The notes below the pieces were generated by a model, which was given only the letters and a program-made list of their open reading frames with translations, did not search any database and had not been told where the DNA came from. The translations under genes were made by a program, and so were the position numbers. Of a stretch of 64,000 nt of DNA, positions 1 to 64,000 are shown piece after piece. Numbering within the stretch: position 1 is the first letter of the stretch; every line of letters starts with the position of its first letter. This stretch comes from Salinisphaera shabanensis E1L3A (GTDB taxonomy: Bacteria > Pseudomonadota > Gammaproteobacteria > Nevskiales > Salinisphaeraceae), in contig NZ_AFNV02000002.1 in assembly GCF_000215955.2 (NCBI RefSeq), positions 1-64,000 on the forward strand, written 5' to 3'.

Positions 1-240
1 GCCCCCCCGCCGGTGGCCACCGATTGCCCCGGCGGCAGCGCGGAAATTCTCGCGAATGGCGACTACGGCCAGCTGGTACCGATCGGCGACATCGACGCCA
101 TGGCCGGCGCGATCGAGGCCACGCTGGACTTGCCTCCGGACAGCGCCCGACTGATGGCCCGAGCGGAGGACTACTCGGCCGAGCGATCGGCCGCGCGCTA
201 CGCCCAACTGCTCACCGGAGCGCGGCCGCCCGCCGCTTGA
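1..240 (+). CDS. Glycosyltransferase family 4/1, C-terminal fragment
   Basis: This is the C-terminal 79 codons of a gene that begins before the window. It reads ATDCPGG-AEIL followed by G-YG-LVP-GD, the nucleotide-sugar-binding signature near the end of GT-B glycosyltransferases (GT4-type, retaining). The frame is open to base 1, so the GTG at 13 is not a credible start. It is convergent with the sulfotransferase gene that follows, with a 63-bp gap. Such enzymes add sugars to lipid or polysaccharide acceptors at the inner membrane; the substrate cannot be told. The first codons are a C-rich run (C7 at bases 2-8) where the family normally has a small residue, Pro and two Val, so the edge of the sequence may be unreliable. 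Confidence 0.75.
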   Translation, partial: APPPVATDCPGGSAEILANGDYGQLVPIGDIDAMAGAIEATLDLPPDSARLMARAEDYSAERSAARYAQLLTGARPPAA

Positions 241-303
241 CTGGACTGAGCGCATGGCCGAATCCGTTTGCGGCCTGCGCTTGCCAGGCAACTCGGAGCA
301 GGC

Positions 304-1314
304 CTACTTCGCCTTGAGATCCCGCCAGATCTGATGCACTTCGTGGAGCGGACTGGCCGGGTTCCAGCGCGCTTTCACGTTTTCGGCCCGCATATGATCG
401 AACTCGGCCAGGAACGGGCCCAGATCGGTAACCGCCTGTTCGACCGCGGCCCAGCGCTCGATAAACTCCGGGGCATCCAGCGTTCGTTCATCGGCCGCCA
501 CCTCGTCGAGCAGGCTATAGCCCTCGGCGGTCCAGCGATTGGCGGTGGGATCCGTGAGCAGATCAGCGCGGGTGAAGCGCGTACGCGGCTTGTCTTGCTT
601 CAGGAACCGGGTCGCGTACTCGTGGATGCCGGCCTGCTCCGCCGCGCCGATCGGCAGGCCCAGGTCGCGCGCCACCCGGGCGAGCTGCGCCTGTGGATCG
701 GCCATCAGCCGGTCGAAGTCGACGACGGTACGGAGACAGCCCGCGGTGCGGTGAAAATACGGCACCACGTTGACCAGCCATTCCATATCCGACCAGACCT
801 GACGACCGCGCTGCGGATTGATCTGGCCGCGCGAGCGAGCCACGCTCAGGGGATTGCGCAGCGCGATGACATAGCGCACGTCCAGATCCAGGGCGTTGTG
901 GATGCCTTCCCAGAACGGCATCGTGCGCAGGGTTCGCGAATACTTGTAGCCCCACAGCGGCGTGGCGCCGAAACGCGCGCCGAGGGTGGCGATTGCGCGC
1001 GCCTGGATGGCTTTCATGCGCGGCGTGTCGAATTCGGCGTCATCGAGCAGGCGTACGCTGTGTCCACGGATGCCCAGCGCCCGCTTGAGGCGTTTGCTGA
1101 TCGCCAGCACATCGTTGTCTTCGAAGAAGCCGGTCGGGTTCTTGCCGCCCGGCCGACGCAGCTTGTCGCCCAGATCCACGCCGAGCGCGGCCAGCCCGCG
1201 CGTGATTGCGCTGGTACCGCTGCGGCCCGCGCCGAGTACCGCGATCACGGTGGAGCGATTCGGATCCGCCGCGGCCACGACGGTGTCGGTACGGGCAGCC
1301 GTCTCAGACGTCAC
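304..1314 (-). CDS. Sulfotransferase family protein
   Basis: Predicted PAPS-dependent sulfotransferase of about 336 residues. The 5'-phosphosulfate-binding loop is visible near residues 28-35 (GAGRSGTS), and the 3'-phosphate-binding region is seen as YVIALRNPLSVARS near the middle. I chose the GTG at 1314 because GAGGAAATTC precedes it; the open frame runs to 1434 but would overlap the upstream gene by 131 bp. With this start the overlap with the 2OG oxygenase gene is 11 bp, so the two are probably translationally coupled. It is the last gene of the leftward lipid operon, next to two glycosyltransferases, which suggests that a glycan or lipid headgroup is sulfated. The acceptor is unknown. 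Confidence 0.75.
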   Translation of the reverse strand: MTSETAARTDTVVAAADPNRSTVIAVLGAGRSGTSAITRGLAALGVDLGDKLRRPGGKNPTGFFEDNDVLAISKRLKRALGIRGHSVRLLDDAEFDTPRMKAIQARAIATLGARFGATPLWGYKYSRTLRTMPFWEGIHNALDLDVRYVIALRNPLSVARSRGQINPQRGRQVWSDMEWLVNVVPYFHRTAGCLRTVVDFDRLMADPQAQLARVARDLGLPIGAAEQAGIHEYATRFLKQDKPRTRFTRADLLTDPTANRWTAEGYSLLDEVAADERTLDAPEFIERWAAVEQAVTDLGPFLAEFDHMRAENVKARWNPASPLHEVHQIWRDLKAK

Positions 1315-2026
1315 GAATTTCCTCGCCCTTGAGGCGACCCTTGATCCGGCGCACGGCCGCGCGCACGCGGTCGTTGATGACCACGATGAAGACCTTGCGG
1401 TGCATGCCTTCCGGACAGGTGATCTCGCGCACACCGTGCCAGGACTTGGCCTGGCGCTGGAACAGCAGGCTGTAGTTGCCCATGCTCTCGCCCTGGTAGG
1501 CGTCGGGAAAATCCTCGAACTCCGGGGCGGACTTGCGATCGAACTTGCCGTGATCGTCGAGGATCACGGTATCCCCGCCCCAACTCACATCCCAGTTTTC
1601 GGGCGAACTGAAATAGAAGATATGCGACCCGAGCTTGCGCTGGGCATCGCAGTGCGGCGACACCGACGCCCCACGGGGCGCGTAGTGCCAGTGAAAATTC
1701 AGCTTGAACAGGCCCCGGCCGAACATGCGCTTGATGAAGTCGTGGTAGCGCTTGCCGCGCAGTTCGGCGATGAATTCGTGCCAGGCCGGGTCCAGATCGA
1801 CATCGTCGCGGTATTCCAGCGCATAGCGATCGTGGGCCTTCTGGCCGTGCGAGCGTTGCATGCCGAAGGTCGGCGTCATCTGATCGGTGCTGGGCATATG
1901 CCCAAGCAGACGCTCATAGCCGGCGTCGGTCAGCAGGCCGGCCGGATTGATCCACGGATAGGGATCGGTCTGCTGGAAGCGTTTCGCTTCGATGGCTTCC
2001 AGGCGCTTGTAGTCGAGAAATTCCAT
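1304..2026 (-). CDS. 2-oxoglutarate/Fe(II)-dependent oxygenase
   Basis: About 240 residues with the facial triad of the prolyl-4-hydroxylase-like 2OG oxygenases: H125-C-D127 (in SPHCDAQ), distal H197 (SWHGVREI), and R210 that would bind 2-oxoglutarate. Members hydroxylate proteins, small molecules or lipids. The substrate is not evident; the position between an ELM1-type glycosyltransferase and a sulfotransferase suggests tailoring of the same glycan or lipid. The ATG at 2026 avoids overlap with the upstream gene, but its Shine-Dalgarno-like AAGGA is 13 bp away. A GTG 9 bp earlier or the ATG at 2065 are alternatives. There is no signal peptide, so it acts in the cytoplasm. Confidence 0.8.
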   Translation of the reverse strand: MEFLDYKRLEAIEAKRFQQTDPYPWINPAGLLTDAGYERLLGHMPSTDQMTPTFGMQRSHGQKAHDRYALEYRDDVDLDPAWHEFIAELRGKRYHDFIKRMFGRGLFKLNFHWHYAPRGASVSPHCDAQRKLGSHIFYFSSPENWDVSWGGDTVILDDHGKFDRKSAPEFEDFPDAYQGESMGNYSLLFQRQAKSWHGVREITCPEGMHRKVFIVVINDRVRAAVRRIKGRLKGEEIRDV

Positions 2027-2043
2027 GGCGAACACGATGTCCT

Positions 2044-3174
2044 TCAGGAAGAATGATTGGAGCACGGCGAATCGTTGCGCGATCGCCGATCGCCGGCGGA
2101 CGGCGACACCGCCGTTTGCATCAACGCGCGGATCCGCGCCACGGTGCGGCCCATGTCGTCGGGTACCCGGCCGCGGGGGCTGTCGCTGCCGACCAGGCCG
2201 CGTTCGACGAGCCCGCGATGAAACGCCGCGAAATCACGCCGCGGCTTGACCGCGCCCCAGTAGATTAAACCGCGCCCGATGCGTTGTGCGAGTGCCGTCT
2301 GCGCCCCCCGCGCCCATCCCGTCGGCTGCGCACGCGGCTGCCAGTCGAACAGCTCCACCGGACGACCGGTCGCACAGGCCTCGGCCGGCAGCGAGGCGCT
2401 GTCGGCGGTCACGATGAAACGATCGGCGAGCGCGAGAAAAGCCGGATAGGGATTGTCGGCGTCGTCGGCCTGCCATGCATAGCGGTACGACGGCCCACGG
2501 ATCGCCTGCCACAGCGCCTGGGCGGCATCGGCGCGGGTCCGTTTGCTGGTGGTCACCAGCAGGCTGCCGCTGTGGCGCTCGGCGACGTCGACCGCTTGCT
2601 GGGCCAGCTTTCGGGCGGTGGCCGGGTCGAGACGATAGCTGGAACTGTCGCCGCCGACGAGTACTGCGATCCACGGTCGCGGCAAGTCCGCAAGACGCGG
2701 GCGCCAGCGTTGGGCGGCACGCTCCAGACGCGCCTGATCGAGCACGTTCAACGGCAGCGTGTTGTGCAGCACGTTGGGGGCATCGGGCAGCCGAAACTGC
2801 GGCAGGGTCACGATCAGATCGAAATGATGCAGCGGCGCCTGCGCATGCAGCAGATGTACCAGGCGCGTATGGCCGCCCGACTGGGCCTTGATCCAGCGTG
2901 CCACCGGCGCCGAACGCCGCGAAGCGGCAATGACGAGATCGGGCCACGGCGGCGTCAACGGGTCGGAGCGTTCCCGATCCACGGTGCGCACGCTGGGACC
3001 GAGCAGCGCGCTGGGTACATGGTTGAGCCGGTTGTAGCGCAGCTGCAGGGTCTCGAACGGCCAGCCGAGTGCCTCGGCCAGCGCGCACATCTGGGCATTA
3101 CCGCCGGCGCCTTCGCCCAGCAGCACCCACACGCGCGGGGCCGACGCGTCGTCAGACACGCGCACATCAGCCAC
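2044..3174 (-). CDS. ELM1-like (mitochondrial fission ELM1 family) GT-B protein
   Basis: About 376 residues resembling the bacterial family named after plant ELM1, which has a GT-B-like fold. Visible landmarks are an N-terminal VWVLLGEGAGGNAQ, PPWPDLVIAASRRSAPVARW, a VLVGGDSSSYRLD segment, and a C-terminal FIVTADSASLPAEACATGRPV that looks like a nucleotide-sugar/phosphate site. No catalytic activity has been firmly assigned to the family as far as I know. A homologous domain forms the C-terminal half of the upstream gene, so this is a tandem duplication. Start GTG 3174 overlaps the upstream stop by 8 bp; GTG 3165 is also possible. Probable role: sugar transfer to the sphingolipid or LPS made by this operon (inference). 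Confidence 0.65.
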   Translation of the reverse strand: MADVRVSDDASAPRVWVLLGEGAGGNAQMCALAEALGWPFETLQLRYNRLNHVPSALLGPSVRTVDRERSDPLTPPWPDLVIAASRRSAPVARWIKAQSGGHTRLVHLLHAQAPLHHFDLIVTLPQFRLPDAPNVLHNTLPLNVLDQARLERAAQRWRPRLADLPRPWIAVLVGGDSSSYRLDPATARKLAQQAVDVAERHSGSLLVTTSKRTRADAAQALWQAIRGPSYRYAWQADDADNPYPAFLALADRFIVTADSASLPAEACATGRPVELFDWQPRAQPTGWARGAQTALAQRIGRGLIYWGAVKPRRDFAAFHRGLVERGLVGSDSPRGRVPDDMGRTVARIRALMQTAVSPSAGDRRSRNDSPCSNHSS

Positions 3175-5593
3175 GGCGAACGTCGGGAGCCAGGCGCGCG
3201 CGAATCTCGCCTGCGAGCAGTTCGAGTTCGTTCCACGGCTGCGGCTGCCAGGTCTCCAGCACACCGGCGAAAACCCGTGCCAGACCCTGCGCCTCGAGCG
3301 CGCCGTGCAGCGCGGGCATATCCCGTCGCGGCAGGAATATCCGCTGTTCGATCAGGCGCGCGCTCAGATACTGCAGGCCCTGCTGGGGGCGGCGCGAGCC
3401 ACGGGCGTTGTAGCGATCGGTCTGCGACTGGGTATGCACCCAGTCGGCAATACGCTGGCGCGCAGAGGGCGCGCGTTCGGGCAGCGGCAGTATATAGACG
3501 GGCTTGCCGGTGGCCACGGCTTCGGCAAGCATCGATTCGCTCTCACCGGTCACGACCAGAATATCGGCATGGGCCAGATAACCCAGGAACGGGTTATCGG
3601 CATCTGACGCCGCCCGCCAGGGCTCGAAAATGACACCCCCATCAGCGCCCCGGTCAGCGCTCTGGGCGAGGGTGCGGGTGACCGCTTCGCCGGTACGCCG
3701 GCTGGTGAGCACCGCCAGCGTGCCTCCCGCTGTGCGGGTGGCGCCGTGGACGTCGTCGAGCATCCGCGTCGCGTGCTCGGCGTCCAGGCGATGCTGCGCG
3801 CTGGTACCGCCGACAAGCCAGACAACGCGCGGCGTGGCGGCATCCTTGCCGAACACCTGCGGCCAGCGCGCGCCCGCCTCGGCCATGCGATCAGCGCCGA
3901 CCTTGCTCGGCGGCAGCACCGTTTGCAGGTGCTGCGGATGTGGGGTGAGGCCAAAGTGCGGGCAGTCGATCGCCAGATCCTGTGTCTCGCCGACCGGCCC
4001 GCCACGGCGCCCCATCAGGATGACTCGGGTATTACCCTGGTTCTGGTCCCGCACCCAGCGGGCCACCAGGCCCGGCAGCCAGCCCGAAGCGATGATCAGA
4101 TCCGGCCACGGCGGGCGGATGGTGTCCGACAGCCCGTGCGCGCCCACCGGCAGGCGTGCGCGCAGCGCGGCGAGCAACGTGCGCGCCGGCGCGTGGGGAA
4201 TCTCGCGCGTTTCGTAATCCCAGCCCAGGGCGTCGGCGATGCCGAGCGCCTGGCTGCGATGGCCCGTCTTGTGATGCTGAAGCACCCAGGTCGTCGGCGG
4301 CACGCGCAACAGCGCCCCGCCCGACCAGTGAGCCGCCTGCGCGCCATCCCTGCGGCGCTTGCGATGCACCACCAGATGCCAGTGGCGGTCCGGAAAACGC
4401 TGACCGGCGGCCGCGAGCTGCGCATACCACCAGTGCGGGTCGGCCGGGCACAGGCGCGTTCGATCACTGCCCAGCGTCACGCTCACCACCAGCGCACGCG
4501 TCGCGCGGGCGAACAGCCGGTCCAGCAGCCATGGAATATCCAGGTCGGGCAGTTGCTCGAGCCCGTCCGCGGCGACTACATCCACGCTGTCCCGGTTTGG
4601 ATCGCGACCGCTTTCCTGCAGTGGCGTCGCCGTGTCGATACGCTCCACGCTCAAGCCGCACTGGTCGGCCAGCGTGCGCAGGGTCGCGGCCGAGGCGAAG
4701 CCGCAGTAGTACAACGATTGCGCCTCGGCGTCCTGGGCGAGTTCGCGAAACGCCTCGAGATCCGGCGTGAATTGCCGCCGGCGCTCATCGCTGACCGTGG
4801 CGGCATCGGCAAACTGCGGCGTCGGGTCCTCGGCATGAAACAGCTGGAAGCCGGCGGCATCCGCCTCCGCTTCGATGTTGAGCCACAGATCGCTGGCCAC
4901 ATTGGCCCGATACACATAGTCGCCGGGCGTCGGCCGCCACGGCTGGGTATGAATCGTGGTGTAGTGCACCAGATGCGAGGTGACCGGGGCATACTCCTCG
5001 TCGCGGGCGTTCCAGCCGGCGTCGAGCTCGCCCCACAGGCCATCCACTGCACGCATGCGCGCTTCCAGTTCGCGGTTCTTGGTCGCCTTGGCGCTGTCCC
5101 AGTTCCACAGCGACGCCATGCGCGCGCAGTCGATGAGCATGACCGAGGTATCGCGATCGTTGATCGACAGCACGCCGTGATCGCCCATGGCCGTGTCGAA
5201 CAACAGCGCCGGATCCTTCAGATAGATCTGATCGGCATCGTTGTAGATCGCCCGACCCTCACGCCCGGCCAGCTCCGGAATCGCGAAACGGTAGTTGGTG
5301 AAGCCGGTCAGCCACAGGCGGCGCTCGAAACCCGCGAAGTCCTTCATCAGATGGATATCGTAGCGGCGCGCCGGATCGCGTAGGCGCTCGATCGACCACA
5401 CGAACGCCCGCTCCGCACGGAACTGGGCCGATTCCGTACCCAGATAGATCCGCACCGGCGGCTTGTCGCTGGGCGTGACACCGGCCTTTGGCGCCAGCGT
5501 GATGCAGATGGTGCCGACCTGTGCCGCGCTTGGACGACGATTGTCGTCGCCGGCCAGAAACGAGGCCAGTACACGTTGCGATCGAACGGCCAT
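3167..5593 (-). CDS. Two-domain protein: GT-A-like glycosyltransferase fused to ELM1-like domain
   Basis: An 808-residue protein with two recognisable parts. Residues about 45-260 resemble a GT-A (GT8-like) glycosyltransferase, with the metal-binding motif YNDADQIYL (D119-A-D121). After a linker around 290-420 that looks like a remnant methyltransferase or Rossmann segment (VDVVAADGLEQLPD), residues about 432-808 are an ELM1-like GT-B domain (TTWVLQHHKTGHRSQ; VTGESESMLAEAVATGKPV). The C-terminal half is homologous to the next gene downstream. Two transferase folds on one chain would allow two consecutive sugar additions. Membership in the lipid operon points to a glycolipid, but the sugar and acceptor are unknown. 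The middle assignment is weak. Confidence 0.65.
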   Translation of the reverse strand: MAVRSQRVLASFLAGDDNRRPSAAQVGTICITLAPKAGVTPSDKPPVRIYLGTESAQFRAERAFVWSIERLRDPARRYDIHLMKDFAGFERRLWLTGFTNYRFAIPELAGREGRAIYNDADQIYLKDPALLFDTAMGDHGVLSINDRDTSVMLIDCARMASLWNWDSAKATKNRELEARMRAVDGLWGELDAGWNARDEEYAPVTSHLVHYTTIHTQPWRPTPGDYVYRANVASDLWLNIEAEADAAGFQLFHAEDPTPQFADAATVSDERRRQFTPDLEAFRELAQDAEAQSLYYCGFASAATLRTLADQCGLSVERIDTATPLQESGRDPNRDSVDVVAADGLEQLPDLDIPWLLDRLFARATRALVVSVTLGSDRTRLCPADPHWWYAQLAAAGQRFPDRHWHLVVHRKRRRDGAQAAHWSGGALLRVPPTTWVLQHHKTGHRSQALGIADALGWDYETREIPHAPARTLLAALRARLPVGAHGLSDTIRPPWPDLIIASGWLPGLVARWVRDQNQGNTRVILMGRRGGPVGETQDLAIDCPHFGLTPHPQHLQTVLPPSKVGADRMAEAGARWPQVFGKDAATPRVVWLVGGTSAQHRLDAEHATRMLDDVHGATRTAGGTLAVLTSRRTGEAVTRTLAQSADRGADGGVIFEPWRAASDADNPFLGYLAHADILVVTGESESMLAEAVATGKPVYILPLPERAPSARQRIADWVHTQSQTDRYNARGSRRPQQGLQYLSARLIEQRIFLPRRDMPALHGALEAQGLARVFAGVLETWQPQPWNELELLAGEIRARLAPDVRRG

Positions 5594-5674
5594 GGACTAA
5601 CGACTCCCCGGGATCGCGGCCCCTGGGGGCGCGATGATGGAAAAGATAACTGGAACCGACGACAACATCGCGGC

Positions 5675-6619
5675 TCAGCGCGCCTGAAGACGCTTGTAAA
5701 CCGCCTTCGGCCAGCGGCGCTTGAGACACAGCCACTGATCCGGACGATCGCGGATCCATTGCTCGAACAGGCGATTCAGCTGGCCGGTCATGTCCTGTAC
5801 CCGCGCCTGCCGATCGGCGGCATCCGCACGGGCGCGGATCGGCGCGAACAGTTTGACCCGATAACGCGCACCAGGCAGACGCTCGGCGAGCACAGGCACC
5901 AGGTCGCAGTCATAGCGCAGCGCCAGCCGCGCCGGTGCGGTATTGGTCATCGCCGGCTCGTCGAAGAACGGCAGCGATTCGCCCGCGTCCATGCGCGTGT
6001 CGGCGGTCAGGCCGATCGACTGCCCCTGATCGAGCGCGCGCATCAGCACGCGGATACCGCCATCACGCGACACCAGTGGCCCACCGAAGGCACGACGCAT
6101 CGCGCCCAGCTTGCGGTCGACCAGCGGATTCTGCTCGGGCGCATAGATCACCGGAAGCGTGACCCCATAATGCGGGCCGATCAGCGGGGTCAGCTGCCAG
6201 GCCCCCAGATGCGCGGTGACGAACACGCTGCGCTTGTCCGGGGTGGGCATGACCGCGCCCGGCTCCAGGGTGAATTCGATCCGTCGTTCGCGCTCGCGCC
6301 AGATCTGTTTCAGCGACGCCAGCTCCGCGATCGCCACGCCCAGATGACGATAGGAGTCGCGCATCAACTCCTCGAGCCGCGTGTCCGGCGTCTGCGGAAA
6401 AGCGACCATCAGATTGGCCCGGACCTTGTCGGCGCGCGGTGTATACGGACCGAACAGGCCGAATACGAACGCGGCAAACCGCATCGACAAACGGATCGGC
6501 AGGCGCTTGAACAACTCGATCAGGCCGCCGATGACGATATATTCGACCCACCACACCAGTCGCTGGGGCAGTCGTACCGCCTTCTGCAGGCGCTGGGGAA
6601 GAAAATAATACCGAGCCAT
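5675..6619 (-). CDS. LpxL/HtrB-family acyltransferase with atypical H-X4-Q motif
   Basis: A 314-residue member of the lysophospholipid/lipid A acyltransferase family: a hydrophobic anchor around residues 21-35 (LVWWVEYIVIGGLIELF), then a conserved core. In LpxL/LpxM the catalytic dyad is H-X4-D/E; here the segment reads TAHLGAWQ, so H137 is kept but residue 142 is Gln (codon CAG). Family members transfer acyl chains from acyl-ACP to lipid A or other lipids on the inner face of the inner membrane. The substitution may mean altered chemistry, a different acceptor, or loss of activity. The location in a sphingolipid operon with its own ACP suggests O-acylation of a sphingolipid as an alternative to lipid A. 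Confidence 0.75.
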   Translation of the reverse strand: MARYYFLPQRLQKAVRLPQRLVWWVEYIVIGGLIELFKRLPIRLSMRFAAFVFGLFGPYTPRADKVRANLMVAFPQTPDTRLEELMRDSYRHLGVAIAELASLKQIWRERERRIEFTLEPGAVMPTPDKRSVFVTAHLGAWQLTPLIGPHYGVTLPVIYAPEQNPLVDRKLGAMRRAFGGPLVSRDGGIRVLMRALDQGQSIGLTADTRMDAGESLPFFDEPAMTNTAPARLALRYDCDLVPVLAERLPGARYRVKLFAPIRARADAADRQARVQDMTGQLNRLFEQWIRDRPDQWLCLKRRWPKAVYKRLQAR

Positions 6620-6707
6620 GTCGCGACCTCAGCTGCGCGCCGACCGCTGCCACGCCGACGCGATCGCGCGACGACCGACGGACTCGCAGACATGCATCGT
6701 CACGGCG

Positions 6708-7484
6708 TCAGTGCCCCTGGCCGGCCAGCACCGTCTCGCGATAGCGCTGTTCCCAGGCGCGTTGATTGCGCATCGCGTCCTTGAAATAGGCCGTGCGCCG
6801 CAGCACCGAGATCATTGCACGCGAAACCGCGCGCCCGGCGGGCCCCATGGGCCGCTCGATATCGAACAACAGTACCGCCCGCTCTTCGCTGGTTTCGTTC
6901 CAGACTTCGTGCGGATAGGTATCGTCGAAGAAGAACATTTCGCCTTCGCCCCAGCGCATCGGCTGATCATCGATTTCGATCAGGCAACGTTCCGGGCCCT
7001 TGGGTACGCGCAGGCCCAGATGACAGCGCACCAGCCCCTTGGTGACGCCGCGATGACGCGGAATATGCTTGCCGGGTGCGAGAATGGAGAAGAAAGCATT
7101 GGAAATATTGGGCAGCTTCTCTAGCGCCGCCGCGGTTTTCGGGCACATCTCGCAGCCGAAATCCATGCGCGTGCCAAAGCCGTAGAGCATGAACGTCTTC
7201 CAGCGCGCATCGCTGGAGATACGCGCCTGATCCGGGCTAATTTCCTGAAAGCTCGGCAAGGCGGCGCGATGTTCGAGCAAGGCCTCGAGTTCGTCACGGA
7301 TCTCGGGCCACTGCACCCGCAGTTCTTCCGCCCAGGGGAACAAGGCGTTGTCGAGCACCGGCTGGTCCGGAATCTTCGACTGCTTGGAGAGAAACTCGAG
7401 GAGCGTGCCGCGAAAGAGTTTCTTGCCGAAACGCTTGACGAGTTTGCGGCGCTTGTCGCCGGATTGATCTGCTTGGGTCGCCAT
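6708..7484 (-). CDS. Aspartyl/asparaginyl beta-hydroxylase family (LpxO-like) dioxygenase
   Basis: About 258 residues of the Asp/Arg-hydroxylase family of Fe(II)/2OG dioxygenases, the family of LpxO, which 2-hydroxylates an acyl chain of lipid A. Seen: PRHRGVTKGLVRCHLGL (metal His 144, Arg 153) and FFDDTYPHEVWNETSEERAVLLFD (second His 192, 2OG-binding Arg 202). The ATG at 7484 was chosen because AAGG lies 7 bp upstream; upstream in-frame codons are not family-like. There is no obvious membrane anchor. In this operon the target could be the N-acyl chain of ceramide, since 2-hydroxy-acyl ceramides are common in sphingolipid-making bacteria, or lipid A. The choice is inference. Confidence 0.75.
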   Translation of the reverse strand: MATQADQSGDKRRKLVKRFGKKLFRGTLLEFLSKQSKIPDQPVLDNALFPWAEELRVQWPEIRDELEALLEHRAALPSFQEISPDQARISSDARWKTFMLYGFGTRMDFGCEMCPKTAAALEKLPNISNAFFSILAPGKHIPRHRGVTKGLVRCHLGLRVPKGPERCLIEIDDQPMRWGEGEMFFFDDTYPHEVWNETSEERAVLLFDIERPMGPAGRAVSRAMISVLRRTAYFKDAMRNQRAWEQRYRETVLAGQGH

Positions 7485-7528
7485 GAGATTGCCTTTCTGG
7501 AAAAGGGATGCTCGAAAAGTGATCGGGA

Positions 7529-8314
7529 TCATGCCGGCGGTTCGTTTCGGCGCGGCCCGGCCGTGCGGCCGCGCCCGGCCAGCAGCCACTCGTCGATACC
7601 GAATGGTAGCAGCCGCGTCAGGCCAATCGCGAGCGCCAGCGACCAGGGGAATATCAGCCGCCGCCGGCGCGCCAGGATCGCGTTTTCCATACGCGCGGTC
7701 GCCACCTCGAGATCCACTCGGAACGGCTTGCCGCGCGAGCCGCCGGGCTTTTTCGGTTTGGTGCGCACGAAGCCCGGCATCAACAGGGTAACGGCAATGC
7801 CACGCCCACGCAGATCGATACGCAAGCTGTCCATGAGATTGGCCAGCCCGCCCTTGGCCGCCGAATAAGCCGCGGCACTCGGCAGGCCGCGACAGCCCGC
7901 GAGGCTACCGGTCGCGACCAGGTGGCCGTCGCCGCGGGCAAGCATGCCCGGCAGCACCGCGGCGACGGCATTGGCCACGCCGACGAGATTGAGTCGGACC
8001 ACCGACTCAAAAACGCCGGCGTCGAATTGTGTCGCATCCGTCGGCTCGCCGCCGCCCGCGTTGGCGACCAGACGCGTGACCGGCCCCAGCTGCGATTCCG
8101 CGATGTCCACGGCGTTTGCGAGCGCGACCCGATCGGTGACGTCGCAGGGCAAGGCCAGCGCATTGCCGCCGGCCGCTTCGATTTCCGCCACCAGACTGGC
8201 CAGCAACTCGTCGCGCCTCGCGACCAGCGCCATCACCTCTCCGCCGGCCGCCAGCCGGCGCGCGAGACTGCGACCGATGCCGGACGAGGCGCCGGTGAGC
8301 AGGGTCACGCCCAT
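7529..8314 (-). CDS. Short-chain dehydrogenase/reductase, candidate 3-ketosphinganine reductase
   Basis: A 261-residue classical SDR: TGASSGIG cofactor loop at residues 7-14, N85-A-G, and the catalytic set S137, Y150, K154 (YSAAK). Residues from about 225 on include a hydrophobic stretch (WSLALAIGLTRLLPFG) that could dip into the membrane, as in eukaryotic 3-ketodihydrosphingosine reductase. It lies 64 bp after the serine palmitoyltransferase gene. It could reduce 3-ketosphinganine or a keto intermediate on the ceramide, but the operon also carries a CerR-like reductase, so which enzyme does this step is open. SDR substrate range cannot be read from sequence alone. Confidence 0.75.
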   Translation of the reverse strand: MGVTLLTGASSGIGRSLARRLAAGGEVMALVARRDELLASLVAEIEAAGGNALALPCDVTDRVALANAVDIAESQLGPVTRLVANAGGGEPTDATQFDAGVFESVVRLNLVGVANAVAAVLPGMLARGDGHLVATGSLAGCRGLPSAAAYSAAKGGLANLMDSLRIDLRGRGIAVTLLMPGFVRTKPKKPGGSRGKPFRVDLEVATARMENAILARRRRLIFPWSLALAIGLTRLLPFGIDEWLLAGRGRTAGPRRNEPPA

Positions 8315-8378
8315 GGCAACACACCACCACGGGCGGAATGTTCGGACAACAGAGCGTGGTCGCTACGCATGGAATCGT

Positions 8379-9578
8379 TCAACCGGCGGCCGCTGCCCGG
8401 GCATCGTCCTTGAGCGCGCTGAACGACGCGATCAGGTGATCGATCTGTGCGTCGCTGTGAGCCGCGCTCAGGCTGCACCGCACCAGACACCAGCCGTTCG
8501 GGGTCGCCGGCGGCAGCATGAGATTCACGTACACGCCGTGATCAAGCAGTCCCTGCCAGAAGGTCAACGCCTGCTCGGGGGTATCGAACATGGCTGCGAC
8601 GACAGGGCCGGGCTCGGCGCCGAGACGAAAATCCTGGGCCACGAGTGCGTCGTGCAGCCGGTGGGCATTGCGCCAGAGCTGCTCACGCAGTTGCGGCGCG
8701 GCGCGCAGACGCGCGAGCGCGGCACGCGTCGAGGCGATCACCGACGGCACCGGCGACGCGGTGAATATATACGGCCGGCTGGCATAGCGGACCACGTCGA
8801 GCGCGTCGTGGCGACTCACGCAGTAGCCACCGGCAGCGCCCAGGCTCTTGCTGAACGTGCCGACGATGAAATCCACCTGGTCGAGCACTCCGTCGGCCTC
8901 GGCAACGCCGCTGCCGGTCTCGCCGCAGATGCCCAGCGAGTGCGCTTCGTCGACATAGATGAGCGCGCCGTGGCGATGTGCGACTTCGCACAGCGCCGCC
9001 AGCGGGGCGCGGTCGCCGAGCATGCTGTAGATGCCTTCGACCACCACCAGTGCATCGGTCGCACGTTCGCCCAGGCGCCGCAGGCGCTTGTCCAGATCGG
9101 CAGCGTCGTTGTGGCGAAAACGCAGGGTTTCGGCGCCGCCGAGCTTGACGCCGTCGTAGATGCTGGCATGGCAGTCGGCGTCGAGCATGACCACGTCGCG
9201 CGGCCCCGCCAGCGCCGAGAGCATGCCCAGATTCGCCTGATAGCCGGTCGAGAACACGATCGCCTGGCCCACGCCGTAGAACTCGGCGAGTTCACGTTCA
9301 AGGGCCAGATGCCCGGCATAGGAGCCGTTGGCCATGCGCGAACCGGTCGTGCCGGTGCCTTCGCGCCGGACCGCGTCGGCCCCGGCGTCCACGCAGGCAG
9401 GATCGAAGGTCAGGCCCAGGTAGTTGTTGCTACCGGCCAGGATCGTGCGCTTGCCGCGCACCATGGCTTCGGTGGCAGACAGGATCTGATCGATGGGCAC
9501 GCCGAGCGGATCGACCCCGGTGGCGGCGATCCGCCGGCGCACGTCGGCGATGGGCGCGAACTTGTCGAAGATACTCAT
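8379..9578 (-). CDS. spt: Serine palmitoyltransferase (alpha-oxoamine synthase)
   Basis: A 399-residue PLP enzyme of fold type I that condenses L-serine with an acyl thioester to 3-ketosphinganine, the committed step of sphingolipid synthesis. Seen: GTGTTGSR near 75-81, H137 (stacking on PLP, in DADCHASI), D210 in VDEAHSLG, and the Schiff-base lysine K244 in TFSKSLGAAGG. The ATG overlaps the ACP stop by 4 bp (ATGA), which fixes the start; upstream in-frame codons belong to the ACP gene region. KBL or BioF are the alternative family members. The adjacent dedicated ACP, CerR-like gene and acyl-ACP ligase favour SPT. The soluble homodimeric bacterial form is expected. Confidence 0.88.
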   Translation of the reverse strand: MSIFDKFAPIADVRRRIAATGVDPLGVPIDQILSATEAMVRGKRTILAGSNNYLGLTFDPACVDAGADAVRREGTGTTGSRMANGSYAGHLALERELAEFYGVGQAIVFSTGYQANLGMLSALAGPRDVVMLDADCHASIYDGVKLGGAETLRFRHNDAADLDKRLRRLGERATDALVVVEGIYSMLGDRAPLAALCEVAHRHGALIYVDEAHSLGICGETGSGVAEADGVLDQVDFIVGTFSKSLGAAGGYCVSRHDALDVVRYASRPYIFTASPVPSVIASTRAALARLRAAPQLREQLWRNAHRLHDALVAQDFRLGAEPGPVVAAMFDTPEQALTFWQGLLDHGVYVNLMLPPATPNGWCLVRCSLSAAHSDAQIDHLIASFSALKDDARAAAAG

Positions 9579-9817
9579 GCGGCGACCTGCGCCAGCGCCT
9601 TGACCAGATCGTCCACGGTCTGCACGTCGGGCAGCAGATTCAGCGGAATCGCCATATCCAGCTGATCTTCCATGTCCATGACCATTTCCATGGTTTGCAT
9701 CGAATCCAGCCCCAGATCGTCGACAAGCAGACTGTCCGGCTCGATCGTCTTGCCGGCCGGCACATACGCCGCGAGCAGCGTACGCAGCTCGCCGTAGATA
9801 TCGTCGTAACTCGCCAT
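9575..9817 (-). CDS. Acyl carrier protein for sphingoid-base synthesis
   Basis: An 80-residue acidic ACP with the phosphopantetheine site D-L-G-L-D-S, Ser39. It is not the housekeeping AcpP, which sits in the fab cluster. Its stop overlaps the SPT start, so the two are co-translated, and it probably delivers the acyl-thioester used by SPT (or by the ceramide synthase) after loading by the acyl-ACP ligase of the same operon. This arrangement of SPT with a dedicated ACP and ligase is known from sphingolipid-producing Proteobacteria such as Caulobacter and Sphingomonas. Confidence 0.88.
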   Translation of the reverse strand: MASYDDIYGELRTLLAAYVPAGKTIEPDSLLVDDLGLDSMQTMEMVMDMEDQLDMAIPLNLLPDVQTVDDLVKALAQVAA

Positions 9818-9852
9818 TGAACTTGCCTCGTCGTTTTGCCTGCCGCTCTATT

Positions 9853-10853
9853 CTACGCGGCCCGGCCCCAGCCACAGGTCGTTTTCAGACCCGCCGCCAG
9901 ATCGACCTGCGGCGCCCAGTCGAGCATCTGCTGCAGCGGACGGTTGTCGCAGACCCAGTCGGCATGGCGCAGTTCCTGTAGCTTGCCCGGTGTCAGCATG
10001 GGCGCATACCCGAGCCAGCGCGACATGCGCGTGTTCACCCAGGCCACGCCATCGAGGGCCGCGCCGGGCACCGGTATTCTACGGATACGACGTTCGAGCA
10101 GCGTTTCCGCGGTCCGCACCACCTCGTCCCAGCTATAGCCACGTGCGCTCGCGTCGCCAATTTCATACACCCCACCGGTACGTTCGGATGCATTCAGCCA
10201 GGCGACAATCGCCGCCGCGAGATCGTCCACATACAGCAGCGACACGCGCGCATCCGGGGCGCCGGGCAACGGGGCCAGGCCGCGGGCAAAGGCATCGAAC
10301 AGCGGCTTGAGTTCGGTATCGCCGGGGCCATAGACCGCCGGCGGACGCAACACGAGACAGTCCAGCGGGATATCGGTCTCCGCGAGCAGCGCTTCCATGG
10401 CCTGCTTGCTGCGCGCGTAGTCCGACAACTGCGGCTCACGCGCGGCCAGCGAGGACAACGCCACCAGCGGCAGGGGGGGGCCCCCCCCCCCCCGGGGGGG
10501 GGGGGGCCCCCCGCCATCGCCGCGATCAGATTCTCGGTGCCGGCGACGTTGATCTCGGCGAAGTCGGCATAACACGAACCCCGCACCGCGCCCGCGCAAT
10601 GCACGACCGCATCGACGCCGGTCACGAGTTCATCGAGTGCCGCGGGCTCTGCCAAAGAGCCGACGGTCACCTCGAGCCCCTGATCACGCAGCCGACCGGC
10701 CCAGCTGTCGGTACGCGTCAGTGCCCTGACCTGCCAGCCTTCGGCGGCGAGCGCACGGGTGACGGTCGAGCCGATGAAGCCGGAGGCGCCGGTGACCGCG
10801 ACGCGGGGCGCCAAAGCGTCAGCCTGCCTGGCGATCGCTATCGTGATCGGCAT
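9853..10853 (-). CDS. CerR-like NAD(P)-dependent epimerase/dehydratase-family reductase, frameshifted as read
   Basis: An extended-SDR protein in two frames. The N-terminal frame gives VTGASGFIGS, the NAD(P) loop, down to NVAGTENLIAAMA. The C-terminal frame resumes at LVALSSLAA followed by DYARSKQAMEALLA (catalytic Tyr and Lys) and continues to the stop. The break lies in a 40-bp pure G/C tract (10473-10512). Joined, the product would be about 310-330 residues, the size of the ceramide-reductase family (CerR) found beside bacterial SPT genes. CerR reduces the 3-keto group, in Caulobacter probably after N-acylation. The start is uncertain: ATG 10853 overlaps the ligase gene by 35 bp; a TTG at 10814 is also possible. 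I think the disruption is a sequence artefact, not a true pseudogene. Confidence 0.7.
10473..10512. repeat. Abnormal pure G/C tract (G8 C13 G13 C6)
   Basis: Forty consecutive bases made only of G and C runs lie inside the CerR-like gene. They change its reading frame and add roughly 30 bases compared with the spacing expected for the family between the Leu-rich helix and the VALSS strand. The alternating poly-G/poly-C blocks look like merged poly-G read tails. The rest of the gene has normal codon structure on both sides. Confidence 0.8.
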
Positions 10854-12606
10854 CCGCCGTGCTGCCCACATCCGCCGGGCGACGGCGCTCATGCACCCGC
10901 TCCTGCAGACGCGCAATATAGTCGCGACGCGCGCCAGCACGCGAGAGCTTGCCCGACGACGTCCGCGGCAGCGTATGCGGTGCCACTGCCTCGACCAGGC
11001 ACTCAACGCCGAATTCACGCCGGATCAGACCTTCCAGGCGCTTGATCAAAGCATTGCGTGCTTCGGCCTCGCGCGCCCGGCACTGCACGACCACGACGGC
11101 GGCATCCGAACCGACCGCCGACGGCGCGGCAAAGGCCAGTGCATCGCCCGGGCGCAGTTCCGGTTGCTGCTCGGCCAGCCATTCCAGATCCTGCGGCCAG
11201 ATATTGCGGCCGTTGACGATGATCAGATCCTTGGCACGACCAGTGATCACGATACGCCGGCCGATCCGATAACCCAGATCGCCGGTGTCCAGCCAACCGT
11301 CGTCGGAAAGCGATTTGCGCGTCTGCTCGGGGCTGCCGAAATAGCCCGACATCACGCTCGGCCCGCGCACCTTGATCGCACCGACGCGCCGATCGCCCAA
11401 CGGGCGACCCTCGCCGTCGAGAATCTCGAAGTCGTATTCCGGCAGGACCTCACCGCAATCGACAAAGGTATTGGTCCGTTCGACCTGCTGGGCATCGGCC
11501 GGCTCGGCAATCTGTTGGGTAGCGAGCTTCTCGGCGTCGACGGTGTCGATTTCCAGGCCGGTATCGAGCGGCGCGAAGCTGATCGCCAGCGAGCACTCGG
11601 CCATGCCGTAACAGGCCAGGAACGCGCGCGAATCGAAACCCGCCGGCGCCAGCGTCTCGGCGAACCGGTTGAGCGACGTCGGGCGGATGGTCTCGGCCCC
11701 GGCGCCGGCGATACGCCAGCTGCTCAGATCGAAATCGGTGGCGCCGTGACGGATACGGCGCGCGCACAGCTCGTAGCCGAACGACGGGCTGAAGGCGATG
11801 GTGCCGCGGTTGCGGCTGATCAGACTCAGCCACTGGCGCGGGCGCATGGCGAAATCGCGGGTCGCGAGATAGTCCACCGAGCGCTGCGAGGTGAGCGCCG
11901 CCAGCATGAAGCCGACCAGGCCCATGTCGTGGTAGAGCGGCAACCAGGACACCAGCCGATCGTCCTCACGCATCTGTACGCCCAGGCGCAGGATGCTGGT
12001 CAGGTTCTGCATGACCTGCGCCTGGGTGATGATCACGCCGCGCGGAAACTGGGTGCTGCCCGAGGTGAACTGCAGATAGGCGGTCGCGGACACCTCCGGC
12101 AAAGGCGGCAACGTATTGGCCTCGGGCAAGTCCTGGAGCGTCTCGAAACTACCGATATGGCGTAGGGGATGCCCCTCGGCGGCTTTTTCCAGGAATGCCA
12201 TGAAATCTTCGGGCGCGAACGCAGCCGCCGCATCGCAGCCGCCAAGCAGGCCGCTCAACTGGCGGATATATGCGTCGCGACTGCCCAGGCCCACGGTCAC
12301 GGGCAGCGGCACCGGCACCAGGCCCACGTACTGGCAAGCCCAGAAGCAATCCATGAAGCCCGGCACCGTATCCGCAACCAGCGCGACGCGATCGCCGGGT
12401 TCGAGTCCGAGACCGATCAGCCGGCGCGCGGTCGCCAGCGCCCGCGTGCGCAGTTCCCGATACGACAACGGCGCGACGAGATCACCCCGGCCGTTATAGA
12501 AATTGAACCCGGTCTCCCCTTGGGCTGCGTAATCCAGCGCATCCGCGAGCCTGGAAAAATCGCCGTGACGCATCGGTAGTCGATGCTGTGTGGGGGTTGG
12601 CATCAT
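10819..12606 (-). CDS. Fatty acyl-AMP ligase / acyl-ACP synthetase
   Basis: A 595-residue ANL-superfamily adenylating enzyme. Seen: the phosphate loop FTSGST at 180-185, here followed by QFPRG instead of the usual G-PKG; LPLYHDMGLVG; the YGMAE adenine site; GWLDTGDLGY; and a C-terminal LPRTSSGKLSR carrying the catalytic lysine. It most resembles the fatty acyl-AMP ligases that load ACPs rather than CoA. As first gene of the leftward operon with a dedicated ACP, it probably activates the fatty acid that SPT or the ceramide synthase uses. Two adjacent ATGs (12606, 12603) are possible starts; GGA lies just upstream. A divergent promoter region precedes it. Confidence 0.85.
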   Translation of the reverse strand: MMPTPTQHRLPMRHGDFSRLADALDYAAQGETGFNFYNGRGDLVAPLSYRELRTRALATARRLIGLGLEPGDRVALVADTVPGFMDCFWACQYVGLVPVPLPVTVGLGSRDAYIRQLSGLLGGCDAAAAFAPEDFMAFLEKAAEGHPLRHIGSFETLQDLPEANTLPPLPEVSATAYLQFTSGSTQFPRGVIITQAQVMQNLTSILRLGVQMREDDRLVSWLPLYHDMGLVGFMLAALTSQRSVDYLATRDFAMRPRQWLSLISRNRGTIAFSPSFGYELCARRIRHGATDFDLSSWRIAGAGAETIRPTSLNRFAETLAPAGFDSRAFLACYGMAECSLAISFAPLDTGLEIDTVDAEKLATQQIAEPADAQQVERTNTFVDCGEVLPEYDFEILDGEGRPLGDRRVGAIKVRGPSVMSGYFGSPEQTRKSLSDDGWLDTGDLGYRIGRRIVITGRAKDLIIVNGRNIWPQDLEWLAEQQPELRPGDALAFAAPSAVGSDAAVVVVQCRAREAEARNALIKRLEGLIRREFGVECLVEAVAPHTLPRTSSGKLSRAGARRDYIARLQERVHERRRPADVGSTADADHDSDRQAG

Positions 12607-13146
12607 GTTCCGGATTCCTGATTAAAAGCTGTCTCGCACGGATCGGTGGGCGCGATCGGCGATCGGGATCGCGCACAGCGCGCGGATCGGGTCGACCAGG
12701 TGGCGCGCGCCCGGTTCAATGACCGGTACCGGTCGAAAAGGTTCGCCCGCTCGGACCATCCGGCGCGCGCGAGCCTGGACAGCCCGCGGGCGCAGGTCGC
12801 GTGCCGACAACCGTTTTTATGACCGTGCATCTGACATATATTTTATCGAGAATACCGCAAGTTGGCACGCAATATAACCGCAATGCCCGGATAGACTGAA
12901 AAAACACGCGTTCACGATGGCCATGAGCGACGATCGCGCGGGTTTCAAACCCCGGCACGCCGAATCCTGCCGCTTGAGTGCATCATGAAAAACGCATACC
13001 GTTTTCAACCTTTGCTTTAGGGTAAGTTTAACGGTTTTTCCACCTACTTCCGTTAACAAAATATAACGGTCGTGTCGGGATTTTTTTAAGCCTGTGCGCG
13101 ACATTGCCTCAATATCCCGCACCCACGACAATGAGTTGAATCGGCC
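12607..13146. promoter_or_regulatory. Divergent control region of the sphingolipid operons
   Basis: This 540-bp stretch separates the two operons and holds no convincing gene; small open frames here have no family features. From about 12815 it becomes AT-rich compared with its surroundings, with ATATATTTTATC near 12836 (reading leftward, a candidate -10 zone for the acyl-ACP ligase operon) and a T7 run near 13080. Three TAACGG half-sites lie in the last 120 bp before the ceramide synthase gene. I cannot assign exact promoter boxes. Confidence 0.5.
13027..13069. promoter_or_regulatory. Candidate operator: three TAACGG half-sites
   Basis: TTAACGG (13028-13034) and its inverse CCGTTAA (13050-13056) form an inverted repeat whose centres are about two helical turns apart, and a third copy TAACGG follows at 13064-13069. 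The cluster ends 77 bp before the ceramide synthase start, within the divergent intergenic region. It would suit a transcription factor that controls both operons. No known regulator's consensus is recognised here. Confidence 0.4.
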
Positions 13147-14298
13147 ATGGCGATATCCGTGAAATCGGACAGGGAAATCAGCATTACCGCGGTCGACGAC
13201 CGCAAGGCTCGTGGGCGGTTCATCGACGTGCCCGCGCGTATATTTCGTGATGATAACGCCTGGCGTGCGCCGCTGCGCATCGAACGCCAGATGCATCTGT
13301 CGCCAAAACAGAATCCGGCGTTCGAGCATCTGGAATTCCAGGCCTGGCTGGCATGGCAGGACGGCGAATGCGTCGGCCGCATCAGCGCCCAGATCGATAG
13401 TCTGCGCAAGCCGATCCACGGTGACGATGTCGGTTATTTCGGCATGCTCGACGCGCCCGACGACACGGCCGTCTTCAGCGCCCTGGCCGAAACCGCGGAG
13501 AGCTGGCTGCGCGAACGCGGCATGCGCGCGGTGCACGGCCCGTTCAATCTGACCATCAACGAGGAATGCGGCCTGCTCGTCGATGGTTTCGACACCCCGC
13601 CGATGGTGATGATGGGGCATGCACGGCCCTACTACGCACAGCAACTGACGCGGCTGGGCTACGCCAAGGCAATCGATCTGCACGCGTACTGGATCAACCT
13701 CGATTTCGAGCATCCGCGCGTGATGCAGCGTCTGCTCGCGCGCTATGCAAAGCGTGTGACGGTACGGCCGATCAATGGTAAGAAGTTCGTCGAGGAGCTG
13801 GATATCATCCGCGACATGTTCAACGACGCCTGGGCCAACAACTGGGGGTTCGTGCCGCTCACCGAAGAAGAGTTCCGGGACATGGGCAAGACGCTCAAGC
13901 TGCTGCTGCCCAACGAGCTGGTCCAGATTGCCGAGGTCGACGGCAAGCCGGCGGCCTTCATCGTGGGCCTGCCCAACCTCAACGAAGCGGCGCGCGATCT
14001 CAACGGTCGTCTGTTCCCGGCCGGGCTGATGAAGCTGTTGTGGCGGCTCAAGGTCCGTTTTCCCGAGACCTCTCGCGTGCCGCTCATGGGCGTGCGCCAA
14101 CGCTACCAGGGCGGCCCGCTGGGCGCGGCCCTGGCCTATTGCGTAATCGGGGCGCTGCAGACCGAACTCTATGCGCGCGGGGCCCGCGGCTGTGAGCTGT
14201 CGTGGATTCTGGAGTCGAACAAGGGCATGCGCGATATCATCGAAAGCATCGGCGGCGATGTCTACAAGACCTACCGTATCTACGAAAAACCGCTGTGA
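13147..14298 (+). CDS. bcerS: Bacterial ceramide synthase (GNAT-superfamily sphingoid-base N-acyltransferase)
   Basis: A 383-residue protein of the large GNAT-fold family that includes the Caulobacter ceramide synthase bCerS, which joins an acyl group to the amine of the sphingoid base. Landmarks I recognise from the family are an early PARIFRDDNAWRAPL, the central GPFNLTINEECGLLVDGFDTPPMVMM, and the C-terminal GCELSWILESNKGMRDIIE-IGG followed by KTYRIYEK. It has no signal peptide or clear membrane segment. It starts the rightward operon and its stop overlaps the next start (GTGA). The assignment rests on remembered family features plus co-location with SPT, ACP and the acyl-ACP ligase; fold-only GNAT alternatives cannot be excluded. 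Confidence 0.82.
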   Translation: MAISVKSDREISITAVDDRKARGRFIDVPARIFRDDNAWRAPLRIERQMHLSPKQNPAFEHLEFQAWLAWQDGECVGRISAQIDSLRKPIHGDDVGYFGMLDAPDDTAVFSALAETAESWLRERGMRAVHGPFNLTINEECGLLVDGFDTPPMVMMGHARPYYAQQLTRLGYAKAIDLHAYWINLDFEHPRVMQRLLARYAKRVTVRPINGKKFVEELDIIRDMFNDAWANNWGFVPLTEEEFRDMGKTLKLLLPNELVQIAEVDGKPAAFIVGLPNLNEAARDLNGRLFPAGLMKLLWRLKVRFPETSRVPLMGVRQRYQGGPLGAALAYCVIGALQTELYARGARGCELSWILESNKGMRDIIESIGGDVYKTYRIYEKPL

Positions 14299-15137
14299 CG
14301 AGAACGCGTGCCTACGCGGCCATCGTGCTCGCCGGCGACCGCGGTCCGGACGACCCGATTGCCGCGGCGACCGGCGCGCCCTGCAAATCGCTGAGTCCGG
14401 TGGGCGGCATCGCCCTGCTCGAACGTGTGCTGGAGACGCTGCGCGACACGCCCCGGATCGGATCGATCATCGTGGTCGGCCCCGCGCGCACGATGTTCGC
14501 CGATGACAGCCATGCCGCGGCACAACTCGACACCCTGCTACAAATGCCCGGCGTGCGGTGGGTCGCTCCCGCCGATTCACCGAGCGCGAGCGCGGCAGGG
14601 GCGCTGGCGCTGCTCGAACCCGACCAGCCGGCGCTGCTCACCACCGCTGATCACGCGCTGCTGAGGCCGTCGATGATCGCGCCGCTGCTGGCGGCCGAGG
14701 GCAACGATCTGTCGGTGGGCATGGTCGAATATGCCGCCGTGCGCGCCGCCTACCCGCATAGCCGGCGCACCGCGATCCGGCTGGGCCGAGGCGATGGCTA
14801 CTGTAGCTGCAACCTGTTCGCGATTCATACCGCGGCCGGCCGGCAACTGGTGTCGGACTGGCGCCGCGTCGAGCGTGAACGCAAGAACCCGGCGCGCGTG
14901 GTCGCCGGCATGCTCGGCTGGATAGGCGTGCTGCGCTATGCCCTGCATCGGCTGACGCTGGCCGACGCCTTCGCCCGTCTGTCCCGGCGCAGACGCGTGA
15001 ACGTAAGCGCCGTGCTGCTGTCCGAGCCGGAGGCCGCGATCGATGTCGATTCGCTGGCCGATCTGCGGCTCGTCGAGTCGATTCTGGCCACGCGTCTGGC
15101 CGCGTTCGCCGGTAACCGCCGCGTCGATACAACGTAA
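14295..15137 (+). CDS. MobA-like/GT-A nucleotidyltransferase, candidate headgroup cytidylyltransferase
   Basis: About 280 residues with the GT-A nucleotidyltransferase pattern: IVLAGDRG near 10-17, K31 in the place of the phosphate-binding lysine, then a TTADHALLRP segment whose Asp would bind the metal. The GTG start overlaps the ceramide synthase stop by 4 bp; the in-frame codons further upstream lie inside that gene. Enzymes of this fold activate small phosphates as CDP-, GDP- or UDP- derivatives or make molybdopterin cofactors. In this operon I infer activation of a lipid headgroup precursor. A phosphoglycerate cytidylyltransferase has been described for Caulobacter ceramide headgroups, but I cannot confirm orthology. 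Confidence 0.6.
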   Translation: MTRTRAYAAIVLAGDRGPDDPIAAATGAPCKSLSPVGGIALLERVLETLRDTPRIGSIIVVGPARTMFADDSHAAAQLDTLLQMPGVRWVAPADSPSASAAGALALLEPDQPALLTTADHALLRPSMIAPLLAAEGNDLSVGMVEYAAVRAAYPHSRRTAIRLGRGDGYCSCNLFAIHTAAGRQLVSDWRRVERERKNPARVVAGMLGWIGVLRYALHRLTLADAFARLSRRRRVNVSAVLLSEPEAAIDVDSLADLRLVESILATRLAAFAGNRRVDTT

Positions 15138-15254
15138 TACAAGATGAACCTCACCGATCCGCCCGTCTGCGAATGCTTCGATACCGTACGGTCTCGCCCG
15201 CGTTGATCGGCGTCGACGCACGCTGTATCGGCCCATCAACGCGGCGGCGCTGAC

Positions 15255-16310
15255 ATGCTGACCGTATCCGACCGCTATCTGCTGCGCGCGGTGTTCTGGC
15301 CCTGGCTCGCGGTGACTGCGGCGCTGGCCGCGATCTTCGCCAGTTACAGCGTGACGCGCTACCTGGCCGAAGCCGCCCAGGGCCAGCAGGCGATGCGCTT
15401 CGTCGCCGAGATGATCGGCTTGCGCGTGGTCGTGGCGCTCGAGGTACTGCTGCCGCTGGGTCTGTACCTGGGTATCATCATCGGTCTCGGCCGTCTCTAC
15501 GCAGACAGCGAGATGATTGCATTGCAGGCCGGCGGCCTCGGCCGGTCGCGCATGCTCCGGCCACTGCTGGCGTTCGCGCTGGTGGTGAGCGTGCTGGTCG
15601 CCGCACTGTCGCTGTACGGACGCCCCTGGGCCTACGGCAAGCTCTACGCCGTGGAAGTCGCCGTCGAAGCACGCCTGGACCTGAGCGCCATTACCCCGCG
15701 GCGGTTCTATACCAGCGACGATGCCGCCATCTACGCCAACAGCAAGTCCGATAACGGGCACCAGCTGAACGACGTATTCGCCCGTTTCATCGATGACGAG
15801 CGCCGCGTCGTCATACGCGCTGCCCATATGCGCCGCTCCACTGACGCCGATGGCGCGCCGACACTGGATTTTCGCGACGGTCATCTCTATCAGCTGGACA
15901 TGCAGGGCCCGAACGATCGGGTGGTCGGCTTCGGCAAGCTGCAGTGGCATCTGTCGCCGTCCAGCCGCGTGGTCGGCTACAAGCGCAAGGCCGCATCCAG
16001 CGCTTCGCTGCTTCAGATGACCGATCGCGACGATATCGCCGAACGCCAGTGGCGTTATTCCCGGCCGGTCGCGGTGATCTTTCTGGCGTTGCTGGGCATC
16101 GTGTTCGCGCGTTCGACGCCGCGCCGGGGGCGTGCCGGCAACATGGTCGCCGCCGCGGTGAGTTTCGCCTTGTACTACGGGCTGGCAAGCGTCGCGCGCA
16201 GCTGGGTGGAACAGGGTGTGGTGGCGATCATTCCAGGCGTTTACTGGGTCGACGCGCTGGTCGGCGCCATTGCCTGCGTTCTGCTGTTTCGTCGGCGCTC
16301 GAGCTACTGA
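15255..16310 (+). CDS. LptF-like (YjgP/YjgQ family) permease
   Basis: A 351-residue LptF/LptG-family permease. Layout: three N-terminal membrane helices (about 14-35, 55-80, 98-120), a periplasmic beta-jellyroll domain (about 130-265) and three C-terminal helices (about 268-345). The segment LEVLLPLGLYLGIIIGLGRLYADSEMIALQAGG matches the helix pair and coupling helix that contact LptB. Its stop TGA shares an A with the ATG of the next gene (lptG-like). In the Lpt system LptB2FG extracts lipid A from the inner membrane. Being inside the ceramide operon, this pair may move sphingolipid instead, or be the cell's ordinary LptFG. Only the rest of the genome can tell. Confidence 0.82.
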   Translation: MLTVSDRYLLRAVFWPWLAVTAALAAIFASYSVTRYLAEAAQGQQAMRFVAEMIGLRVVVALEVLLPLGLYLGIIIGLGRLYADSEMIALQAGGLGRSRMLRPLLAFALVVSVLVAALSLYGRPWAYGKLYAVEVAVEARLDLSAITPRRFYTSDDAAIYANSKSDNGHQLNDVFARFIDDERRVVIRAAHMRRSTDADGAPTLDFRDGHLYQLDMQGPNDRVVGFGKLQWHLSPSSRVVGYKRKAASSASLLQMTDRDDIAERQWRYSRPVAVIFLALLGIVFARSTPRRGRAGNMVAAAVSFALYYGLASVARSWVEQGVVAIIPGVYWVDALVGAIACVLLFRRRSSY

Positions 16311-17374
16311 TGCGCCTCTACGAACGCTATATCCACGCCGAACTGCTGCGCGCCTGGGTCGTGGTCAATCTCATGCTGCTCGGGTTGTTCGGCTTCTTTG
16401 ATCTGTCGGTGCAGCTGGACGACGTCGGCCAGGGCAACTACAGCACTTTCGACGCCGTGGCCTTCACGCTGCGCCAACTGCCGCAGCGGCTGGTCGAACT
16501 GACCCCGTTCGCGACCCTGCTCACCGTGGTCATTGCCCTGGGACTGATGGCCAGCCGCCACGAACTGGTCATCCTGCGCGGCGCCGGGCTGTCTCCGGCC
16601 CGTATCGCCGGCACCGTGTTCAAGGCCGGCGTGGCGCTGCTCGTGATCATGCTGTGTGTGCAATCATTCGTGGCGCCGCCGCTGCTGCAGCGAGCGCAAC
16701 AGATGCGCGCAAGCGCGATCACCGGCGGCAGCATCGCCGACGACGCCAGTTTCTGGCTACGCGCCCGCAACGGCGTCGTCCACATCGGCGCGCTGGAAAA
16801 TGCACGGGTACCGGTAGAGATCGAGATATTCGAGTTCGGCGCGGACGCGACCTTGACCCGTTATCTGCACGCCGCGCGCGCGGATACCCCCTTGTCCGGG
16901 CCCTGGCGGCTGCAGCAGGTGACGGTCAAAGGCTTCAACCCCCGCGGCGACACCACCGCGCAGCGCGCCACGCTGGCGTGGTCGCCCACCCTCTACGAGC
17001 GCCAGCTGGCGGTACTCGACCGGTCGCCCGAGAGCCTGTCGCCGCTGTCGCTGTATCGCTACAGCCGCTATCTGCAGACCCATGATCAGGACGCTCAGCG
17101 TTTTCGCGTCGCGCTGTGGCAAAAGCTCGCCATGCCGCTCACCGCGATTGCCATGCTGCTGCTGGCCATGCCGCTGGTCTTCGCTAATCCCCGCGGTGCC
17201 AATTTCGGGCTCCGGGTCGCGGTCGCCGCCGGCATCGGCCTGCTCGCTTATGCATCGATGCAGGCGGTCGGCAATCTCGCGTTCGTGCTGGGGCTGTCGG
17301 CGCCGCTGTGCATGCTCACCCCAGGGTTGCTGCTATGCGTGGTCGCGGTGCTCTGGCTCAGACGCGTGGGATGA
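16310..17374 (+). CDS. LptG-like (YjgP/YjgQ family) permease
   Basis: A 354-residue partner of the preceding LptF-like protein. It opens with the LptG-type RLYERYIHAELLRAW helix and LDDVGQGNY loop, then the RHELVILRGAG coupling region, a periplasmic domain (about 130-260) and three C-terminal helices starting KLAMPLTAIAMLLLAMPLVF. The start ATG overlaps the previous stop by 1 bp, so the two are made together. The open frame extends further upstream only in the shadow of the lptF-like gene. LptB, the likely ATPase partner, is encoded near 54 kb in this window; no ATPase gene accompanies the pair here. Confidence 0.82.
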   Translation: MRLYERYIHAELLRAWVVVNLMLLGLFGFFDLSVQLDDVGQGNYSTFDAVAFTLRQLPQRLVELTPFATLLTVVIALGLMASRHELVILRGAGLSPARIAGTVFKAGVALLVIMLCVQSFVAPPLLQRAQQMRASAITGGSIADDASFWLRARNGVVHIGALENARVPVEIEIFEFGADATLTRYLHAARADTPLSGPWRLQQVTVKGFNPRGDTTAQRATLAWSPTLYERQLAVLDRSPESLSPLSLYRYSRYLQTHDQDAQRFRVALWQKLAMPLTAIAMLLLAMPLVFANPRGANFGLRVAVAAGIGLLAYASMQAVGNLAFVLGLSAPLCMLTPGLLLCVVAVLWLRRVG

Positions 17375-17522
17375 GGCATGCGCGTGGGGCCATCCGGGGC
17401 ACATGCGTTACCATCGGCGCCTTGACCCCCCCGACCCGCAAGCTGCGGCCCATGCTCGACGCCCGCTCTCCCCGCGCCGATGACCGGCGCCCGTCGACGA
17501 CATCTGCTGTCGTGTACCGCTC

Positions 17523-18512
17523 GTGACCGGCGCGCGGCAACCTGCGGCCGTGGCGCAGCGGTCGCTCAAGCTGGGCATCCTCTACAACGCCCACAGCGGC
17601 CGACATCGCAAACGCTGGGCCCAGCCCGACCTCGGCGACAGCGTACCCGCGATTCGTGCCAAAACCGCCGAAGAAATCCGCGCCGGACTGACCGAACTCG
17701 CCCGCGAGGGCGTCGAGCTGCTCGCCATCGCGGGCGGTGACGGCACTGTTCAGTCGGTGCTGAGCCATGTGATGCTCGGCGATCTGTTCGAGCGCCCGCC
17801 TCTGCTGGCGCTCGTGCCCACCGGCAGCACCAACATGACCGGCAACGACGTCGGCACGGTGCGGGTCAAGCGCGAGGGATGGCAGAAACTGCAGGCCTGG
17901 GCCGACAACCCGGTCGATATCGAACAACGCGTGGTCGCCCGCGACGTGCTCAAGATAGACCCCGGCGGCGATGCCCCCGCGTTCTGCGGCATGTTCTTCG
18001 GCGCCGGCGCGATCTACAACGCGGTCGAACATACGCAACGCAATCTGCACCAGTACGGTCTGCGCGGCGACGTGGGCCCCGGGGTGGCATTCACGCGCTT
18101 CGTCAAGGCCGTTGCGACCGGCGATCGACGCTATTTCTCACCGGTGACGGTGCGCTTGCGCGATGACCTGGGCAACGATCTCGACGAAGCGAGCATTCTG
18201 CTGTTCGCCAGCACGCTCGACACCCTCGTGCTCCGGCTACATCCGTTCTGGGGCGAGGAGCCGGGTCCGGTCGCCTGGACCACGGTGGCCGAATCGGCGG
18301 AGAAATTTCTGCGCCGCATGCCGGCCGTCTGCCGTGGGCGACGGCGGCGCTGGATGACGCCCGAGAAAGGCTATCGCAGCCACAATACCCAGCGCCTGGA
18401 GCTGCTGTTCGACGGCGGTTACATCGTCGACGGCGAATTCTTCAGCGCCCGCGTGGCCGACGGGCCGGTCGTACTCAGTTCGGCGGGCAAGGCCTCGTTC
18501 CTGAATCTTTGA
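17523..18512 (+). CDS. Diacylglycerol-kinase-fold lipid kinase, candidate ceramide/sphingoid kinase
   Basis: A 329-residue member of the DAGK/sphingosine-kinase/YegS family. Seen: YNAHSGRHRK near 21-30 (phosphate-binding), the ATP-site GGDGT at 71-75, and VPTGSTNMTGNDV, which replaces the usual P-GT-NDFA. The family phosphorylates lipid hydroxyls with ATP at the inner face of the inner membrane. Given its place in the ceramide operon, ceramide (to ceramide-1-phosphate) or a sphingoid base is the most likely substrate, as for the CpgB kinase of Caulobacter. The start is a GTG; upstream 148 bp hold no better start. Two bases separate it from the next gene. Confidence 0.75.
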   Translation: MTGARQPAAVAQRSLKLGILYNAHSGRHRKRWAQPDLGDSVPAIRAKTAEEIRAGLTELAREGVELLAIAGGDGTVQSVLSHVMLGDLFERPPLLALVPTGSTNMTGNDVGTVRVKREGWQKLQAWADNPVDIEQRVVARDVLKIDPGGDAPAFCGMFFGAGAIYNAVEHTQRNLHQYGLRGDVGPGVAFTRFVKAVATGDRRYFSPVTVRLRDDLGNDLDEASILLFASTLDTLVLRLHPFWGEEPGPVAWTTVAESAEKFLRRMPAVCRGRRRRWMTPEKGYRSHNTQRLELLFDGGYIVDGEFFSARVADGPVVLSSAGKASFLNL

Positions 18513-18514
18513 AC

Positions 18515-19474
18515 ATGCCAGCCGCACAGCGCGACCGCCGGCTGCATCAACTGCACATCATCGCCGGACCATGCAGCACGCCACAAACGCCGCAGCTCGA
18601 ACCGCTGCTGGCCGTGATCAGTGCGCGCTTCGGCGACGCCCTCGCCGCCGTCATCTACTACGGCTCCTGCCTGCGCAGCGGCGATCCCTACGATGGCCTG
18701 ATCGATTTCTATGTCGTGGTCGACGACTACGGGCGCCCCGGCCAGAGCCGTATCGGCGCCCTCGCCAACCGGCTCGTGCCGCCCAATGTGTATTACGCCG
18801 AACGCGCGACCGGGCACGGCATACTGCGCTGCAAATACGCGGTGCTCAGCGTCGAGCAACTGGAGGCCGGCGTCGGCAGGCGTGCGTTCCTGTCGTCGAT
18901 CTGGGGGCGTTTCGCGCAGCCCGTCGCGATCGTCCACGCACGCAGCGCGCACGACCACGACCGTGTACGCGCCGCCTGTGGCGAGGCCGTTGTCACCCTG
19001 CTGGAAAAGGCCCTGCCCGCCGTTGCACCGCCCGCCTCGGCGGCCGACACCTTCGCCGCCGCGCTCACACTGAGCTACGCCAGCGAGCTGCGGGTCGAGC
19101 GCGCCGGGCGCAGCGTTGCGCTGGTCGCCGCCGATGCGGCGGAATACAGCCACCGGCTGCGGTGCGCGGCGCCGTTGCTGTCGTTCGAGGTCAATCTCGA
19201 CGATCCGCAGGCGGTACGGTATCGGCCCTCGGCACAGCGCCGACAGCTGGCGAAGATCAGTTGGCCGCTACGGCGCGGCGCCGGCAAGCTGGTGTCGGTC
19301 GCGCGGCTCGTCAAGGCCTGTTTCACGTTCAGCGACGCGGTCGACTATGCCGCCTTCAAGATCGAACGCCATACCGGGGTTGCAATCGAGGTGACCGATC
19401 GCCTGCGGCGCCACCCGCTCGTGTTCGGCTGGGTCGCACTCTGGCGTGTCTACCGCCAGCGGCTGCTGCGCTGA
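18515..19474 (+). CDS. Tam41-like CTP:phosphatidate cytidylyltransferase family protein
   Basis: A 319-residue protein with the features of the Tam41/Mmp37 family, the soluble-type CDP-diacylglycerol synthase best known from mitochondria: YYGSCLRSG near 48-56 (the G-S of the nucleotidyltransferase fold), D64-F-Y-VVVDD (D70, D71), then NVYYAERATGHGILRCKYAVLSVEQL and SIWGRFAQPV, which parallel the Tam41 segments around its conserved Lys (here K107). Tam41 uses CTP and a phospho-lipid to give a CDP-lipid. Directly after a lipid kinase in a ceramide operon, it may turn ceramide-1-phosphate into a CDP-ceramide-like intermediate. That product is my inference. The ATG is preferred to the TTG 6 bp earlier. 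It is the last gene of the operon. Confidence 0.7.
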   Translation: MPAAQRDRRLHQLHIIAGPCSTPQTPQLEPLLAVISARFGDALAAVIYYGSCLRSGDPYDGLIDFYVVVDDYGRPGQSRIGALANRLVPPNVYYAERATGHGILRCKYAVLSVEQLEAGVGRRAFLSSIWGRFAQPVAIVHARSAHDHDRVRAACGEAVVTLLEKALPAVAPPASAADTFAAALTLSYASELRVERAGRSVALVAADAAEYSHRLRCAAPLLSFEVNLDDPQAVRYRPSAQRRQLAKISWPLRRGAGKLVSVARLVKACFTFSDAVDYAAFKIERHTGVAIEVTDRLRRHPLVFGWVALWRVYRQRLLR

Positions 19475-19494
19475 GGCCTGCGAACGGCGGTCAT

Positions 19495-19529
19495 AAAAAA
19501 CGCCGGCCGCGAGAACGGTCGACGCTTTT
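19495..19529. terminator. Bidirectional terminator between the Tam41-like gene and lpxC
   Basis: A6, then a stem with 9-bp arms (19501-19509 and 19516-19524, one mismatch and one wobble pair) around a 6-nt loop, then T4. A-rich on one side and T-rich on the other, it can serve both convergent transcripts, which end 20 and 24 bp away from it. Confidence 0.6.
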
Positions 19530-19552
19530 CAAATCGCCTGGCCGAGTCCGGC

Positions 19553-20473
19553 TCAGGCGGCCGCGACCACCGGCCGCGCGTTGATATAGGTCACCGGCGA
19601 TTCGGAAATATCCTCATAGGTGACTTCTTCCCAGGCTTTTTCGTCGTCGAGCAGTGCGCGCAGCAGCTTGTTGTTGAGCGCATGGCCGGACTTGTAGCCG
19701 GAGTAGCTGCCGATCAGGCCATGCCCGAGCAGATACAGATCGCCGATCGCGTCCAGAATCTTGTGGCGCACGAACTCGTTGTCGTAGCGCAGGCCGTCGG
19801 CGTTGAGCACCCGATAATCGTCCAGCACCACGGCATTGTCCATCGAACCGCCGCGGGCAAGATTGTGCGAGCGCAAAAACTCGATATCGCGCATGAAGCC
19901 GAAGGTGCGCGCGCGGCTGACTTCCTTGACGAACGAGGTCGTCGAGAAATCCACCGTCGCCGACTGGGTGTCGGAATCGAACGCGGGATGATCGAAATCG
20001 ATGCAGAAACTTACCTTGAACCCGTCGAAGGGGTCGAACCGGGCCCACTTGTCTTCGTCGGTAACCTGCACCGAGCGCTTGATACGAATGAACTTCTTCG
20101 GCGCATCCAGTTCCTGGATGCCGGCCGACTGGATCAGAAATACGAACGGGCCGGCGCTGCCATCCATAATCGGCAGTTCGTCCGAGGACAGTTCGACGAT
20201 CGCATTGTCGATACCGAGCCCGGCCATGGCCGACAGCAGATGCTCGACGGTCTGCACGCGCACACCGTCGTCGACCAGTGTGGTGGCCAGCGTCGTGTCG
20301 CCGACCTTGAAGGCGTCGCCGCGGAATTCCTTCATCGGTGAACAGTCGGTACGACGGAACACGATGCCCATATCCGCCTTGCCCGGGCGCAAGGTCATGT
20401 AGACCTTCTGACCGGTATGCAGGCCGACACCGGTCGCCCGGATGGGGTTTTTCAGGGTGCGTTGTTTAAGCAT
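19553..20473 (-). CDS. lpxC: UDP-3-O-acyl-N-acetylglucosamine deacetylase
   Basis: A 306-residue zinc deacetylase that performs the committed step of lipid A synthesis, removing acetate from UDP-3-O-acyl-GlcNAc in the cytoplasm. Full family length. The zinc site is visible as [16 protein letters not shown] (first His) and HKILDAIGD (second His and Asp), with [12 protein letters not shown] near the C-terminus (general acid/base His). It stands after ftsZ as in Escherichia coli, so lipid A synthesis is tied to division genes, and its end faces the end of the sphingolipid operon. The start [19 protein letters not shown] is the canonical N-terminus. Two strong hairpins lie between ftsZ and lpxC. 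Confidence 0.97.
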
Positions 20474-20654
20474 CGAATTCTTGTCCTTGTGGCGGTCCAG
20501 TAACGCTAGGCGCGCCGTGTCACAAAGTCGTCAACTGTTGAACACATACTTTATGCACAATGGCTTAATTTCGCCTTAACCTGCCGCGCCCATACTTTCG
20601 CGTCCGGAGCAGGCCCGCAGGCCAACCCACAAAGCCGCTTAGGTTAACACAGGG

Positions 20655-20692
20655 GCGTCGGTCGGCAGCGCACGGCTACCGCCGACCGACGC
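20655..20692. terminator. Perfect 12-bp-arm hairpin between ftsZ and lpxC
   Basis: Arms at 20655-20666 and 20681-20692 are exact reverse complements around a 14-nt loop. There is no T-run on either side, so it may slow, protect or rho-independently weaken ftsZ read-through rather than terminate it. It is 59 bp past the ftsZ stop. Confidence 0.5.
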
Positions 20693-20700
20693 ACGATCTC

Positions 20701-20731
20701 CTGCCGCCGGCCCGCGGGCCGGCTTCGGCAG
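20701..20731. terminator. GC-rich hairpin directly after ftsZ
   Basis: A perfect 16-nt palindrome (20707-20722) is flanked by additional pairing arms CTGCCG and CGGCAG with a 3-nt bulge. It lies 20 bp after the ftsZ stop and together with the neighbouring hairpin forms a double stem. No U-tract follows, so termination is uncertain. Confidence 0.45.
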
Positions 20732-20750
20732 TTGCCCTGCATCGCCGTCT

Positions 20751-21896
20751 TCAGTCCGCCTGATTGCGCAGGAAGGCCGGGACGTCGAAGTAGTCCATAT
20801 CGACCGCGGCGTTCTCCCGCGAGGACTGCTGCGGACGATTGCGGATCACGGTCGGGCGATCCAGATCCTCGTAACGCATCTGCCCACCGGCATCACGCTT
20901 GACGGCCCGGATGGCTTCGCGCTCCTCGGCCTGGTGACCGAGACCGGTGGCGACCACGGTCACGCAGATCTCGTCGCCCATGGTCGGATCCTCGGCCATG
21001 CCAACGATGACTTCGGCGTTGTCCGCACCCATGTCGGCGATGACTTCGTTGACGATCTGGAACTCGTGGATACCCAGATTCTCGTCGCCGGAGACGTTCA
21101 CCAGCAGACCCTGGGCACCGTGCAGGCTCAGATCATCCAGCAGCGGCGAAGCCAGCGCGGCTTCGGCCGCTTCACGGGCACGATCGTCGCCGACGGCCGT
21201 TGCGCGACCCATCATGGCCATGCCTTGTACCGACATCACACGACGCACGTCGGCAAAGTCGACGTTGATGACGCCCGGACGGGTGATCAGGTCAGAGATG
21301 CCCTGCACCGCGTTATGCAGCACGTTGTTGGCCGCCTGGAAGGCGTTCTTCAGCGTGGTGGCCTTGCCGAGTGCGGTCAGCAGCTTTTCGTTCGGGATCA
21401 CGATCAGCGAGTCGACGTAACGACCCAGTTCCTCGATACCCTGCTTGGCAATCTCCATGCGACGACCGCGCTCGAACGGGAACGGCTTGGTCACAACAGC
21501 CAGGGTAAGAATACCCATTTCGCGGGCGATCTCGGCCACGACCGGTGCCGCGCCGGTACCGGTGCCGCCGCCCATGCCGGCGGTGATGAACAGCATGTCC
21601 GCGCCTTCGATGGATTCACGAATACGATCGCGATCCTCTTCGGCGGCCTGACGGCCGATGGCCGGGTCTGCACCTGCGCCCAGGCCGCGGGTGACGTTCA
21701 TGCCGAGCTGTACGAGCACATCGGCATCGCACCGTTCCAGATGCTGGGCATCGGTGTTGGCACAGATGAAATCAACGCCTTCGATGCCGCCGTTGACCAT
21801 CTGGTTGATGGTGTTACCGCCGCCACCGCCGACGCCGATGACCTTGATGACGGCCTTGTCGGTCTTTTGATCTGCAAATTCAAATACTTCTGGCAT
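20751..21896 (-). CDS. ftsZ: Cell division protein FtsZ
   Basis: A 381-residue bacterial tubulin that forms the Z ring at mid-cell. Seen: GVGGGGGNTINQM near 21-33 (nucleotide site), the tubulin signature GGGTGTG at 109-115, the T7-loop region NVDFADVR with its catalytic acidic residue, and the conserved C-terminal peptide DYFDVPAFLRNQ that binds FtsA and ZipA. GAGGTG stands a few bases before the ATG. It follows ftsA by 101 bp, a gap that could hold an extra promoter. There is no sign of truncation. Confidence 0.98.
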   Translation of the reverse strand: MPEVFEFADQKTDKAVIKVIGVGGGGGNTINQMVNGGIEGVDFICANTDAQHLERCDADVLVQLGMNVTRGLGAGADPAIGRQAAEEDRDRIRESIEGADMLFITAGMGGGTGTGAAPVVAEIAREMGILTLAVVTKPFPFERGRRMEIAKQGIEELGRYVDSLIVIPNEKLLTALGKATTLKNAFQAANNVLHNAVQGISDLITRPGVINVDFADVRRVMSVQGMAMMGRATAVGDDRAREAAEAALASPLLDDLSLHGAQGLLVNVSGDENLGIHEFQIVNEVIADMGADNAEVIVGMAEDPTMGDEICVTVVATGLGHQAEEREAIRAVKRDAGGQMRYEDLDRPTVIRNRPQQSSRENAAVDMDYFDVPAFLRNQAD

Positions 21897-21997
21897 GATG
21901 CACCTCTATCTTGGTTGCCGTGCTTTTTCCTTGCGGAAAAACCTTTTGTGTCGGGGCCGGCGACTGCCGGCTCATCCGACGTTGATCGAACGTGTCT

Positions 21998-23233
21998 TTA
22001 GAAATTCCCCTGGAACCAGGCCTTCATCCGCTCCCAGACCTGCGCAAACGAATTATCGTTATTGGAAACGTCGATTCCCGGCCGGGGCTGGGAACGATTA
22101 CCGAACTCGAGCAGACCCACGCCAGTGGCATGGATCGGATTCTTGACCACATCGGAGAGCCCCTGCACGCGTTGCGGCGTGCCCAGACGAACCGACATAT
22201 GAAAGACCTCTTCGGCCAGGTCGGTCAGCCCTTCCATCTTCGATGACCCGCCGGTAATCACCACGCCCCCGGCCAGCAGATCCTCGAAGCCGGAACGCAC
22301 CAGCTCCTTGTGGATGAGCATGAACAGCTCTTCGTAGCGCGGCTTGATGACCTCGGCGAGCGTATAACGCGACAGCCGCCGCGGCGGGCGCTCCCCCACG
22401 CTTGGCACTTCGATGGCGTCGTCGTCTTCAATGAGCTCAGGCAGCGCGCAGCCGTAGCGGATCTTGATGCCCTCGGCGTGCTGGGTCGGCGTGCGCAGTG
22501 CCACCGCAATATCGTTGGTGACCTGATCGCCGGCGATCGGGATCACGGCCGTGTGGCGGATCGAACCGTTGACGAACACGGCGATATCCGATGTGCCGCC
22601 ACCGATATCCACGAGCGCGACGCCGAGATCCTTCTCGTCGTCAGAGAGCACCGCATAGCTCGATGCCAGTTGCTCGAGCGACAGTTTGGAAACTTCCAAC
22701 CCGCAACGGGCCACACATTTCTGAATGTTCTGGGCCGATGTCACAGCACCCGTGACGATATGCACCTTGGCTTCCAGACGCACGCCGGACATGCCGACGG
22801 GCTCCTGGATGCCTTCGTTATCGTCGACCGCGAACTCCTGCGGCAGCACGTGCAGGATCTTCTGATCGGCCGGAATCGCCACCGCGCAGGCCGCGTCGAT
22901 AACCCGCTCGATATCGGATTCGGTGACTTCCTTGTTGCGTACCGCCACGATGCCGTGCGAGTTCAACGAGCGCACGTGTGCGCCGGAAATACCGCAATGC
23001 ACGGACTGAATCCGGCAGCCGGCCATCAGCTCGGCTTCCTCGACCGCGCGGCGAATGGAATCGGTGGTCGATTCAATATTGACCACCATCCCCTTTTTCA
23101 TCCCGCGCGACGGCGCACTACCCAGACCAATGATCTCGAGCTTGCCCTCGTTCACCTCGGCGACGATACAGGCGACCTTGGAGGTGCCAATATCGAGACC
23201 GACGACGAGATTCTGGTCAGGCCGCTTGCTCAT
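21998..23233 (-). CDS. ftsA: Cell division protein FtsA
   Basis: A 411-residue actin-family ATPase that tethers FtsZ to the inner membrane. Visible: phosphate 1 VVGLDIGTSK near residue 9, DIGGGTSDIAVF (phosphate 2), VVITGGSSKMEGL (adenosine motif) and a C-terminal amphipathic end VWERMKAWFQGNF, the membrane-targeting sequence. The start ATG 23233 is backed by AGGAGAAAGGTG directly upstream; longer in-frame codons have no homology and overlap ftsQ. With this start it overlaps ftsQ by 17 bp. Confidence 0.96.
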   Translation of the reverse strand: MSKRPDQNLVVGLDIGTSKVACIVAEVNEGKLEIIGLGSAPSRGMKKGMVVNIESTTDSIRRAVEEAELMAGCRIQSVHCGISGAHVRSLNSHGIVAVRNKEVTESDIERVIDAACAVAIPADQKILHVLPQEFAVDDNEGIQEPVGMSGVRLEAKVHIVTGAVTSAQNIQKCVARCGLEVSKLSLEQLASSYAVLSDDEKDLGVALVDIGGGTSDIAVFVNGSIRHTAVIPIAGDQVTNDIAVALRTPTQHAEGIKIRYGCALPELIEDDDAIEVPSVGERPPRRLSRYTLAEVIKPRYEELFMLIHKELVRSGFEDLLAGGVVITGGSSKMEGLTDLAEEVFHMSVRLGTPQRVQGLSDVVKNPIHATGVGLLEFGNRSQPRPGIDVSNNDNSFAQVWERMKAWFQGNF

Positions 23234-23963
23234 CACCTTTCTCCTGATTGCCCGTCGCGGCACGCGTGCCGCCGACCGCAAAACCGTCGCTGTAGCGCAG
23301 ATCGACATAACCGGCCTCGGCCAGTCGGCTGCGCGCCTGTTCATCACCCAGCGCATAGCGCACAAAGCGCTGCACGCGGGCATCGATATCGTCACGTCCA
23401 AGCCGCAGTTCCAGCCCGTCGGCTAGCCGCGCGCTCCACGAGCCGCGCGCGTCGAGCGTCAGGCTGTCGAGCTTTACGTCGTGGGCCGCGAGTGTCTTGG
23501 ACAACGTCCGATACGTGTTGTAAACCTTCAGACCGGCGGTATCCGGGCCGTCGAGCTGAACCAGATCACTCGGGCGCGTTTCGCCCGAGGGTGTAAAAAC
23601 CTGGCCGTCCTTGGCGAGCACGCCGCTGTCGCCCCAGAGGGCGACCGGTTCGTGCTCGCTCACGCGCACGACCACGCCATCGGGCCAATGCCGCGATACC
23701 TTCACTTCACGCAGCCAGGCTAGATTACCCAGTTTCGCTTGCAGCCCTTCGAGGTCAACATCGAAGAACGATGCATCCAGATAAGGTGCCGCGATTTCTG
23801 CGATTCGATCGTCGCTGACATGCACCGCATCGCCGCTAATATACAGGTGACGGGTGGCTTCGCCTTCCGGCTTGATCCCCTGCCATGTGCAGGCTGCCAC
23901 GCCCAGCAGCAGACCCGCGCCCAGCAGGGCATCCCGCCAGCGTTTGGGTTCACGCCAGTTCAT
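23217..23963 (-). CDS. ftsQ: Cell division protein FtsQ
   Basis: A 248-residue bitopic inner-membrane division protein. Short cytoplasmic N-terminus, one transmembrane helix (about 12-28, ALLGAGLLLGVAACTW), then the periplasmic POTRA domain (about 38-105: LYISGDAVHVSDDRIAEI through VSRHWPDGVVVRVSEHEPVALW) and the beta-domain that binds FtsL/FtsB. It overlaps ddlB by 14 bp and ftsA by 17 bp, the normal ddlB-ftsQ-ftsA order. Confidence 0.95.
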   Translation of the reverse strand: MNWREPKRWRDALLGAGLLLGVAACTWQGIKPEGEATRHLYISGDAVHVSDDRIAEIAAPYLDASFFDVDLEGLQAKLGNLAWLREVKVSRHWPDGVVVRVSEHEPVALWGDSGVLAKDGQVFTPSGETRPSDLVQLDGPDTAGLKVYNTYRTLSKTLAAHDVKLDSLTLDARGSWSARLADGLELRLGRDDIDARVQRFVRYALGDEQARSRLAEAGYVDLRYSDGFAVGGTRAATGNQEKGDEQAA

Positions 23964-24915
23964 TGTCTTTCTCCTGATTGGTCGTCGTGAGCGTAGCGCC
24001 GAGAATGCGCCACACCAGTTCGTCGAAATCCATTCCTGCGGCGCGTGCGGCCATCGGCACGAGCGAGTGGGACGTCATGCCGGGAATGGCATTCAATTCC
24101 AGAAACCACGGCTGGCCGGCATCGTCGAGCATCAAGTCGACGCGGCCCCAGCCGGTTGCGCCCGTGATCTCGAACGCACGCAGCGCCAGACGCTGCAGCT
24201 CGGCCTCGCGGCCCTGTTCGAGATCGCAGGGGCAGTGATAAAGCGTGTCGTTGGCGACGTACTTCGCTTCGTAGTCGTAGAAACCACTCGACGGCTCGAT
24301 ATGGATCAGCGGCAACGCGCGCCCGTCGAGGATCGCAGCCGTGTATTCAGGCCCGTTCACGAATTGCTCGGCCATGACCTCGCGATCGTATTTCGCCGCC
24401 TCGGCGCGTGCGGCATCGAGATCCTCGATGCGCTCGACCTTACTGATGCCGATAGTCGAGCCTTCATGTACCGGCTTGACGATGAGCGGCAGCCCCAGCG
24501 CTTCGACCACCGCCTTGGACTCCGTATTCGCATCCAGTAGCCGATGCGCCGGTGTGGGAATACCTTGAGCGGCCCAGAGCGCTTTCGTGCGTACCTTGTC
24601 CATGGACAGCGCGCAGGCGAGCACGCCGCTGCCGGTATACGGCAGGCCCTGGAGTTCCAGCGCGCCCTGGACCACGCCGTCTTCGCCGCCGCGACCATGC
24701 AGCGCCAGCCAGACGCGGTCGAAACCTTCGTCGGCGAGACCCAGCACGCGATGTTGGTCGACATCGATCATCGTTACGTCCACACCGCGGCGTTGGAGAG
24801 CGGCGCCGACGGCAGCGCCCGAATCGAGGGAGACCGCTCGCTCTGCCGACCAGCCGCCCATCAACACGGCGACACGGCCAAACGCGCTCGCATCGGTAAT
24901 ACGCGGGTTGCTCAT
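23950..24915 (-). CDS. ddlB: D-alanine--D-alanine ligase
   Basis: A 321-residue ATP-grasp enzyme joining two D-Ala for the peptidoglycan stem. Seen: [17 protein letters not shown] near 17-33, [35 protein letters not shown] (the classical Ddl signature), [15 protein letters not shown], and the metal-binding C-terminal [17 protein letters not shown]. The family's usual HG-xGEDG is kept. The start overlaps the murC stop by 4 bp. Confidence 0.97.
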
Positions 24916-26366
24916 GTCGTTGCTTCCTTGAGAGTGCAGGCCATCTGTTGTGCGACTGCGCCGATATCGCCGGCGCCAAGCGTGAGCAATACATCGCCGT
25001 CACGCACGACACCGCTAAGCACATCGCTCAAGCGCTGCACGTCGTCCACGAATACCGGGTCGACCTTGCCGCGCGCGCGTACGCCGCGTGCCAGCGCGCG
25101 ACCGTCTGCGCCGGCAATCGGATGTTCGCCGGCGGCATACACCTCGCAGAGCACGAGCACATCCAGCTCGGCCAGCACCTGGCAGAAATCATCGAACAGA
25201 TCGCGTGTACGCGAAAAACGGTGCGGCTGAAACACCACCACCAGGCGCCGATCCGGCCAGGCGTTACGCGCCGCGCTGATGATGCTCACCAGCTCGCGCG
25301 GGTGGTGGCCATAGTCGTCGACCAGTAGCACGCGCTGGTCGGCCAGCATGATCTCGCCGTGTACCTCACAACGGCGACCAATACCGGCGAACTGCGATAG
25401 CGCTTCGCCAATGGCGGCCATGCTTACGCCCAGCTCATGCGCGACCGCCGCGGCCGCCAGCGCGTTGAGCACGTTGTGCTTGCCGGGCAGATTCAGATGC
25501 ACAGCGTGGCCCGGCTCGCCGGCACGGCGCAGGGTGAACCGCGTGCCGGTGCCGTCGAAGGACAGGTTCTCGGCCATGATGTCGGCGTCGTGGTCGATGC
25601 CGTAGGTGAGGATCGGCCGGCCTACATCGGCCAGAATCGAACGCACGACCGGGTCGTCGGCACACAACACCGCCAGACCGTAGAACGGCAAGTGATGCAG
25701 AAACTCGACAAAGGTTTCCGTCAGGCGCGAAAACTCGCCGCCATAGGTTTCCAGATGATCGGCATCGATATTGGTGACGATCGCCATCATCGGCGTCAGA
25801 AACAGGAAGCTGGCATCGGACTCATCGGCCTCGGCGACCAGATACGGCCCCTCGCCCAAGCGTGCATTGCTATCTGCGCCCAGCACCTTGCCGCCCACGA
25901 TGAACGTCGGGTCCAGCCCGCCACCGGCCAGGAGTGCAGCGACCAGACTCGTCGTGGTGGTCTTGCCATGCGTGCCCGCCACGGCAATGCCGTAACGGAA
26001 CCGCATCAGCTCAGCCAGCATTTCGGCACGGCGCACGACCGGTACGAGACGCTCGTGCGCGGTCACGAGTTCCGGATTGTCCTGCGAAACCGCGGTCGAT
26101 ACGACCACGACATCCGCGCTTTCGACATTTTCAGCCGCGTGACCAATAAAGATTTTCGCGCCCTGGGCAGCCAAGGCCTGCGTGGTCACGCCGTCCTTGA
26201 TATCGCTGCCGGTGACGGCATAGCCAAGGTTAAGCAGCACACTGGCGATACCGGCCATGCCTACACCACCGATGCCGACCATATGCACCGTGCGCACACG
26301 CCGCATTGGCCGCTCGGCCAGCGGCTGGAAATCGCCGTTCATGCTACGTCCCTGGGGCGCGATCAT
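24912..26366 (-). CDS. murC: UDP-N-acetylmuramate--L-alanine ligase
   Basis: A 484-residue Mur ligase adding L-Ala to UDP-MurNAc in the cytoplasm. Seen: [14 protein letters not shown] (UDP-binding loop), the ATP loop [22 protein letters not shown] and [10 protein letters not shown]. The ATG at 26366 overlaps the murG stop (ATGA) and has GGAGG a few bases upstream; the ATG at 26342 is a possible later start. The longer upstream frame is a shadow of murG. murB does not lie between murC and ddlB in this cluster. Confidence 0.97.
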
Positions 26367-27469
26367 GCCGCCTCCATGGTGTCGAAGCAGGCGGCGACGA
26401 TATCGTCGGTCGAGCGCGGCCAAGCCACGCGGCGGGCAGCTTCGGCCTGATCGCGCAACGCCGCACGATCGCTGCACAGGCGCTCTATCTCGTGCGCCAG
26501 GCGTTCCACGCTCAGTTCGGACTGATCGATTAGCGTGGCCGCGCCAGCATCGACCAGATACTGGCCGTTGGCACGCTGATGATCGTCGACCGCAAACGGG
26601 TAAGGCACCAGCAACGCCGAAACGCCCGCCGCAGCGAGTTCAGCGACGGTCAACGCCCCACTGCGACAAATCACCACATCGGCCCAAGCATAGGCTGCAG
26701 CCATGTCATCAATGAATGCACTCAGATCGGCCTCGACGCCGGCGCTGTCATAAGCGGCCTGTGCCTGCGCGAGCGTGCGCCCGGCCTGATGTCGAACCTG
26801 CGGCCGGTTGTTGGTATCGATACGCGCAAGCGCCGCCGGCACGCGTTCGTTGATTGCAAGCGCGCCGCCGCTACCGCCGAGCACGAGCAGTCGGATCGGC
26901 CCTTCGCGGTTCGCAAAACGTTCGGCCGGTGCCGGCAGTTCGAGTATTTCCGCGCGTACCGGATTACCGACGCTGCGGGCCTTGTCGCCGGCAAAGGTAT
27001 TCGGGAACGCCTGCAGTACGGTCGTGGCCATACGCGCCAGCAGACGGTTGGTCAGACCGGCCGCGGCATTCTGTTCATGAATGAGTAGCGGGCGGCCGGT
27101 CAGACGCGCAGCCAGTCCACCCGGGCCGGCCGCAAAACCGCCCATACCCACGACCAGCTGCGGCGCAACGCGCCGCACCACACCCAGCGCCTGCAGGCAG
27201 GCACGGGCCAGACGCAGCGGCGCAGACAACCAGGACAACAGCCCCTTGCCGCGTAGGCCAGCCACATCGATCGTATGCAGGGTGAGATCGTTCGCCGGCA
27301 CCAGCCGTGCCTCGATGCCGGCCGCGGTACCCAGCCAACTGACCTGCACGCCGCGGGCGATCAGCGCCTTGGCTACGGCAAGCGCCGGGAAGACATGACC
27401 GCCCGTACCGCCCGCCATGATCAGCACGTGCGGCGTGCTCGTATGCGTATTCGCTGCCGCCGCGTTCAT
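26363..27469 (-). CDS. murG: UDP-GlcNAc--lipid I N-acetylglucosaminyltransferase MurG
   Basis: A 368-residue GT28 glycosyltransferase that converts lipid I to lipid II on the cytoplasmic face of the inner membrane. Seen: [21 protein letters not shown] near 15-35 (first Gly-rich loop), [18 protein letters not shown] (second), [18 protein letters not shown] (third), and the sugar-binding [25 protein letters not shown]. Its N-terminus overlaps ftsW by 4 bp. Confidence 0.97.
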
Positions 27470-28617
27470 CGGGCACCCCCTTTTTCGGGCACGCGCGTTT
27501 CAATATCGACACGGATCAGCAGCGCGCACAGCACGCACATCATTACCAGGCTCGAACCGCCATAGCTCATCAGCGGCAGCGTCAGGCCCTTGGTGGGCAG
27601 TAGCCCCATGTTTACGGCGATATTGAGAAACGCCTGAAGCACCAGCCAGCTCGACATGCCGTAGGCGACGAAGCCAGCGAACAGCTGGCCCGCCACAATC
27701 GCGCGGCGTGCAATTACGAAACCGCGCCAGACCACCGTGGCGAATAGCCCAATCAGCAACACCGTGCCGAGCAAGCCAAACTCTTCGGCATAGATCGCAA
27801 ACAAAAAGTCGGTATGCGTTTCCGGCAGATACAGCAGTTTTTGCACCGAATTGCCCAGACCCACGCCGGCAATCTCGCCGCGGCCGATGGCGATCAGCGA
27901 CTGGGTGAGTTGGAAACCGCTGGCATAAGGATGCGCCCACGGATCGGCGAAGCTCACCAGACGCGCCAGTCGATATGGCGAGGACAGCACCAGCCCGACG
28001 ACGGCGGTACCCGCCAGACTTCCCAGTACCAATAAATAGGTCAGCCGCGCGCCGGCAAGAAAGAGTACGATCGCGGCCACCGCGACCATCACCGCAGCCG
28101 CGCCGAAGTCGGGTTCGATAAGCAGCAGAAAGCTGGCCAGCGCCATGAAGAACATGGGCCGGAACAGCCCGCCCCAGCTCGTCGCGAGTTCCGTCTGGCG
28201 ACGTGCCGCGTAGCCGGCGACGTACAGGATGAGACAGAAACGCGCCGGCTCGGAGGCCTGCATGGAAACCGGGCCGAGATCGATCCAACGCCGCGCCCCG
28301 TTGACCGCATGGCCGATGCCGGGAATAAGCACGATCAACAACAGCACGAGGCCGATGGCCAACAGCGTGAACGTATTCGCCTGCCATACGCGCATCGGCA
28401 CATGCAGCACGGCGAAGCCCGCCACGAGCCCGACCAGCGCGAACACGGCCTGCCGGTAGAAGAAATACATGGGATCGTCGGTCAACCGGTCGGCAACCGC
28501 GACCGAAGCAGAGCCGACCATAACGAGCCCGATACCGCCAATCAGTGCAAGCGCGACCAGCAGTGCGGTATCCGGGCGCACCCGCGGGAGTTGAATAGTC
28601 TGCAGCGCGCGAATCAT
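27466..28617 (-). CDS. ftsW: SEDS-family peptidoglycan polymerase FtsW
   Basis: A 383-residue integral membrane protein with about ten helices, the septal glycan polymerase that works with FtsI. SEDS signatures: GARRWIDLGPVSMQASEPARFCLILYVA, LLIEPDFGAAAVM (catalytic Asp region), GLGNSVQKLLYLPETHTDFLFAIYAEEFGL and the C-terminal GLTLPLMSYGGSSLVMMC. The position between murD and murG identifies FtsW rather than RodA. It is joined to both by 4-bp overlaps. Confidence 0.97.
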   Translation of the reverse strand: MIRALQTIQLPRVRPDTALLVALALIGGIGLVMVGSASVAVADRLTDDPMYFFYRQAVFALVGLVAGFAVLHVPMRVWQANTFTLLAIGLVLLLIVLIPGIGHAVNGARRWIDLGPVSMQASEPARFCLILYVAGYAARRQTELATSWGGLFRPMFFMALASFLLLIEPDFGAAAVMVAVAAIVLFLAGARLTYLLVLGSLAGTAVVGLVLSSPYRLARLVSFADPWAHPYASGFQLTQSLIAIGRGEIAGVGLGNSVQKLLYLPETHTDFLFAIYAEEFGLLGTVLLIGLFATVVWRGFVIARRAIVAGQLFAGFVAYGMSSWLVLQAFLNIAVNMGLLPTKGLTLPLMSYGGSSLVMMCVLCALLIRVDIETRVPEKGGAR

Positions 28618-29954
28618 GCCGCAAGCTCCTGCACGGCAGCTACGAAGCTTTCGCCGCGGTGCACATAGTTGTCGAACTGGTCGAAGCTCGCACAGCCGGG
28701 CGAAAACAACACCGTATCGCCCTGCTCGGCGAGATTCGCCGCTTGCTGCACCGCATCGCGCAGCGTATCGACACGCTGTACTGCCACATAGTCGTTGACT
28801 GCGGTCGCGATCTTTTCACGATCCTGGCCAAACACAATGACCGCCCGCGCTTTCTTGGCGGCGAGCGGGCCGAGCGCGGTGAAATCGGCGCCCTTGGCCT
28901 GGCCGCCGGCAAGTAAAAGTACCGGTGTATCCATACCGGCGAGCGACGCCATCATCGCGCCCGGATTGGTGCCCTTGGAATCGTTGATCCAACGCACACC
29001 GTTGATTTCAGCGATGGTTTCGCAACGATGCGGCAGGCCGGCAAAGCCGGTCAGGCCGCTTTGGATTGCCGCCTCATCAAAGCCGGCCGCTTCGGCCAGC
29101 GCCCAAACGGCAAGCGCGTTGAGCTGATTGTGTCGTCCGGCCAAACGCAGCTGATCGCAGGCCAGCCATGGCTGGTCATTACGTGCCAGATGGCGCGCAC
29201 CCGATACTTCAAGCAACTGATAATCCGCGTTTTCGGCCTCACCGAATCGCGCGACGGCGGCCGACCCCGTATTCATGGCGTCCACACGGGCGTCATCGGC
29301 ATTGATAACCGCAACATCCGCCGCTTTAAAGATACGCGCCTTGAGCGCTGCGTAATGATCGATATCGCCATGCCGGTCGATATGATCGGCGCTGATATTG
29401 AGCACGGTCGCCGCGCGTGCGGGCAGCCGCTGCGTCAACTCGAGCTGAAAACTCGACAGCTCCAGCACGTAGAGTTCGACATCGTCGGCCAGCAGATTCA
29501 ACGCGGGCGTGCCAAAGTTCCCGCCGATGGCGTAATTCAAGCCGGCGGCTTTCGCGATTTCACCCATCCAGGCGGTGACCGTCGACTTACCGTTGGAACC
29601 GGTGATCGCTACCACAGGCGCAGAGACGACCTGCGCAAACCATTCGATATCGCCAATAATGTCCATGCCGCGCTTGCGCGCTGCCTCGATCAGCGGCTCG
29701 CGCAGATCCACGCCGGGCGAAACCACGATATGGCTCATGCCGTCCAGCAGTATGGGGTTGAACTCGCCCACGATGAGACTGGCCTGCGGGCAGGCCTCGG
29801 CCAGCGTGGCTGCGCCCGGCGGCTCGTCACGCGTATCGATCACGCGCACACGCGCGCCGCAGGCGCTGGCGAAACGGGCAGCCGAAACGCCCGACAGGCC
29901 GCAGCCGACCACCAGCACGGCCGCGTTAGCGAGTTGTTCGCGCAGGCCGCTCAT
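28614..29954 (-). CDS. murD: UDP-N-acetylmuramoylalanine--D-glutamate ligase
   Basis: A 446-residue Mur ligase that adds D-Glu to UDP-MurNAc-L-Ala. Seen: [15 protein letters not shown] (N-terminal Rossmann loop), [19 protein letters not shown] (ATP loop), [11 protein letters not shown], and [19 protein letters not shown] in the C-terminal domain. Complete. Stop/start overlaps of 4 bp link it to mraY and ftsW. Confidence 0.97.
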
Positions 29955-31033
29955 CGGATCTTCAACGTGGACAAACCAATCAACACGAGCACCAGCGTGA
30001 CGATCCAGAATCGCACGATGATCTTCGGCTCGGGCCAGCCCTTGAGTTCGAAATGGTGGTGCAACGGCGCCATGCGGAACATGCGCTTACCGGTGAGCTT
30101 GAAGGTCGCCACCTGCAGAATCACCGACACGGTTTCGGCCACGAAGATGCCGCCCATGACCACCAGCACCAGTTCCTGGCGTACGGCGACCGCCACCACG
30201 CCCAGCGCAGCGCCGAGCGCCAGCGCACCCACATCGCCCATGAATACCTGGGCCGGATAGGCGTTGAACCAGAGAAAGCCCAGCCCGGCACCGCCAATCG
30301 CAGTACAGAAAATCGACAGTTCGCCCACGCCTTCGATATAGGCGAAGCCCAGATAATCGGCAAACTGCACATTGCCGGCCACATAAGCGAACACCGCCAG
30401 CGCCGAGGCCACCAGTACACAGGGCATGATCGCCAGCCCGTCGAGGCCGTCGGTCAGATTGACCGCGTTGCTCGAACCTACGATCACGAGATAACTCCAC
30501 ACGATATAGCCCGCGCCCAGAGGTACCGACACATCCTTGAGCATGGGAATGAGCACGCTGGTTTCGGCAGAACTGGTCGCGCCCAGATACAGCCAAAGGC
30601 CCGCCGCCAGGCCCACCAGCGTCTGCGCACTGTATTTCGCTTTTGCCGACAGCCCCTTGCTGTTGCCGAAGGTGAGCTTTCGATAATCATCGAGAAACCC
30701 GATCACGCCGAATGCGGCCGTAACCAACATCACCAGCCACACCCAGCGGTTGCTCAGGTCGCCCCACAGCAATGTGGCCACGAGCACCGCGGCAATGATC
30801 AGCGTGCCGCCCATCGTGGGCGTGCCGGCTTTGACCAGATGGCTTTGCGGACCATCGTCGCGCACGTGCTGACCGATCTGATGAAACGTCAGTTTGCGAA
30901 TCATGACCGGGCCGACGACGAACGAAAACACCATCGCCGTCAGTACGCCGAGGATCGCGCGCAACGTAATGAACTGAAACACGCGAAAACCGCTGTGCAG
31001 CGGCTCCAGCCATTCGGCAAGGAACGTCAGCAT
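29951..31033 (-). CDS. mraY: Phospho-N-acetylmuramoyl-pentapeptide-transferase
   Basis: A 360-residue polytopic enzyme (ten helices expected) that transfers phospho-MurNAc-pentapeptide to undecaprenyl phosphate, forming lipid I. Seen: [17 protein letters not shown] near the N-terminus, FLDDYRKL (catalytic Asp pair), [31 protein letters not shown] and the C-terminal [18 protein letters not shown]. Of exact family length. It overlaps murF by 7 bp. Confidence 0.97.
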
Positions 31034-32409
31034 GACACCCCCGCCTTGGCATCGGCTTCAAGGGCAAGCGCGTCGGCAACGCGATCCATGCGTGCACTGC
31101 GCGAACCTTTGATTAACAAAGTCGTATCGCTCTGACGTACGGATAGAGCGGTTTCCAGTGCCGCAATCAACTCACCGTGATTGGCAAACCATTGCGCGCC
31201 CGGGCCAAAGGCCTCGGCCGTGAGTCGACTGAGCTGGCCGGTCACCCAAAGTCTTTCAATACCGGATTCGCGCGCGGCCCGCCCGGCATCACGGTGCGCC
31301 TGTTCGGCCTGATCGCCGAGCTCGGCCATGTCGCCCAGCGCAGCCCAGCGCGTGCCGCGCTGCTGGGCCAGCCAACCGAGCGCTGCCGCGAGTGAGCCGG
31401 GGTTGGCGTTATAGCTGTCGTCGATCAATCGGGCGCCGTGACGACCGGCGATAATTGTCATGCGGCCGCCCACACCCACCATCGCCGCCAACGAACGCGC
31501 GATCAAATCGGCGTCGAGATCGATCGCGCTCGCCGCAGCGGCGGCCGCCAAGGCATTGCTGATGTTGTGTGCGCCGGCCAGCGGCAGAACGACATCCGCC
31601 GCGCCCGTGGGTGTATGCAGCGTAAAGTGACTGCTGTTCGCCTCCAGTTCGATATCGCTGGCAAACACATCGGCATCAGCGCGCGCGTGACGTGCGAATA
31701 CCAGCCGCTGACGCTCACCGGCGAGCTCGTGCCAGAGCGGCGCAAAATCGTCGTCGCCGTTGATGACAGCAATGCCGTCGTCGGCCAGACCGGAGAACAT
31801 CTCGCCCTTGGCTTTTGCCACGCCCTCGCGGCTGCCAAAACCTTCGATATGGGCCATACCTGCATTCGTGACCACGCCGACCTGCGGGCGCGCGAGTTCT
31901 GCGAGCATGGCAATCTCGCCGGCATGGGACGCACCCATTTCGATAACCGCGCGATTGATGCTGTCATTCAGACGCATGAGCGTGATTGGCACGCCCAGAT
32001 GGTTGTTCAGATTACCCTCGGTTGCGAGCACCGAACCGGCTTCGGCCAGAATCGCAGCCAACATCTGCTTGACCGTGGTCTTGCCGTTGCTGCCGGTCAC
32101 GCCAATGACGGTGCCATTGAATGCCTGGCGCGACGCGGCGCCGGCCTGCTGCAAGGCCTGCTCGACGTCGGCAACCACCAGCTGCGGCAGCGGCGAGTCG
32201 ACCCGACGGGCGACCACGGCACCGGCAGCACCGAGGCTGGCAGCACGGGCCACGAAATCGTGGCCGTCAACGCGGGCGCCGGGCAGCGCAAAGAACAGCG
32301 CACCACGCTCGAGTCGACGAGTATCGATGCTCGCACCGACATACTCGGCATCATGACCCTGCAGGCCCGCGCCCAGTGTTTGCGCCAGTTGCGACAGACG
32401 ACCGTTCAT
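31027..32409 (-). CDS. murF: UDP-MurNAc-tripeptide--D-alanyl-D-alanine ligase
   Basis: A 460-residue Mur ligase that completes the UDP-MurNAc-pentapeptide by adding D-Ala-D-Ala. Seen: [31 protein letters not shown] loop [43 protein letters not shown] and the C-terminal [12 protein letters not shown]. Complete; the start overlaps the murE stop by 4 bp. Confidence 0.97.
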
Positions 32410-33896
32410 AAGGCCTCCAGCGCGGTACGGGCAACCACTCGATCGTCAAACGCGCGCCGCGTGTCGCCGGTTTGCTGGGTCGTTTCATGGCCTTTGCCGG
32501 CAATCAGCACCACGTCGTCCGGGCGCGCTGCGGCAATCGCAGCCGTAATGGCCGCGGCGCGGTCGTGTTCGACGGTGACCGGCGCCCGCATATGCATGCC
32601 GTCGCGAATCGCTTGCGCGATCGCAGCCGGCGATTCGCTGCGCGGATTGTCGTCGGTGATCCAGATTTGATCGGCTGCTTCGGCGGCTGCCCCCATGAGC
32701 GGACGCTTGCCGACATCGCGATCGCCGCCACAGCCGAACACACACAACACCCGGCCGCGGGCGTGGGCGCGCACCGCGGCAATGGCATGGGTAAGCGCAC
32801 CCGGTGTATGGGCAAAGTCGACCACCACCATGGGCTGGTCGACACGGCTGTCTACACGCTGCATGCGCCCGGGCACCGTCGTCAGTTCGCCGAGCACGCC
32901 GACGGCCTGTTCGAACTCGACGCCACGTGCCAACAGCACGGCCAGTACCGCAGCCAGGTTCATGGCGTTGAAACGTCCCACCAGCATGCTGTCAACGACG
33001 GCGTTCCCCCAGCTCGTTTCCAGCGTGAGTGACAAACCGTCGGCCCGTGTTTCGACCGCAGCGATACGCACGTAATGATCGGCCAGCGCGGCCATGTCAC
33101 CGCAGCCATAGGCTACGGGGGTGACCTCTTCGGCGAGGCTGGCCAGCCAGGCCCGGCCATAGGCGTCGTCGCCATTGAGCACCGCGCTGGTCAGCCCTTC
33201 AAAGGCGAACAGCCGCTGCTTGGCCTCGGCATAGGCGTCGACACTGCCGTGATAATCCAAATGATCGCGACCGAGCTGGGTCAATACCGCTACATCGAAG
33301 GCCACGCCATCGACGCGATGCTGATCAAGCGCATGTGAAGACACTTCGAAGGCGACGGCGCCGGCATCGGCCGCGGCCAGCCGCGCCAGCCAGTCCTGCA
33401 CACCCACCGGATCGGGGGTGGTGTGGGTGGCTTCGCTCAGGTCGTCGGAGAAGCCCAGACCGAGCGTGCCAATATAACCACAGCGCTCGCCCAGAAGTTC
33501 GATCGCCTGAGACAGAAGCCAGGCACAGGATGTCTTGCCATCGGTACCGGTCACGCCGGCAACGAACAGTTTGCGAGACGGGTCACCATAAAAACGGCCC
33601 GCGATACGGCTTGCATGCTTGGCAAGCGCGTCCACGTGCACGTTGGCAATATCCAGCGCAGGGGCTCGGGCACGGTCCCAGGCGACCGCTGCAGCCCCGG
33701 CAGAGATCGCGGCATCGACATGATCGAGGCCATGACTACGCGTGCCCTGATACGCCAGAAACAGCGAATCGGCCAAGACCTTACGGCTATCGATCGCCAC
33801 CCCGGCGATATCCACGGCCGGAATGTCGTAGGCCAGCCCGTCAAGGAGGCTGGCCAATGACTGGCGTGCGGGTTGGATCGGAGCCAGCGCGCTCAT
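32406..33896 (-). CDS. murE: UDP-MurNAc-L-Ala-D-Glu--2,6-diaminopimelate ligase
   Basis: A 496-residue Mur ligase adding the third stem residue. Seen: AIDSRKVLADSLFLAYQGTRSHGLDHV, ATP loop GVTGTDGKTSCAWLL, EVSSHALDQHRVDGVAFDVAVLTQLGRDHLDYHG, and the DNPRSE motif, whose DNPR signature marks meso-diaminopimelate specificity in Gram-negative enzymes. It overlaps ftsI and murF by 4 bp each. Confidence 0.97.
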   Translation of the reverse strand: MSALAPIQPARQSLASLLDGLAYDIPAVDIAGVAIDSRKVLADSLFLAYQGTRSHGLDHVDAAISAGAAAVAWDRARAPALDIANVHVDALAKHASRIAGRFYGDPSRKLFVAGVTGTDGKTSCAWLLSQAIELLGERCGYIGTLGLGFSDDLSEATHTTPDPVGVQDWLARLAAADAGAVAFEVSSHALDQHRVDGVAFDVAVLTQLGRDHLDYHGSVDAYAEAKQRLFAFEGLTSAVLNGDDAYGRAWLASLAEEVTPVAYGCGDMAALADHYVRIAAVETRADGLSLTLETSWGNAVVDSMLVGRFNAMNLAAVLAVLLARGVEFEQAVGVLGELTTVPGRMQRVDSRVDQPMVVVDFAHTPGALTHAIAAVRAHARGRVLCVFGCGGDRDVGKRPLMGAAAEAADQIWITDDNPRSESPAAIAQAIRDGMHMRAPVTVEHDRAAAITAAIAAARPDDVVLIAGKGHETTQQTGDTRRAFDDRVVARTALEAL

Positions 33897-35650
33897 GTCC
33901 CTGCCCCTTTGGAGCGCTTGTCCGCCGACGCGGTCAGCACGCTCGGGTTATCCGGCGGTACACGCAGCAGACGCAGCGCATCGCGCATGACCGCAGAAAA
34001 GACGGGTGCCGCGACGGCGCCGCCGTAGTAGGCATCTTTTTTCGGCTCGTCAAGCATTACGAGCGTTACCAACGCCGGCTTTTCTGCCGGCGCCATGCCC
34101 ACAAACAGAGCCTGATGGCGATCGGCGTTGTAACCGCCCGTGCCGGCCTTGCGTGCCGTGCCCGTCTTGCCGGCCACGCGATAGCCGGGAATGGTGGCTC
34201 GTGTCGCGGTACCGGCGGGTGTAACCACGCCCTCGAGCAGGTGCCGCATCGTGCGCGCCGTCTCGGGCTTGAGCACGCGCCGCGGCGGCACATGCATATC
34301 CGCGCCGTCGCCTTCGATCAGACGCAGGCTGCGCAGCATGCCGTCATCGGCAATCGCGCCGTAAGCGCGAATCAGCTGGAACGCAGTGACGGCGAGGCCA
34401 TATCCGTAGGAGGCGGTTGCCGTTTCGACGTTGTTCCAGTCGTAGAAATCCTTCAGCACGCCAAAACGCTCACCCGGAAAACCACTGCCCGTGATATCGC
34501 CAAAGCCGAAATCGTTATAGGCGCGCCATACACCCTCGGCGCCCATCTTCAGGCCAACGTGGGCAGCGCCCACATTGCTGGACTTCTGCAGAATCTTGGC
34601 GAAGTCGACGTCGCCGTAGTTGCGAAAATCCTTCACGGTCAGACGGCCGACCATGAACCAGCCCTTGGTATGGATCACGTCGTCGGTATCGAACAGCCCG
34701 CTGTCCAGCGCCTTGGCCAGCAACAACGGTTTGACCGTCGAACCCGGCTCCATGACGTCCGTCGCCGCACGCGCACGCACACCCGACGGATCGATCGAGT
34801 CGCGATCGTTCGGGTTGAAGCTCGGATAGGACGCCACCGCACGCAACTCGCCGGTGGTGGGGTCCATCATCACGACCATACCGCCCTTGGCATTGTTCTT
34901 GACCACTGCCGCCTTGATATGGCGATAGGCCAGATACTGCATGCGTGAGTCGATCGTCAGCCGCAGCTCATGCCCTGCCTGGGGCGGCTGAAATTCAGCC
35001 AGATCTTCGACCACACGACCGACCCGATCCTTTACAACGCGGCGACTGCCCGGCTCACCGTGCAGGTAACCGTCGCGATTGAGCTCCAGCCCTTCCTGAC
35101 CACGGCCGTCGATATTGGTCATGCCCACGATCTGGGCGGCGGCCTCACCGGCCGGGTAGTAGCGCTTGTATTCCCGCTGCAAGAACACGCCCGGCGCGTC
35201 GACCGCCATCACCGCACGCGCATCGGTGGGCGCGAGCTGACGACGCAGATACAGAAACTGACGGCTCTTGTAACTTTCCAGACGACTGCGCAGTTCCGAA
35301 ACCGGCATATTCAGCCGGCGCGCGAGCGGCGCGATCTTTTCGGGCGCTTCCAGCACCGCGCCCGGCACGGCCCAAACGGATTCGGTGGGCGCCGACAAGG
35401 CCAGCGGCTCGCCGTTGCGATCCTTGATCACGCCGCGCCCGGCCGGCACCGACACGGTACGCAGATGGCGCTTGTCGCCTTCCTTGGCCAGAAACGCCTG
35501 GTCGAGCACTTGCAGATCGAAGGCTCGGCCCGCGAGCACGACCGCAAAGACGGCGAACAGCGTCAGCACGAACCAGCCGCGCCAGCGCGGCGGCGCCGGC
35601 ATCTTGTCGCGCTTATTGCGCTCGCTGTTTCGATAATCGCGGCGGCTCAT
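33893..35650 (-). CDS. ftsI: Septal peptidoglycan transpeptidase FtsI (PBP3)
   Basis: A 585-residue class B penicillin-binding protein. Layout: cytoplasmic tail with basic residues (1-25), one membrane helix (about 27-47, FVLTLFAVFAVVLAGRAFDL), pedestal domain, then the transpeptidase with catalytic Ser in EPGSTVKPLLLAKAL (S-x-x-K), QKSSNVG (S-x-N) and GKTGTARKAG (K-T-G). It makes septal cross-links with FtsW. The start overlaps ftsL by 4 bp. Confidence 0.97.
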   Translation of the reverse strand: MSRRDYRNSERNKRDKMPAPPRWRGWFVLTLFAVFAVVLAGRAFDLQVLDQAFLAKEGDKRHLRTVSVPAGRGVIKDRNGEPLALSAPTESVWAVPGAVLEAPEKIAPLARRLNMPVSELRSRLESYKSRQFLYLRRQLAPTDARAVMAVDAPGVFLQREYKRYYPAGEAAAQIVGMTNIDGRGQEGLELNRDGYLHGEPGSRRVVKDRVGRVVEDLAEFQPPQAGHELRLTIDSRMQYLAYRHIKAAVVKNNAKGGMVVMMDPTTGELRAVASYPSFNPNDRDSIDPSGVRARAATDVMEPGSTVKPLLLAKALDSGLFDTDDVIHTKGWFMVGRLTVKDFRNYGDVDFAKILQKSSNVGAAHVGLKMGAEGVWRAYNDFGFGDITGSGFPGERFGVLKDFYDWNNVETATASYGYGLAVTAFQLIRAYGAIADDGMLRSLRLIEGDGADMHVPPRRVLKPETARTMRHLLEGVVTPAGTATRATIPGYRVAGKTGTARKAGTGGYNADRHQALFVGMAPAEKPALVTLVMLDEPKKDAYYGGAVAAPVFSAVMRDALRLLRVPPDNPSVLTASADKRSKGAGT

Positions 35651-35916
35651 CGTCTGGACTCCAGCACGACATAGTTACGCGGCTGGACCATGCTCAGCTC
35701 ACGACGTGCTACCTGCGCCACACGATCCGGATTGGCCCAGGCACTTTCTTCGAGTTGCAACTGAGCCCACTCGGTCGAGAGCTTGTCACGCTCGACACGC
35801 TCGACCTGCAACTCGTGCGCCATTTCACGCGTCTTGTGCTTGGCCTGAACGACCGCCACGGCGCTGACGAGGATCGCCAGCGACAGCGCTACGATCGTGA
35901 GCATCTGCCGACTCAT
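35647..35916 (-). CDS. ftsL: Cell division protein FtsL
   Basis: An 89-residue bitopic protein: N-terminal membrane helix (about 5-22, LTIVALSLAILVSAVAVV) followed by a charged coiled coil (about 25-60, KHKTREMAHELQVERVERDKLS) and a short C-terminal tail (VARRELSMVQPRNYVVLE). It forms the FtsQLB complex that activates FtsWI. Identity rests on size, topology and position between rsmH and ftsI. Confidence 0.93.
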   Translation of the reverse strand: MSRQMLTIVALSLAILVSAVAVVQAKHKTREMAHELQVERVERDKLSTEWAQLQLEESAWANPDRVAQVARRELSMVQPRNYVVLESRR

Positions 35917-36881
35917 GACGACACCTTCGGCGCGTCGGTACGCTCGGCGACACGCATGATCGCGCTACGTGCGCGAGCATTGGCTTCAAGCTCGGCGGCG
36001 TCAGCACGCACCGGCTTGCCGATTTCCAGCAAGGCGGGCGCGGCAACGGGCGCCATCGGCACCGGCGGCGGCACAGGCCGCGCCTGGGCACGAATGAAAC
36101 GCTTGACGCGGCGATCCTCGAGCGAATGAAAACTGATCACGGCAAGACGCCCAGCCGGCGCCAGCACATCGAACGCCGCCTCGAGACCGCGCTCGAGCGC
36201 GCCGATCTCGTCGTTGATATGCATGCGAAACGCCTGGAACGTGCGGGTCGCCGGATGAATTCGCTTACCCGCCGCAAGGCGCGCCGGAATAGCGCTGGCG
36301 ACAATAGCGGCCAGCCGACCCGTATCTGCAATCGGCCCGGTCGCACGCGCATCAAGGATGGCCGCCGCGATACGTCCGGCCATCGGCTCTTCGCCATAGC
36401 GTTTGATCACTGCGGCGATTTCGCCGTGACTGGCGTTATGCAGCCAATCCGAAAGCGGCTTGCCCGCGTCCGGATTCATGCGCATGTCGAGCGGCCCGGC
36501 ATGGCGGAAAGAGAACCCGCGCTCGGCCACATCGAACTGGGGTGACGAAACACCCAGATCGAACAATACCCCGTCGACACGACCCGCCAGCCCAAGTGCA
36601 GCGACGCGCTCACCGAGCTCGGCAAATGACGCACGCACGAATGTAAACCGCTCGTCGGTCTCGACGATCGGCTGCGCATGCGCTTGCGCGTCGGGGTCCT
36701 GATCGAATGCGATCAAACGACCATTCTGCCCCAGATGCGACAACACACCGCGGCTGTGACCGCCACGCCCGAAGGTGGCATCCACATAAACCCCGTCGGC
36801 GCGCAGGCCGAGTCCGGCCAATGCGGCGTCGAGCAGTACCGGTTGATGTTCGGCCTGCGGCATTTGGGCAGCGATCCTCAT
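35913..36881 (-). CDS. rsmH: 16S rRNA m4C1402 methyltransferase RsmH
   Basis: A 322-residue SAM-dependent enzyme that N4-methylates C1402 in the 30S P site. Seen: HQPVLLDAALAGL, DATFGRGGHSRGVL (SAM loop), FDQDPDAQAHA, GVLFDLGVSSPQFDVAERGFSF, and the C-terminal VISFHSLEDRRVKRFIR. Typical length. The ATG 18 bp downstream is an alternative start with a better-placed AGGA. It is the second gene of the cluster and overlaps ftsL by 4 bp. Confidence 0.97.
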   Translation of the reverse strand: MRIAAQMPQAEHQPVLLDAALAGLGLRADGVYVDATFGRGGHSRGVLSHLGQNGRLIAFDQDPDAQAHAQPIVETDERFTFVRASFAELGERVAALGLAGRVDGVLFDLGVSSPQFDVAERGFSFRHAGPLDMRMNPDAGKPLSDWLHNASHGEIAAVIKRYGEEPMAGRIAAAILDARATGPIADTGRLAAIVASAIPARLAAGKRIHPATRTFQAFRMHINDEIGALERGLEAAFDVLAPAGRLAVISFHSLEDRRVKRFIRAQARPVPPPVPMAPVAAPALLEIGKPVRADAAELEANARARSAIMRVAERTDAPKVSS

Positions 36882-36914
36882 GGCGTTACAGGTGATGGTG
36901 TCGGGCAGCGAACA

Positions 36915-37376
36915 TCACAGACTGATGTCCATAAGCACGTCGGGCAGCTCGCCGTTGGCGGCATCCTCGGCCAGAGCGGCCGCGGTATCGGCCGCCCGGT
37001 CATTGAACTGCGCCTCATCCCAGAGCTCGAACAGATTGCCGATACCCGACAGCACAGCCTTGGACTCAAGACTGGCGGCCGCGCGCAGATTGGACGGCAG
37101 CAGCAGACGGCCCTGCCGATCCATATCGATATCGCGCGCATTGCCGATGAAAAATCGCTGAATGTCTCGCACTTTCGGGTTGAGGCTTCCCTTGGCCAAC
37201 AGCTGGGATTCGAATTTCTGAAACTCGGTCGCGGGATAGATCAACAAACAGCCGTCCCAGTGCCGCGTAATAACCAGTCGACCCGCGCAGTCGTCAATCA
37301 ACGACTGGCGATAGGACGCCGGGATCGCAATACGACCCTTGGCATCGATGGTGACCGGATGCGACCCCTTGAACAC
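36915..37376 (-). CDS. mraZ: Transcriptional repressor MraZ
   Basis: A 153-residue protein with two SpoVT-AbrB-like domains: the first at about 1-50 (FKGSHPVTIDAKGRIAIPASYR), the second at about 75-125 (DIDMDRQGRLLLPSNLRAAA). MraZ forms a ring and binds direct repeats upstream of its own gene, repressing the mra operon. Three matching boxes lie just upstream, so autoregulation is expected. It is the first gene of the division/wall cluster. Confidence 0.96.
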   Translation of the reverse strand: MFKGSHPVTIDAKGRIAIPASYRQSLIDDCAGRLVITRHWDGCLLIYPATEFQKFESQLLAKGSLNPKVRDIQRFFIGNARDIDMDRQGRLLLPSNLRAAASLESKAVLSGIGNLFELWDEAQFNDRAADTAAALAEDAANGELPDVLMDISL

Positions 37377-37402
37377 GCTGCGGCCTCGTTATAGCCGTTG
37401 AA

Positions 37403-37426
37403 CCACTTTGCCCCACTTCCTACCCC
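37403..37426 (-). promoter_or_regulatory. MraZ-binding repeats
   Basis: Reading leftward, GGGGTA (from 37426), GTGGGG (from 37416) and GTGGTT (from 37406) recur with an exact 10-bp period. Period and G-rich core match the repeated boxes bound by MraZ in Gammaproteobacteria. They lie around and just past the expected transcription start, where binding would block RNA polymerase. Confidence 0.7.
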
Positions 37427-37434
37427 TCGGCGCC

Positions 37435-37464
37435 ACTATAGGCAGCGCCGCTTTCGAGTGTCAA
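37435..37464 (-). promoter_or_regulatory. Sigma-70 promoter of the mra/dcw cluster
   Basis: TTGACA (37464-37459, perfect -35) and TATAGT (37440-37435, -10) are separated by 18 bp. The predicted start near 37428 places the MraZ boxes over the initiation region. This is the best promoter match in the window and should drive the long mraZ-to-ftsZ transcript. Confidence 0.8.
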
Positions 37465-37499
37465 GCAAACGACGAAGGGCAAAAAAACCCAGCAAAACA

Positions 37500-37543
37500 G
37501 TGATTTCTGACGCCTTCAAAGCGTGTTTTCAGACGAAAATCAC
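37500..37543. repeat. Long imperfect inverted repeat upstream of the mra promoter
   Basis: GTGATTT (37500-37506) pairs with AAATCAC (37537-37543), and inner parts CTGA/TCAG and ACGC/GCGT can also pair. Read leftward the folded arm is followed by TGTTTTG and, 10 bp on, GGGTTTTTTT, so it could end a transcript coming from rnpB; it could also be a protein site. Confidence 0.4.
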
Positions 37544-37757
37544 CGTTCTTATTTTGTTTTGTTTTTTAGGGTTTTAGCGGTTTTAGCTCGACGATTTTGT
37601 GAGCCGGAGAGGGCTGCAACGCCTTTGAACACCGAAAGAATTGACGAACGGCTGATTCCGTGGCCCAGAGAATCGGTGCGCGCTTTGCGCAAGTGGGGCG
37701 TCTACCCATGATGGCCCGGAAAACCCGAGCATGGGGCACCCGCCTGCTGGAAAGAGA

Positions 37758-38115
<358 letters not shown>

Positions 38116-38120
38116 TGCGG

Positions 38121-38129
38121 ATTCTATCA
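38121..38129 (-). promoter_or_regulatory. Extended -10 promoter of rnpB
   Basis: Reading leftward, TGATAGAAT combines an upstream TG with a TAGAAT hexamer (38126-38121), ending six bases before the predicted RNA 5' end. The -35 position (CATCGG) is weak, as allowed for extended -10 promoters. Confidence 0.55.
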
Positions 38130-38150
38130 CTGTGACCCACTCTCCGATGA

Positions 38151-39002
38151 TCAATCGGCTGCCGACAGTTCGAGCGCCCGTGCATAGATATCGTTGGTGG
38201 CGCCGCCGGTAAGCCGGCCAGCCGCCTTGGCCGCCTGCTTGGTTCCAGTGAGTGCGAGCAGCTCGCGCAGCAGGTCATCGAGCGCGATTTCGCCCGCCGT
38301 GCGCTCGACGTCCGGTGCGCCGGCCACCACAAGTACGAATTCGCCGCGCCGCCGATTGTCGTCTTCCGACAGCCACGCACACAGCGCCTCGGCCTCGAGC
38401 ACGATGCTTTGCTCGTGCAGTTTGCTGAGCTCGCGGCACAAGCCAATACGGCGCTGAGGGCCGAACACGGCCGCGATATCGCGCACGCAGCGTTCGATAC
38501 GATGGCTCGATTCGTAGAATATGAGCGTGCGGGTTTCGTCTACGAGTTCGGCCAGCCGCGTTTTGCGCGCGGTTGCCTTGGACGACAGAAAACCCTCGAA
38601 TACGAAGCGATCGCTTGGCAACCCGGCCACCGAAAGCGCCGCGATTGCAGCACAGGCGCCGGGCACGGCAAGTACCGGGTAGCCGGCCGCGCGTACCGCG
38701 CCCACCAGCGCATAGCCGGGATCACTGATCAGCGGCGTACCGGCGTCGCTGATTAACGCCACTGAATCACCAGCGGCCAGCCGCTCAATAATCTTTTCGA
38801 TCCGCGCACTCTCGTTGTGCTCGTGCAGCGAGATCATCGGCGTATCGATGCCCAGATGACGGGTCAAACGGGCGCTGTGGCGGGTATCCTCGGCAGCAAT
38901 AAGCGCGACATCGACAAGCGTGCGCCGAGCGCGATCGCTGAAATCACCGAGATTGCCGATTGGCGTGGCCACTATCCAAAGAGCAGCCGTGGTCGATTGC
39001 AT
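38151..39002 (-). CDS. rsmI: 16S rRNA 2'-O-ribose C1402 methyltransferase RsmI
   Basis: A 283-residue SAM enzyme that 2'-O-methylates C1402, the base also modified by RsmH from the neighbouring cluster. Seen: LWIVATPIGNLGDFSDRA, AAEDTRHSARLTRHLGI, LISDAGTPLISDPGY and VFEGFLSSKATARKTRL. The open frame runs far upstream, but that part antisense-overlaps lpoA and has no family features; the ATG at 39002 gives the canonical N-terminus. It is divergent from lpoA as in E. coli. Confidence 0.95.
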   Translation of the reverse strand: MQSTTAALWIVATPIGNLGDFSDRARRTLVDVALIAAEDTRHSARLTRHLGIDTPMISLHEHNESARIEKIIERLAAGDSVALISDAGTPLISDPGYALVGAVRAAGYPVLAVPGACAAIAALSVAGLPSDRFVFEGFLSSKATARKTRLAELVDETRTLIFYESSHRIERCVRDIAAVFGPQRRIGLCRELSKLHEQSIVLEAEALCAWLSEDDNRRRGEFVLVVAGAPDVERTAGEIALDDLLRELLALTGTKQAAKAAGRLTGGATNDIYARALELSAAD

Positions 39003-39098
39003 AGTCGTTTCACGACGTCGTGGGGTGGCGCTGATATTATGCAGGTCACAACGGCGCGCTTGGGGGATCTGGCGCGCGAACCCGGGAGTTCCATCATC

Positions 39099-41012
39099 AT
39101 GACCGTCTATAAAAAGCCAACACTGGGCGTTTTCGCCATTCTGCTGCTCGCCCTGGTGCTGGCTGGTTGCGCACAGCAACTGCGCGAAGCGCAAAACCGC
39201 ACCCTGGGCACGCCTGCCAGCACTCCCGACCAGGCGATCGCCGAAGGGGACTATGCGCGTGCCGCCGAACTGTATGCTCAGGCCTCGGCCACGGCATCCG
39301 ACCCGGATCGTGCGCGCCAACTGCGTTTCGAAGCCGGACTCGCTGCCGCCCAGGCCGGCGATGCAGCGATGGCAAAACAGATCCTCGCCAGCTTTCCACC
39401 TTCCACGCTCAACGATCTCGAGCGCGCGCGCTACGAACTGGCACGGCGCGAAGTGAACCTGGTCGGCACAGCGCCTGGCGCCGCCCTCGAACAGCTCCCG
39501 CCGCCGGGTAGCGGCACGCCGCCCCAGGTTGCCGAACGGGTCTGGGAAAAACGCGCGCAGTTGCATTTCGAACAGAATCAGTTGATCGCCGGCATCGGCG
39601 CACTGGTTCAGCGCGGCGTGTGGCTGGTTGATGACCAAATGTTGCGCGGCAACGATGACGCCATCTACTCCAAGGCGCTCGATGCGATCACCGCCGGCCA
39701 GGGCCCGCAAAGCCAGGCCGCCCAGAACGCAGACCAAACCACCGTCGGCTGGCTGGCACTGGCCGATATCGGCCAGCGCCGCTGGAACAGCCGTCGTGAA
39801 CGCGACCAGGCGCTTGCCGCATGGGAAGAGCGCTACCCGCAACATCCGGCTACCCGGGCTGTACTCGAGCAGCGCTTCGACTATCGTGCGCGGACCTCCC
39901 CTGTCGAGCGCAACCGGCCCGGCCAGCGCTTCGGCCAGGCACCGCGCCCGCAAAGCGATACTGTCGCCCTCGCACTGCCCATGACCGGCAAATTCGCCAA
40001 TGCGGCCGAGGCTATTCGCGACGGATTCATGTTCGCTTTCGAAAACGACAGCAGCGCGCCGTCACGACCCATGATCTACGACACCAACACCATGAGCGCG
40101 AACGAGCTGGTGCGCCGTGCGGAAAGCGACCGGGTCGGCATCCTCGTGGGCCCGCTCGACAAACCGAAAGTCGCGGAAATGGCGCGCCTGAACAGCCAGA
40201 TCCCCACCATCGGCCTCAACTACAGCGATATACCTGACAGCCGCGCGGGCTTCTATCAGTTCGCACTGGCGCCTGAAGACGAAGCACGCGAAGTCGCGCG
40301 CCAGGCATCCAAAAAAGGGCGCAACCGTGCCCTGGCCCTGGTCCCGAGCGGCGACTGGGGCCGGCGTGTATTTACTGCCTTTCGTATGGAGCTGGAAAGC
40401 CAGGGCGGCCAGATTATCGATCAGGCCACCTACGAGCCCAGCGAGCCCGATCATCGCGATCCCATTCAGCGCTTGCTGAAAAGCTACCGCGGCAGCGGCG
40501 CAGATTTCATCTTTGTTGCCGGCCAACCCGATCAGGCACGCCTGATCCGCAGCCAGCTTCGCTACTATCGCGCCCGCAACCTCTCCATGCTCACCACATC
40601 ACACGCGTATACCGGTACTCCGAACGCCGGCGACGACATCGACCTCAACGGCGTCGAGTTCGTGGACATGCCCTGGGTCGTGGGCGACGGCGATTTTCTG
40701 GCGTCGCGCCGCGCCGAGGCGGAACAGCGCTACGGCAGCACCGCCAAGCATTACAAGCGACTTTTCGCGATGGGCATGGATGCCTGGAAACTCACCGATC
40801 GCATCGCCGAACAGGGATTGCGCCCCGACGATCTGTTCGAGGGCATGAGCGGCGTACTGAAGGTCAATCCCGATGGCACGATTCGGCGCTATCTAGCCTG
40901 GGCGGTCTTTCGCAATGGGGAGCCACAGCTCGTCGAAATGCCGTCGCTCAGCGACGCGCGTAACGATCAAGCCGGCAGCTCAGCCGACAGTCGGGATCCG
41001 TGGGCCCCGTAG
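39099..41012 (+). CDS. lpoA: Penicillin-binding-protein activator LpoA
   Basis: A 637-residue outer-membrane lipoprotein that activates PBP1A from the outer membrane. Signal peptide 1-23 ends in the lipobox LAGC with Cys24. The N-terminal part (about 40-280) is a TPR-like helical domain; the C-terminal part (about 300-610) has a periplasmic-binding-protein fold (VALALPMTGKFANAAEAIRDGFM, FIFVAGQPDQARLIRSQLRYY). The start has GGGAG 10 bp upstream; the in-frame extension before it is a shadow of rsmI. Divergent from rsmI and followed by yraN, as in E. coli. Confidence 0.94.
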   Translation: MTVYKKPTLGVFAILLLALVLAGCAQQLREAQNRTLGTPASTPDQAIAEGDYARAAELYAQASATASDPDRARQLRFEAGLAAAQAGDAAMAKQILASFPPSTLNDLERARYELARREVNLVGTAPGAALEQLPPPGSGTPPQVAERVWEKRAQLHFEQNQLIAGIGALVQRGVWLVDDQMLRGNDDAIYSKALDAITAGQGPQSQAAQNADQTTVGWLALADIGQRRWNSRRERDQALAAWEERYPQHPATRAVLEQRFDYRARTSPVERNRPGQRFGQAPRPQSDTVALALPMTGKFANAAEAIRDGFMFAFENDSSAPSRPMIYDTNTMSANELVRRAESDRVGILVGPLDKPKVAEMARLNSQIPTIGLNYSDIPDSRAGFYQFALAPEDEAREVARQASKKGRNRALALVPSGDWGRRVFTAFRMELESQGGQIIDQATYEPSEPDHRDPIQRLLKSYRGSGADFIFVAGQPDQARLIRSQLRYYRARNLSMLTTSHAYTGTPNAGDDIDLNGVEFVDMPWVVGDGDFLASRRAEAEQRYGSTAKHYKRLFAMGMDAWKLTDRIAEQGLRPDDLFEGMSGVLKVNPDGTIRRYLAWAVFRNGEPQLVEMPSLSDARNDQAGSSADSRDPWAP

Positions 41013-41135
41013 CACGCGCCCAACCCACTTGTGAGCCGTCGCGCCGGCGCCATTCGCGCTGGCGCGGCGGCGAACTGCCTATCGTCAGCCGCCGGGGCGG
41101 GCTGGCCCTGCCGCATCGGCCTTAGCCGAGCCGTC

Positions 41136-42084
<949 letters not shown>

Positions 42085-42091
42085 GTATAGA

Positions 42092-42105
42092 CCGGCGTAC
42101 GCCGG
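42092..42105. terminator. Short palindrome between convergent diaA and sspB
   Basis: CCGGCGTACGCCGG is a perfect 14-nt palindrome in the 34-bp gap between two converging genes. No T-run is present, so terminator activity is uncertain. Confidence 0.3.
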
Positions 42106-42118
42106 GCGCAAAGCCGCC

Positions 42119-42550
42119 CTACTTCACTACCTTCAGATGCGGGTGCTTGCTCTTGGTGTCGCCACCGTCTTCGTCCGTTTCAACGTCGCTGCCGTTGCCA
42201 GGCCCACCATCGGGCGGCGTGGGCGAGCTTTCGACATCGCCGAACAACATGCCCTCGCCATTTTCGCGCGCATACAGCGCCAGTACCGCGCCCGGCGGCA
42301 GACTCACGTTGTAGCTTTGGCCGGAAAAGCGCGCCGAAAAGCTGATCAACTCGTTTTCCAGTGACAGACCGCGCACCGCGCCGGGACTGATGTTGACGGT
42401 AATCTTGCCATCCTCGGTCACGAACTGGCGTGGCACGTCGACGCCATCGGCATCGGCGGCGACCAGTAGATGTGGGGTCAAATCATTGTCGAGCACCCAG
42501 TCGTAGAGCGCACGAATCAAGTACGGCCGGCGGGACGTCAGTTCGGCCAT
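42119..42550 (-). CDS. sspB: ClpXP adaptor SspB
   Basis: About 143 residues. The folded domain (about 5-110: SRRPYLIRALYDWVLDNDLTPHLLV, VNISPGAVRGLSL, SFSARFSGQSYNVSLPPGAVLALYARENGEGM) binds ssrA-tagged proteins; a flexible acidic linker (EVETDEDGG-like) leads to the C-terminal LKVVK, the ClpX-binding tail. ATG 42550 has GAGG 8 bp upstream; a GTG 6 bp earlier is less likely. It follows sspA in the normal sspA-sspB order. Confidence 0.95.
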   Translation of the reverse strand: MAELTSRRPYLIRALYDWVLDNDLTPHLLVAADADGVDVPRQFVTEDGKITVNISPGAVRGLSLENELISFSARFSGQSYNVSLPPGAVLALYARENGEGMLFGDVESSPTPPDGGPGNGSDVETDEDGGDTKSKHPHLKVVK

Positions 42551-42671
42551 GAACACAACCTCAACTCAAGTTCTAAAGCGAATTGCCTAACCCGAAGGTG
42601 GGGCAGATCGCACGTATACACAAGTCGTGTAGATATACGCTTCGGTACGGGGCAGCGCGAAAAGCGCGGGC

Positions 42672-43304
42672 TCAGCGGGCAGCGGGAAGCGAGCCCATCT
42701 CTGCTTCGACGGCCGACAGGCTTTCCGCAAACGCCGGTCGCGCGAACAACCGCTGCGCATAGCGCGACAACGTTTTCGCGTGCCGTTCCGGCAACTTCAC
42801 ATTGTAGTGTTCCAGACGCCAGAGAATCGGCGCCAGGGTGCAGTCGACCAGCGAGAACTCCTCACCGATATATTCGCGTGGCGAAAACTCAGCGGCCAAC
42901 GTGGTCAGCAGCTGAGTCATGCGTTCGCGTGCCTTGCGGGCCACCGCGGGGGTCCCATCCAGATCTTCGCAAAGATCGTAAAGATCCGATTCCATGCGAA
43001 AGATCGCCAACCGGTACTGAGCACGCAAAACAGGATCGACCGGCATCAACGGCGGATGCGGGTAACGCTCGTCGATATATTCGAGAATGATGCGTGGATC
43101 GTAGACCACCAGGTCACGGTCCACCAGCGTGGGTACCGTGTTATACGGGTTGAGCTCGAGAAGATCCTCGCTTTCTTCATCCTCTCGAAGCTCAACCACG
43201 TTGTAGCTGGCCACGCCCTTCTCGGCCATGATCAGCCGCACCCGATGGCTGTGCACACAGCCCGGGCGCGAATAGAGCGTGATCGTGGCGCTACGACTGG
43301 CCAT
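42672..43304 (-). CDS. sspA: Stringent starvation protein A
   Basis: A 210-residue glutathione-S-transferase-fold protein that binds RNA polymerase and affects stress gene expression. Seen: thioredoxin-like N-domain TLYSRPGCVHSHRVRLIMAEKG, LNPYNTVPTLVDRDLVVYDPRIILEYIDERYPHPPLMP (the proline of GSTs and the SspA-type linker) and a helical C-domain with REYIGEEFSLVDCTLAPILWRL. Located between petC and sspB, as in most Gammaproteobacteria. Confidence 0.95.
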   Translation of the reverse strand: MASRSATITLYSRPGCVHSHRVRLIMAEKGVASYNVVELREDEESEDLLELNPYNTVPTLVDRDLVVYDPRIILEYIDERYPHPPLMPVDPVLRAQYRLAIFRMESDLYDLCEDLDGTPAVARKARERMTQLLTTLAAEFSPREYIGEEFSLVDCTLAPILWRLEHYNVKLPERHAKTLSRYAQRLFARPAFAESLSAVEAEMGSLPAAR

Positions 43305-43330
43305 GGGAGAGAGCGTGGCGCGAACTGTGG

Positions 43331-44080
43331 CTAGTGCACATCGCGCCAGAACTCCTTCTTCAGCATGTAAGCCAAGGCCGTGAACAGCAGCAGGAACACG
43401 ATGACCTTGAAGCCCAGCGAATAACGCACCAGCTTGGCGGGCTCGCCGACATAGACAAGGAAGTTGGTGAGATCACCCACCGCCGCCTTGTATTCGGCCG
43501 GATCGAGTTGACCTTCCTGGACAAGCTCGAACTCAGGGGCGCCGTGGTCTCCGCCATGGGACTCGCCTTCGCCGCCCTCACCTTCTTCGTGCTTGAGCGC
43601 CTGATAACCCTGCAACGGCGCGAGCACGGCCGGCATGGCGGTGTTGCTCATGACAACGTTATTCACACCGCTCGGACGCGAGTCGTCGCGATAAAAGCTC
43701 AACAGAAAGCTGTAGATCCAGTCGGCGCCACGCTCACGCGCAGTCAGGGAGAGATCCGGCGGTGCCTTGCCGAACCATTCGGCCGCACTCTCGGCATCCA
43801 TCGTGCCCTGAATCGTGTCGTGAATCTTCCCGCGGGTCATCATGAGATTCTTCTCCATGACCTCTTCGGGAATATCCAGATCGTCGGCAATACGCTGATA
43901 GCGCATGTACTGGAGCGAATGACAGCCCGAGCAGTAGTTCATGAACATCTTGGCGCCACGCTGCAGTGAAGCCTGGTTGCCAAGATTCGTCTCATGGTGA
44001 AACGGCACGGATTCGCCACCCGCGGCCAATGCGGCCAGCGGCATCATCAGAAACAGCGCAATGAACAACCGACGCATCAT
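43331..44080 (-). CDS. petC: Cytochrome c1 of the bc1 complex
   Basis: A 249-residue membrane-anchored c-type cytochrome. Signal peptide (about 1-20, ending LAALAAG), heme motif C-S-G-C-H near residue 54, a Met ligand region likely MSNTAMPAVLAP, and a C-terminal anchor helix (FKVIVFLLLFTALAYML) followed by KKEFWRDVH. It accepts electrons from the Rieske protein and passes them to soluble or bound cytochromes. An insert rich in Glu/Gly/His near 170 is unusual but harmless-looking. It overlaps petB by 4 bp. Confidence 0.95.
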   Translation of the reverse strand: MMRRLFIALFLMMPLAALAAGGESVPFHHETNLGNQASLQRGAKMFMNYCSGCHSLQYMRYQRIADDLDIPEEVMEKNLMMTRGKIHDTIQGTMDAESAAEWFGKAPPDLSLTARERGADWIYSFLLSFYRDDSRPSGVNNVVMSNTAMPAVLAPLQGYQALKHEEGEGGEGESHGGDHGAPEFELVQEGQLDPAEYKAAVGDLTNFLVYVGEPAKLVRYSLGFKVIVFLLLFTALAYMLKKEFWRDVH

Positions 44081-45312
44081 CCCGTCACCCTTTCCGGAAC
44101 CGGCTTGGTCCTGTCGATCACGCTATAGAAAGGCATCAACAGGAAGAAGGCGAAATAGACCGCAGTACACACCTGCGCAATCGTTGTGAGCAACGGGCTG
44201 GGCGCCTGCGTACCGATATAGCCAAGTATGACAAAGGCCACTACGAACGCTGCCAACATGGCCTTGAAGATCCAGCCCTTGTAGCGGATTGACTTGACCT
44301 TGCTGCGATCCAGCCAGGGCAGCACGAACATGATGAGCACCGCGCCGAACATGGTGATCACGCCCAGCAGCTTGGCCGGCACGCCGAGCACTTCGAAGTT
44401 GATCGCACGCAACATGGCGTAGAACGGGGTGAAGTACCACACCGGCGCAATATGCTCAGGCGTGACCGACGGGTTCGCTTCCGTGAAGTTCGGCGGTTCC
44501 AGGAAGAAGCCACCAAACTCGGGCGCGAAAAAGATTACGCCACAGAACAGGATCAGGAACACGCCGACGCCAAACAGATCCTTGACCGTGTAGTACGGAT
44601 GGAACGGTATGCCGTCTGCCGGATGGCCGTCAGCGTTCTTGTTGGCCTTGATCTCGATACCGTCCGGGTTGTTCGAACCCACGTGGTGCAGCGCCATGAT
44701 ATGGGCAATCACCAGCCCGACCAGCACGAACGGCAGGGCCACGACATGCAGCGCAAAGAAGCGATTGAGTGTCGCGTCGCCAATGACGAAGTCGCCGCGA
44801 ATCCAGGTCGTCAGCTGCTCACCGATGACCGGGATAGCAGAGAACAGCGAGATGATCACCTGCGCGCCCCAATAGGACATATTGCCCCACGGCAGCACGT
44901 AGCCCATGAAGGCCTCGGCCATCAGCGCCAGAAAGATCAGGCAACCGAAAATCCACAGCAGCTCACGCGGCTTGCGGTACGACCCGTACAGCAAGGCGCG
45001 GAACATGTGCAGATAGACGACGATAAAGAAGAACGATGCACCCGTGGAATGCATGTAGCGGATCAGCCAGCCCCACTCCACGTCGCGCATGATGTAAGCG
45101 ACCGACCCGAATGCCTCGGCAGCGGACGGCTTGTAGAACATCGCCAGCCAGATACCGGTCAACAGCTGGTTGGCCAGCACCAGCATCGCCAGCGAGCCGA
45201 AGTAATACCAGACGTTGAAATTCTTCGGTGCGTAGTACTGGCCGATGTGTTCGTTCCACAGCTGGGTCGCCGGGAACCGGGCATCGACCCAGTTCATGAA
45301 CTTGCTTGCCAT
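44077..45312 (-). CDS. petB: Cytochrome b of the bc1 complex
   Basis: A 411-residue integral membrane subunit with eight helices expected. Heme-ligand His pairs fall in the segments RYMHSTGASFFFIVVYLHMFR and RFFALHVVALPFVLVGLVIAHIMALHH; the quinol-site PEWY-like motif appears as AHIAPVWYFTPFYAML. It oxidises ubiquinol at Qo and reduces quinone at Qi. It lies directly after petA with no gap and before petC. Confidence 0.97.
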   Translation of the reverse strand: MASKFMNWVDARFPATQLWNEHIGQYYAPKNFNVWYYFGSLAMLVLANQLLTGIWLAMFYKPSAAEAFGSVAYIMRDVEWGWLIRYMHSTGASFFFIVVYLHMFRALLYGSYRKPRELLWIFGCLIFLALMAEAFMGYVLPWGNMSYWGAQVIISLFSAIPVIGEQLTTWIRGDFVIGDATLNRFFALHVVALPFVLVGLVIAHIMALHHVGSNNPDGIEIKANKNADGHPADGIPFHPYYTVKDLFGVGVFLILFCGVIFFAPEFGGFFLEPPNFTEANPSVTPEHIAPVWYFTPFYAMLRAINFEVLGVPAKLLGVITMFGAVLIMFVLPWLDRSKVKSIRYKGWIFKAMLAAFVVAFVILGYIGTQAPSPLLTTIAQVCTAVYFAFFLLMPFYSVIDRTKPVPERVTG

Positions 45313-45912
45313 TTACGCAGCCTCCTCGCCGCCCTGGTTCGGATCCTCACCCACCATTATGAGGCTATCGCCTTCATAGCGATGCGGCGGGACGACCATA
45401 TTCAGCGGTGCGGGCACCCCTGAATAGACACGGCCTGCGATATCGAACTTGGAACCGTGGCACGGGCAGAAGAAGCCGCTATAGGACAACTGGCCACCGT
45501 CGGCTTCCGGACGATACTTGGGCGAACACCCCAGATGCGTACAGATACCCACCATCACCAGCACTGCCGGCTCTATCGACCGATGCTTATTGCGACAGTA
45601 CTCCGGCTGCTGATCTGTCTTGGATTCGGGATCGGCCAGCTCCGGCGCGACCTCATCCAAGGTTTTCAGCATCTCGGGCGTGCGGCGCACGACCCAGACC
45701 GGTTTACCTCGCCAGGTCACGCTCACGAGCGCGCCCTCTTCCAATGCAGCAATGTTGACCTCCACCGGAGCGCCAGCTGCCTTGGCGCGCGCACTCGGCA
45801 GCCAGGACTTGACGAACGGTGTGGCCACAAAAGCCGCGCCCACGCCACCGACGGCTGCGGTGGCGGTGGTCAAAAATCGGCGTTTGCCGACGTCGACCCC
45901 CTCTTTGCTCAT
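45313..45912 (-). CDS. petA: Ubiquinol-cytochrome c reductase Rieske iron-sulfur subunit
   Basis: A 199-residue subunit. N-terminal Tat-type signal anchor with KRRFLTTATAAVGGVGAAF, then the soluble domain with the 2Fe-2S ligands CTHLGC and CPCHGS, followed by the Pro loop GVPAPLN. It shuttles electrons from quinol to cytochrome c1. ATG 45912 has AGAGG 8 bp upstream; the longer open frame upstream is a shadow of hisD. First gene of petABC. Confidence 0.96.
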   Translation of the reverse strand: MSKEGVDVGKRRFLTTATAAVGGVGAAFVATPFVKSWLPSARAKAAGAPVEVNIAALEEGALVSVTWRGKPVWVVRRTPEMLKTLDEVAPELADPESKTDQQPEYCRNKHRSIEPAVLVMVGICTHLGCSPKYRPEADGGQLSYSGFFCPCHGSKFDIAGRVYSGVPAPLNMVVPPHRYEGDSLIMVGEDPNQGGEEAA

Positions 45913-46008
45913 GCGTAAAACCTCTTCGAGCAGGGCAGAAATGCCGGTTCGATTTTTCTGATGGGTGCGTGATCCGCAGCGTGGATGGACGCCGCAAGGA
46001 GTCCAAAA

Positions 46009-46037
46009 AGTATAGCACAGCCGAGGACAATCAAAGC
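46009..46037 (-). promoter_or_regulatory. Putative promoter of petABC-sspAB
   Basis: Reading leftward, TATACT (46014-46009) is a good -10 hexamer. Upstream GCTTTG or TTTGAT, at 17 or 15 bp spacing, are only weak -35 matches. The site is about 97 bp before the petA start and just after the hisD stop. Confidence 0.45.
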
Positions 46038-46040
46038 TGA

Positions 46041-47341
46041 CTAGCCGCGGGTTTCGTTGGCGCGCACACGCGCCGAAGCCGCATGGGCATGCAGCCCCTC
46101 GCCCAAGGCGAGTTCTTCTGCGACCGGCGCGAGCGCCGCCGCGCCGCGCGCACTGGCATGGATGATGGACAGCCGCTTCTGGAAGTCGTAAACGCCCAGC
46201 GCGGAAGAAAAACGGGCCGTGCGCCCGGTGGGCAACACGTGATTGGGCCCCGCGCAGTAATCGCCGAAGGCTTCTGGCGTGCGATGGCCCATGAAGATCG
46301 CGCCGGCATGTTCGATCGCATCCAGCAGCGCGTCCGGATTGTCGACGGCAAGCTCGAGATGTTCGGGCGCGATGCGGTTGGACAACGCGACGGCTTCGGC
46401 CATGTCGGCGACCGCGATCAGCGCACCGTGATTGGCCAGCGATGCGCGAATAATATCGCGCCGGGGCTGTTCTTCCAGCAACCGTTCGACTGCGGCTTCG
46501 ACAGCCCCTAGAAAATCGTTGTCCGGGCTGATCAGCAGCGCACGCGAATCCTCGCCGTGCTCGGCCTGGGCAAACAAATCCAGCGCGGCCCATTCCGGAT
46601 CACCGCTGCCGTCGGCCAGAATCAGCACCTCGGACGGCCCGGCCACGGACTCGATGCCGACACGCCCGAACACCTGCCGTTTGGCTTCGGCCACATAGGC
46701 ATTGCCCGGCCCTACGATCTTGTCCACACAGGGCACGCTTTGCGTACCGTAGGCCAGCGCAGCGACGGCCTGGGCACCGCCGATCGTAAAGAATCGATCG
46801 ACACCGGCCAGTGCGGCCGCCGCGAGCACCCAGTCGTTCACCTCGCCACCGGGCGCAGGCGAAACCATGATGATTTCGGATACGCCAGCCACCTGTGCGG
46901 GCAGCGCGTTCATTAGAACGCTCGAGGGATAGGCCGCCTTGCCGCCCGGCGCATAAACACCGGCGCGCTCGATCGGGCGTATGACCTGGCCAAGCCGGTT
47001 GCCGTATTCGTCTTCGTAAGCGTGCGCCTCAAGCTTCTGGGATTCGGCATAGCTGCGGATACGCGCCGCTGCCGTTTCCAGTGCCGCGCGCGGCTTGGCC
47101 GGCATCGCCTCCAACGCTGCAGTCAAACGTGCCGGCGCAATTTCCAGCACGTCCATGTCGGCCGCGGGATGGCGGTCGAGCTCGCGCGTATATTCGACCA
47201 CGGCCGAATCACCGCGCGCGCGCACATCGGCAATGATCGCTGCGACACGGCTATCGATTTCTGCCTGGGCCGGCGTATCGCTATCGATGAGCGTTTCGAA
47301 CCGCGATTCGAAATCCGCGGCGTGACTATCCAGCCGGCGCA

Positions 47342-47345
<4 letters not shown>
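46041..47345 (-). CDS. hisD: Histidinol dehydrogenase
   Basis: A 434-residue NAD- and zinc-dependent enzyme for the last two steps of histidine synthesis (histidinol to histidine). Seen: [75 protein letters not shown] and [16 protein letters not shown]. Length normal. The start overlaps hisG by 4 bp. In this murA-hisG-hisD order it is the end of a transcript. Confidence 0.97.
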
Positions 47346-49296
<1,951 letters not shown>

Positions 49297-49304
49297 TTAA
49301 GGGA

Positions 49305-49547
49305 TCAGGATACCGACGCGAATTCGTCGGGCGTCCAGGTTTTCATGGTCAGGGCGTGAATTTCGTTGCCCATGAGCTCACCGAGCGCCGCATAGACCAT
49401 CATCTGGCGTTTGACCGGCGGCTTGCCTTCGAAACTTTCGCTCACGATACGGCCGGCGAAATGCACGCCGTCGTCGCTTACGATCTTTACATCGGCGTCG
49501 GGCAAGGCGGCTACGATAAGTTCGCGTACGGCTTCCGGGCTATACAT
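49305..49547 (-). CDS. ibaG: BolA family protein IbaG
   Basis: An 80-residue BolA-fold protein of the IbaG/YrbA type. Seen: MYSPEAVRELIVAALPDADVKI, DDGVHFAGRIVSESFEGKPPVKRQMMVYAALGELM and IHALTMKTWTPDE; the His in GVHF and the exposed His of IHAL are the expected Fe-S ligands. It works with monothiol glutaredoxins in iron-sulfur handling. Position upstream of murA is canonical. Confidence 0.95.
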   Translation of the reverse strand: MYSPEAVRELIVAALPDADVKIVSDDGVHFAGRIVSESFEGKPPVKRQMMVYAALGELMGNEIHALTMKTWTPDEFASVS

Positions 49548-49617
49548 GATTCGGCGTCTTTGGAAATCGGGCGCGAAATGCTAGCACGAGCGAACTCGTC
49601 GCGGCCCGGTTCGCGGC

Positions 49618-50373
49618 TCAGCCGCGAATCTTGTAACCCTTGGCCAGCATGACGACACAGATCGTCGACACGAACGTGAAGAACGCGGCGGCGACCACCA
49701 CACTGCGCAACGGGTCGCTATCGCCCACGCCGAAAAACCCCTGCCGAAAGCCGTCGATCATGTAGAAGAACGGGTTGAAGTGCGACGCCTTCTGCCAGAA
49801 CTCCGGCAACGAATGGATCGAGTAGAACACGCCCGACAGAAACGACAACGGCATGATGAAGAAATTCTGGAACGCGGCGAGATGGTCGAACTTGTTCGCG
49901 AGAATGCCGGCAATCAGACCCATGACGGCCAACGTGCCGCCACCGAAGACCAGCATCGTGGCGACCAGCAACGGGTTCTCGATCGGCACCGTCACGAACA
50001 GTTGCGTAACCAGATACAACACACAGGCCACCAGCGTCGCGCGCACCAGCGACGCGCCGATGTAGGCCAAATAGATCTCGAACGCCGAAAGCGGCGTCAT
50101 CAACAAAAACACCAGATTGCCGTTGATCTTGGACTGGGTCAGGCTCGAGGACGTGTTGGCGAACGAATTCTGAATGATGCTCATCATCATCAGGCCCGGC
50201 ACCAGAAAGGCCGATGCCGGCACGCCCTGTATATCCTGACCCTGAAGCACTTGACCGAACACCACCATATATAGGAGTGCGGTGACCACCGGCGCGCCAA
50301 CAGTCTGCAGAATGACGCTATAGAAACGACGAACTTCCTTCGAAAACAGCGTGAAACAACCCTGCCAATTCAT
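49618..50373 (-). CDS. ABC-2 type transporter permease (YadH-like)
   Basis: A 251-residue permease with six predicted helices and the ABC-2 signature near the C-terminus (LSFLSGVFYSIHSLPEFWQKASHFNPFFYMIDGFRQGFFG). It starts with the NW-G-TLF-KEVRRF amphipathic region of the YadH family. Substrate unknown. It overlaps the ATPase gene by 4 bp. It occupies the slot beside ibaG-murA where Mla transporter genes are found in many Gammaproteobacteria, but it is not MlaE. Confidence 0.88.
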   Translation of the reverse strand: MNWQGCFTLFSKEVRRFYSVILQTVGAPVVTALLYMVVFGQVLQGQDIQGVPASAFLVPGLMMMSIIQNSFANTSSSLTQSKINGNLVFLLMTPLSAFEIYLAYIGASLVRATLVACVLYLVTQLFVTVPIENPLLVATMLVFGGGTLAVMGLIAGILANKFDHLAAFQNFFIMPLSFLSGVFYSIHSLPEFWQKASHFNPFFYMIDGFRQGFFGVGDSDPLRSVVVAAAFFTFVSTICVVMLAKGYKIRG

Positions 50374-51308
50374 GCTGCATCCTCGTCCGTATCGTGCGAG
50401 TGATCGGTGAGCTCGACGAAAATATTCTCCAGCGATGGTTCGCGCGTACGCACATCCTGTATGCGATAACCCGCATCGCGGATCGCCTCCATCACATCGG
50501 CGATGAAATCCTTGCCCTGTTCGAGCTTGAGTTCGAGCGTGTCGCCGTGACGGTCCTCGATCAGCCGCTCGACGCTTGCCGGCAGCGCGCCGCCGTTGCC
50601 CGACAGCTGCAGCGACAGGAACCGGTACGGATGGCGGTCCAGCAGCGCCCGCTTGTCTTCGAGCACCGATAGCTGGCCGCGGTCGAGAATGGCGATGCGA
50701 TCACACAGCTCCTCGGCTTCTTCCAGATAATGCGTAGTCAGCACGATGGTATGGCCGGCTTCGTTGAGCTCCCGGGTGAACTTCCACAGCGTGCGCCGCA
50801 GCTCCACATCCACACCGGCCGTGGGTTCATCAAGAATCACCACGTCGGGCTTGTGGACCAGTGCCTGCGCGATGAGCACGCGCCGTTTCATTCCACCGGA
50901 GAGCGCACGCATGGAGACCTCGGCCTTGTCGGTCAGATCCAGGCGTTCGAGCAGCTCGTCGATCCACGGCCAGTAGTCCTTGCCGCAGCCGAAATAACCG
51001 GCCTGAATACGCAACATCTCGCGCACCGGAAAGAACGGGTCGTACACCAGCTCCTGTGGCACCACGCCGAGCGCGCGCCGGGATTGGCGAAAATCGCGAC
51101 GCACGTCGTGGCCGAGTACGGCCACATTGCCGGAGGTGGCATGGGTCAAGCCGGCAATAATGCTGATCAAGGTCGATTTGCCCGCGCCATTGGGCCCGAG
51201 CAGGCCAAAGTATTCCCCCGGCCGAATATCGAACGACACACCCTTGAGCGCATGCGTGCTCGGATAGCGCTTTTCGACATTCTGAATAGAGATAGCGGGT
51301 TCGGTCAT
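50370..51308 (-). CDS. ABC transporter ATP-binding protein (YadG-like)
   Basis: A 312-residue ATPase. Walker A GPNGAGKST near 38-46, signature LSGGMKRR, Walker B VVILDEPTAGVD, H-loop TTHYLEEAEEL; the C-terminal extension (about 225-312) resembles those of the DrrA/NodI/YadG exporters. It forms an exporter with the next gene. First gene of its transcript, divergent from kdsD with 149 bp between them. Confidence 0.9.
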   Translation of the reverse strand: MTEPAISIQNVEKRYPSTHALKGVSFDIRPGEYFGLLGPNGAGKSTLISIIAGLTHATSGNVAVLGHDVRRDFRQSRRALGVVPQELVYDPFFPVREMLRIQAGYFGCGKDYWPWIDELLERLDLTDKAEVSMRALSGGMKRRVLIAQALVHKPDVVILDEPTAGVDVELRRTLWKFTRELNEAGHTIVLTTHYLEEAEELCDRIAILDRGQLSVLEDKRALLDRHPYRFLSLQLSGNGGALPASVERLIEDRHGDTLELKLEQGKDFIADVMEAIRDAGYRIQDVRTREPSLENIFVELTDHSHDTDEDAA

Positions 51309-51445
51309 CGCAGCCGCGCAAGTCGAGCAAAAGGGCGCGCATTATACGGCCCGTGTGCAAACCTGCATACGACAACGACCCGCCGCAAACCGGGCCGCGG
51401 CGGCAAAGCCTGAACGAACAATACCTTGGCCATTCATAGCTACGC

Positions 51446-51451
51446 TAGAAT
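51446..51451 (+). promoter_or_regulatory. Possible -10 box immediately before kdsD
   Basis: TAGAAT ends 6 bp before the kdsD ATG, and no Shine-Dalgarno sequence precedes that ATG. If the box is used, the message would start at or next to the start codon (leaderless). The -35 match is poor (TTGGCC at 14 bp or ACCTTG at 17 bp). Confidence 0.3.
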
Positions 51452-51457
51452 GGCGAT

Positions 51458-52435
51458 ATGAACGCACATGACATCATGGGATCGGCTCGACGCGTGATCG
51501 ATATCGAGGCCGCGGCCGTCGCCGCGCTGTCGTCACGTATCGATGCGCAATTCGCCGCCGCCGCCGAAGCACTTCTAGAATGCCGCGGACGGGTCGTTGT
51601 CACCGGTATGGGCAAATCGGGCCATATCGGCGGCAAGATTGCCGCGACGCTGGCCTCGACCGGCACGCCGGCGTTTTTCGTACATCCCGGCGAAGCCAGC
51701 CACGGCGATCTGGGCATGATCACCTCGCAGGACGTGGTGATCGCCCTGTCCTATTCCGGCGAGACGGGCGAGATTCTGACCATTCTGCCGCTGATCAAGC
51801 GGCTCGACGTGCCGCTGATCGCCATGACCGGCAACGCCCAGTCCACATTGGCGCGCCGGGCCGATGTCCATCTCGACGTGGCCGTGGAAATCGAGGCCTG
51901 CCCGCTGGAACTCGCGCCCACCGCATCGACCACCGCGACGCTGGTCATGGGCGACGCACTGGCAATCGCCCTGCTCGAAGCACGGCATTTCACCGCCGAG
52001 GATTTCGCCCGCTCGCACCCGGGCGGCGCGCTCGGGCGACGCTTGCTGCTGACCGTGGCCGATATCATGCATACCGGCGACCGGCTGCCGCTCGTGCCCG
52101 AAAGCGCGCTGCTGCGCGAAGCGCTGCTGGAAATGAGCGCCAAGGGGCTGGGCATGACCGGCGTGGTCGATACCGAAGGCCGGCTGGCCGGCGTGTTTAC
52201 CGATGGCGATCTGCGTCGCACACTGGATCAGGACATCGACATCAAACATGCCGGCATTGCCGAACACATGACCCGTTCGCCCAAGACCGTGACCGCCGAC
52301 ATGCTCGCCGCCGAGGCGGTACGCATGCTGCAGACGCACCGGATCGGCGGCGGTGCATTACTGGTGGTAGATGCCGATAATCGCCCCCAAGGGGCGCTCA
52401 ACATGCAGGACTTCCTGCGAGCCGGAGTGATATGA
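51458..52435 (+). CDS. kdsD: Arabinose-5-phosphate isomerase
   Basis: A 325-residue enzyme interconverting ribulose-5-P and arabinose-5-P, the first step to Kdo. SIS domain at about 35-175 (VVTGMGKSGHIGGKIAATLASTGTPAFFVHPGEASHGDLGM) and two CBS domains at about 205-325 (VADIMHTGDRLPLV; HMTRSPKTVTADMLAAEAVRMLQTHRI). Complete. It overlaps kdsC by 4 bp. It begins the LPS/rpoN operon. Confidence 0.96.
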   Translation: MNAHDIMGSARRVIDIEAAAVAALSSRIDAQFAAAAEALLECRGRVVVTGMGKSGHIGGKIAATLASTGTPAFFVHPGEASHGDLGMITSQDVVIALSYSGETGEILTILPLIKRLDVPLIAMTGNAQSTLARRADVHLDVAVEIEACPLELAPTASTTATLVMGDALAIALLEARHFTAEDFARSHPGGALGRRLLLTVADIMHTGDRLPLVPESALLREALLEMSAKGLGMTGVVDTEGRLAGVFTDGDLRRTLDQDIDIKHAGIAEHMTRSPKTVTADMLAAEAVRMLQTHRIGGGALLVVDADNRPQGALNMQDFLRAGVI

Positions 52436-52945
52436 AACCCGAGGCCAGCGAAATACAACAGCGTGCTGCCGACATTCGTGTCGCGGTATTCGATGTCGAC
52501 GGTGTGATGACCGACGGCAAGCTCTATCTCTACGACCACGGCGAAGAGATCAAGAGCATGCACGTACGTGACGGACTGGGCATACAGCGGCTACAGGCGG
52601 CCGGCGTTGCCGTGGCCGCAATCAGCGGCCGGCCCCCGCCGGCGGGGGGGGCCCCCCCGCCTGCATGCCCTGGGCGTGGATTACATCTATCTCGACAGCC
52701 ACGACAAGCAGCTGGATTTCGAAGCCCTGCTGGCCGAACTCGAACTCACGCCCGACCAGGCCGCGGTCATGGGCGACGATCTGCCCGACCTGGGGCTGAT
52801 GCGCCAGGCCCGCCTGGCCATGGCCGTGGCCAATGCGGTCGATGAAGTCATCGAAACCGCCCACTGGGTGAGTCGTTTCGAGGGCGGCCAGGGCGCGGTT
52901 CGCGAAGCCTGCGAACTGATCATCGCCGCCCATAACGCCCACTAG
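52432..52945 (+). CDS. kdsC: KDO-8-phosphate phosphatase, frameshifted as read
   Basis: HAD phosphatase releasing Kdo from Kdo-8-P. The first frame gives VAVFDVDGVMTDGKLYL (catalytic Asp pair) and VRDGLGIQRLQAAGVAVAAISGR; after an abnormal G/C tract the second frame gives RLHALGVDYIYLDSHDKQL, AVMGDDLPDLGLMR (metal Asp pair) and the normal C-terminus. The tract (52633-52658) has about four bases more than family spacing between ISGR and RLHALG would need. With the frame restored the protein is about 170 residues, the usual size. Since Kdo synthesis should be needed with lpxC and lpt genes present, I regard the break as a sequence error. Confidence 0.85.
52633..52658. repeat. Abnormal G/C tract in kdsC
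   Basis: C5, GCCGGC, G8, C7 in 26 bases, with no A or T, at the point where the kdsC frame breaks. Flanking codons on both sides encode conserved family residues. It has the same character as the tract in the CerR-like gene. Confidence 0.75.
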
Positions 52946-52957
52946 CCACACGCGCCC

Positions 52958-53512
52958 ATGCTACGCATCGTCGCCATCCTGCTCGCCGTTTCAGCCGTTT
53001 TGCTGGGGCTGCGCGTGGTCGGGCTCGACCGCGCCCGTACCGACACCGATAAGCCGCGCTTGTCCACGCCCGACAACAGCGACTACTACATGAGCGATGC
53101 CGTGGTACGCCAGATGGACGACCAGGGAAAGCTCGCCTATCGCATGACCGTGGCCGAGAGTCTGCACTTCCCGGACGACTCGGCTCGGCTCACGGATATT
53201 GACGTACACTACCTTGCAGGCACGAAAACGTATTGGGACGTCACCGCGAAACAGGGGCGGATACCGCCCGGCGAACGCGATATCTACCTCTATGACGGGG
53301 TCACCGGCCGCCATCCCAGGGTCGACGGCGACGTGGTCAAGATCGTCACCGACAACGCCTGGGTGCGCCCCGATCGTGATCGTATCGATACCCAGGCGCA
53401 TGTGACCGCCACCCAGCCCGGCCAGCGGGTCGAAGGCGATGGCATGGTGGTCAACCTGAAAACGGACAAGTTGAGACTGCTCGAAAATGTACAAGTCACC
53501 TACACGCCATAG
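52958..53512 (+). CDS. lptC: LPS export protein LptC
   Basis: A 184-residue bitopic protein: N-terminal membrane helix (about 3-19, RIVAILLAVSAVLLGLRVV) and a periplasmic beta-jellyroll (about 45-180: YYMSDAVVRQMDDQGKLAYRMTVAESLHFPDDSARLTDI). It takes LPS from LptB2FG and passes it to LptA. The 3' end overlaps lptA by 26 bp. Order kdsC-lptC-lptA-lptB is canonical. Confidence 0.95.
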   Translation: MLRIVAILLAVSAVLLGLRVVGLDRARTDTDKPRLSTPDNSDYYMSDAVVRQMDDQGKLAYRMTVAESLHFPDDSARLTDIDVHYLAGTKTYWDVTAKQGRIPPGERDIYLYDGVTGRHPRVDGDVVKIVTDNAWVRPDRDRIDTQAHVTATQPGQRVEGDGMVVNLKTDKLRLLENVQVTYTP

Positions 53513-54014
53513 CCGTATCGCTCGCGCCCTGGCCGTGCTCGCACTTGTGCTGGCGCCGGCCGCGGCGTTCGCGCAGCAGCCGCTGCCGATTCATATCGAA
53601 TCCAACAACGCGGATCTGTCCCAGCAGCGCGGCACCAGCACCTACACCGGCAATGTCGTGCTCACCCGGGGCGGGCTCACGCTCACCGGCAACAAGCTCG
53701 TGATCACACGCATTAACGATCGCGGCAATATCAAGGCCGTTCTCGACGGCAGCCCGGCCAAGTTCGACAAGCAGCCGGACCGCGAAGGCGACGACGTGGT
53801 CACCGGCCACGCCAGCCAGATCGAGTACGCCAACAACGATTCCACCATCGTATTGCGCGGCAATGCGGTCGTGCGGCGCGGCGGCGACGAGATCAACGGC
53901 CAGGTGATTCGCCACAATCTGGATACCGAGCGCACCCAGGCCGAACGCGGCAGTTCCAACAACGAACGCGTACGCATCACCATTCAGCCCGAGTCCGGGA
54001 AAGACCAGCCGTGA
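53487..54014 (+). CDS. lptA: LPS transport periplasmic protein LptA
   Basis: A 175-residue OstA-domain protein. Signal peptide about 1-29 (cleavage after AAAFA), then the jellyroll with [42 protein letters not shown]. It forms the periplasmic bridge from LptC to LptD. The stop TGA shares bases with a GTG (GTGA) that I think is the real start of lptB. Confidence 0.95.
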
Positions 54015-54774
54015 GCCGAACCGCAGCCCAAAGCCCCGCCCCGGCGGCGAACGGCCAGCGGCTGCCGAAAACCTGAGCAAGCGCTACAAGGGGCGCGCCG
54101 TGGTCGAAAACGTCAGCCTGTCGCTGGCGCCCGGCGAGGTCGTCGGTCTGCTCGGGCCCAACGGCGCGGGCAAAACGACCTCTTTCTATATGATCGTGGG
54201 GCTGATCACGCCCGATTCCGGCCAGATCATGCTGGGCGAACGCAATCTCATCGGTCTGCCCATGCATGCGCGGGCCAAGCTGGGTATCGGCTATCTGCCG
54301 CAGGAGGCCTCGGTCTTTCGCAAGCTCTCGGTCGCCGACAATATCCGCGCGATTCTGCAACTGCGCCGGGGCCTGAAAAAAGCCGATATCGATCGCGAAC
54401 TCGCGGCCCTGCTCGATGAACTCTCGATCGGCCATATCGCCGACTCCAAGGGCATCAATCTGTCCGGCGGCGAGCGCCGGCGGGTGGAAATCGCCCGGGC
54501 ACTGGCTGCGCAGCCGCAGTACATGCTTCTCGACGAGCCATTCGCCGGTATCGACCCGATTTCCATCGGCGATATCCGCAGCATCATCACGCATCTGAAA
54601 AACCGCGGCATCGGCGTGTTGATCACCGATCACAACGTGCGTGAAACGCTTTCGATCTGCGAGCGCGCCTATATCCTGAGTGACGGCGCGGTGATCGCCG
54701 ACGGCCCCGGCGAGGCGATTCTGGCCGATCGCAAGGTGCGCGAGGTCTATCTGGGTGAGGATTTCCGACTATGA
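54011..54774 (+). CDS. lptB: LPS export ATPase LptB, with apparent 5' frameshift
   Basis: ABC ATPase powering LptFG. From 54100 on it is a normal LptB: Walker [32 protein letters not shown], signature NLSGGERRR, Walker [16 protein letters not shown]-loop [10 protein letters not shown]. The N-terminal strand and A-loop ([14 protein letters not shown], with the adenine-stacking Tyr) are encoded just before 54100 in the same frame but without any ATG/GTG/TTG start. A GTG at 54011, overlapping the lptA stop, opens another frame that ends at 54076. One extra base near 54064 would join them to a full-length LptB. A start at GTG 54100 would lose the A-loop. It overlaps rpoN by 4 bp. Confidence 0.88.
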
Positions 54775-56225
54775 AACAGTCGCTGAACCTCAATCTGTCG
54801 CAAAGCCTGACGATGACGCCTGCGCTGCAGCAGGCGATCCGCATGCTGCAGCTGTCCACGCTCGATCTCAAGACCGAGATCCAGGAAGCGCTGGAAACCA
54901 ATGTCATGCTCGAGGCCGACGACGGCCACGACGAAATCGACGCCCGCGAGGCCACACGCGCGGAAGCCGCTGAAACCCAGCGCAGCGCCAGCGACACCAG
55001 CGCCGATATCCCCGAAAACCTGCCTGTCGACGCCGACTGGAACGATATCTATTCCGGTAGCGCAGCACCCGCGCCGGCGCCCACCAGCGACGACGAAGAC
55101 TACTGGGACTATCGCCAGGCCAACCTCACCAGCACGCCCGATCTGCACGCCCATCTGACCTGGCAGGCGGACATGCATCGCTTTAGCGACGTACAGCGTG
55201 CAATCGCCGATCATCTGATCGATGCCATCAACGACCGCGGTCTACTCGAGGACTGGAACGAACTCTCGAGCCGGCTGATACAGGATTTCGAAACCGACGA
55301 AGCGGCGATCGAAACCGTTCTCACCGAAATTCATCGGTTCGACCCGCCCGGCGTGGCTGCCCGCACCCTGGCCGAATGCCTGAGCATCCAGCTGCATCAG
55401 ATGCCAGCCGACACGCCGGCACGCGATATCGCCCTTCGGATCATCGACAACGAACCGCTGGAGTGCTTGGCCTCGCGCGACCTTGCGCCACTGGCACGCC
55501 GGCTTGGAATCGAGCCGGAAGCGCTGGAGCAGGCGATCGGGCTTATCCAGACACTGCAGCCACACCCGGGCGAAGCCTTTACCGACCACGAATCGAATTA
55601 CGTGGTTCCGGAAGTGTTTGTCACCCGCCAGTCGTCGCGCTGGCATGTATCGCTGAACTCGGAGATCGCGCCGCGTCTTCGTATCAACAGCCAGTATCTG
55701 GCCCTGATCAAACGTGCCGATAAAAGCGCGGACCAGACGACGCTCAAATCGCATTTGCAGGAAGCGCGATTCTTTCTCAACAGCCTGAAAAGCCGCAATG
55801 ACACGCTGCTACAGGTCGCACAAACAATTGTTGAAGCGCAGCGGGCTTTTCTGGAATATGGTGAAGAAGCCATGAAACCACTCGTGCTGCGCGACGTAGC
55901 CGAACAGCTCGAGATTCACGAATCCACCGTTTCGCGCGCCACGGCCAACAAATACATGCAGACCCCGCGCGGCATTTTCGAACTCAAGTATTTCTTTTCC
56001 AGTCACGTATCGACCACCGACGGTGGCAGCGCTTCGGCGACAGCGATCCAAGCCATGATCAAGCGCATGGTCGCCGACGAGCGCCCCGGCAAACCGCTTT
56101 CCGACAGCAAGCTCGCCGAGTTGTTGCTGGAAAACGGGATCAAGGTGGCTCGCCGTACCGTGGCCAAGTATCGCGAGGCCCTGTCGATCGCGCCCTCACA
56201 CGAGCGCCGCCGGCAGGCCAGCTAA
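54771..56225 (+). CDS. rpoN: RNA polymerase sigma-54 factor
   Basis: A 484-residue sigma factor. Region I: Gln/Leu-rich activator-interacting N-terminus ([28 protein letters not shown]), region II acidic (about 45-115), region III with the core-binding part and the helix-turn-helix ([35 protein letters not shown]), and the RpoN box [10 protein letters not shown] near the C-terminus. It recognises -24/-12 promoters and needs AAA+ activators. Its location before hpf and ptsN is conserved. Confidence 0.97.
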
Positions 56226-56267
56226 GTCTCTTTATATCTGCTTTCCCAAGCCGACAAGGAGTACCCG

Positions 56268-56600
56268 ATGAACCTGAATATCTCCGGGCATCACATCGAC
56301 ATGACCGAAGCGCTGCATAACTATGTAGCCTCCAAAATGGAACGCGTCGAGCGTCATTTCGATGATGTGATCGATGCCGAAGTCGTACTCGAAGTCGAAA
56401 AGGTCCGGCACAAGGCCGAAGTCACCATGCAAGTCCGTGGCGCGACCCTGCATGCCGAATGCACGCAGGACGACATGTACGCCGCGATCGACGGCATGGT
56501 CGACAAGCTCGATCGCCAGACGGTCAAGCACAAGGAGAAGGAAAAGGATCATCACAACCGGCAGGCCCGACACGTGAATATGGATATGGATGCCGGTTGA
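56268..56600 (+). CDS. hpf: Ribosome hibernation promoting factor HPF (short form)
   Basis: A 110-residue protein of the HPF/YfiA family, which binds 30S subunits and promotes inactive ribosome dimers in stationary phase. Seen: NISGHHIDMTEALHNYVASKMERVERHFDD, KAEVTMQVRGATLHAECTQDDMYAAIDGMVDKLDRQ and a His/Lys-rich tail. It lacks the C-terminal domain of long HPF. Located after rpoN, as in enterics. Confidence 0.94.
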   Translation: MNLNISGHHIDMTEALHNYVASKMERVERHFDDVIDAEVVLEVEKVRHKAEVTMQVRGATLHAECTQDDMYAAIDGMVDKLDRQTVKHKEKEKDHHNRQARHVNMDMDAG

Positions 56601-56608
56601 CCTGCGCT

Positions 56609-56635
56609 CGGCCATTGGCACAGTGCCAATGGCCG
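56609..56635. repeat. Perfect 27-nt palindrome between hpf and ptsN
   Basis: Arms CGGCCATTGGCAC and GTGCCAATGGCCG are exact reverse complements around a single A, nine bases after the hpf stop and 39 before ptsN. Without a T-run it is not a classic terminator; an RNA hairpin or a dimeric-protein operator is possible. It contains TGGCAC, but no matching -12 GC element follows. Confidence 0.6.
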
Positions 56636-56673
56636 AACCGCTGTACGCATTTTGTATCGTTTAAAGGAAGTTT

Positions 56674-57138
56674 ATGAACATCGCCGATATCGTCGCCCCG
56701 CAGCGCGTACGTCTTGCCGACGACGTGCAGAGCAAAAAGCGCGCGCTCGAGCAGCTGGCAGAAATTCTGACCCAGGGCACGCCCTATCTGACCGCCAGCG
56801 AAATCTTCAACGGGCTGATTTCCCGCGAGAAACTCGGCAGCACCGGCATTGGCGACGGTGTCGCGATTCCGCATGCGCGCATGAAAGGCATTGATGATTG
56901 CATCGGCGCATTCATGCGCCTGCCCCAGCCGGTGAATTTCGAATCCAACGACGAGCAGCCCGTGGACCTCGTGTTCGGCCTGCTGGTGCCGGAAAAATCC
57001 ACCGAAGAGCATCTCAAGCTGCTGCGCCGCCTGGCCGAACTGTTTTCCGAAAATCAGACGCTGTCCGAACTGCGTGATGCTGGCGATGGTGAAAAACTCT
57101 ATAAAACGCTGATCGCTCGCGATACCAGCGAGGCCTGA
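56674..57138 (+). CDS. ptsN: Nitrogen PTS EIIA component PtsN
   Basis: A 154-residue EIIA(Ntr). Active-site His is H67 in GVAIPHARMKGI. It is phosphorylated by the phosphotransfer chain and regulates potassium, phosphate and nitrogen functions in other bacteria. Its GAAGTTT leader near 56665 shows AGGAAG before the ATG. It precedes hprK by 14 bp. Confidence 0.96.
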   Translation: MNIADIVAPQRVRLADDVQSKKRALEQLAEILTQGTPYLTASEIFNGLISREKLGSTGIGDGVAIPHARMKGIDDCIGAFMRLPQPVNFESNDEQPVDLVFGLLVPEKSTEEHLKLLRRLAELFSENQTLSELRDAGDGEKLYKTLIARDTSEA

Positions 57139-57152
57139 ACCGGCTGACACCG

Positions 57153-58151
57153 GTGGCACGACCTGGCGAAGACCTTTTCGACGAGGAATCGCTCGCAACT
57201 CGACGGGTTGCGGTCGAAACCGTTTTCACACGCCTGAAATCGTCTCTCGGCCTGTATTGGCCGGCCGAGATCGGCGGTCAGGAAACGCTGGGCGCCACGC
57301 GTATCGGTAGCCGGCGCGTGCCCATGGTCGGCTATCTCAACTTCATCCACCCGCCGCAGGTTCAGGTCATCGGCGAGCCCGAGACCGCGTATCTCGATAG
57401 CATCGGCGCAGAACAGCTCGCCCATGTGCTCGAACGTGTGACCTCGGGCGCGACAAAACTGGTTGTGGTCGCGGATGGGCGCTCGCTGATCACGCAGCTG
57501 CGCGACGCGTTCGATCGAGCCGGTATTGCCGTGTTCGAAACCGCCGCCAGCGGCCATCGGGCCGCCTATCGGTTGCGCCATTTTCTGGGCGAAGCGCTGG
57601 CACGCCAGATAACGGTCCATGGCGTATTCCTCGAGGTGCTGTCGATCGGCCTATTGCTGACCGGCGACCCCGGGGTCGGCAAAAGCGAACTCGCGCTCGA
57701 ACTGATCAATCGCGGACATCGATTGGTCGCCGACGACGCGCCCGAATTCGCACTGCTGGGCCCGGACGATCTCAACGGCGGCTGCCCGCCGGTACTCCAG
57801 GATTTTCTGGAAGTGCGCGGACTGGGCATCCTCAATATTCGCGCCATGTTCGGCGAAGCCGCAATCAAACGGCGTAAACAGCTCGGCCTGATGATTCGTC
57901 TGGTACGCCCCGAATCCGGCACGCTGAACGCGCCGGACCGACTGACAGGCACGCGCACGGTCCGGCGGATAATGGACGTCGATATCCCCGAAATCACGCT
58001 GCCGGTCGCCGTCGGCCACAACCTGTCGGTGCTGGTCGAGGCTGCCTGTCGTGATCATCTGCTGCGCATGCAGGGCCACTACAGCGACGAACAATTCGCT
58101 ACCCGCCAAAGCGAGGCGATGGCTGCGAGCGCTCCGCCAGACGAGTCATAG
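57153..58151 (+). CDS. hprK: HPr kinase/phosphorylase
   Basis: A 332-residue bifunctional enzyme that phosphorylates HPr on its regulatory serine and reverses it. N-terminal domain about 1-140; kinase domain with Walker A GDPGVGKSE near 169-177, RLVADDAPEF, and the signature LEVRGLGILNIRAMFGEAAI. It occurs in Firmicutes and some Proteobacteria; in the latter it sits next to ptsN and rapZ, as here. Starts with GTG. The HPr gene in this cluster keeps the target serine, so the pair is consistent. Confidence 0.95.
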   Translation: MARPGEDLFDEESLATRRVAVETVFTRLKSSLGLYWPAEIGGQETLGATRIGSRRVPMVGYLNFIHPPQVQVIGEPETAYLDSIGAEQLAHVLERVTSGATKLVVVADGRSLITQLRDAFDRAGIAVFETAASGHRAAYRLRHFLGEALARQITVHGVFLEVLSIGLLLTGDPGVGKSELALELINRGHRLVADDAPEFALLGPDDLNGGCPPVLQDFLEVRGLGILNIRAMFGEAAIKRRKQLGLMIRLVRPESGTLNAPDRLTGTRTVRRIMDVDIPEITLPVAVGHNLSVLVEAACRDHLLRMQGHYSDEQFATRQSEAMAASAPPDES

Positions 58152-58269
58152 CGCATTCCCTGTCGTCAGGGCGGCATGCCCGACGGTCGTAAAACTCGCG
58201 CCTAGGCTTTAGGTTGGACACAATAGAGTCAAACAGCGCGCCACGCGCATTCAATATTGAAGGTGAGCC

Positions 58270-59127
58270 ATGCGACTGATCGTCGTCAGCGGTCTGGCCG
58301 GCTCGGGCAAGTCGGTCGCGCTGCACATGCTCGAAGATCTGGGCTATTACTGTATCGACAACCTGCCCCTGGGCCTGCTCAGCGACGTGTCGGTCGACAC
58401 GCTCAATCGACAAGGTCTGGATTTCGACCGACTCGCTGTCGGCATCGACGCGCGCTCGCGGCGCGGCGAGATCGCCGGCTTTCAGGATCGCGTTCAGTCG
58501 TTGCGCGACGGCGGGATCGAGATCGAAGTCATCTACCTGCACGCCGATACGGATACGATTCTGCGGCGCTACTCGGAAACCCGCCGCAAGCATCCGCTCA
58601 CCGACGACCAGACCTCGCTGATCGATGCCGTGCATAACGATCGCGACCTGCTCGCGCCAATCGCCGAGAGCGCGGATGTCTCGATCGATACCAGTCAGAC
58701 CAACATCCACCAGCTACGCGATATCATTCGCAATCGCGTCGAAGGCGGCGCAAGCGGCGAACTGTCGATTCTGCTGCAGTCGTTCGGCTTTAAATACGGT
58801 CTGCCGCAGGCAGTGGATTTCGTTTTCGACGTACGTTGTCTACCCAATCCGCACTGGATTCCCGAACTACGCGAGCTTACGGGCCAGGATACACCGGTGG
58901 CCGAGCATCTTGAGGCGCAGCCGCAGACCCTGGCGATGCTCGACGATATTCACGGGTTCGTGAGCCGCTGGCTCCCCGATTTCGCGCGCGAAAACCGCGC
59001 CTATGTCACGATTGCGGTCGGCTGCACCGGCGGCAAGCATCGCTCGGTCTATATCATCGAACAGCTGGCCCGCCGCCTGCGTGAAACCTATGCCCAGACG
59101 CTGGTAAGACACAATGAACTGCACTAG
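58270..59127 (+). CDS. rapZ: RNase adapter protein RapZ
   Basis: A 285-residue P-loop protein. Walker A GLAGSGKS at residues 8-15; the C-terminal domain has FVTIAVGCTGGKHRSVYI-like residues (here AYVTIAVGCTGGKHRSV), the sugar-phosphate-binding region of the family. In E. coli RapZ guides RNase E to GlmZ and controls glmS, hence cell wall sugar supply. Whether that RNA target exists here is unknown. It is 118 bp after hprK. Confidence 0.95.
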   Translation: MRLIVVSGLAGSGKSVALHMLEDLGYYCIDNLPLGLLSDVSVDTLNRQGLDFDRLAVGIDARSRRGEIAGFQDRVQSLRDGGIEIEVIYLHADTDTILRRYSETRRKHPLTDDQTSLIDAVHNDRDLLAPIAESADVSIDTSQTNIHQLRDIIRNRVEGGASGELSILLQSFGFKYGLPQAVDFVFDVRCLPNPHWIPELRELTGQDTPVAEHLEAQPQTLAMLDDIHGFVSRWLPDFARENRAYVTIAVGCTGGKHRSVYIIEQLARRLRETYAQTLVRHNELH

Positions 59128-59151
59128 CCTGCTCGTATCGGAGATCGCCCC

Positions 59152-59538
59152 GTGATTGGCGTACTGCTGATTACCCACGGCCGTCTCGGCGCTCATTTCG
59201 TGGAAACGGTCACTGGCATGATCGGCGACCTGTCACGCCCGACCGAAGTCCTGGAAATCCATCGCCACGACGACCCGGACGAGCGCAGCGAAGCCGCCCA
59301 TGCAGCGCTGTCACGTCTGGACGAAGGCGACGGTGTTCTGATCATCACCGACGCCTTCGGTTCGACACCGAGCAATATCGCCACCCGCGCGGCAGCCGAA
59401 TACGGCGCGCGCGTCGTGGCCGGTATCAACCTGTCGATGCTGGTACGCGTTTACAATTACCCGCAACTTGCGCTCGACGACCTGGCCGCCTCAGCCATCG
59501 AGGCCGGACGGGCCGGCGTGATGGCCTGTCCGTCTTAG
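59152..59538 (+). CDS. PTS EIIA component, mannose family
   Basis: A 128-residue EIIA(Man)-like protein. The phosphorylated His is H9 in LITHGRLG, and DAFGSTPSN is the family's second landmark. No EIIB, EIIC or EIID gene is nearby, so it is probably regulatory rather than part of a sugar transporter. It begins with GTG, 24 bp after rapZ. Confidence 0.92.
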   Translation: MIGVLLITHGRLGAHFVETVTGMIGDLSRPTEVLEIHRHDDPDERSEAAHAALSRLDEGDGVLIITDAFGSTPSNIATRAAAEYGARVVAGINLSMLVRVYNYPQLALDDLAASAIEAGRAGVMACPS

Positions 59539-59595
59539 CCCGAGCGCTGATCCTTTTCTACTTCGTTTTCTTCAATCGACACGATGACCCGCGTT

Positions 59596-59865
59596 ATGCC
59601 AACCCGTGAACTCGCCATCATCAACAAGCTCGGCCTGCATGCGCGGGCTGCAAGCAAGTTCGTTACCGTTGCTTCCCAGTACGACGCCGATATCCGGGTA
59701 TCCAAGGACGGGCGCGAGGTATCGGGCAAGTCGATCATGGGCGTGATGATGCTGGCCGCCGCGCGCGGCTCGCGTATCGAAGTCACCGCGGAAGGCAACG
59801 ACGCCGAAGCCGCGCTCGACGCACTCGACGAACTGGTGCGCGACCGCTTCGGCGAAGGCCAGTAG
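59596..59865 (+). CDS. ptsH: Phosphocarrier protein HPr
   Basis: An 89-residue HPr. With the ATG at 59596 the PEP-phosphorylated residue is H15 (LGLHARA) and the HprK target is S46 (GKSIMG), the classic numbering, which is why I prefer it to the ATG 12 bp upstream. Both sites kept means it can take both kinds of phosphorylation. It links EI to PtsN and the EIIA(Man) protein. Confidence 0.93.
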   Translation: MPTRELAIINKLGLHARAASKFVTVASQYDADIRVSKDGREVSGKSIMGVMMLAAARGSRIEVTAEGNDAEAALDALDELVRDRFGEGQ

Positions 59866-59902
59866 CCGTGACACGACGCCCCGCACACAACACGACACGC
59901 AC

Positions 59903-61642
59903 ATGAGTCTGTGGCTTGCTGCCATCGGCGTATCGCGCGGTGTCGCCATCGGCGCGGTGCATCGTGTGCACGGCACCGATCTGGATATTCCCGAATATTC
60001 GATCTCTGCCGACAGCATCGAAGCCGAAGTCGCACGGTTTCAAAGCGCGCTGCAGGATGCGCGTGACCAGCTTGCCGATATTCGTGAGCAGATTCCGGCC
60101 AACGCGCCGTCTGAAATCGGCGCCTTCATCGAAACGCACCTGCTGATGATGCAGGACAGCGCGCTGACCGACACGGTCTGTTCGTTGATCCATGAGCACA
60201 GTTGCAACGCCGAAGCCGCGCTGAAGATGCAGGCCGAACACCTGACCGCGGTGTTCGACCAGATGGACGACAGCTATCTGCGTACGCGCCGGGACGACGT
60301 CGCTCACGTGACCGCCCGTATCCAGCGCATTCTGCTCAAGCAGGAACGCACCATCGAAACGCGTGAAGCCGAGGATGCGCCGCCTCCGGTCATTGTCGCG
60401 GACGAGCTGACACCCGCCGATATCATCCTGCTGCATCAGCAAGGCGTCGCAGCGTTCGTCACCGAACACGGTGGCCCCCTTTCGCACTCGGCCATTCTCG
60501 CGCGCAGTCTGCGTATTCCCGCCATCGTGGGCATGCATAACGCGCGGCGCTTGCTCGTTGATGACGAAACCGTGGTGGTCGACGGCGAAGCCGGGCACGT
60601 GCTCGCCGGGCCAGACGAGAGCGCACTCGAGTTCTATCGCCATCGCCAGAAGCGTGATGCGCGCTATCGGCGCATGCTCGGCATGCTGCGCGACGAACCG
60701 GCGATTTCCACTGACGGCGTGCGTGTTCATATGCTCGCCAACGTCGAGTTGCCCGACGATAGCGCCGACGCCGCCGAAGTCGGCGCCGAAGGTGTGGGTC
60801 TGTACCGGACCGAATTCCTCTATATGAACCGCGACGAAATGCCGGGCGAAGAGGAACAGCTCGCAGCATATCGGCGCGTGCTGCGCTCGGTGGACGGGCC
60901 GGTCACCATTCGTACGCTGGATCTGGGCGCCGACAAGACCATCGGCCGCAATACCGGCAAGACATCAAGCAATCCGGCGCTCGGTCTGCGCGCGATTCGC
61001 CTGTGCCTGAAGGAAACCGATCTGTTTCGTACACAGCTGCGTGCGCTGTTACGCGCCTCGGCCGAGGGCGATCTGCGGATCATGCTGCCGATGGTGTCCA
61101 ATATTCAGGAAATGCGGCAAACGCGCCACCTCATCGACGAACTCAAAACCGAGTTGCGCCGCGAGGGCCTGGATTTCGATTCGCAGCTTCAGGTGGGCGC
61201 CATGATCGAAGTGCCGGCCGCTGCGCTCGCCGCGCCGTTGCTTGCACAGTATTGCGATTTCTTCTCGCTGGGCACGAACGATCTCATCCAGTACACCCTG
61301 GCGATGGACCGTATCGATGACGAAATCAACTATCTCTACGACCCCCTGCACCCGGCGGTTCTGCAGCTTATTCGCATGACTATCGGAGCCGGCAACGCCG
61401 CGGGTATCAGTGTATCGATGTGCGGCGAGATGGCCTCCGACAAGCGCTATACCGCACTGCTGCTCGGCCTCGGGCTGACCGAGTTCTCTATGCATCCGGC
61501 CAGCGTGCTTGAAGTCAAACGCGCGATCATGAACGCCGACGTCGACGCACTCAAAACACGAACGCGCGAAATACTCGCCTTCACCGACGCACAGGCTTAT
61601 CGCGAAGCGCTGGAAACCCTTAGCCAACAGCTCGTCGGTTGA
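59903..61642 (+). CDS. ptsI: Phosphoenolpyruvate-protein phosphotransferase (Enzyme I)
   Basis: A 579-residue EI that autophosphorylates from PEP and donates to HPr. N-terminal HPr-binding domain, active-site His in FVTEHGGPLSHSAILARSL near 188-206, and C-terminal PEP domain with GVGLYRTEFLYM, RTLDLGADK, LRAIRLCL, FSLGTNDLIQYTLAMDR and SMCGEMASD. It has no N-terminal GAF domain, so it is the ordinary EI, not EI(Ntr)/PtsP. Last gene of the regulatory PTS group. Confidence 0.96.
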   Translation: MSLWLAAIGVSRGVAIGAVHRVHGTDLDIPEYSISADSIEAEVARFQSALQDARDQLADIREQIPANAPSEIGAFIETHLLMMQDSALTDTVCSLIHEHSCNAEAALKMQAEHLTAVFDQMDDSYLRTRRDDVAHVTARIQRILLKQERTIETREAEDAPPPVIVADELTPADIILLHQQGVAAFVTEHGGPLSHSAILARSLRIPAIVGMHNARRLLVDDETVVVDGEAGHVLAGPDESALEFYRHRQKRDARYRRMLGMLRDEPAISTDGVRVHMLANVELPDDSADAAEVGAEGVGLYRTEFLYMNRDEMPGEEEQLAAYRRVLRSVDGPVTIRTLDLGADKTIGRNTGKTSSNPALGLRAIRLCLKETDLFRTQLRALLRASAEGDLRIMLPMVSNIQEMRQTRHLIDELKTELRREGLDFDSQLQVGAMIEVPAAALAAPLLAQYCDFFSLGTNDLIQYTLAMDRIDDEINYLYDPLHPAVLQLIRMTIGAGNAAGISVSMCGEMASDKRYTALLLGLGLTEFSMHPASVLEVKRAIMNADVDALKTRTREILAFTDAQAYREALETLSQQLVG

Positions 61643-61998
61643 GTGAGCGCCGGCTGAGCATCAACGACTTACGCTCGAGTATTCGAAGCCATCGATACTG
61701 TGAGCGCGGGCCTCAGGCCCTATGCGTTTCAAGCCATACACCGACATAGCGCCGACTCTATTATCCTGAGCGTTTCGAACAATAAACTTGAACAGCGCTG
61801 TACACGGGCAAATGCCGTGTGTCGTCGTCTGTTTGCAAAGAATTGTCGTTACCCTTGTTACGTGACAACTGCCTTCAACCGGCCGCTGCGACCGTATCGG
61901 CAAGATCGGAGAACGCTCGGCCGTCATAAAAACGCAGGAAAATCCGTATTTTTCTGCTATTTTCTAAACACCACCCACCGTTTCGGATACGCGCTGCG
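61643..61998. other. Intergenic region upstream of mgtE
   Basis: This 356-bp gap has no convincing gene. It holds a short palindrome GGGCCTCAGGCCC near 61708-61720, an inverted repeat TTGTC-GTTAC/GTGACAA at 61843-61868, and AT-rich sequence (TATTTTTCTGCTATTTTC near 61952) right before mgtE that probably contains its promoter. I see no clear magnesium riboswitch, but folding was not possible. Confidence 0.4.
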
Positions 61999-63363
61999 AT
62001 GAGCGACGCCAAGACCACTGAAGATCAGATGGAATCGCGGCTCGCGCATCTCAACGAGGCGCTGGAATCCGGGCGCATGCGTCGGCTCAAGCCGATGCTG
62101 CACTCGCTTTCGCCCGCCGAAATCGGTCTGCTGCTGGAATCCATCCCGCGCACCAAGCGTGAGCTCGTCTGGCGGCTAGTGCCGGAAGACGATCACGGCG
62201 AAACCCTGCTCCACGTCAACGACGAGGTGCGCGCCGAACTCATCGACGCACTCGATGACGATGTGCTGCTGGCGGCCACCGAAGGCATGCCGATCGACGA
62301 TCTCGCCGATCTGATCGAGGATCTGCCGGAGCAGGTCACGCGTGAAGTCCTGCATACGATGGACCTGGACAACCGCGAGCGCCTGGAAGCGGTGCTGTCC
62401 TACCCGCCGGACTCGGCCGGCGGCCTGATGAACAACGACACGATCACGGTACGCCCGGACGTGTCGCTGGATGTCGTACGCCGCTATCTGCAGCAGCGCG
62501 GCACCCTGCCCGACGATACCGAATCGCTGTTCGTGATTTCGCGCTATGGGCGCTATCTGGGCATGCTCACGCTTGCCAAGCTGCTCACACTCGATCCGGA
62601 GCGCGATGTCTCCGAGGTCATGAATACGGATATCGAAGCACTGCCGGTCGATATGTCCGCGGCACAGGTCGCCAAGCGTTTTCAGGATCTCGACCTTATT
62701 TCCGCGCCTGTCGTGGACGAGAACGAAAAACTCGTCGGCCGAATCACGATCGATGACGTGGTCGACGTGATTCGCGACGAGGCCGAGCACTCGATCATGA
62801 GCATGGCCGGCCTCGACGAAGAAGAAGACGTGTTTGCGCCGATCGCGCGCAGTGCGCGCCGGCGTGCCACTTGGCTGGGCGCGAACCTGCTCACTGCGTT
62901 CCTGGCAGCCCAGGTTGTCGGCCTGTTCGAAGCCACCCTGTCTCAGGTCGTGGCGCTGGCCGTACTCATGCCGATCGTCGCCAGCATGGGCGGTATCGGC
63001 GGCTCGCAGACGCTCACCCTGATGATTCGCGGCCTTTCGCTCGGCCAGATCGGTTTTGGTAACGCCAAGACCCTGCTGATCAAGGAACTGGCGGTAGCCA
63101 TCATCAACGGCATCCTCTGGGGCGCGGTGGTCGGCGTGATCGCACAGGTCTGGTTCGGCAACCCCACGCTGGGCGTGATCATTGCCGTAGCGCTCGTCAT
63201 CAACCAGATCGGCGCCGCCATTGCGGGCGTCGCCATCCCGCTAGCCATGAAGAAAATGGGCATCGACCCGGCGCTGGCCGGCTCGGTCGTGCTAACCACC
63301 ATCACCGATGTCATCGGCTTTGGTGCTTTTCTGGGGCTGGGCACGCTGTTTCTGCTGCGCTGA
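61999..63363 (+). CDS. mgtE: Magnesium transporter MgtE
   Basis: A 454-residue magnesium channel. N-domain helical repeat (about 10-135: LLLESIPRTKRELVWRLV; LADLIEDLPEQV), tandem CBS domains (about 140-265: AGGLMNNDTITVRPDVSLDVVRRYL; VDENEKLVGRITIDDVVDVIRDEAEHSIMSMAGL), plug helix, then five membrane helices (about 290-454) with VLMPIVASMGGIGGSQTLTLMIRGL. The CBS part senses cytosolic magnesium. It follows the regulatory PTS group but with its own leader. Confidence 0.96.
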   Translation: MSDAKTTEDQMESRLAHLNEALESGRMRRLKPMLHSLSPAEIGLLLESIPRTKRELVWRLVPEDDHGETLLHVNDEVRAELIDALDDDVLLAATEGMPIDDLADLIEDLPEQVTREVLHTMDLDNRERLEAVLSYPPDSAGGLMNNDTITVRPDVSLDVVRRYLQQRGTLPDDTESLFVISRYGRYLGMLTLAKLLTLDPERDVSEVMNTDIEALPVDMSAAQVAKRFQDLDLISAPVVDENEKLVGRITIDDVVDVIRDEAEHSIMSMAGLDEEEDVFAPIARSARRRATWLGANLLTAFLAAQVVGLFEATLSQVVALAVLMPIVASMGGIGGSQTLTLMIRGLSLGQIGFGNAKTLLIKELAVAIINGILWGAVVGVIAQVWFGNPTLGVIIAVALVINQIGAAIAGVAIPLAMKKMGIDPALAGSVVLTTITDVIGFGAFLGLGTLFLLR

Positions 63364-63492
63364 GCGGGCGCTGGCGCAAAAACCGATACGCCGCAAAGGG
63401 CTTGATGCGCCGTATCGCATCCACGGCGCGGACAAACCAGCGCTAAGAACCGCTCATCGCCAGGCCCTAAAGCGCGCCACAACTAACCCGGA

Positions 63493-63999
63493 TCAACTGC
63501 CGGCAATCGTCATCGAACCGATCAAAACCGACGGCGTACGCAAAGCCGCGCCCAGGTCCACATCGCTGCCCAGCGCGTCGATGCCCCGATACATATCGGC
63601 AAGATTACCCGCGATCGTCGCATTCTCCACGGGATAAGCGATTTCGCCGTTCTCCACCCAGAACCCGGCAGCGCCGCGCGAATAATCGCCGTTAACCAGA
63701 TTGACGCCTTGCCCCATGAGTTCGGTGACGACAAGACCTCGGCTCATACCGGCGACCAAGGCATCGAAATCGTCATGTCCAGGCGCGACATCGAGATTGA
63801 ACACGCCACCTGCATTGCCGGTAGAGGTCATGCCCAGACGGCGTGCCGTATAGGCCGACAGCACATAGCCACGAAGTACGCCGTTTTCGACCAGCGTACG
63901 CTCCCTGGTGGCGACGCCATCACCGTCGAAGGCCGCACTCGCGAGTCCGCGTAGGCGATGCGGGTGCTGACTCAGCGTTAGCCCCTCGATCGCGATTGA
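63493..63999 (-). CDS. pmbA: PmbA/TldE metalloprotease, C-terminal part
   Basis: C-terminal 168 residues of PmbA (TldE), which with TldD degrades peptides such as microcin precursors and CcdA. Seen: LASAAFDGDGVATRERTLVENGVL, then SAYTARRLGMTSTGNAGGVFNL, VTELMGQGVNLVNGDYSRGAAGFWVENGEIAYPVENATIAGNL near the end, and LIGSMTIAGS as the exact family C-terminus. The frame stays open to the window edge, so the gene continues beyond; the internal ATG at 63864 is not the start. Convergent with mgtE, 129 bp apart. Confidence 0.93.
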   Translation of the reverse strand, partial: SIAIEGLTLSQHPHRLRGLASAAFDGDGVATRERTLVENGVLRGYVLSAYTARRLGMTSTGNAGGVFNLDVAPGHDDFDALVAGMSRGLVVTELMGQGVNLVNGDYSRGAAGFWVENGEIAYPVENATIAGNLADMYRGIDALGSDVDLGAALRTPSVLIGSMTIAGS

Positions 64000-64000
64000 T

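Follow-up and report, generated by a model that had tools for sequence, protein, structure and literature searches.

A putative sphingolipid synthesis, tailoring and export island in Salinisphaera shabanensis E1L3A

Gene content of the island

The window considered here is a stretch of 64,000 nucleotides from Salinisphaera shabanensis E1L3A (contig NZ_AFNV02000002.1), of which positions 304-19474 form two divergent operons encoding serine palmitoyltransferase (SPT), an acyl carrier protein (ACP), an acyl-ACP ligase, a CerR-like reductase, a bCerS-like acyltransferase, a lipid kinase, Tam41-like and CofC-like enzymes, an LptF/LptG pair and seven tailoring genes. All the genes named by the first-pass annotation, including the five core genes that it had assigned to two divergent operons, were found on the strands given; its list of further genes held, but lacked an SDR and the CofC-like gene, and CerR is in fact split over two frames. 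Profiles, motifs or folds either confirm the family assignments or make them likely. Salinisphaera is salt-loving, and the island comprises nearly twenty genes. The left edge of the window is the contig end, which cuts a GT4 glycosyltransferase gene down to its 3' end (1-240, plus strand; C-terminus 70% identical to the GT4 of the relative G013). As a separate contig of the same genome, C41, ends in a GT4 gene without its C-terminus, adjoining an ABC exporter, dciA and secA, the island extends past the window edge, over two separate contigs.

The SPT gene (8379-9578, minus strand) has its own ATG, three codons ahead of FDKF, and its product matches the NCBIfam model NF047599 with 612.6 bits (cut-off 500), against 311.1 bits for BioF and 306.8 for glycine C-acetyltransferase; of the solved chains, SPT 2x8u gives 432 bits, KBL 220 and those named BioF or BioF/KBL at most 186. 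BioF/KBL-type synthases of other products belong to the same superfamily, and weaker matches to BioF, KBL and ALAS do occur, but given these scores and the ceramide-gene neighbours the probability that this gene encodes one of them is negligible. The comparison with KBL/BioF proposed in the first-pass annotation as a refuting test does not refute the SPT assignment. The AcpR-like dedicated ACP (9575-9817, minus strand; PF00550, 38 bits) is encoded between CerR and SPT in all nine full family loci. The AasR-like fatty acyl-AMP/ACP ligase (10819-12606, minus strand) reaches 795.6 bits with NF006624 (cut-off 600), and the bCerS-like N-acyltransferase (13147-14298, plus strand), a weak GNAT match of 19.3 bits that is below Pfam gathering, is 54% and 56% identical over the best segment to the Azotobacter copies L046 and L082. 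As judged by family, the window holds all five of spt, acp, aasR, cerR and cerS, with cerR interrupted in this assembly.

The tailoring genes all lie on the minus strand. The Sulfotransfer_3-like sulfotransferase (304-1353; PF13469, 23.4 bits, below gathering 27) carries GAGRSGTSA in 10/10 copies, from the window and nine relatives, and we take GAGRSGTS to be a PAPS-loop-like or P-loop-like motif. The PHCD motif of the 2OG-Fe(II) oxygenase (1304-2029; PF13640, 24.9 bits, below gathering 27) is likewise present in 10/10 copies. ELM1a (2044-3201; PF06258, 209.5 bits; model pLDDT 89.2) has a GT-B fold, with the galactolipid synthase MGD1 as top Foldseek match and GT-B and epimerase chains at up to Z 17.5, and is a putative GT-B glycosyltransferase, its fold being common also to UDP-GlcNAc 2-epimerases. 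An 808-residue fusion (3167-5593; PF06258, 176.4 bits; pLDDT 80.9) joins a GT8-like GT-A domain (about 44-250; GT8 3tzt, Z 16.5) to a C-terminal ELM1/GT-B domain (about 430-805; GT-B/epimerase, Z up to 17.7), with a middle part (about 250-430) barely covered by fold matches. For both ELM1 and the fusion, sequence searches of the PDB gave weak matches and fold searches gave glycosyltransferase folds. The SDR oxidoreductase directly downstream of SPT (7529-8314; PF00106, 158.9 bits) is present in 9/9 full family loci; considered as a candidate alternative 3-ketosphinganine reductase, it has generic SDRs as the best 60 of 137 matches to solved structures.

Between the fusion and the SDR gene lie an LpxL-like acyltransferase (5675-6619; PF03279, 139.4 bits, gathering 22.3) and an OlsC/LpxO-like lipid hydroxylase of the Asp/Asn-hydroxylase type (6708-7487; PF05118, 174.7 bits), the latter below both NCBIfam cut-offs (OlsC 218.7, cut-off 450; LpxO 126.1, cut-off 500). 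LpxL/LABLAT acyltransferases have the motif HX4(D/E), and activity of the LpxL-like protein is not assured because this acidic residue is replaced in the window (HLGAWQ, thus HX4Q instead of HX4E in the alignments) and in seven of the nine relatives (Q in six, T in one, E in the remaining two). In a tree leaving out the third, weak PF03279 copies (L156-L158), the island LpxL falls into one clade (96/96) with the LpxLs encoded in sphingolipid clusters of Roseovarius and Halieaceae and is separated from the canonical LpxL of the genus, the grouping with L052 and L101 carrying a long-branch warning. The carriers scanned have the canonical PF03279 copy plus the island copy, and each of four island-free Salinisphaera genomes scanned has exactly one (the island-free G015 has two), so that the island copy would be dispensable for lipid A. 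The same adjacent pair of LpxL-type acyltransferase and Asp/Asn-type hydroxylase is that of late lipid A acylation and hydroxylation (LpxL, LpxO) and of the ornithine lipid enzyme OlsC; unlike those systems, the island pair is linked to ceramide genes, its HX4Q acyltransferase forms a separate clade and its hydroxylase stays under both cut-offs.

On the plus strand, the CofC/MobA-like nucleotidyltransferase (14286-15137; PF12804, 45.4 bits; CofC model 17.4, cut-off 105) belongs to a type that accompanies bCerS in 68 of 80 named loci. The CpgB-like ceramide kinase candidate (17523-18512; DAGK_cat, 41.4 bits; PDB matches YegS, DgkB and AGK) has a GGDGT motif invariant in 21/21 sequences, and the Tam41-like nucleotidyltransferase (18509-19474; PF09139, 18.1 bits, below gathering 24) belongs to a family whose profile matches Tam41 6ig2 at 1.8e-5. 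By family, order and PDB profile, these are homologs, and presumably orthologs, of Caulobacter CC_1153, CC_1160 and CC_1161, respectively. Genes of the CC_1159 (CDP-alcohol transferase) and CC_1152 (NTP transferase) types are absent from the nine full family loci, and Azotobacter copies used as queries against the window's genome found no match to the former and, for the latter, a best match of 7.7e-8 over 65 residues that is not convincing. Three of five other carriers have weak matches to both types, about 5 kb apart, in a gene row that presumably resembles phosphonolipid synthesis. As these two signature genes of CPG2 are missing, we infer an anionic, phosphate-based head group other than the CPG2 of Caulobacter. 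An island making only the known CPG lipid, with most tailoring genes as relics or minor players, would agree with the CpgB-, Tam41- and CofC-like genes and with the prediction that Zymomonas makes CPG without CC_1159 (PMC11324152), but is very improbable, since the tailoring proteins of the family loci are 37-83% identical to those of the window and have intact motifs, unlike relics.

Second copies of LptF/LptG-type permeases, LptF2 (15255-16310; PF03739, 215.1 bits) and LptG2 (16307-17374; 198.5 bits when the longer frame 15944-17374 is scored), are encoded on the plus strand, and the genome has four PF03739 genes in total. Only one of the ten other island loci, that of G004, has such a pair, so that an LptFG pair of its own is an optional rather than a general component of the island. 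The export route of sphingolipids has been stated to be unknown (PMC11324152).

The CerR gene and a shared CerR-SPT frame

The CerR-like NAD-dependent epimerase/reductase gene (9856-10820, minus strand) is interrupted in the window assembly, where Epimerase matches fall in two different frames, 10512-10820 and 9856-10473, with a G/C homopolymer palindrome (10473-10512; runs of 8, 13 and 13) in the gene, a 16-mer of which occurs a single time in the genome, at that site. Phase variation of CerR by this G/C tract could be considered, but because the palindromic run is at one site and CerR is uninterrupted in 9/9 relatives, an assembly fault is favoured; the break is probably such a fault and CerR is probably intact in the living cell.

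In six of the nine relatives, the window not being among these, CerR has no stop codon and SPT no start codon, and CerR is part of one longer frame running into SPT; Salinisphaera hydrothermalis C41B8 (L105/G005) is a carrier of this fused frame. The ACP gene is nested in the linker of this CerR-SPT frame, out of frame in 6/6 cases, and a three-domain CerR-ACP-SPT fusion is ruled out, since the ACP frame differs from that of CerR and SPT in all six. Openness of the CerR-SPT frame across ACP by chance was considered: of random synonymous recodings of ACP, between 0.1 and 7.8% per genome keep this frame open, for six related and therefore non-independent genomes. Across ACP the window, too, has one further open frame (0 stops), and L004, L008 and L009 have no other open frame there. 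These counts cover the full loci, from which the contig-limited L013 (G010), with its CerR/SPT state, is excluded.

In Caulobacter, CerR has been placed in the periplasm and SPT in the cytoplasm, the source of reducing power being left open (PMC11087976). A CerR fused to SPT would share the compartment of SPT, contrary to the periplasmic model, and the natural fusion predicts that in Salinisphaera both enzymes work in one compartment, by which the open dispute on CerR location becomes testable. The continuous CerR-SPT frame with a nested ACP gene, in six of nine relatives, appears to be new.

Distribution, descent and known clusters

The analysis covered 20 of 23 strong bCerS matches in relatives (all but G047, G054 and G059). 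Gene set and gene order are identical in 9/9 full loci of related genomes, and this shared order takes the island far beyond chance. The tailoring genes continue from SPT in one operon-like row. The block adjoins lpxC in most carriers; the right flank examined in G002 has no lpxC, and the left flank examined in G014 has no ABC-dciA-secA. In the 6/6 island-free relatives it is missing as one unit, with lpxC-dciA-secA contiguous. A tailoring module syntenic in all full loci and absent as one block in the island-free relatives is also new here. Closely related Salinisphaera species thus differ by a whole block at one site, which makes their lipidomes directly comparable.

The closest LpxC relatives of the window's species lack the block, and recent horizontal transfer into this species was considered and rejected: over 55 pairs, SPT+CerS+AasR identity broadly follows LpxC identity (for the window and G004, LpxC 93.5 and island 82.7), with pairs involving G010 based on CerS alone and weak forks in the LpxC tree. 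As island identity tracks that of LpxC, vertical inheritance combined with repeated losses is tentatively the better explanation.

The core layout is not unusual, having already been described in Caulobacter, Azotobacter and Pseudomonas luteola. The Caulobacter crescentus phosphosphingolipid cluster CC_1168-CC_1152 (PMC11324152), compared by family and description, shares SPT, ACP, AasR, CerR and CerS as well as the kinase CC_1160, Tam41-like CC_1161, CofC-like CC_1153, a second LptF/LptG pair and a flippase candidate. The island differs from it in the lack of CC_1159- and CC_1152-type genes, the optional LptF2G2, the fused CerR-SPT of six of nine relatives and the addition of LpxL-like, OlsC-like, SDR, glycosyltransferase, Fe/2OG and sulfotransferase genes. 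The first-pass annotation had thought such a full set unusual in a lipid-A-making gammaproteobacterium, a view that is not supported in light of the contiguous ceramide/CPG2 clusters reported for Azotobacter vinelandii and Pseudomonas luteola (PMC11324152) and of the 579 of 592 pattern matches listed among GTDB genomes that encode a bCerS relative. The Azotobacter vinelandii and Pseudomonas clusters (L082, L046, L034, L097, L098) have the same divergent AasR-CerR-ACP-SPT // CerS-CofC-LptF2-LptG2-CpgB-Tam41 arrangement (L098 without a CpgB match), and several also have OlsC-like and ELM1 genes, in L098 as a GT-ELM1 fusion. Unlike the island, L082 and L098 retain the CDP-alcohol transferase and second NTP transferase, and the flanks examined of these clusters gave no match to the LpxL-like, Fe/2OG, sulfotransferase and SDR families, where tallies count one best family per open frame. 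The Roseovarius autotrophicus cluster L101 shares SPT, bCerS, CpgB, Tam41, ABC, three ELM1 and two LpxL-like genes and has a fatty-acid hydroxylase, an Fe/2OG enzyme and a sulfotransferase; it differs in gene order, in a sulfotransferase whose best family is Sulfotransfer_1, in an FA_hydroxylase that is not of the OlsC type and in having no SDR match.

In the open-licence literature, judged by title and start of abstract, we found no paper describing such a cluster for Salinisphaera with sphingolipid or for lpxL with sphingolipid, no such cluster for sulfotransferase with sphingolipid or sulfated glycosphingolipid with Proteobacteria, and, among the 8 of 184 papers listed, no such cluster or fusion for SPT with fusion or overlap.

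Predicted pathway and product

Gene content, families, synteny, presence or absence of the block and the fused frames suggest the reactions, their order and the product proposed here. By homology, AasR would charge ACP, SPT would condense acyl-ACP with serine, bCerS would attach the second chain and CerR (a fusion with SPT in several sister species) would reduce the ketone. The CpgB-like kinase, Tam41-like and CofC-like enzymes would then add the head group. The LpxL-like enzyme may O-acylate a ceramide hydroxyl and the OlsC-like enzyme hydroxylate an acyl chain. ELM1a, the GT-A/ELM1 fusion and, in carriers that have it, GT4 might supply sugars to a glycan that the Fe/2OG enzyme and the sulfotransferase might complete. 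The ABC exporter would flip the lipid. A dedicated LptF2G2 pair is present in two species, and the others presumably rely on the ordinary Lpt machine.

The region is thus likely to be a block for making, tailoring and exporting a sphingolipid, in which a Caulobacter-type ceramide pathway has been rebuilt for an O-acylated, hydroxylated, glycosylated and sulfated product. The first-pass interpretation is partly supported: the genes do form one unit, and synthesis, decoration and export of a complex sphingolipid by the extra genes is still the best reading, apart from the dedicated LptFG pair, which is rare in the other loci. Alternatively, two pathways could share one block, the core, kinase, Tam41 and CofC genes making a ceramide phosphoglycerate-type lipid and the glycosyltransferases, Fe/2OG enzyme and sulfotransferase acting on LPS or another surface glycan, with lpxC adjacency reflecting general envelope function. 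Enzymes of the LpxL/LpxO type originate from lipid A synthesis, the block lies beside lpxC in most carriers, and in G073 a sulfotransferase-Fe/2OG-ELM1 trio occurs with no sphingolipid gene in the 20 kb examined of a 30 kb contig, so that these three may act on another glycolipid. We nevertheless regard this division as unlikely: the tailoring genes stand in one row with SPT, island-free relatives lack the whole block but have lpxC (6/6) and a PF03279 gene (5/5 scanned), and other sphingolipid clusters have recruited similar genes. Sphingolipid tailoring is favoured by the presence or absence of the block, by the same kinds of tailoring gene in the Roseovarius cluster and by the LpxL gene counts.

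More tentatively, and with somewhat less than even confidence, we suggest that in most carriers CerR-SPT is one polypeptide, with the ACP gene overlapping inside the linker, so that the ketone would be reduced in the cytoplasm at SPT instead of in the periplasm. The block would then yield a lipid-A-like sphingolipid placed in the outer leaflet beside LPS, carrying a sulfated oligosaccharide and a third chain that is hydroxylated and is attached by an HX4Q clade of LpxL-like enzymes dedicated to sphingolipids. Sulfate-bearing 1-deoxyceramides have been reported from the Black Sea (PMC11334938). If the proposed product is correct, the role of LpxL-type enzymes extends to sphingolipids, export of sphingolipids does not require an LptFG pair of their own, and there are bacterial sphingolipids that resemble lipid A in being sulfated and three-chained.

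Gene content and insertion site of the island

The first 19.5 kb of the window hold two divergent operons, which make up the sphingolipid island (304-19474). On the minus strand lie, in this order, genes for an AasR-like ligase, a CerR-like reductase, an ACP, a serine palmitoyltransferase (SPT), an SDR, an OlsC/LpxO-like hydroxylase and an LpxL-like acyltransferase, followed by an 808-aa GT fusion (3167-5593), an ELM1 protein (ELM1a, 2044-3201), an Fe/2OG oxygenase and, last, a sulfotransferase. On the plus strand, genes for a bCerS-like GNAT and a CofC-like NTP transferase come first, then those for a pair of LptF/LptG permeases, and finally those for a lipid kinase and a Tam41-like protein; this operon terminates next to genes that we take to be lpxC and ftsZ. 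The first-pass annotation had read the SPT as a true member of its family, and the profile check against KBL and BioF bears this out, with 612.6 bits on the curated NCBIfam model (cut-off 500) and solved SPTs the closest chains (432 bits); KBL reaches 220 bits and BioF-type chains at most 186. Pfam scores lie below the gathering threshold for the sulfotransferase (23.4 against 27), Fe/2OG oxygenase (24.9 against 27), Tam41 (18.1 against 24) and GNAT (19.3 against 20.7); profiles built from the Tam41-like and kinase families match, respectively, solved Tam41 (6ig2, 1.8e-5) and the solved YegS, DgkB and AGK. Elsewhere in the window, an ordinary RNase P RNA gene occupies 37759-38112 on the minus strand (RF00010, 337 bits).

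The bCerS gene is present in 8/13 same-genus, 2/3 other same-family and 14/44 same-order genomes (with one weak match in the last group), its best named match being Salinisphaera hydrothermalis C41B8 (68%). Among the relative loci examined (20 of the 23 strong ones), the order of core and tailoring genes is kept in all nine full family loci, a tenth (L013) being truncated by its contig; same-order loci from other families have the core in common, and this tailoring set is absent from them. All six genomes of the genus or family that lack bCerS (G003, G006, G008, G011, G012, G015) have consecutive genes that we presume to be lpxC, dciA and secA, with a 1.3 kb gap between dciA and secA in G015, and in carriers the block is inserted between the lpxC side and the dciA-secA side. 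The lpxC gene adjoins Tam41 in the window and in G001, G004, G005, G007, G009, G010, G013, G014 and G016. ABC-dciA-secA, whose presumed MsbA-like exporter has ABC domains assigned by domain match, lies at the far side in the six same-genus carriers examined (G001, G002, G004, G005, G007, G013) and, in the S. shabanensis genome, at the end of contig C41; in most carriers a GT4 gene stands between the sulfotransferase and ABC, G007 being without it. In the flanks examined, lpxC was not found on the right in G002, nor ABC-dciA-secA on the left in G014. The island is one removable block. An open frame of 456 codons separates CofC from the kinase in G016 (L009, 15366-17010); judging by a motif, it presumably encodes a cytochrome P450.

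The core pathway, ceramide kinase, second Lpt genes and gammaproteobacterial clusters are already established (PMC11324152, PMC11087976, PMC10331486, PMC11334938, PMC9386255). When 80 named loci were compared with the tailoring profiles of the window, OlsC matched in 14, ELM1a in 9, the GT fusion in 9, LpxL in 4, SDR in 2 and Fe/2OG in 1; the window-type sulfotransferase was found in 0/80, many of these loci being short and that of S. hydrothermalis (L105) ending before this gene. Among the loci compared, the full tailoring set was seen only in Salinisphaeraceae. The alphaproteobacterial sphingolipid cluster of Roseovarius autotrophicus (L101) has a rich tailoring set.

A continuous CerR-SPT frame containing the ACP gene in several relatives

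In six of the nine full family loci (G001, G002, G005, G007, G009, G013), the CerR and SPT matches share a single open frame that is 796 to 889 codons long, and in all six the ACP match sits between them in a different frame; the three are separate frames in G004, G014 and G016, and the window likewise has ACP apart from SPT. Our survey of 101 sources (the window, 20 relative loci and 80 named loci) gave 46 open frames that score more than 300 bits for SPT, just seven of which include CerR, namely these six and L105, the named copy of G005. The nested ACP regions (L005, L006, L007, L010, L011, L012; for example L011 9523-9894 within 8634-11099) each have a separate ATG and stop codon, in a frame shifted by one base from that of CerR-SPT. 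No stop codon occurs from CerR through the end of SPT in any of the six; over the ACP span the third frame has 3 to 10, and in synonymous recoding controls the CerR-SPT frame stays open in 0.1 to 7.8%.

Read from the frames, CerR-SPT would be one putative polypeptide. A separate SPT made from the fused frame by rare CTG starts, frameshifting or cleavage is possible. CTG is the only start-like codon near SPT in the fused cases, and two TTG codons directly follow CerR in G002. Once the CerR match has ended, no in-frame ATG or GTG precedes the SPT FDKF motif in any of the six, whereas the window, G004, G014 and G016 have an SPT ATG three codons ahead of that position. In all six the Rossmann motif begins 6 residues past the nearest start-type codon, and therefore, if that start is used, there is no visible room for an ordinary signal peptide. 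In PMC11087976, Caulobacter CerR is reported as periplasmic and SPT and bCerS as cytoplasmic; the same paper notes that the periplasm has no free NADH and also sets out a competing model in which reduction comes first. A CerR-SPT fusion, if real, would mean that CerR and SPT share a compartment in this genus.

In the window, CerR consists of two halves in different frames with a palindromic G/C homopolymer run between them (10473-10512). This run is possibly a site of phase variation or slippage; a 16-mer from it has a single site in the genome, once per strand. CerR is unbroken in 9/9 relatives, and the interruption is probably an assembly fault.

Head group, export and sugar or sulfate tailoring

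The S. shabanensis genome and G004 have four PF03739 genes each, against two in every one of the 13 other relatives counted; 8 of these 13 are island carriers, and therefore the LptF2G2 pair is optional. Carriers without it would have to export the lipid through the ordinary Lpt machine or in some other way.

With Azotobacter queries, the CDP-alcohol transferase had no match in 3/6 carriers searched, S. shabanensis included, and weak local matches in the other three; the second NTP transferase gave only weak matches in S. shabanensis and up to 37% identity in other carriers. Both matches lie about 5 kb apart in a common gene row in G005 (L172, contig C17), G004 (L173, C1) and G013 (L174, C12). 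We take their neighbours to be genes for an epimerase and, for phosphonate synthesis, PEP mutase and phosphonopyruvate decarboxylase, and the row is probably a phosphonolipid route. Neither family was found in the nine full family loci, unlike the Azotobacter cluster, which has both, and the predicted island route differs from the CPG2 pathway of Caulobacter, where the available text of PMC11324152 gives CC_1159 and CC_1152 as CDP-alcohol transferase and NTP transferase. The island retains its kinase, Tam41-like and CofC-like genes, and therefore a head group built on phosphate is still to be expected.

The ELM1a model (pLDDT 89.2) matches GT-B chains and UDP-GlcNAc 2-epimerases (Z up to 17.5, 279 aligned, 3.6 A), and its top Foldseek match is MGD1. 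In that of the GT fusion (pLDDT 80.9), residues 44-250 form a GT8-like domain (3tzt, Z 16.5, 187 aligned, 3.3 A) and residues 430-805 a GT-B-like one (Z up to 17.7, 288 aligned, 4.8 A). Both proteins are putative glycosyltransferases by fold, a shared fold being no proof of activity.

A Roseovarius-type sulfotransferase occurs in the bCerS flanks examined of 5/80 named loci (L053, L056, L065, L101, L109), and ELM1 also matches in four of these; in G014 and G016 (L008, L009, L113) it adjoins the island's own as a second copy. At E <= 1e-30, the island-type enzyme was found in 13 of the 369 genomes examined from the class, including two Salinisphaera. Ten of the 11 other matches were examined as short loci, and one (G073) has, by sequence matches, a sulfotransferase-Fe/2OG-ELM1 trio with GT4 (L171, 5897-9041). 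Sphingolipid genes were not found in the 20 kb examined around it; the trio can therefore occur by itself, an argument against a role in sphingolipids only.

The LpxL-like acyltransferase

Two PF03279 genes occur in the S. shabanensis genome, one inside and one outside the island; exactly one was found in all four island-free Salinisphaera genomes scanned, two or three in the 9 other carriers scanned, and two in island-free G015. The canonical LpxL motif of the genus is HFTSLE, HTTSLE or HTTALE; for G014 and G016, a pattern search found no HX4E in the canonical copy. The island motif is HLGAWQ in the window and ends in Q in 6/9, T in 1/9 and E in 2/9 relatives (G014, G016); L052, from a Halieaceae MAG, and L101, from Roseovarius, have HVGAWQ in their copies beside bCerS. 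In a 32-row tree, which flags long branches for L101 and L052, these two group with island LpxL at 96/96, apart from the canonical copies of the genus. LpxL-like genes flank the FA_hydroxylase gene in L052 and L101, and an OlsC-like gene adjoins the LpxL-like gene in Salinisphaeraceae; this tentatively suggests O-acylation of a hydroxylated ceramide.
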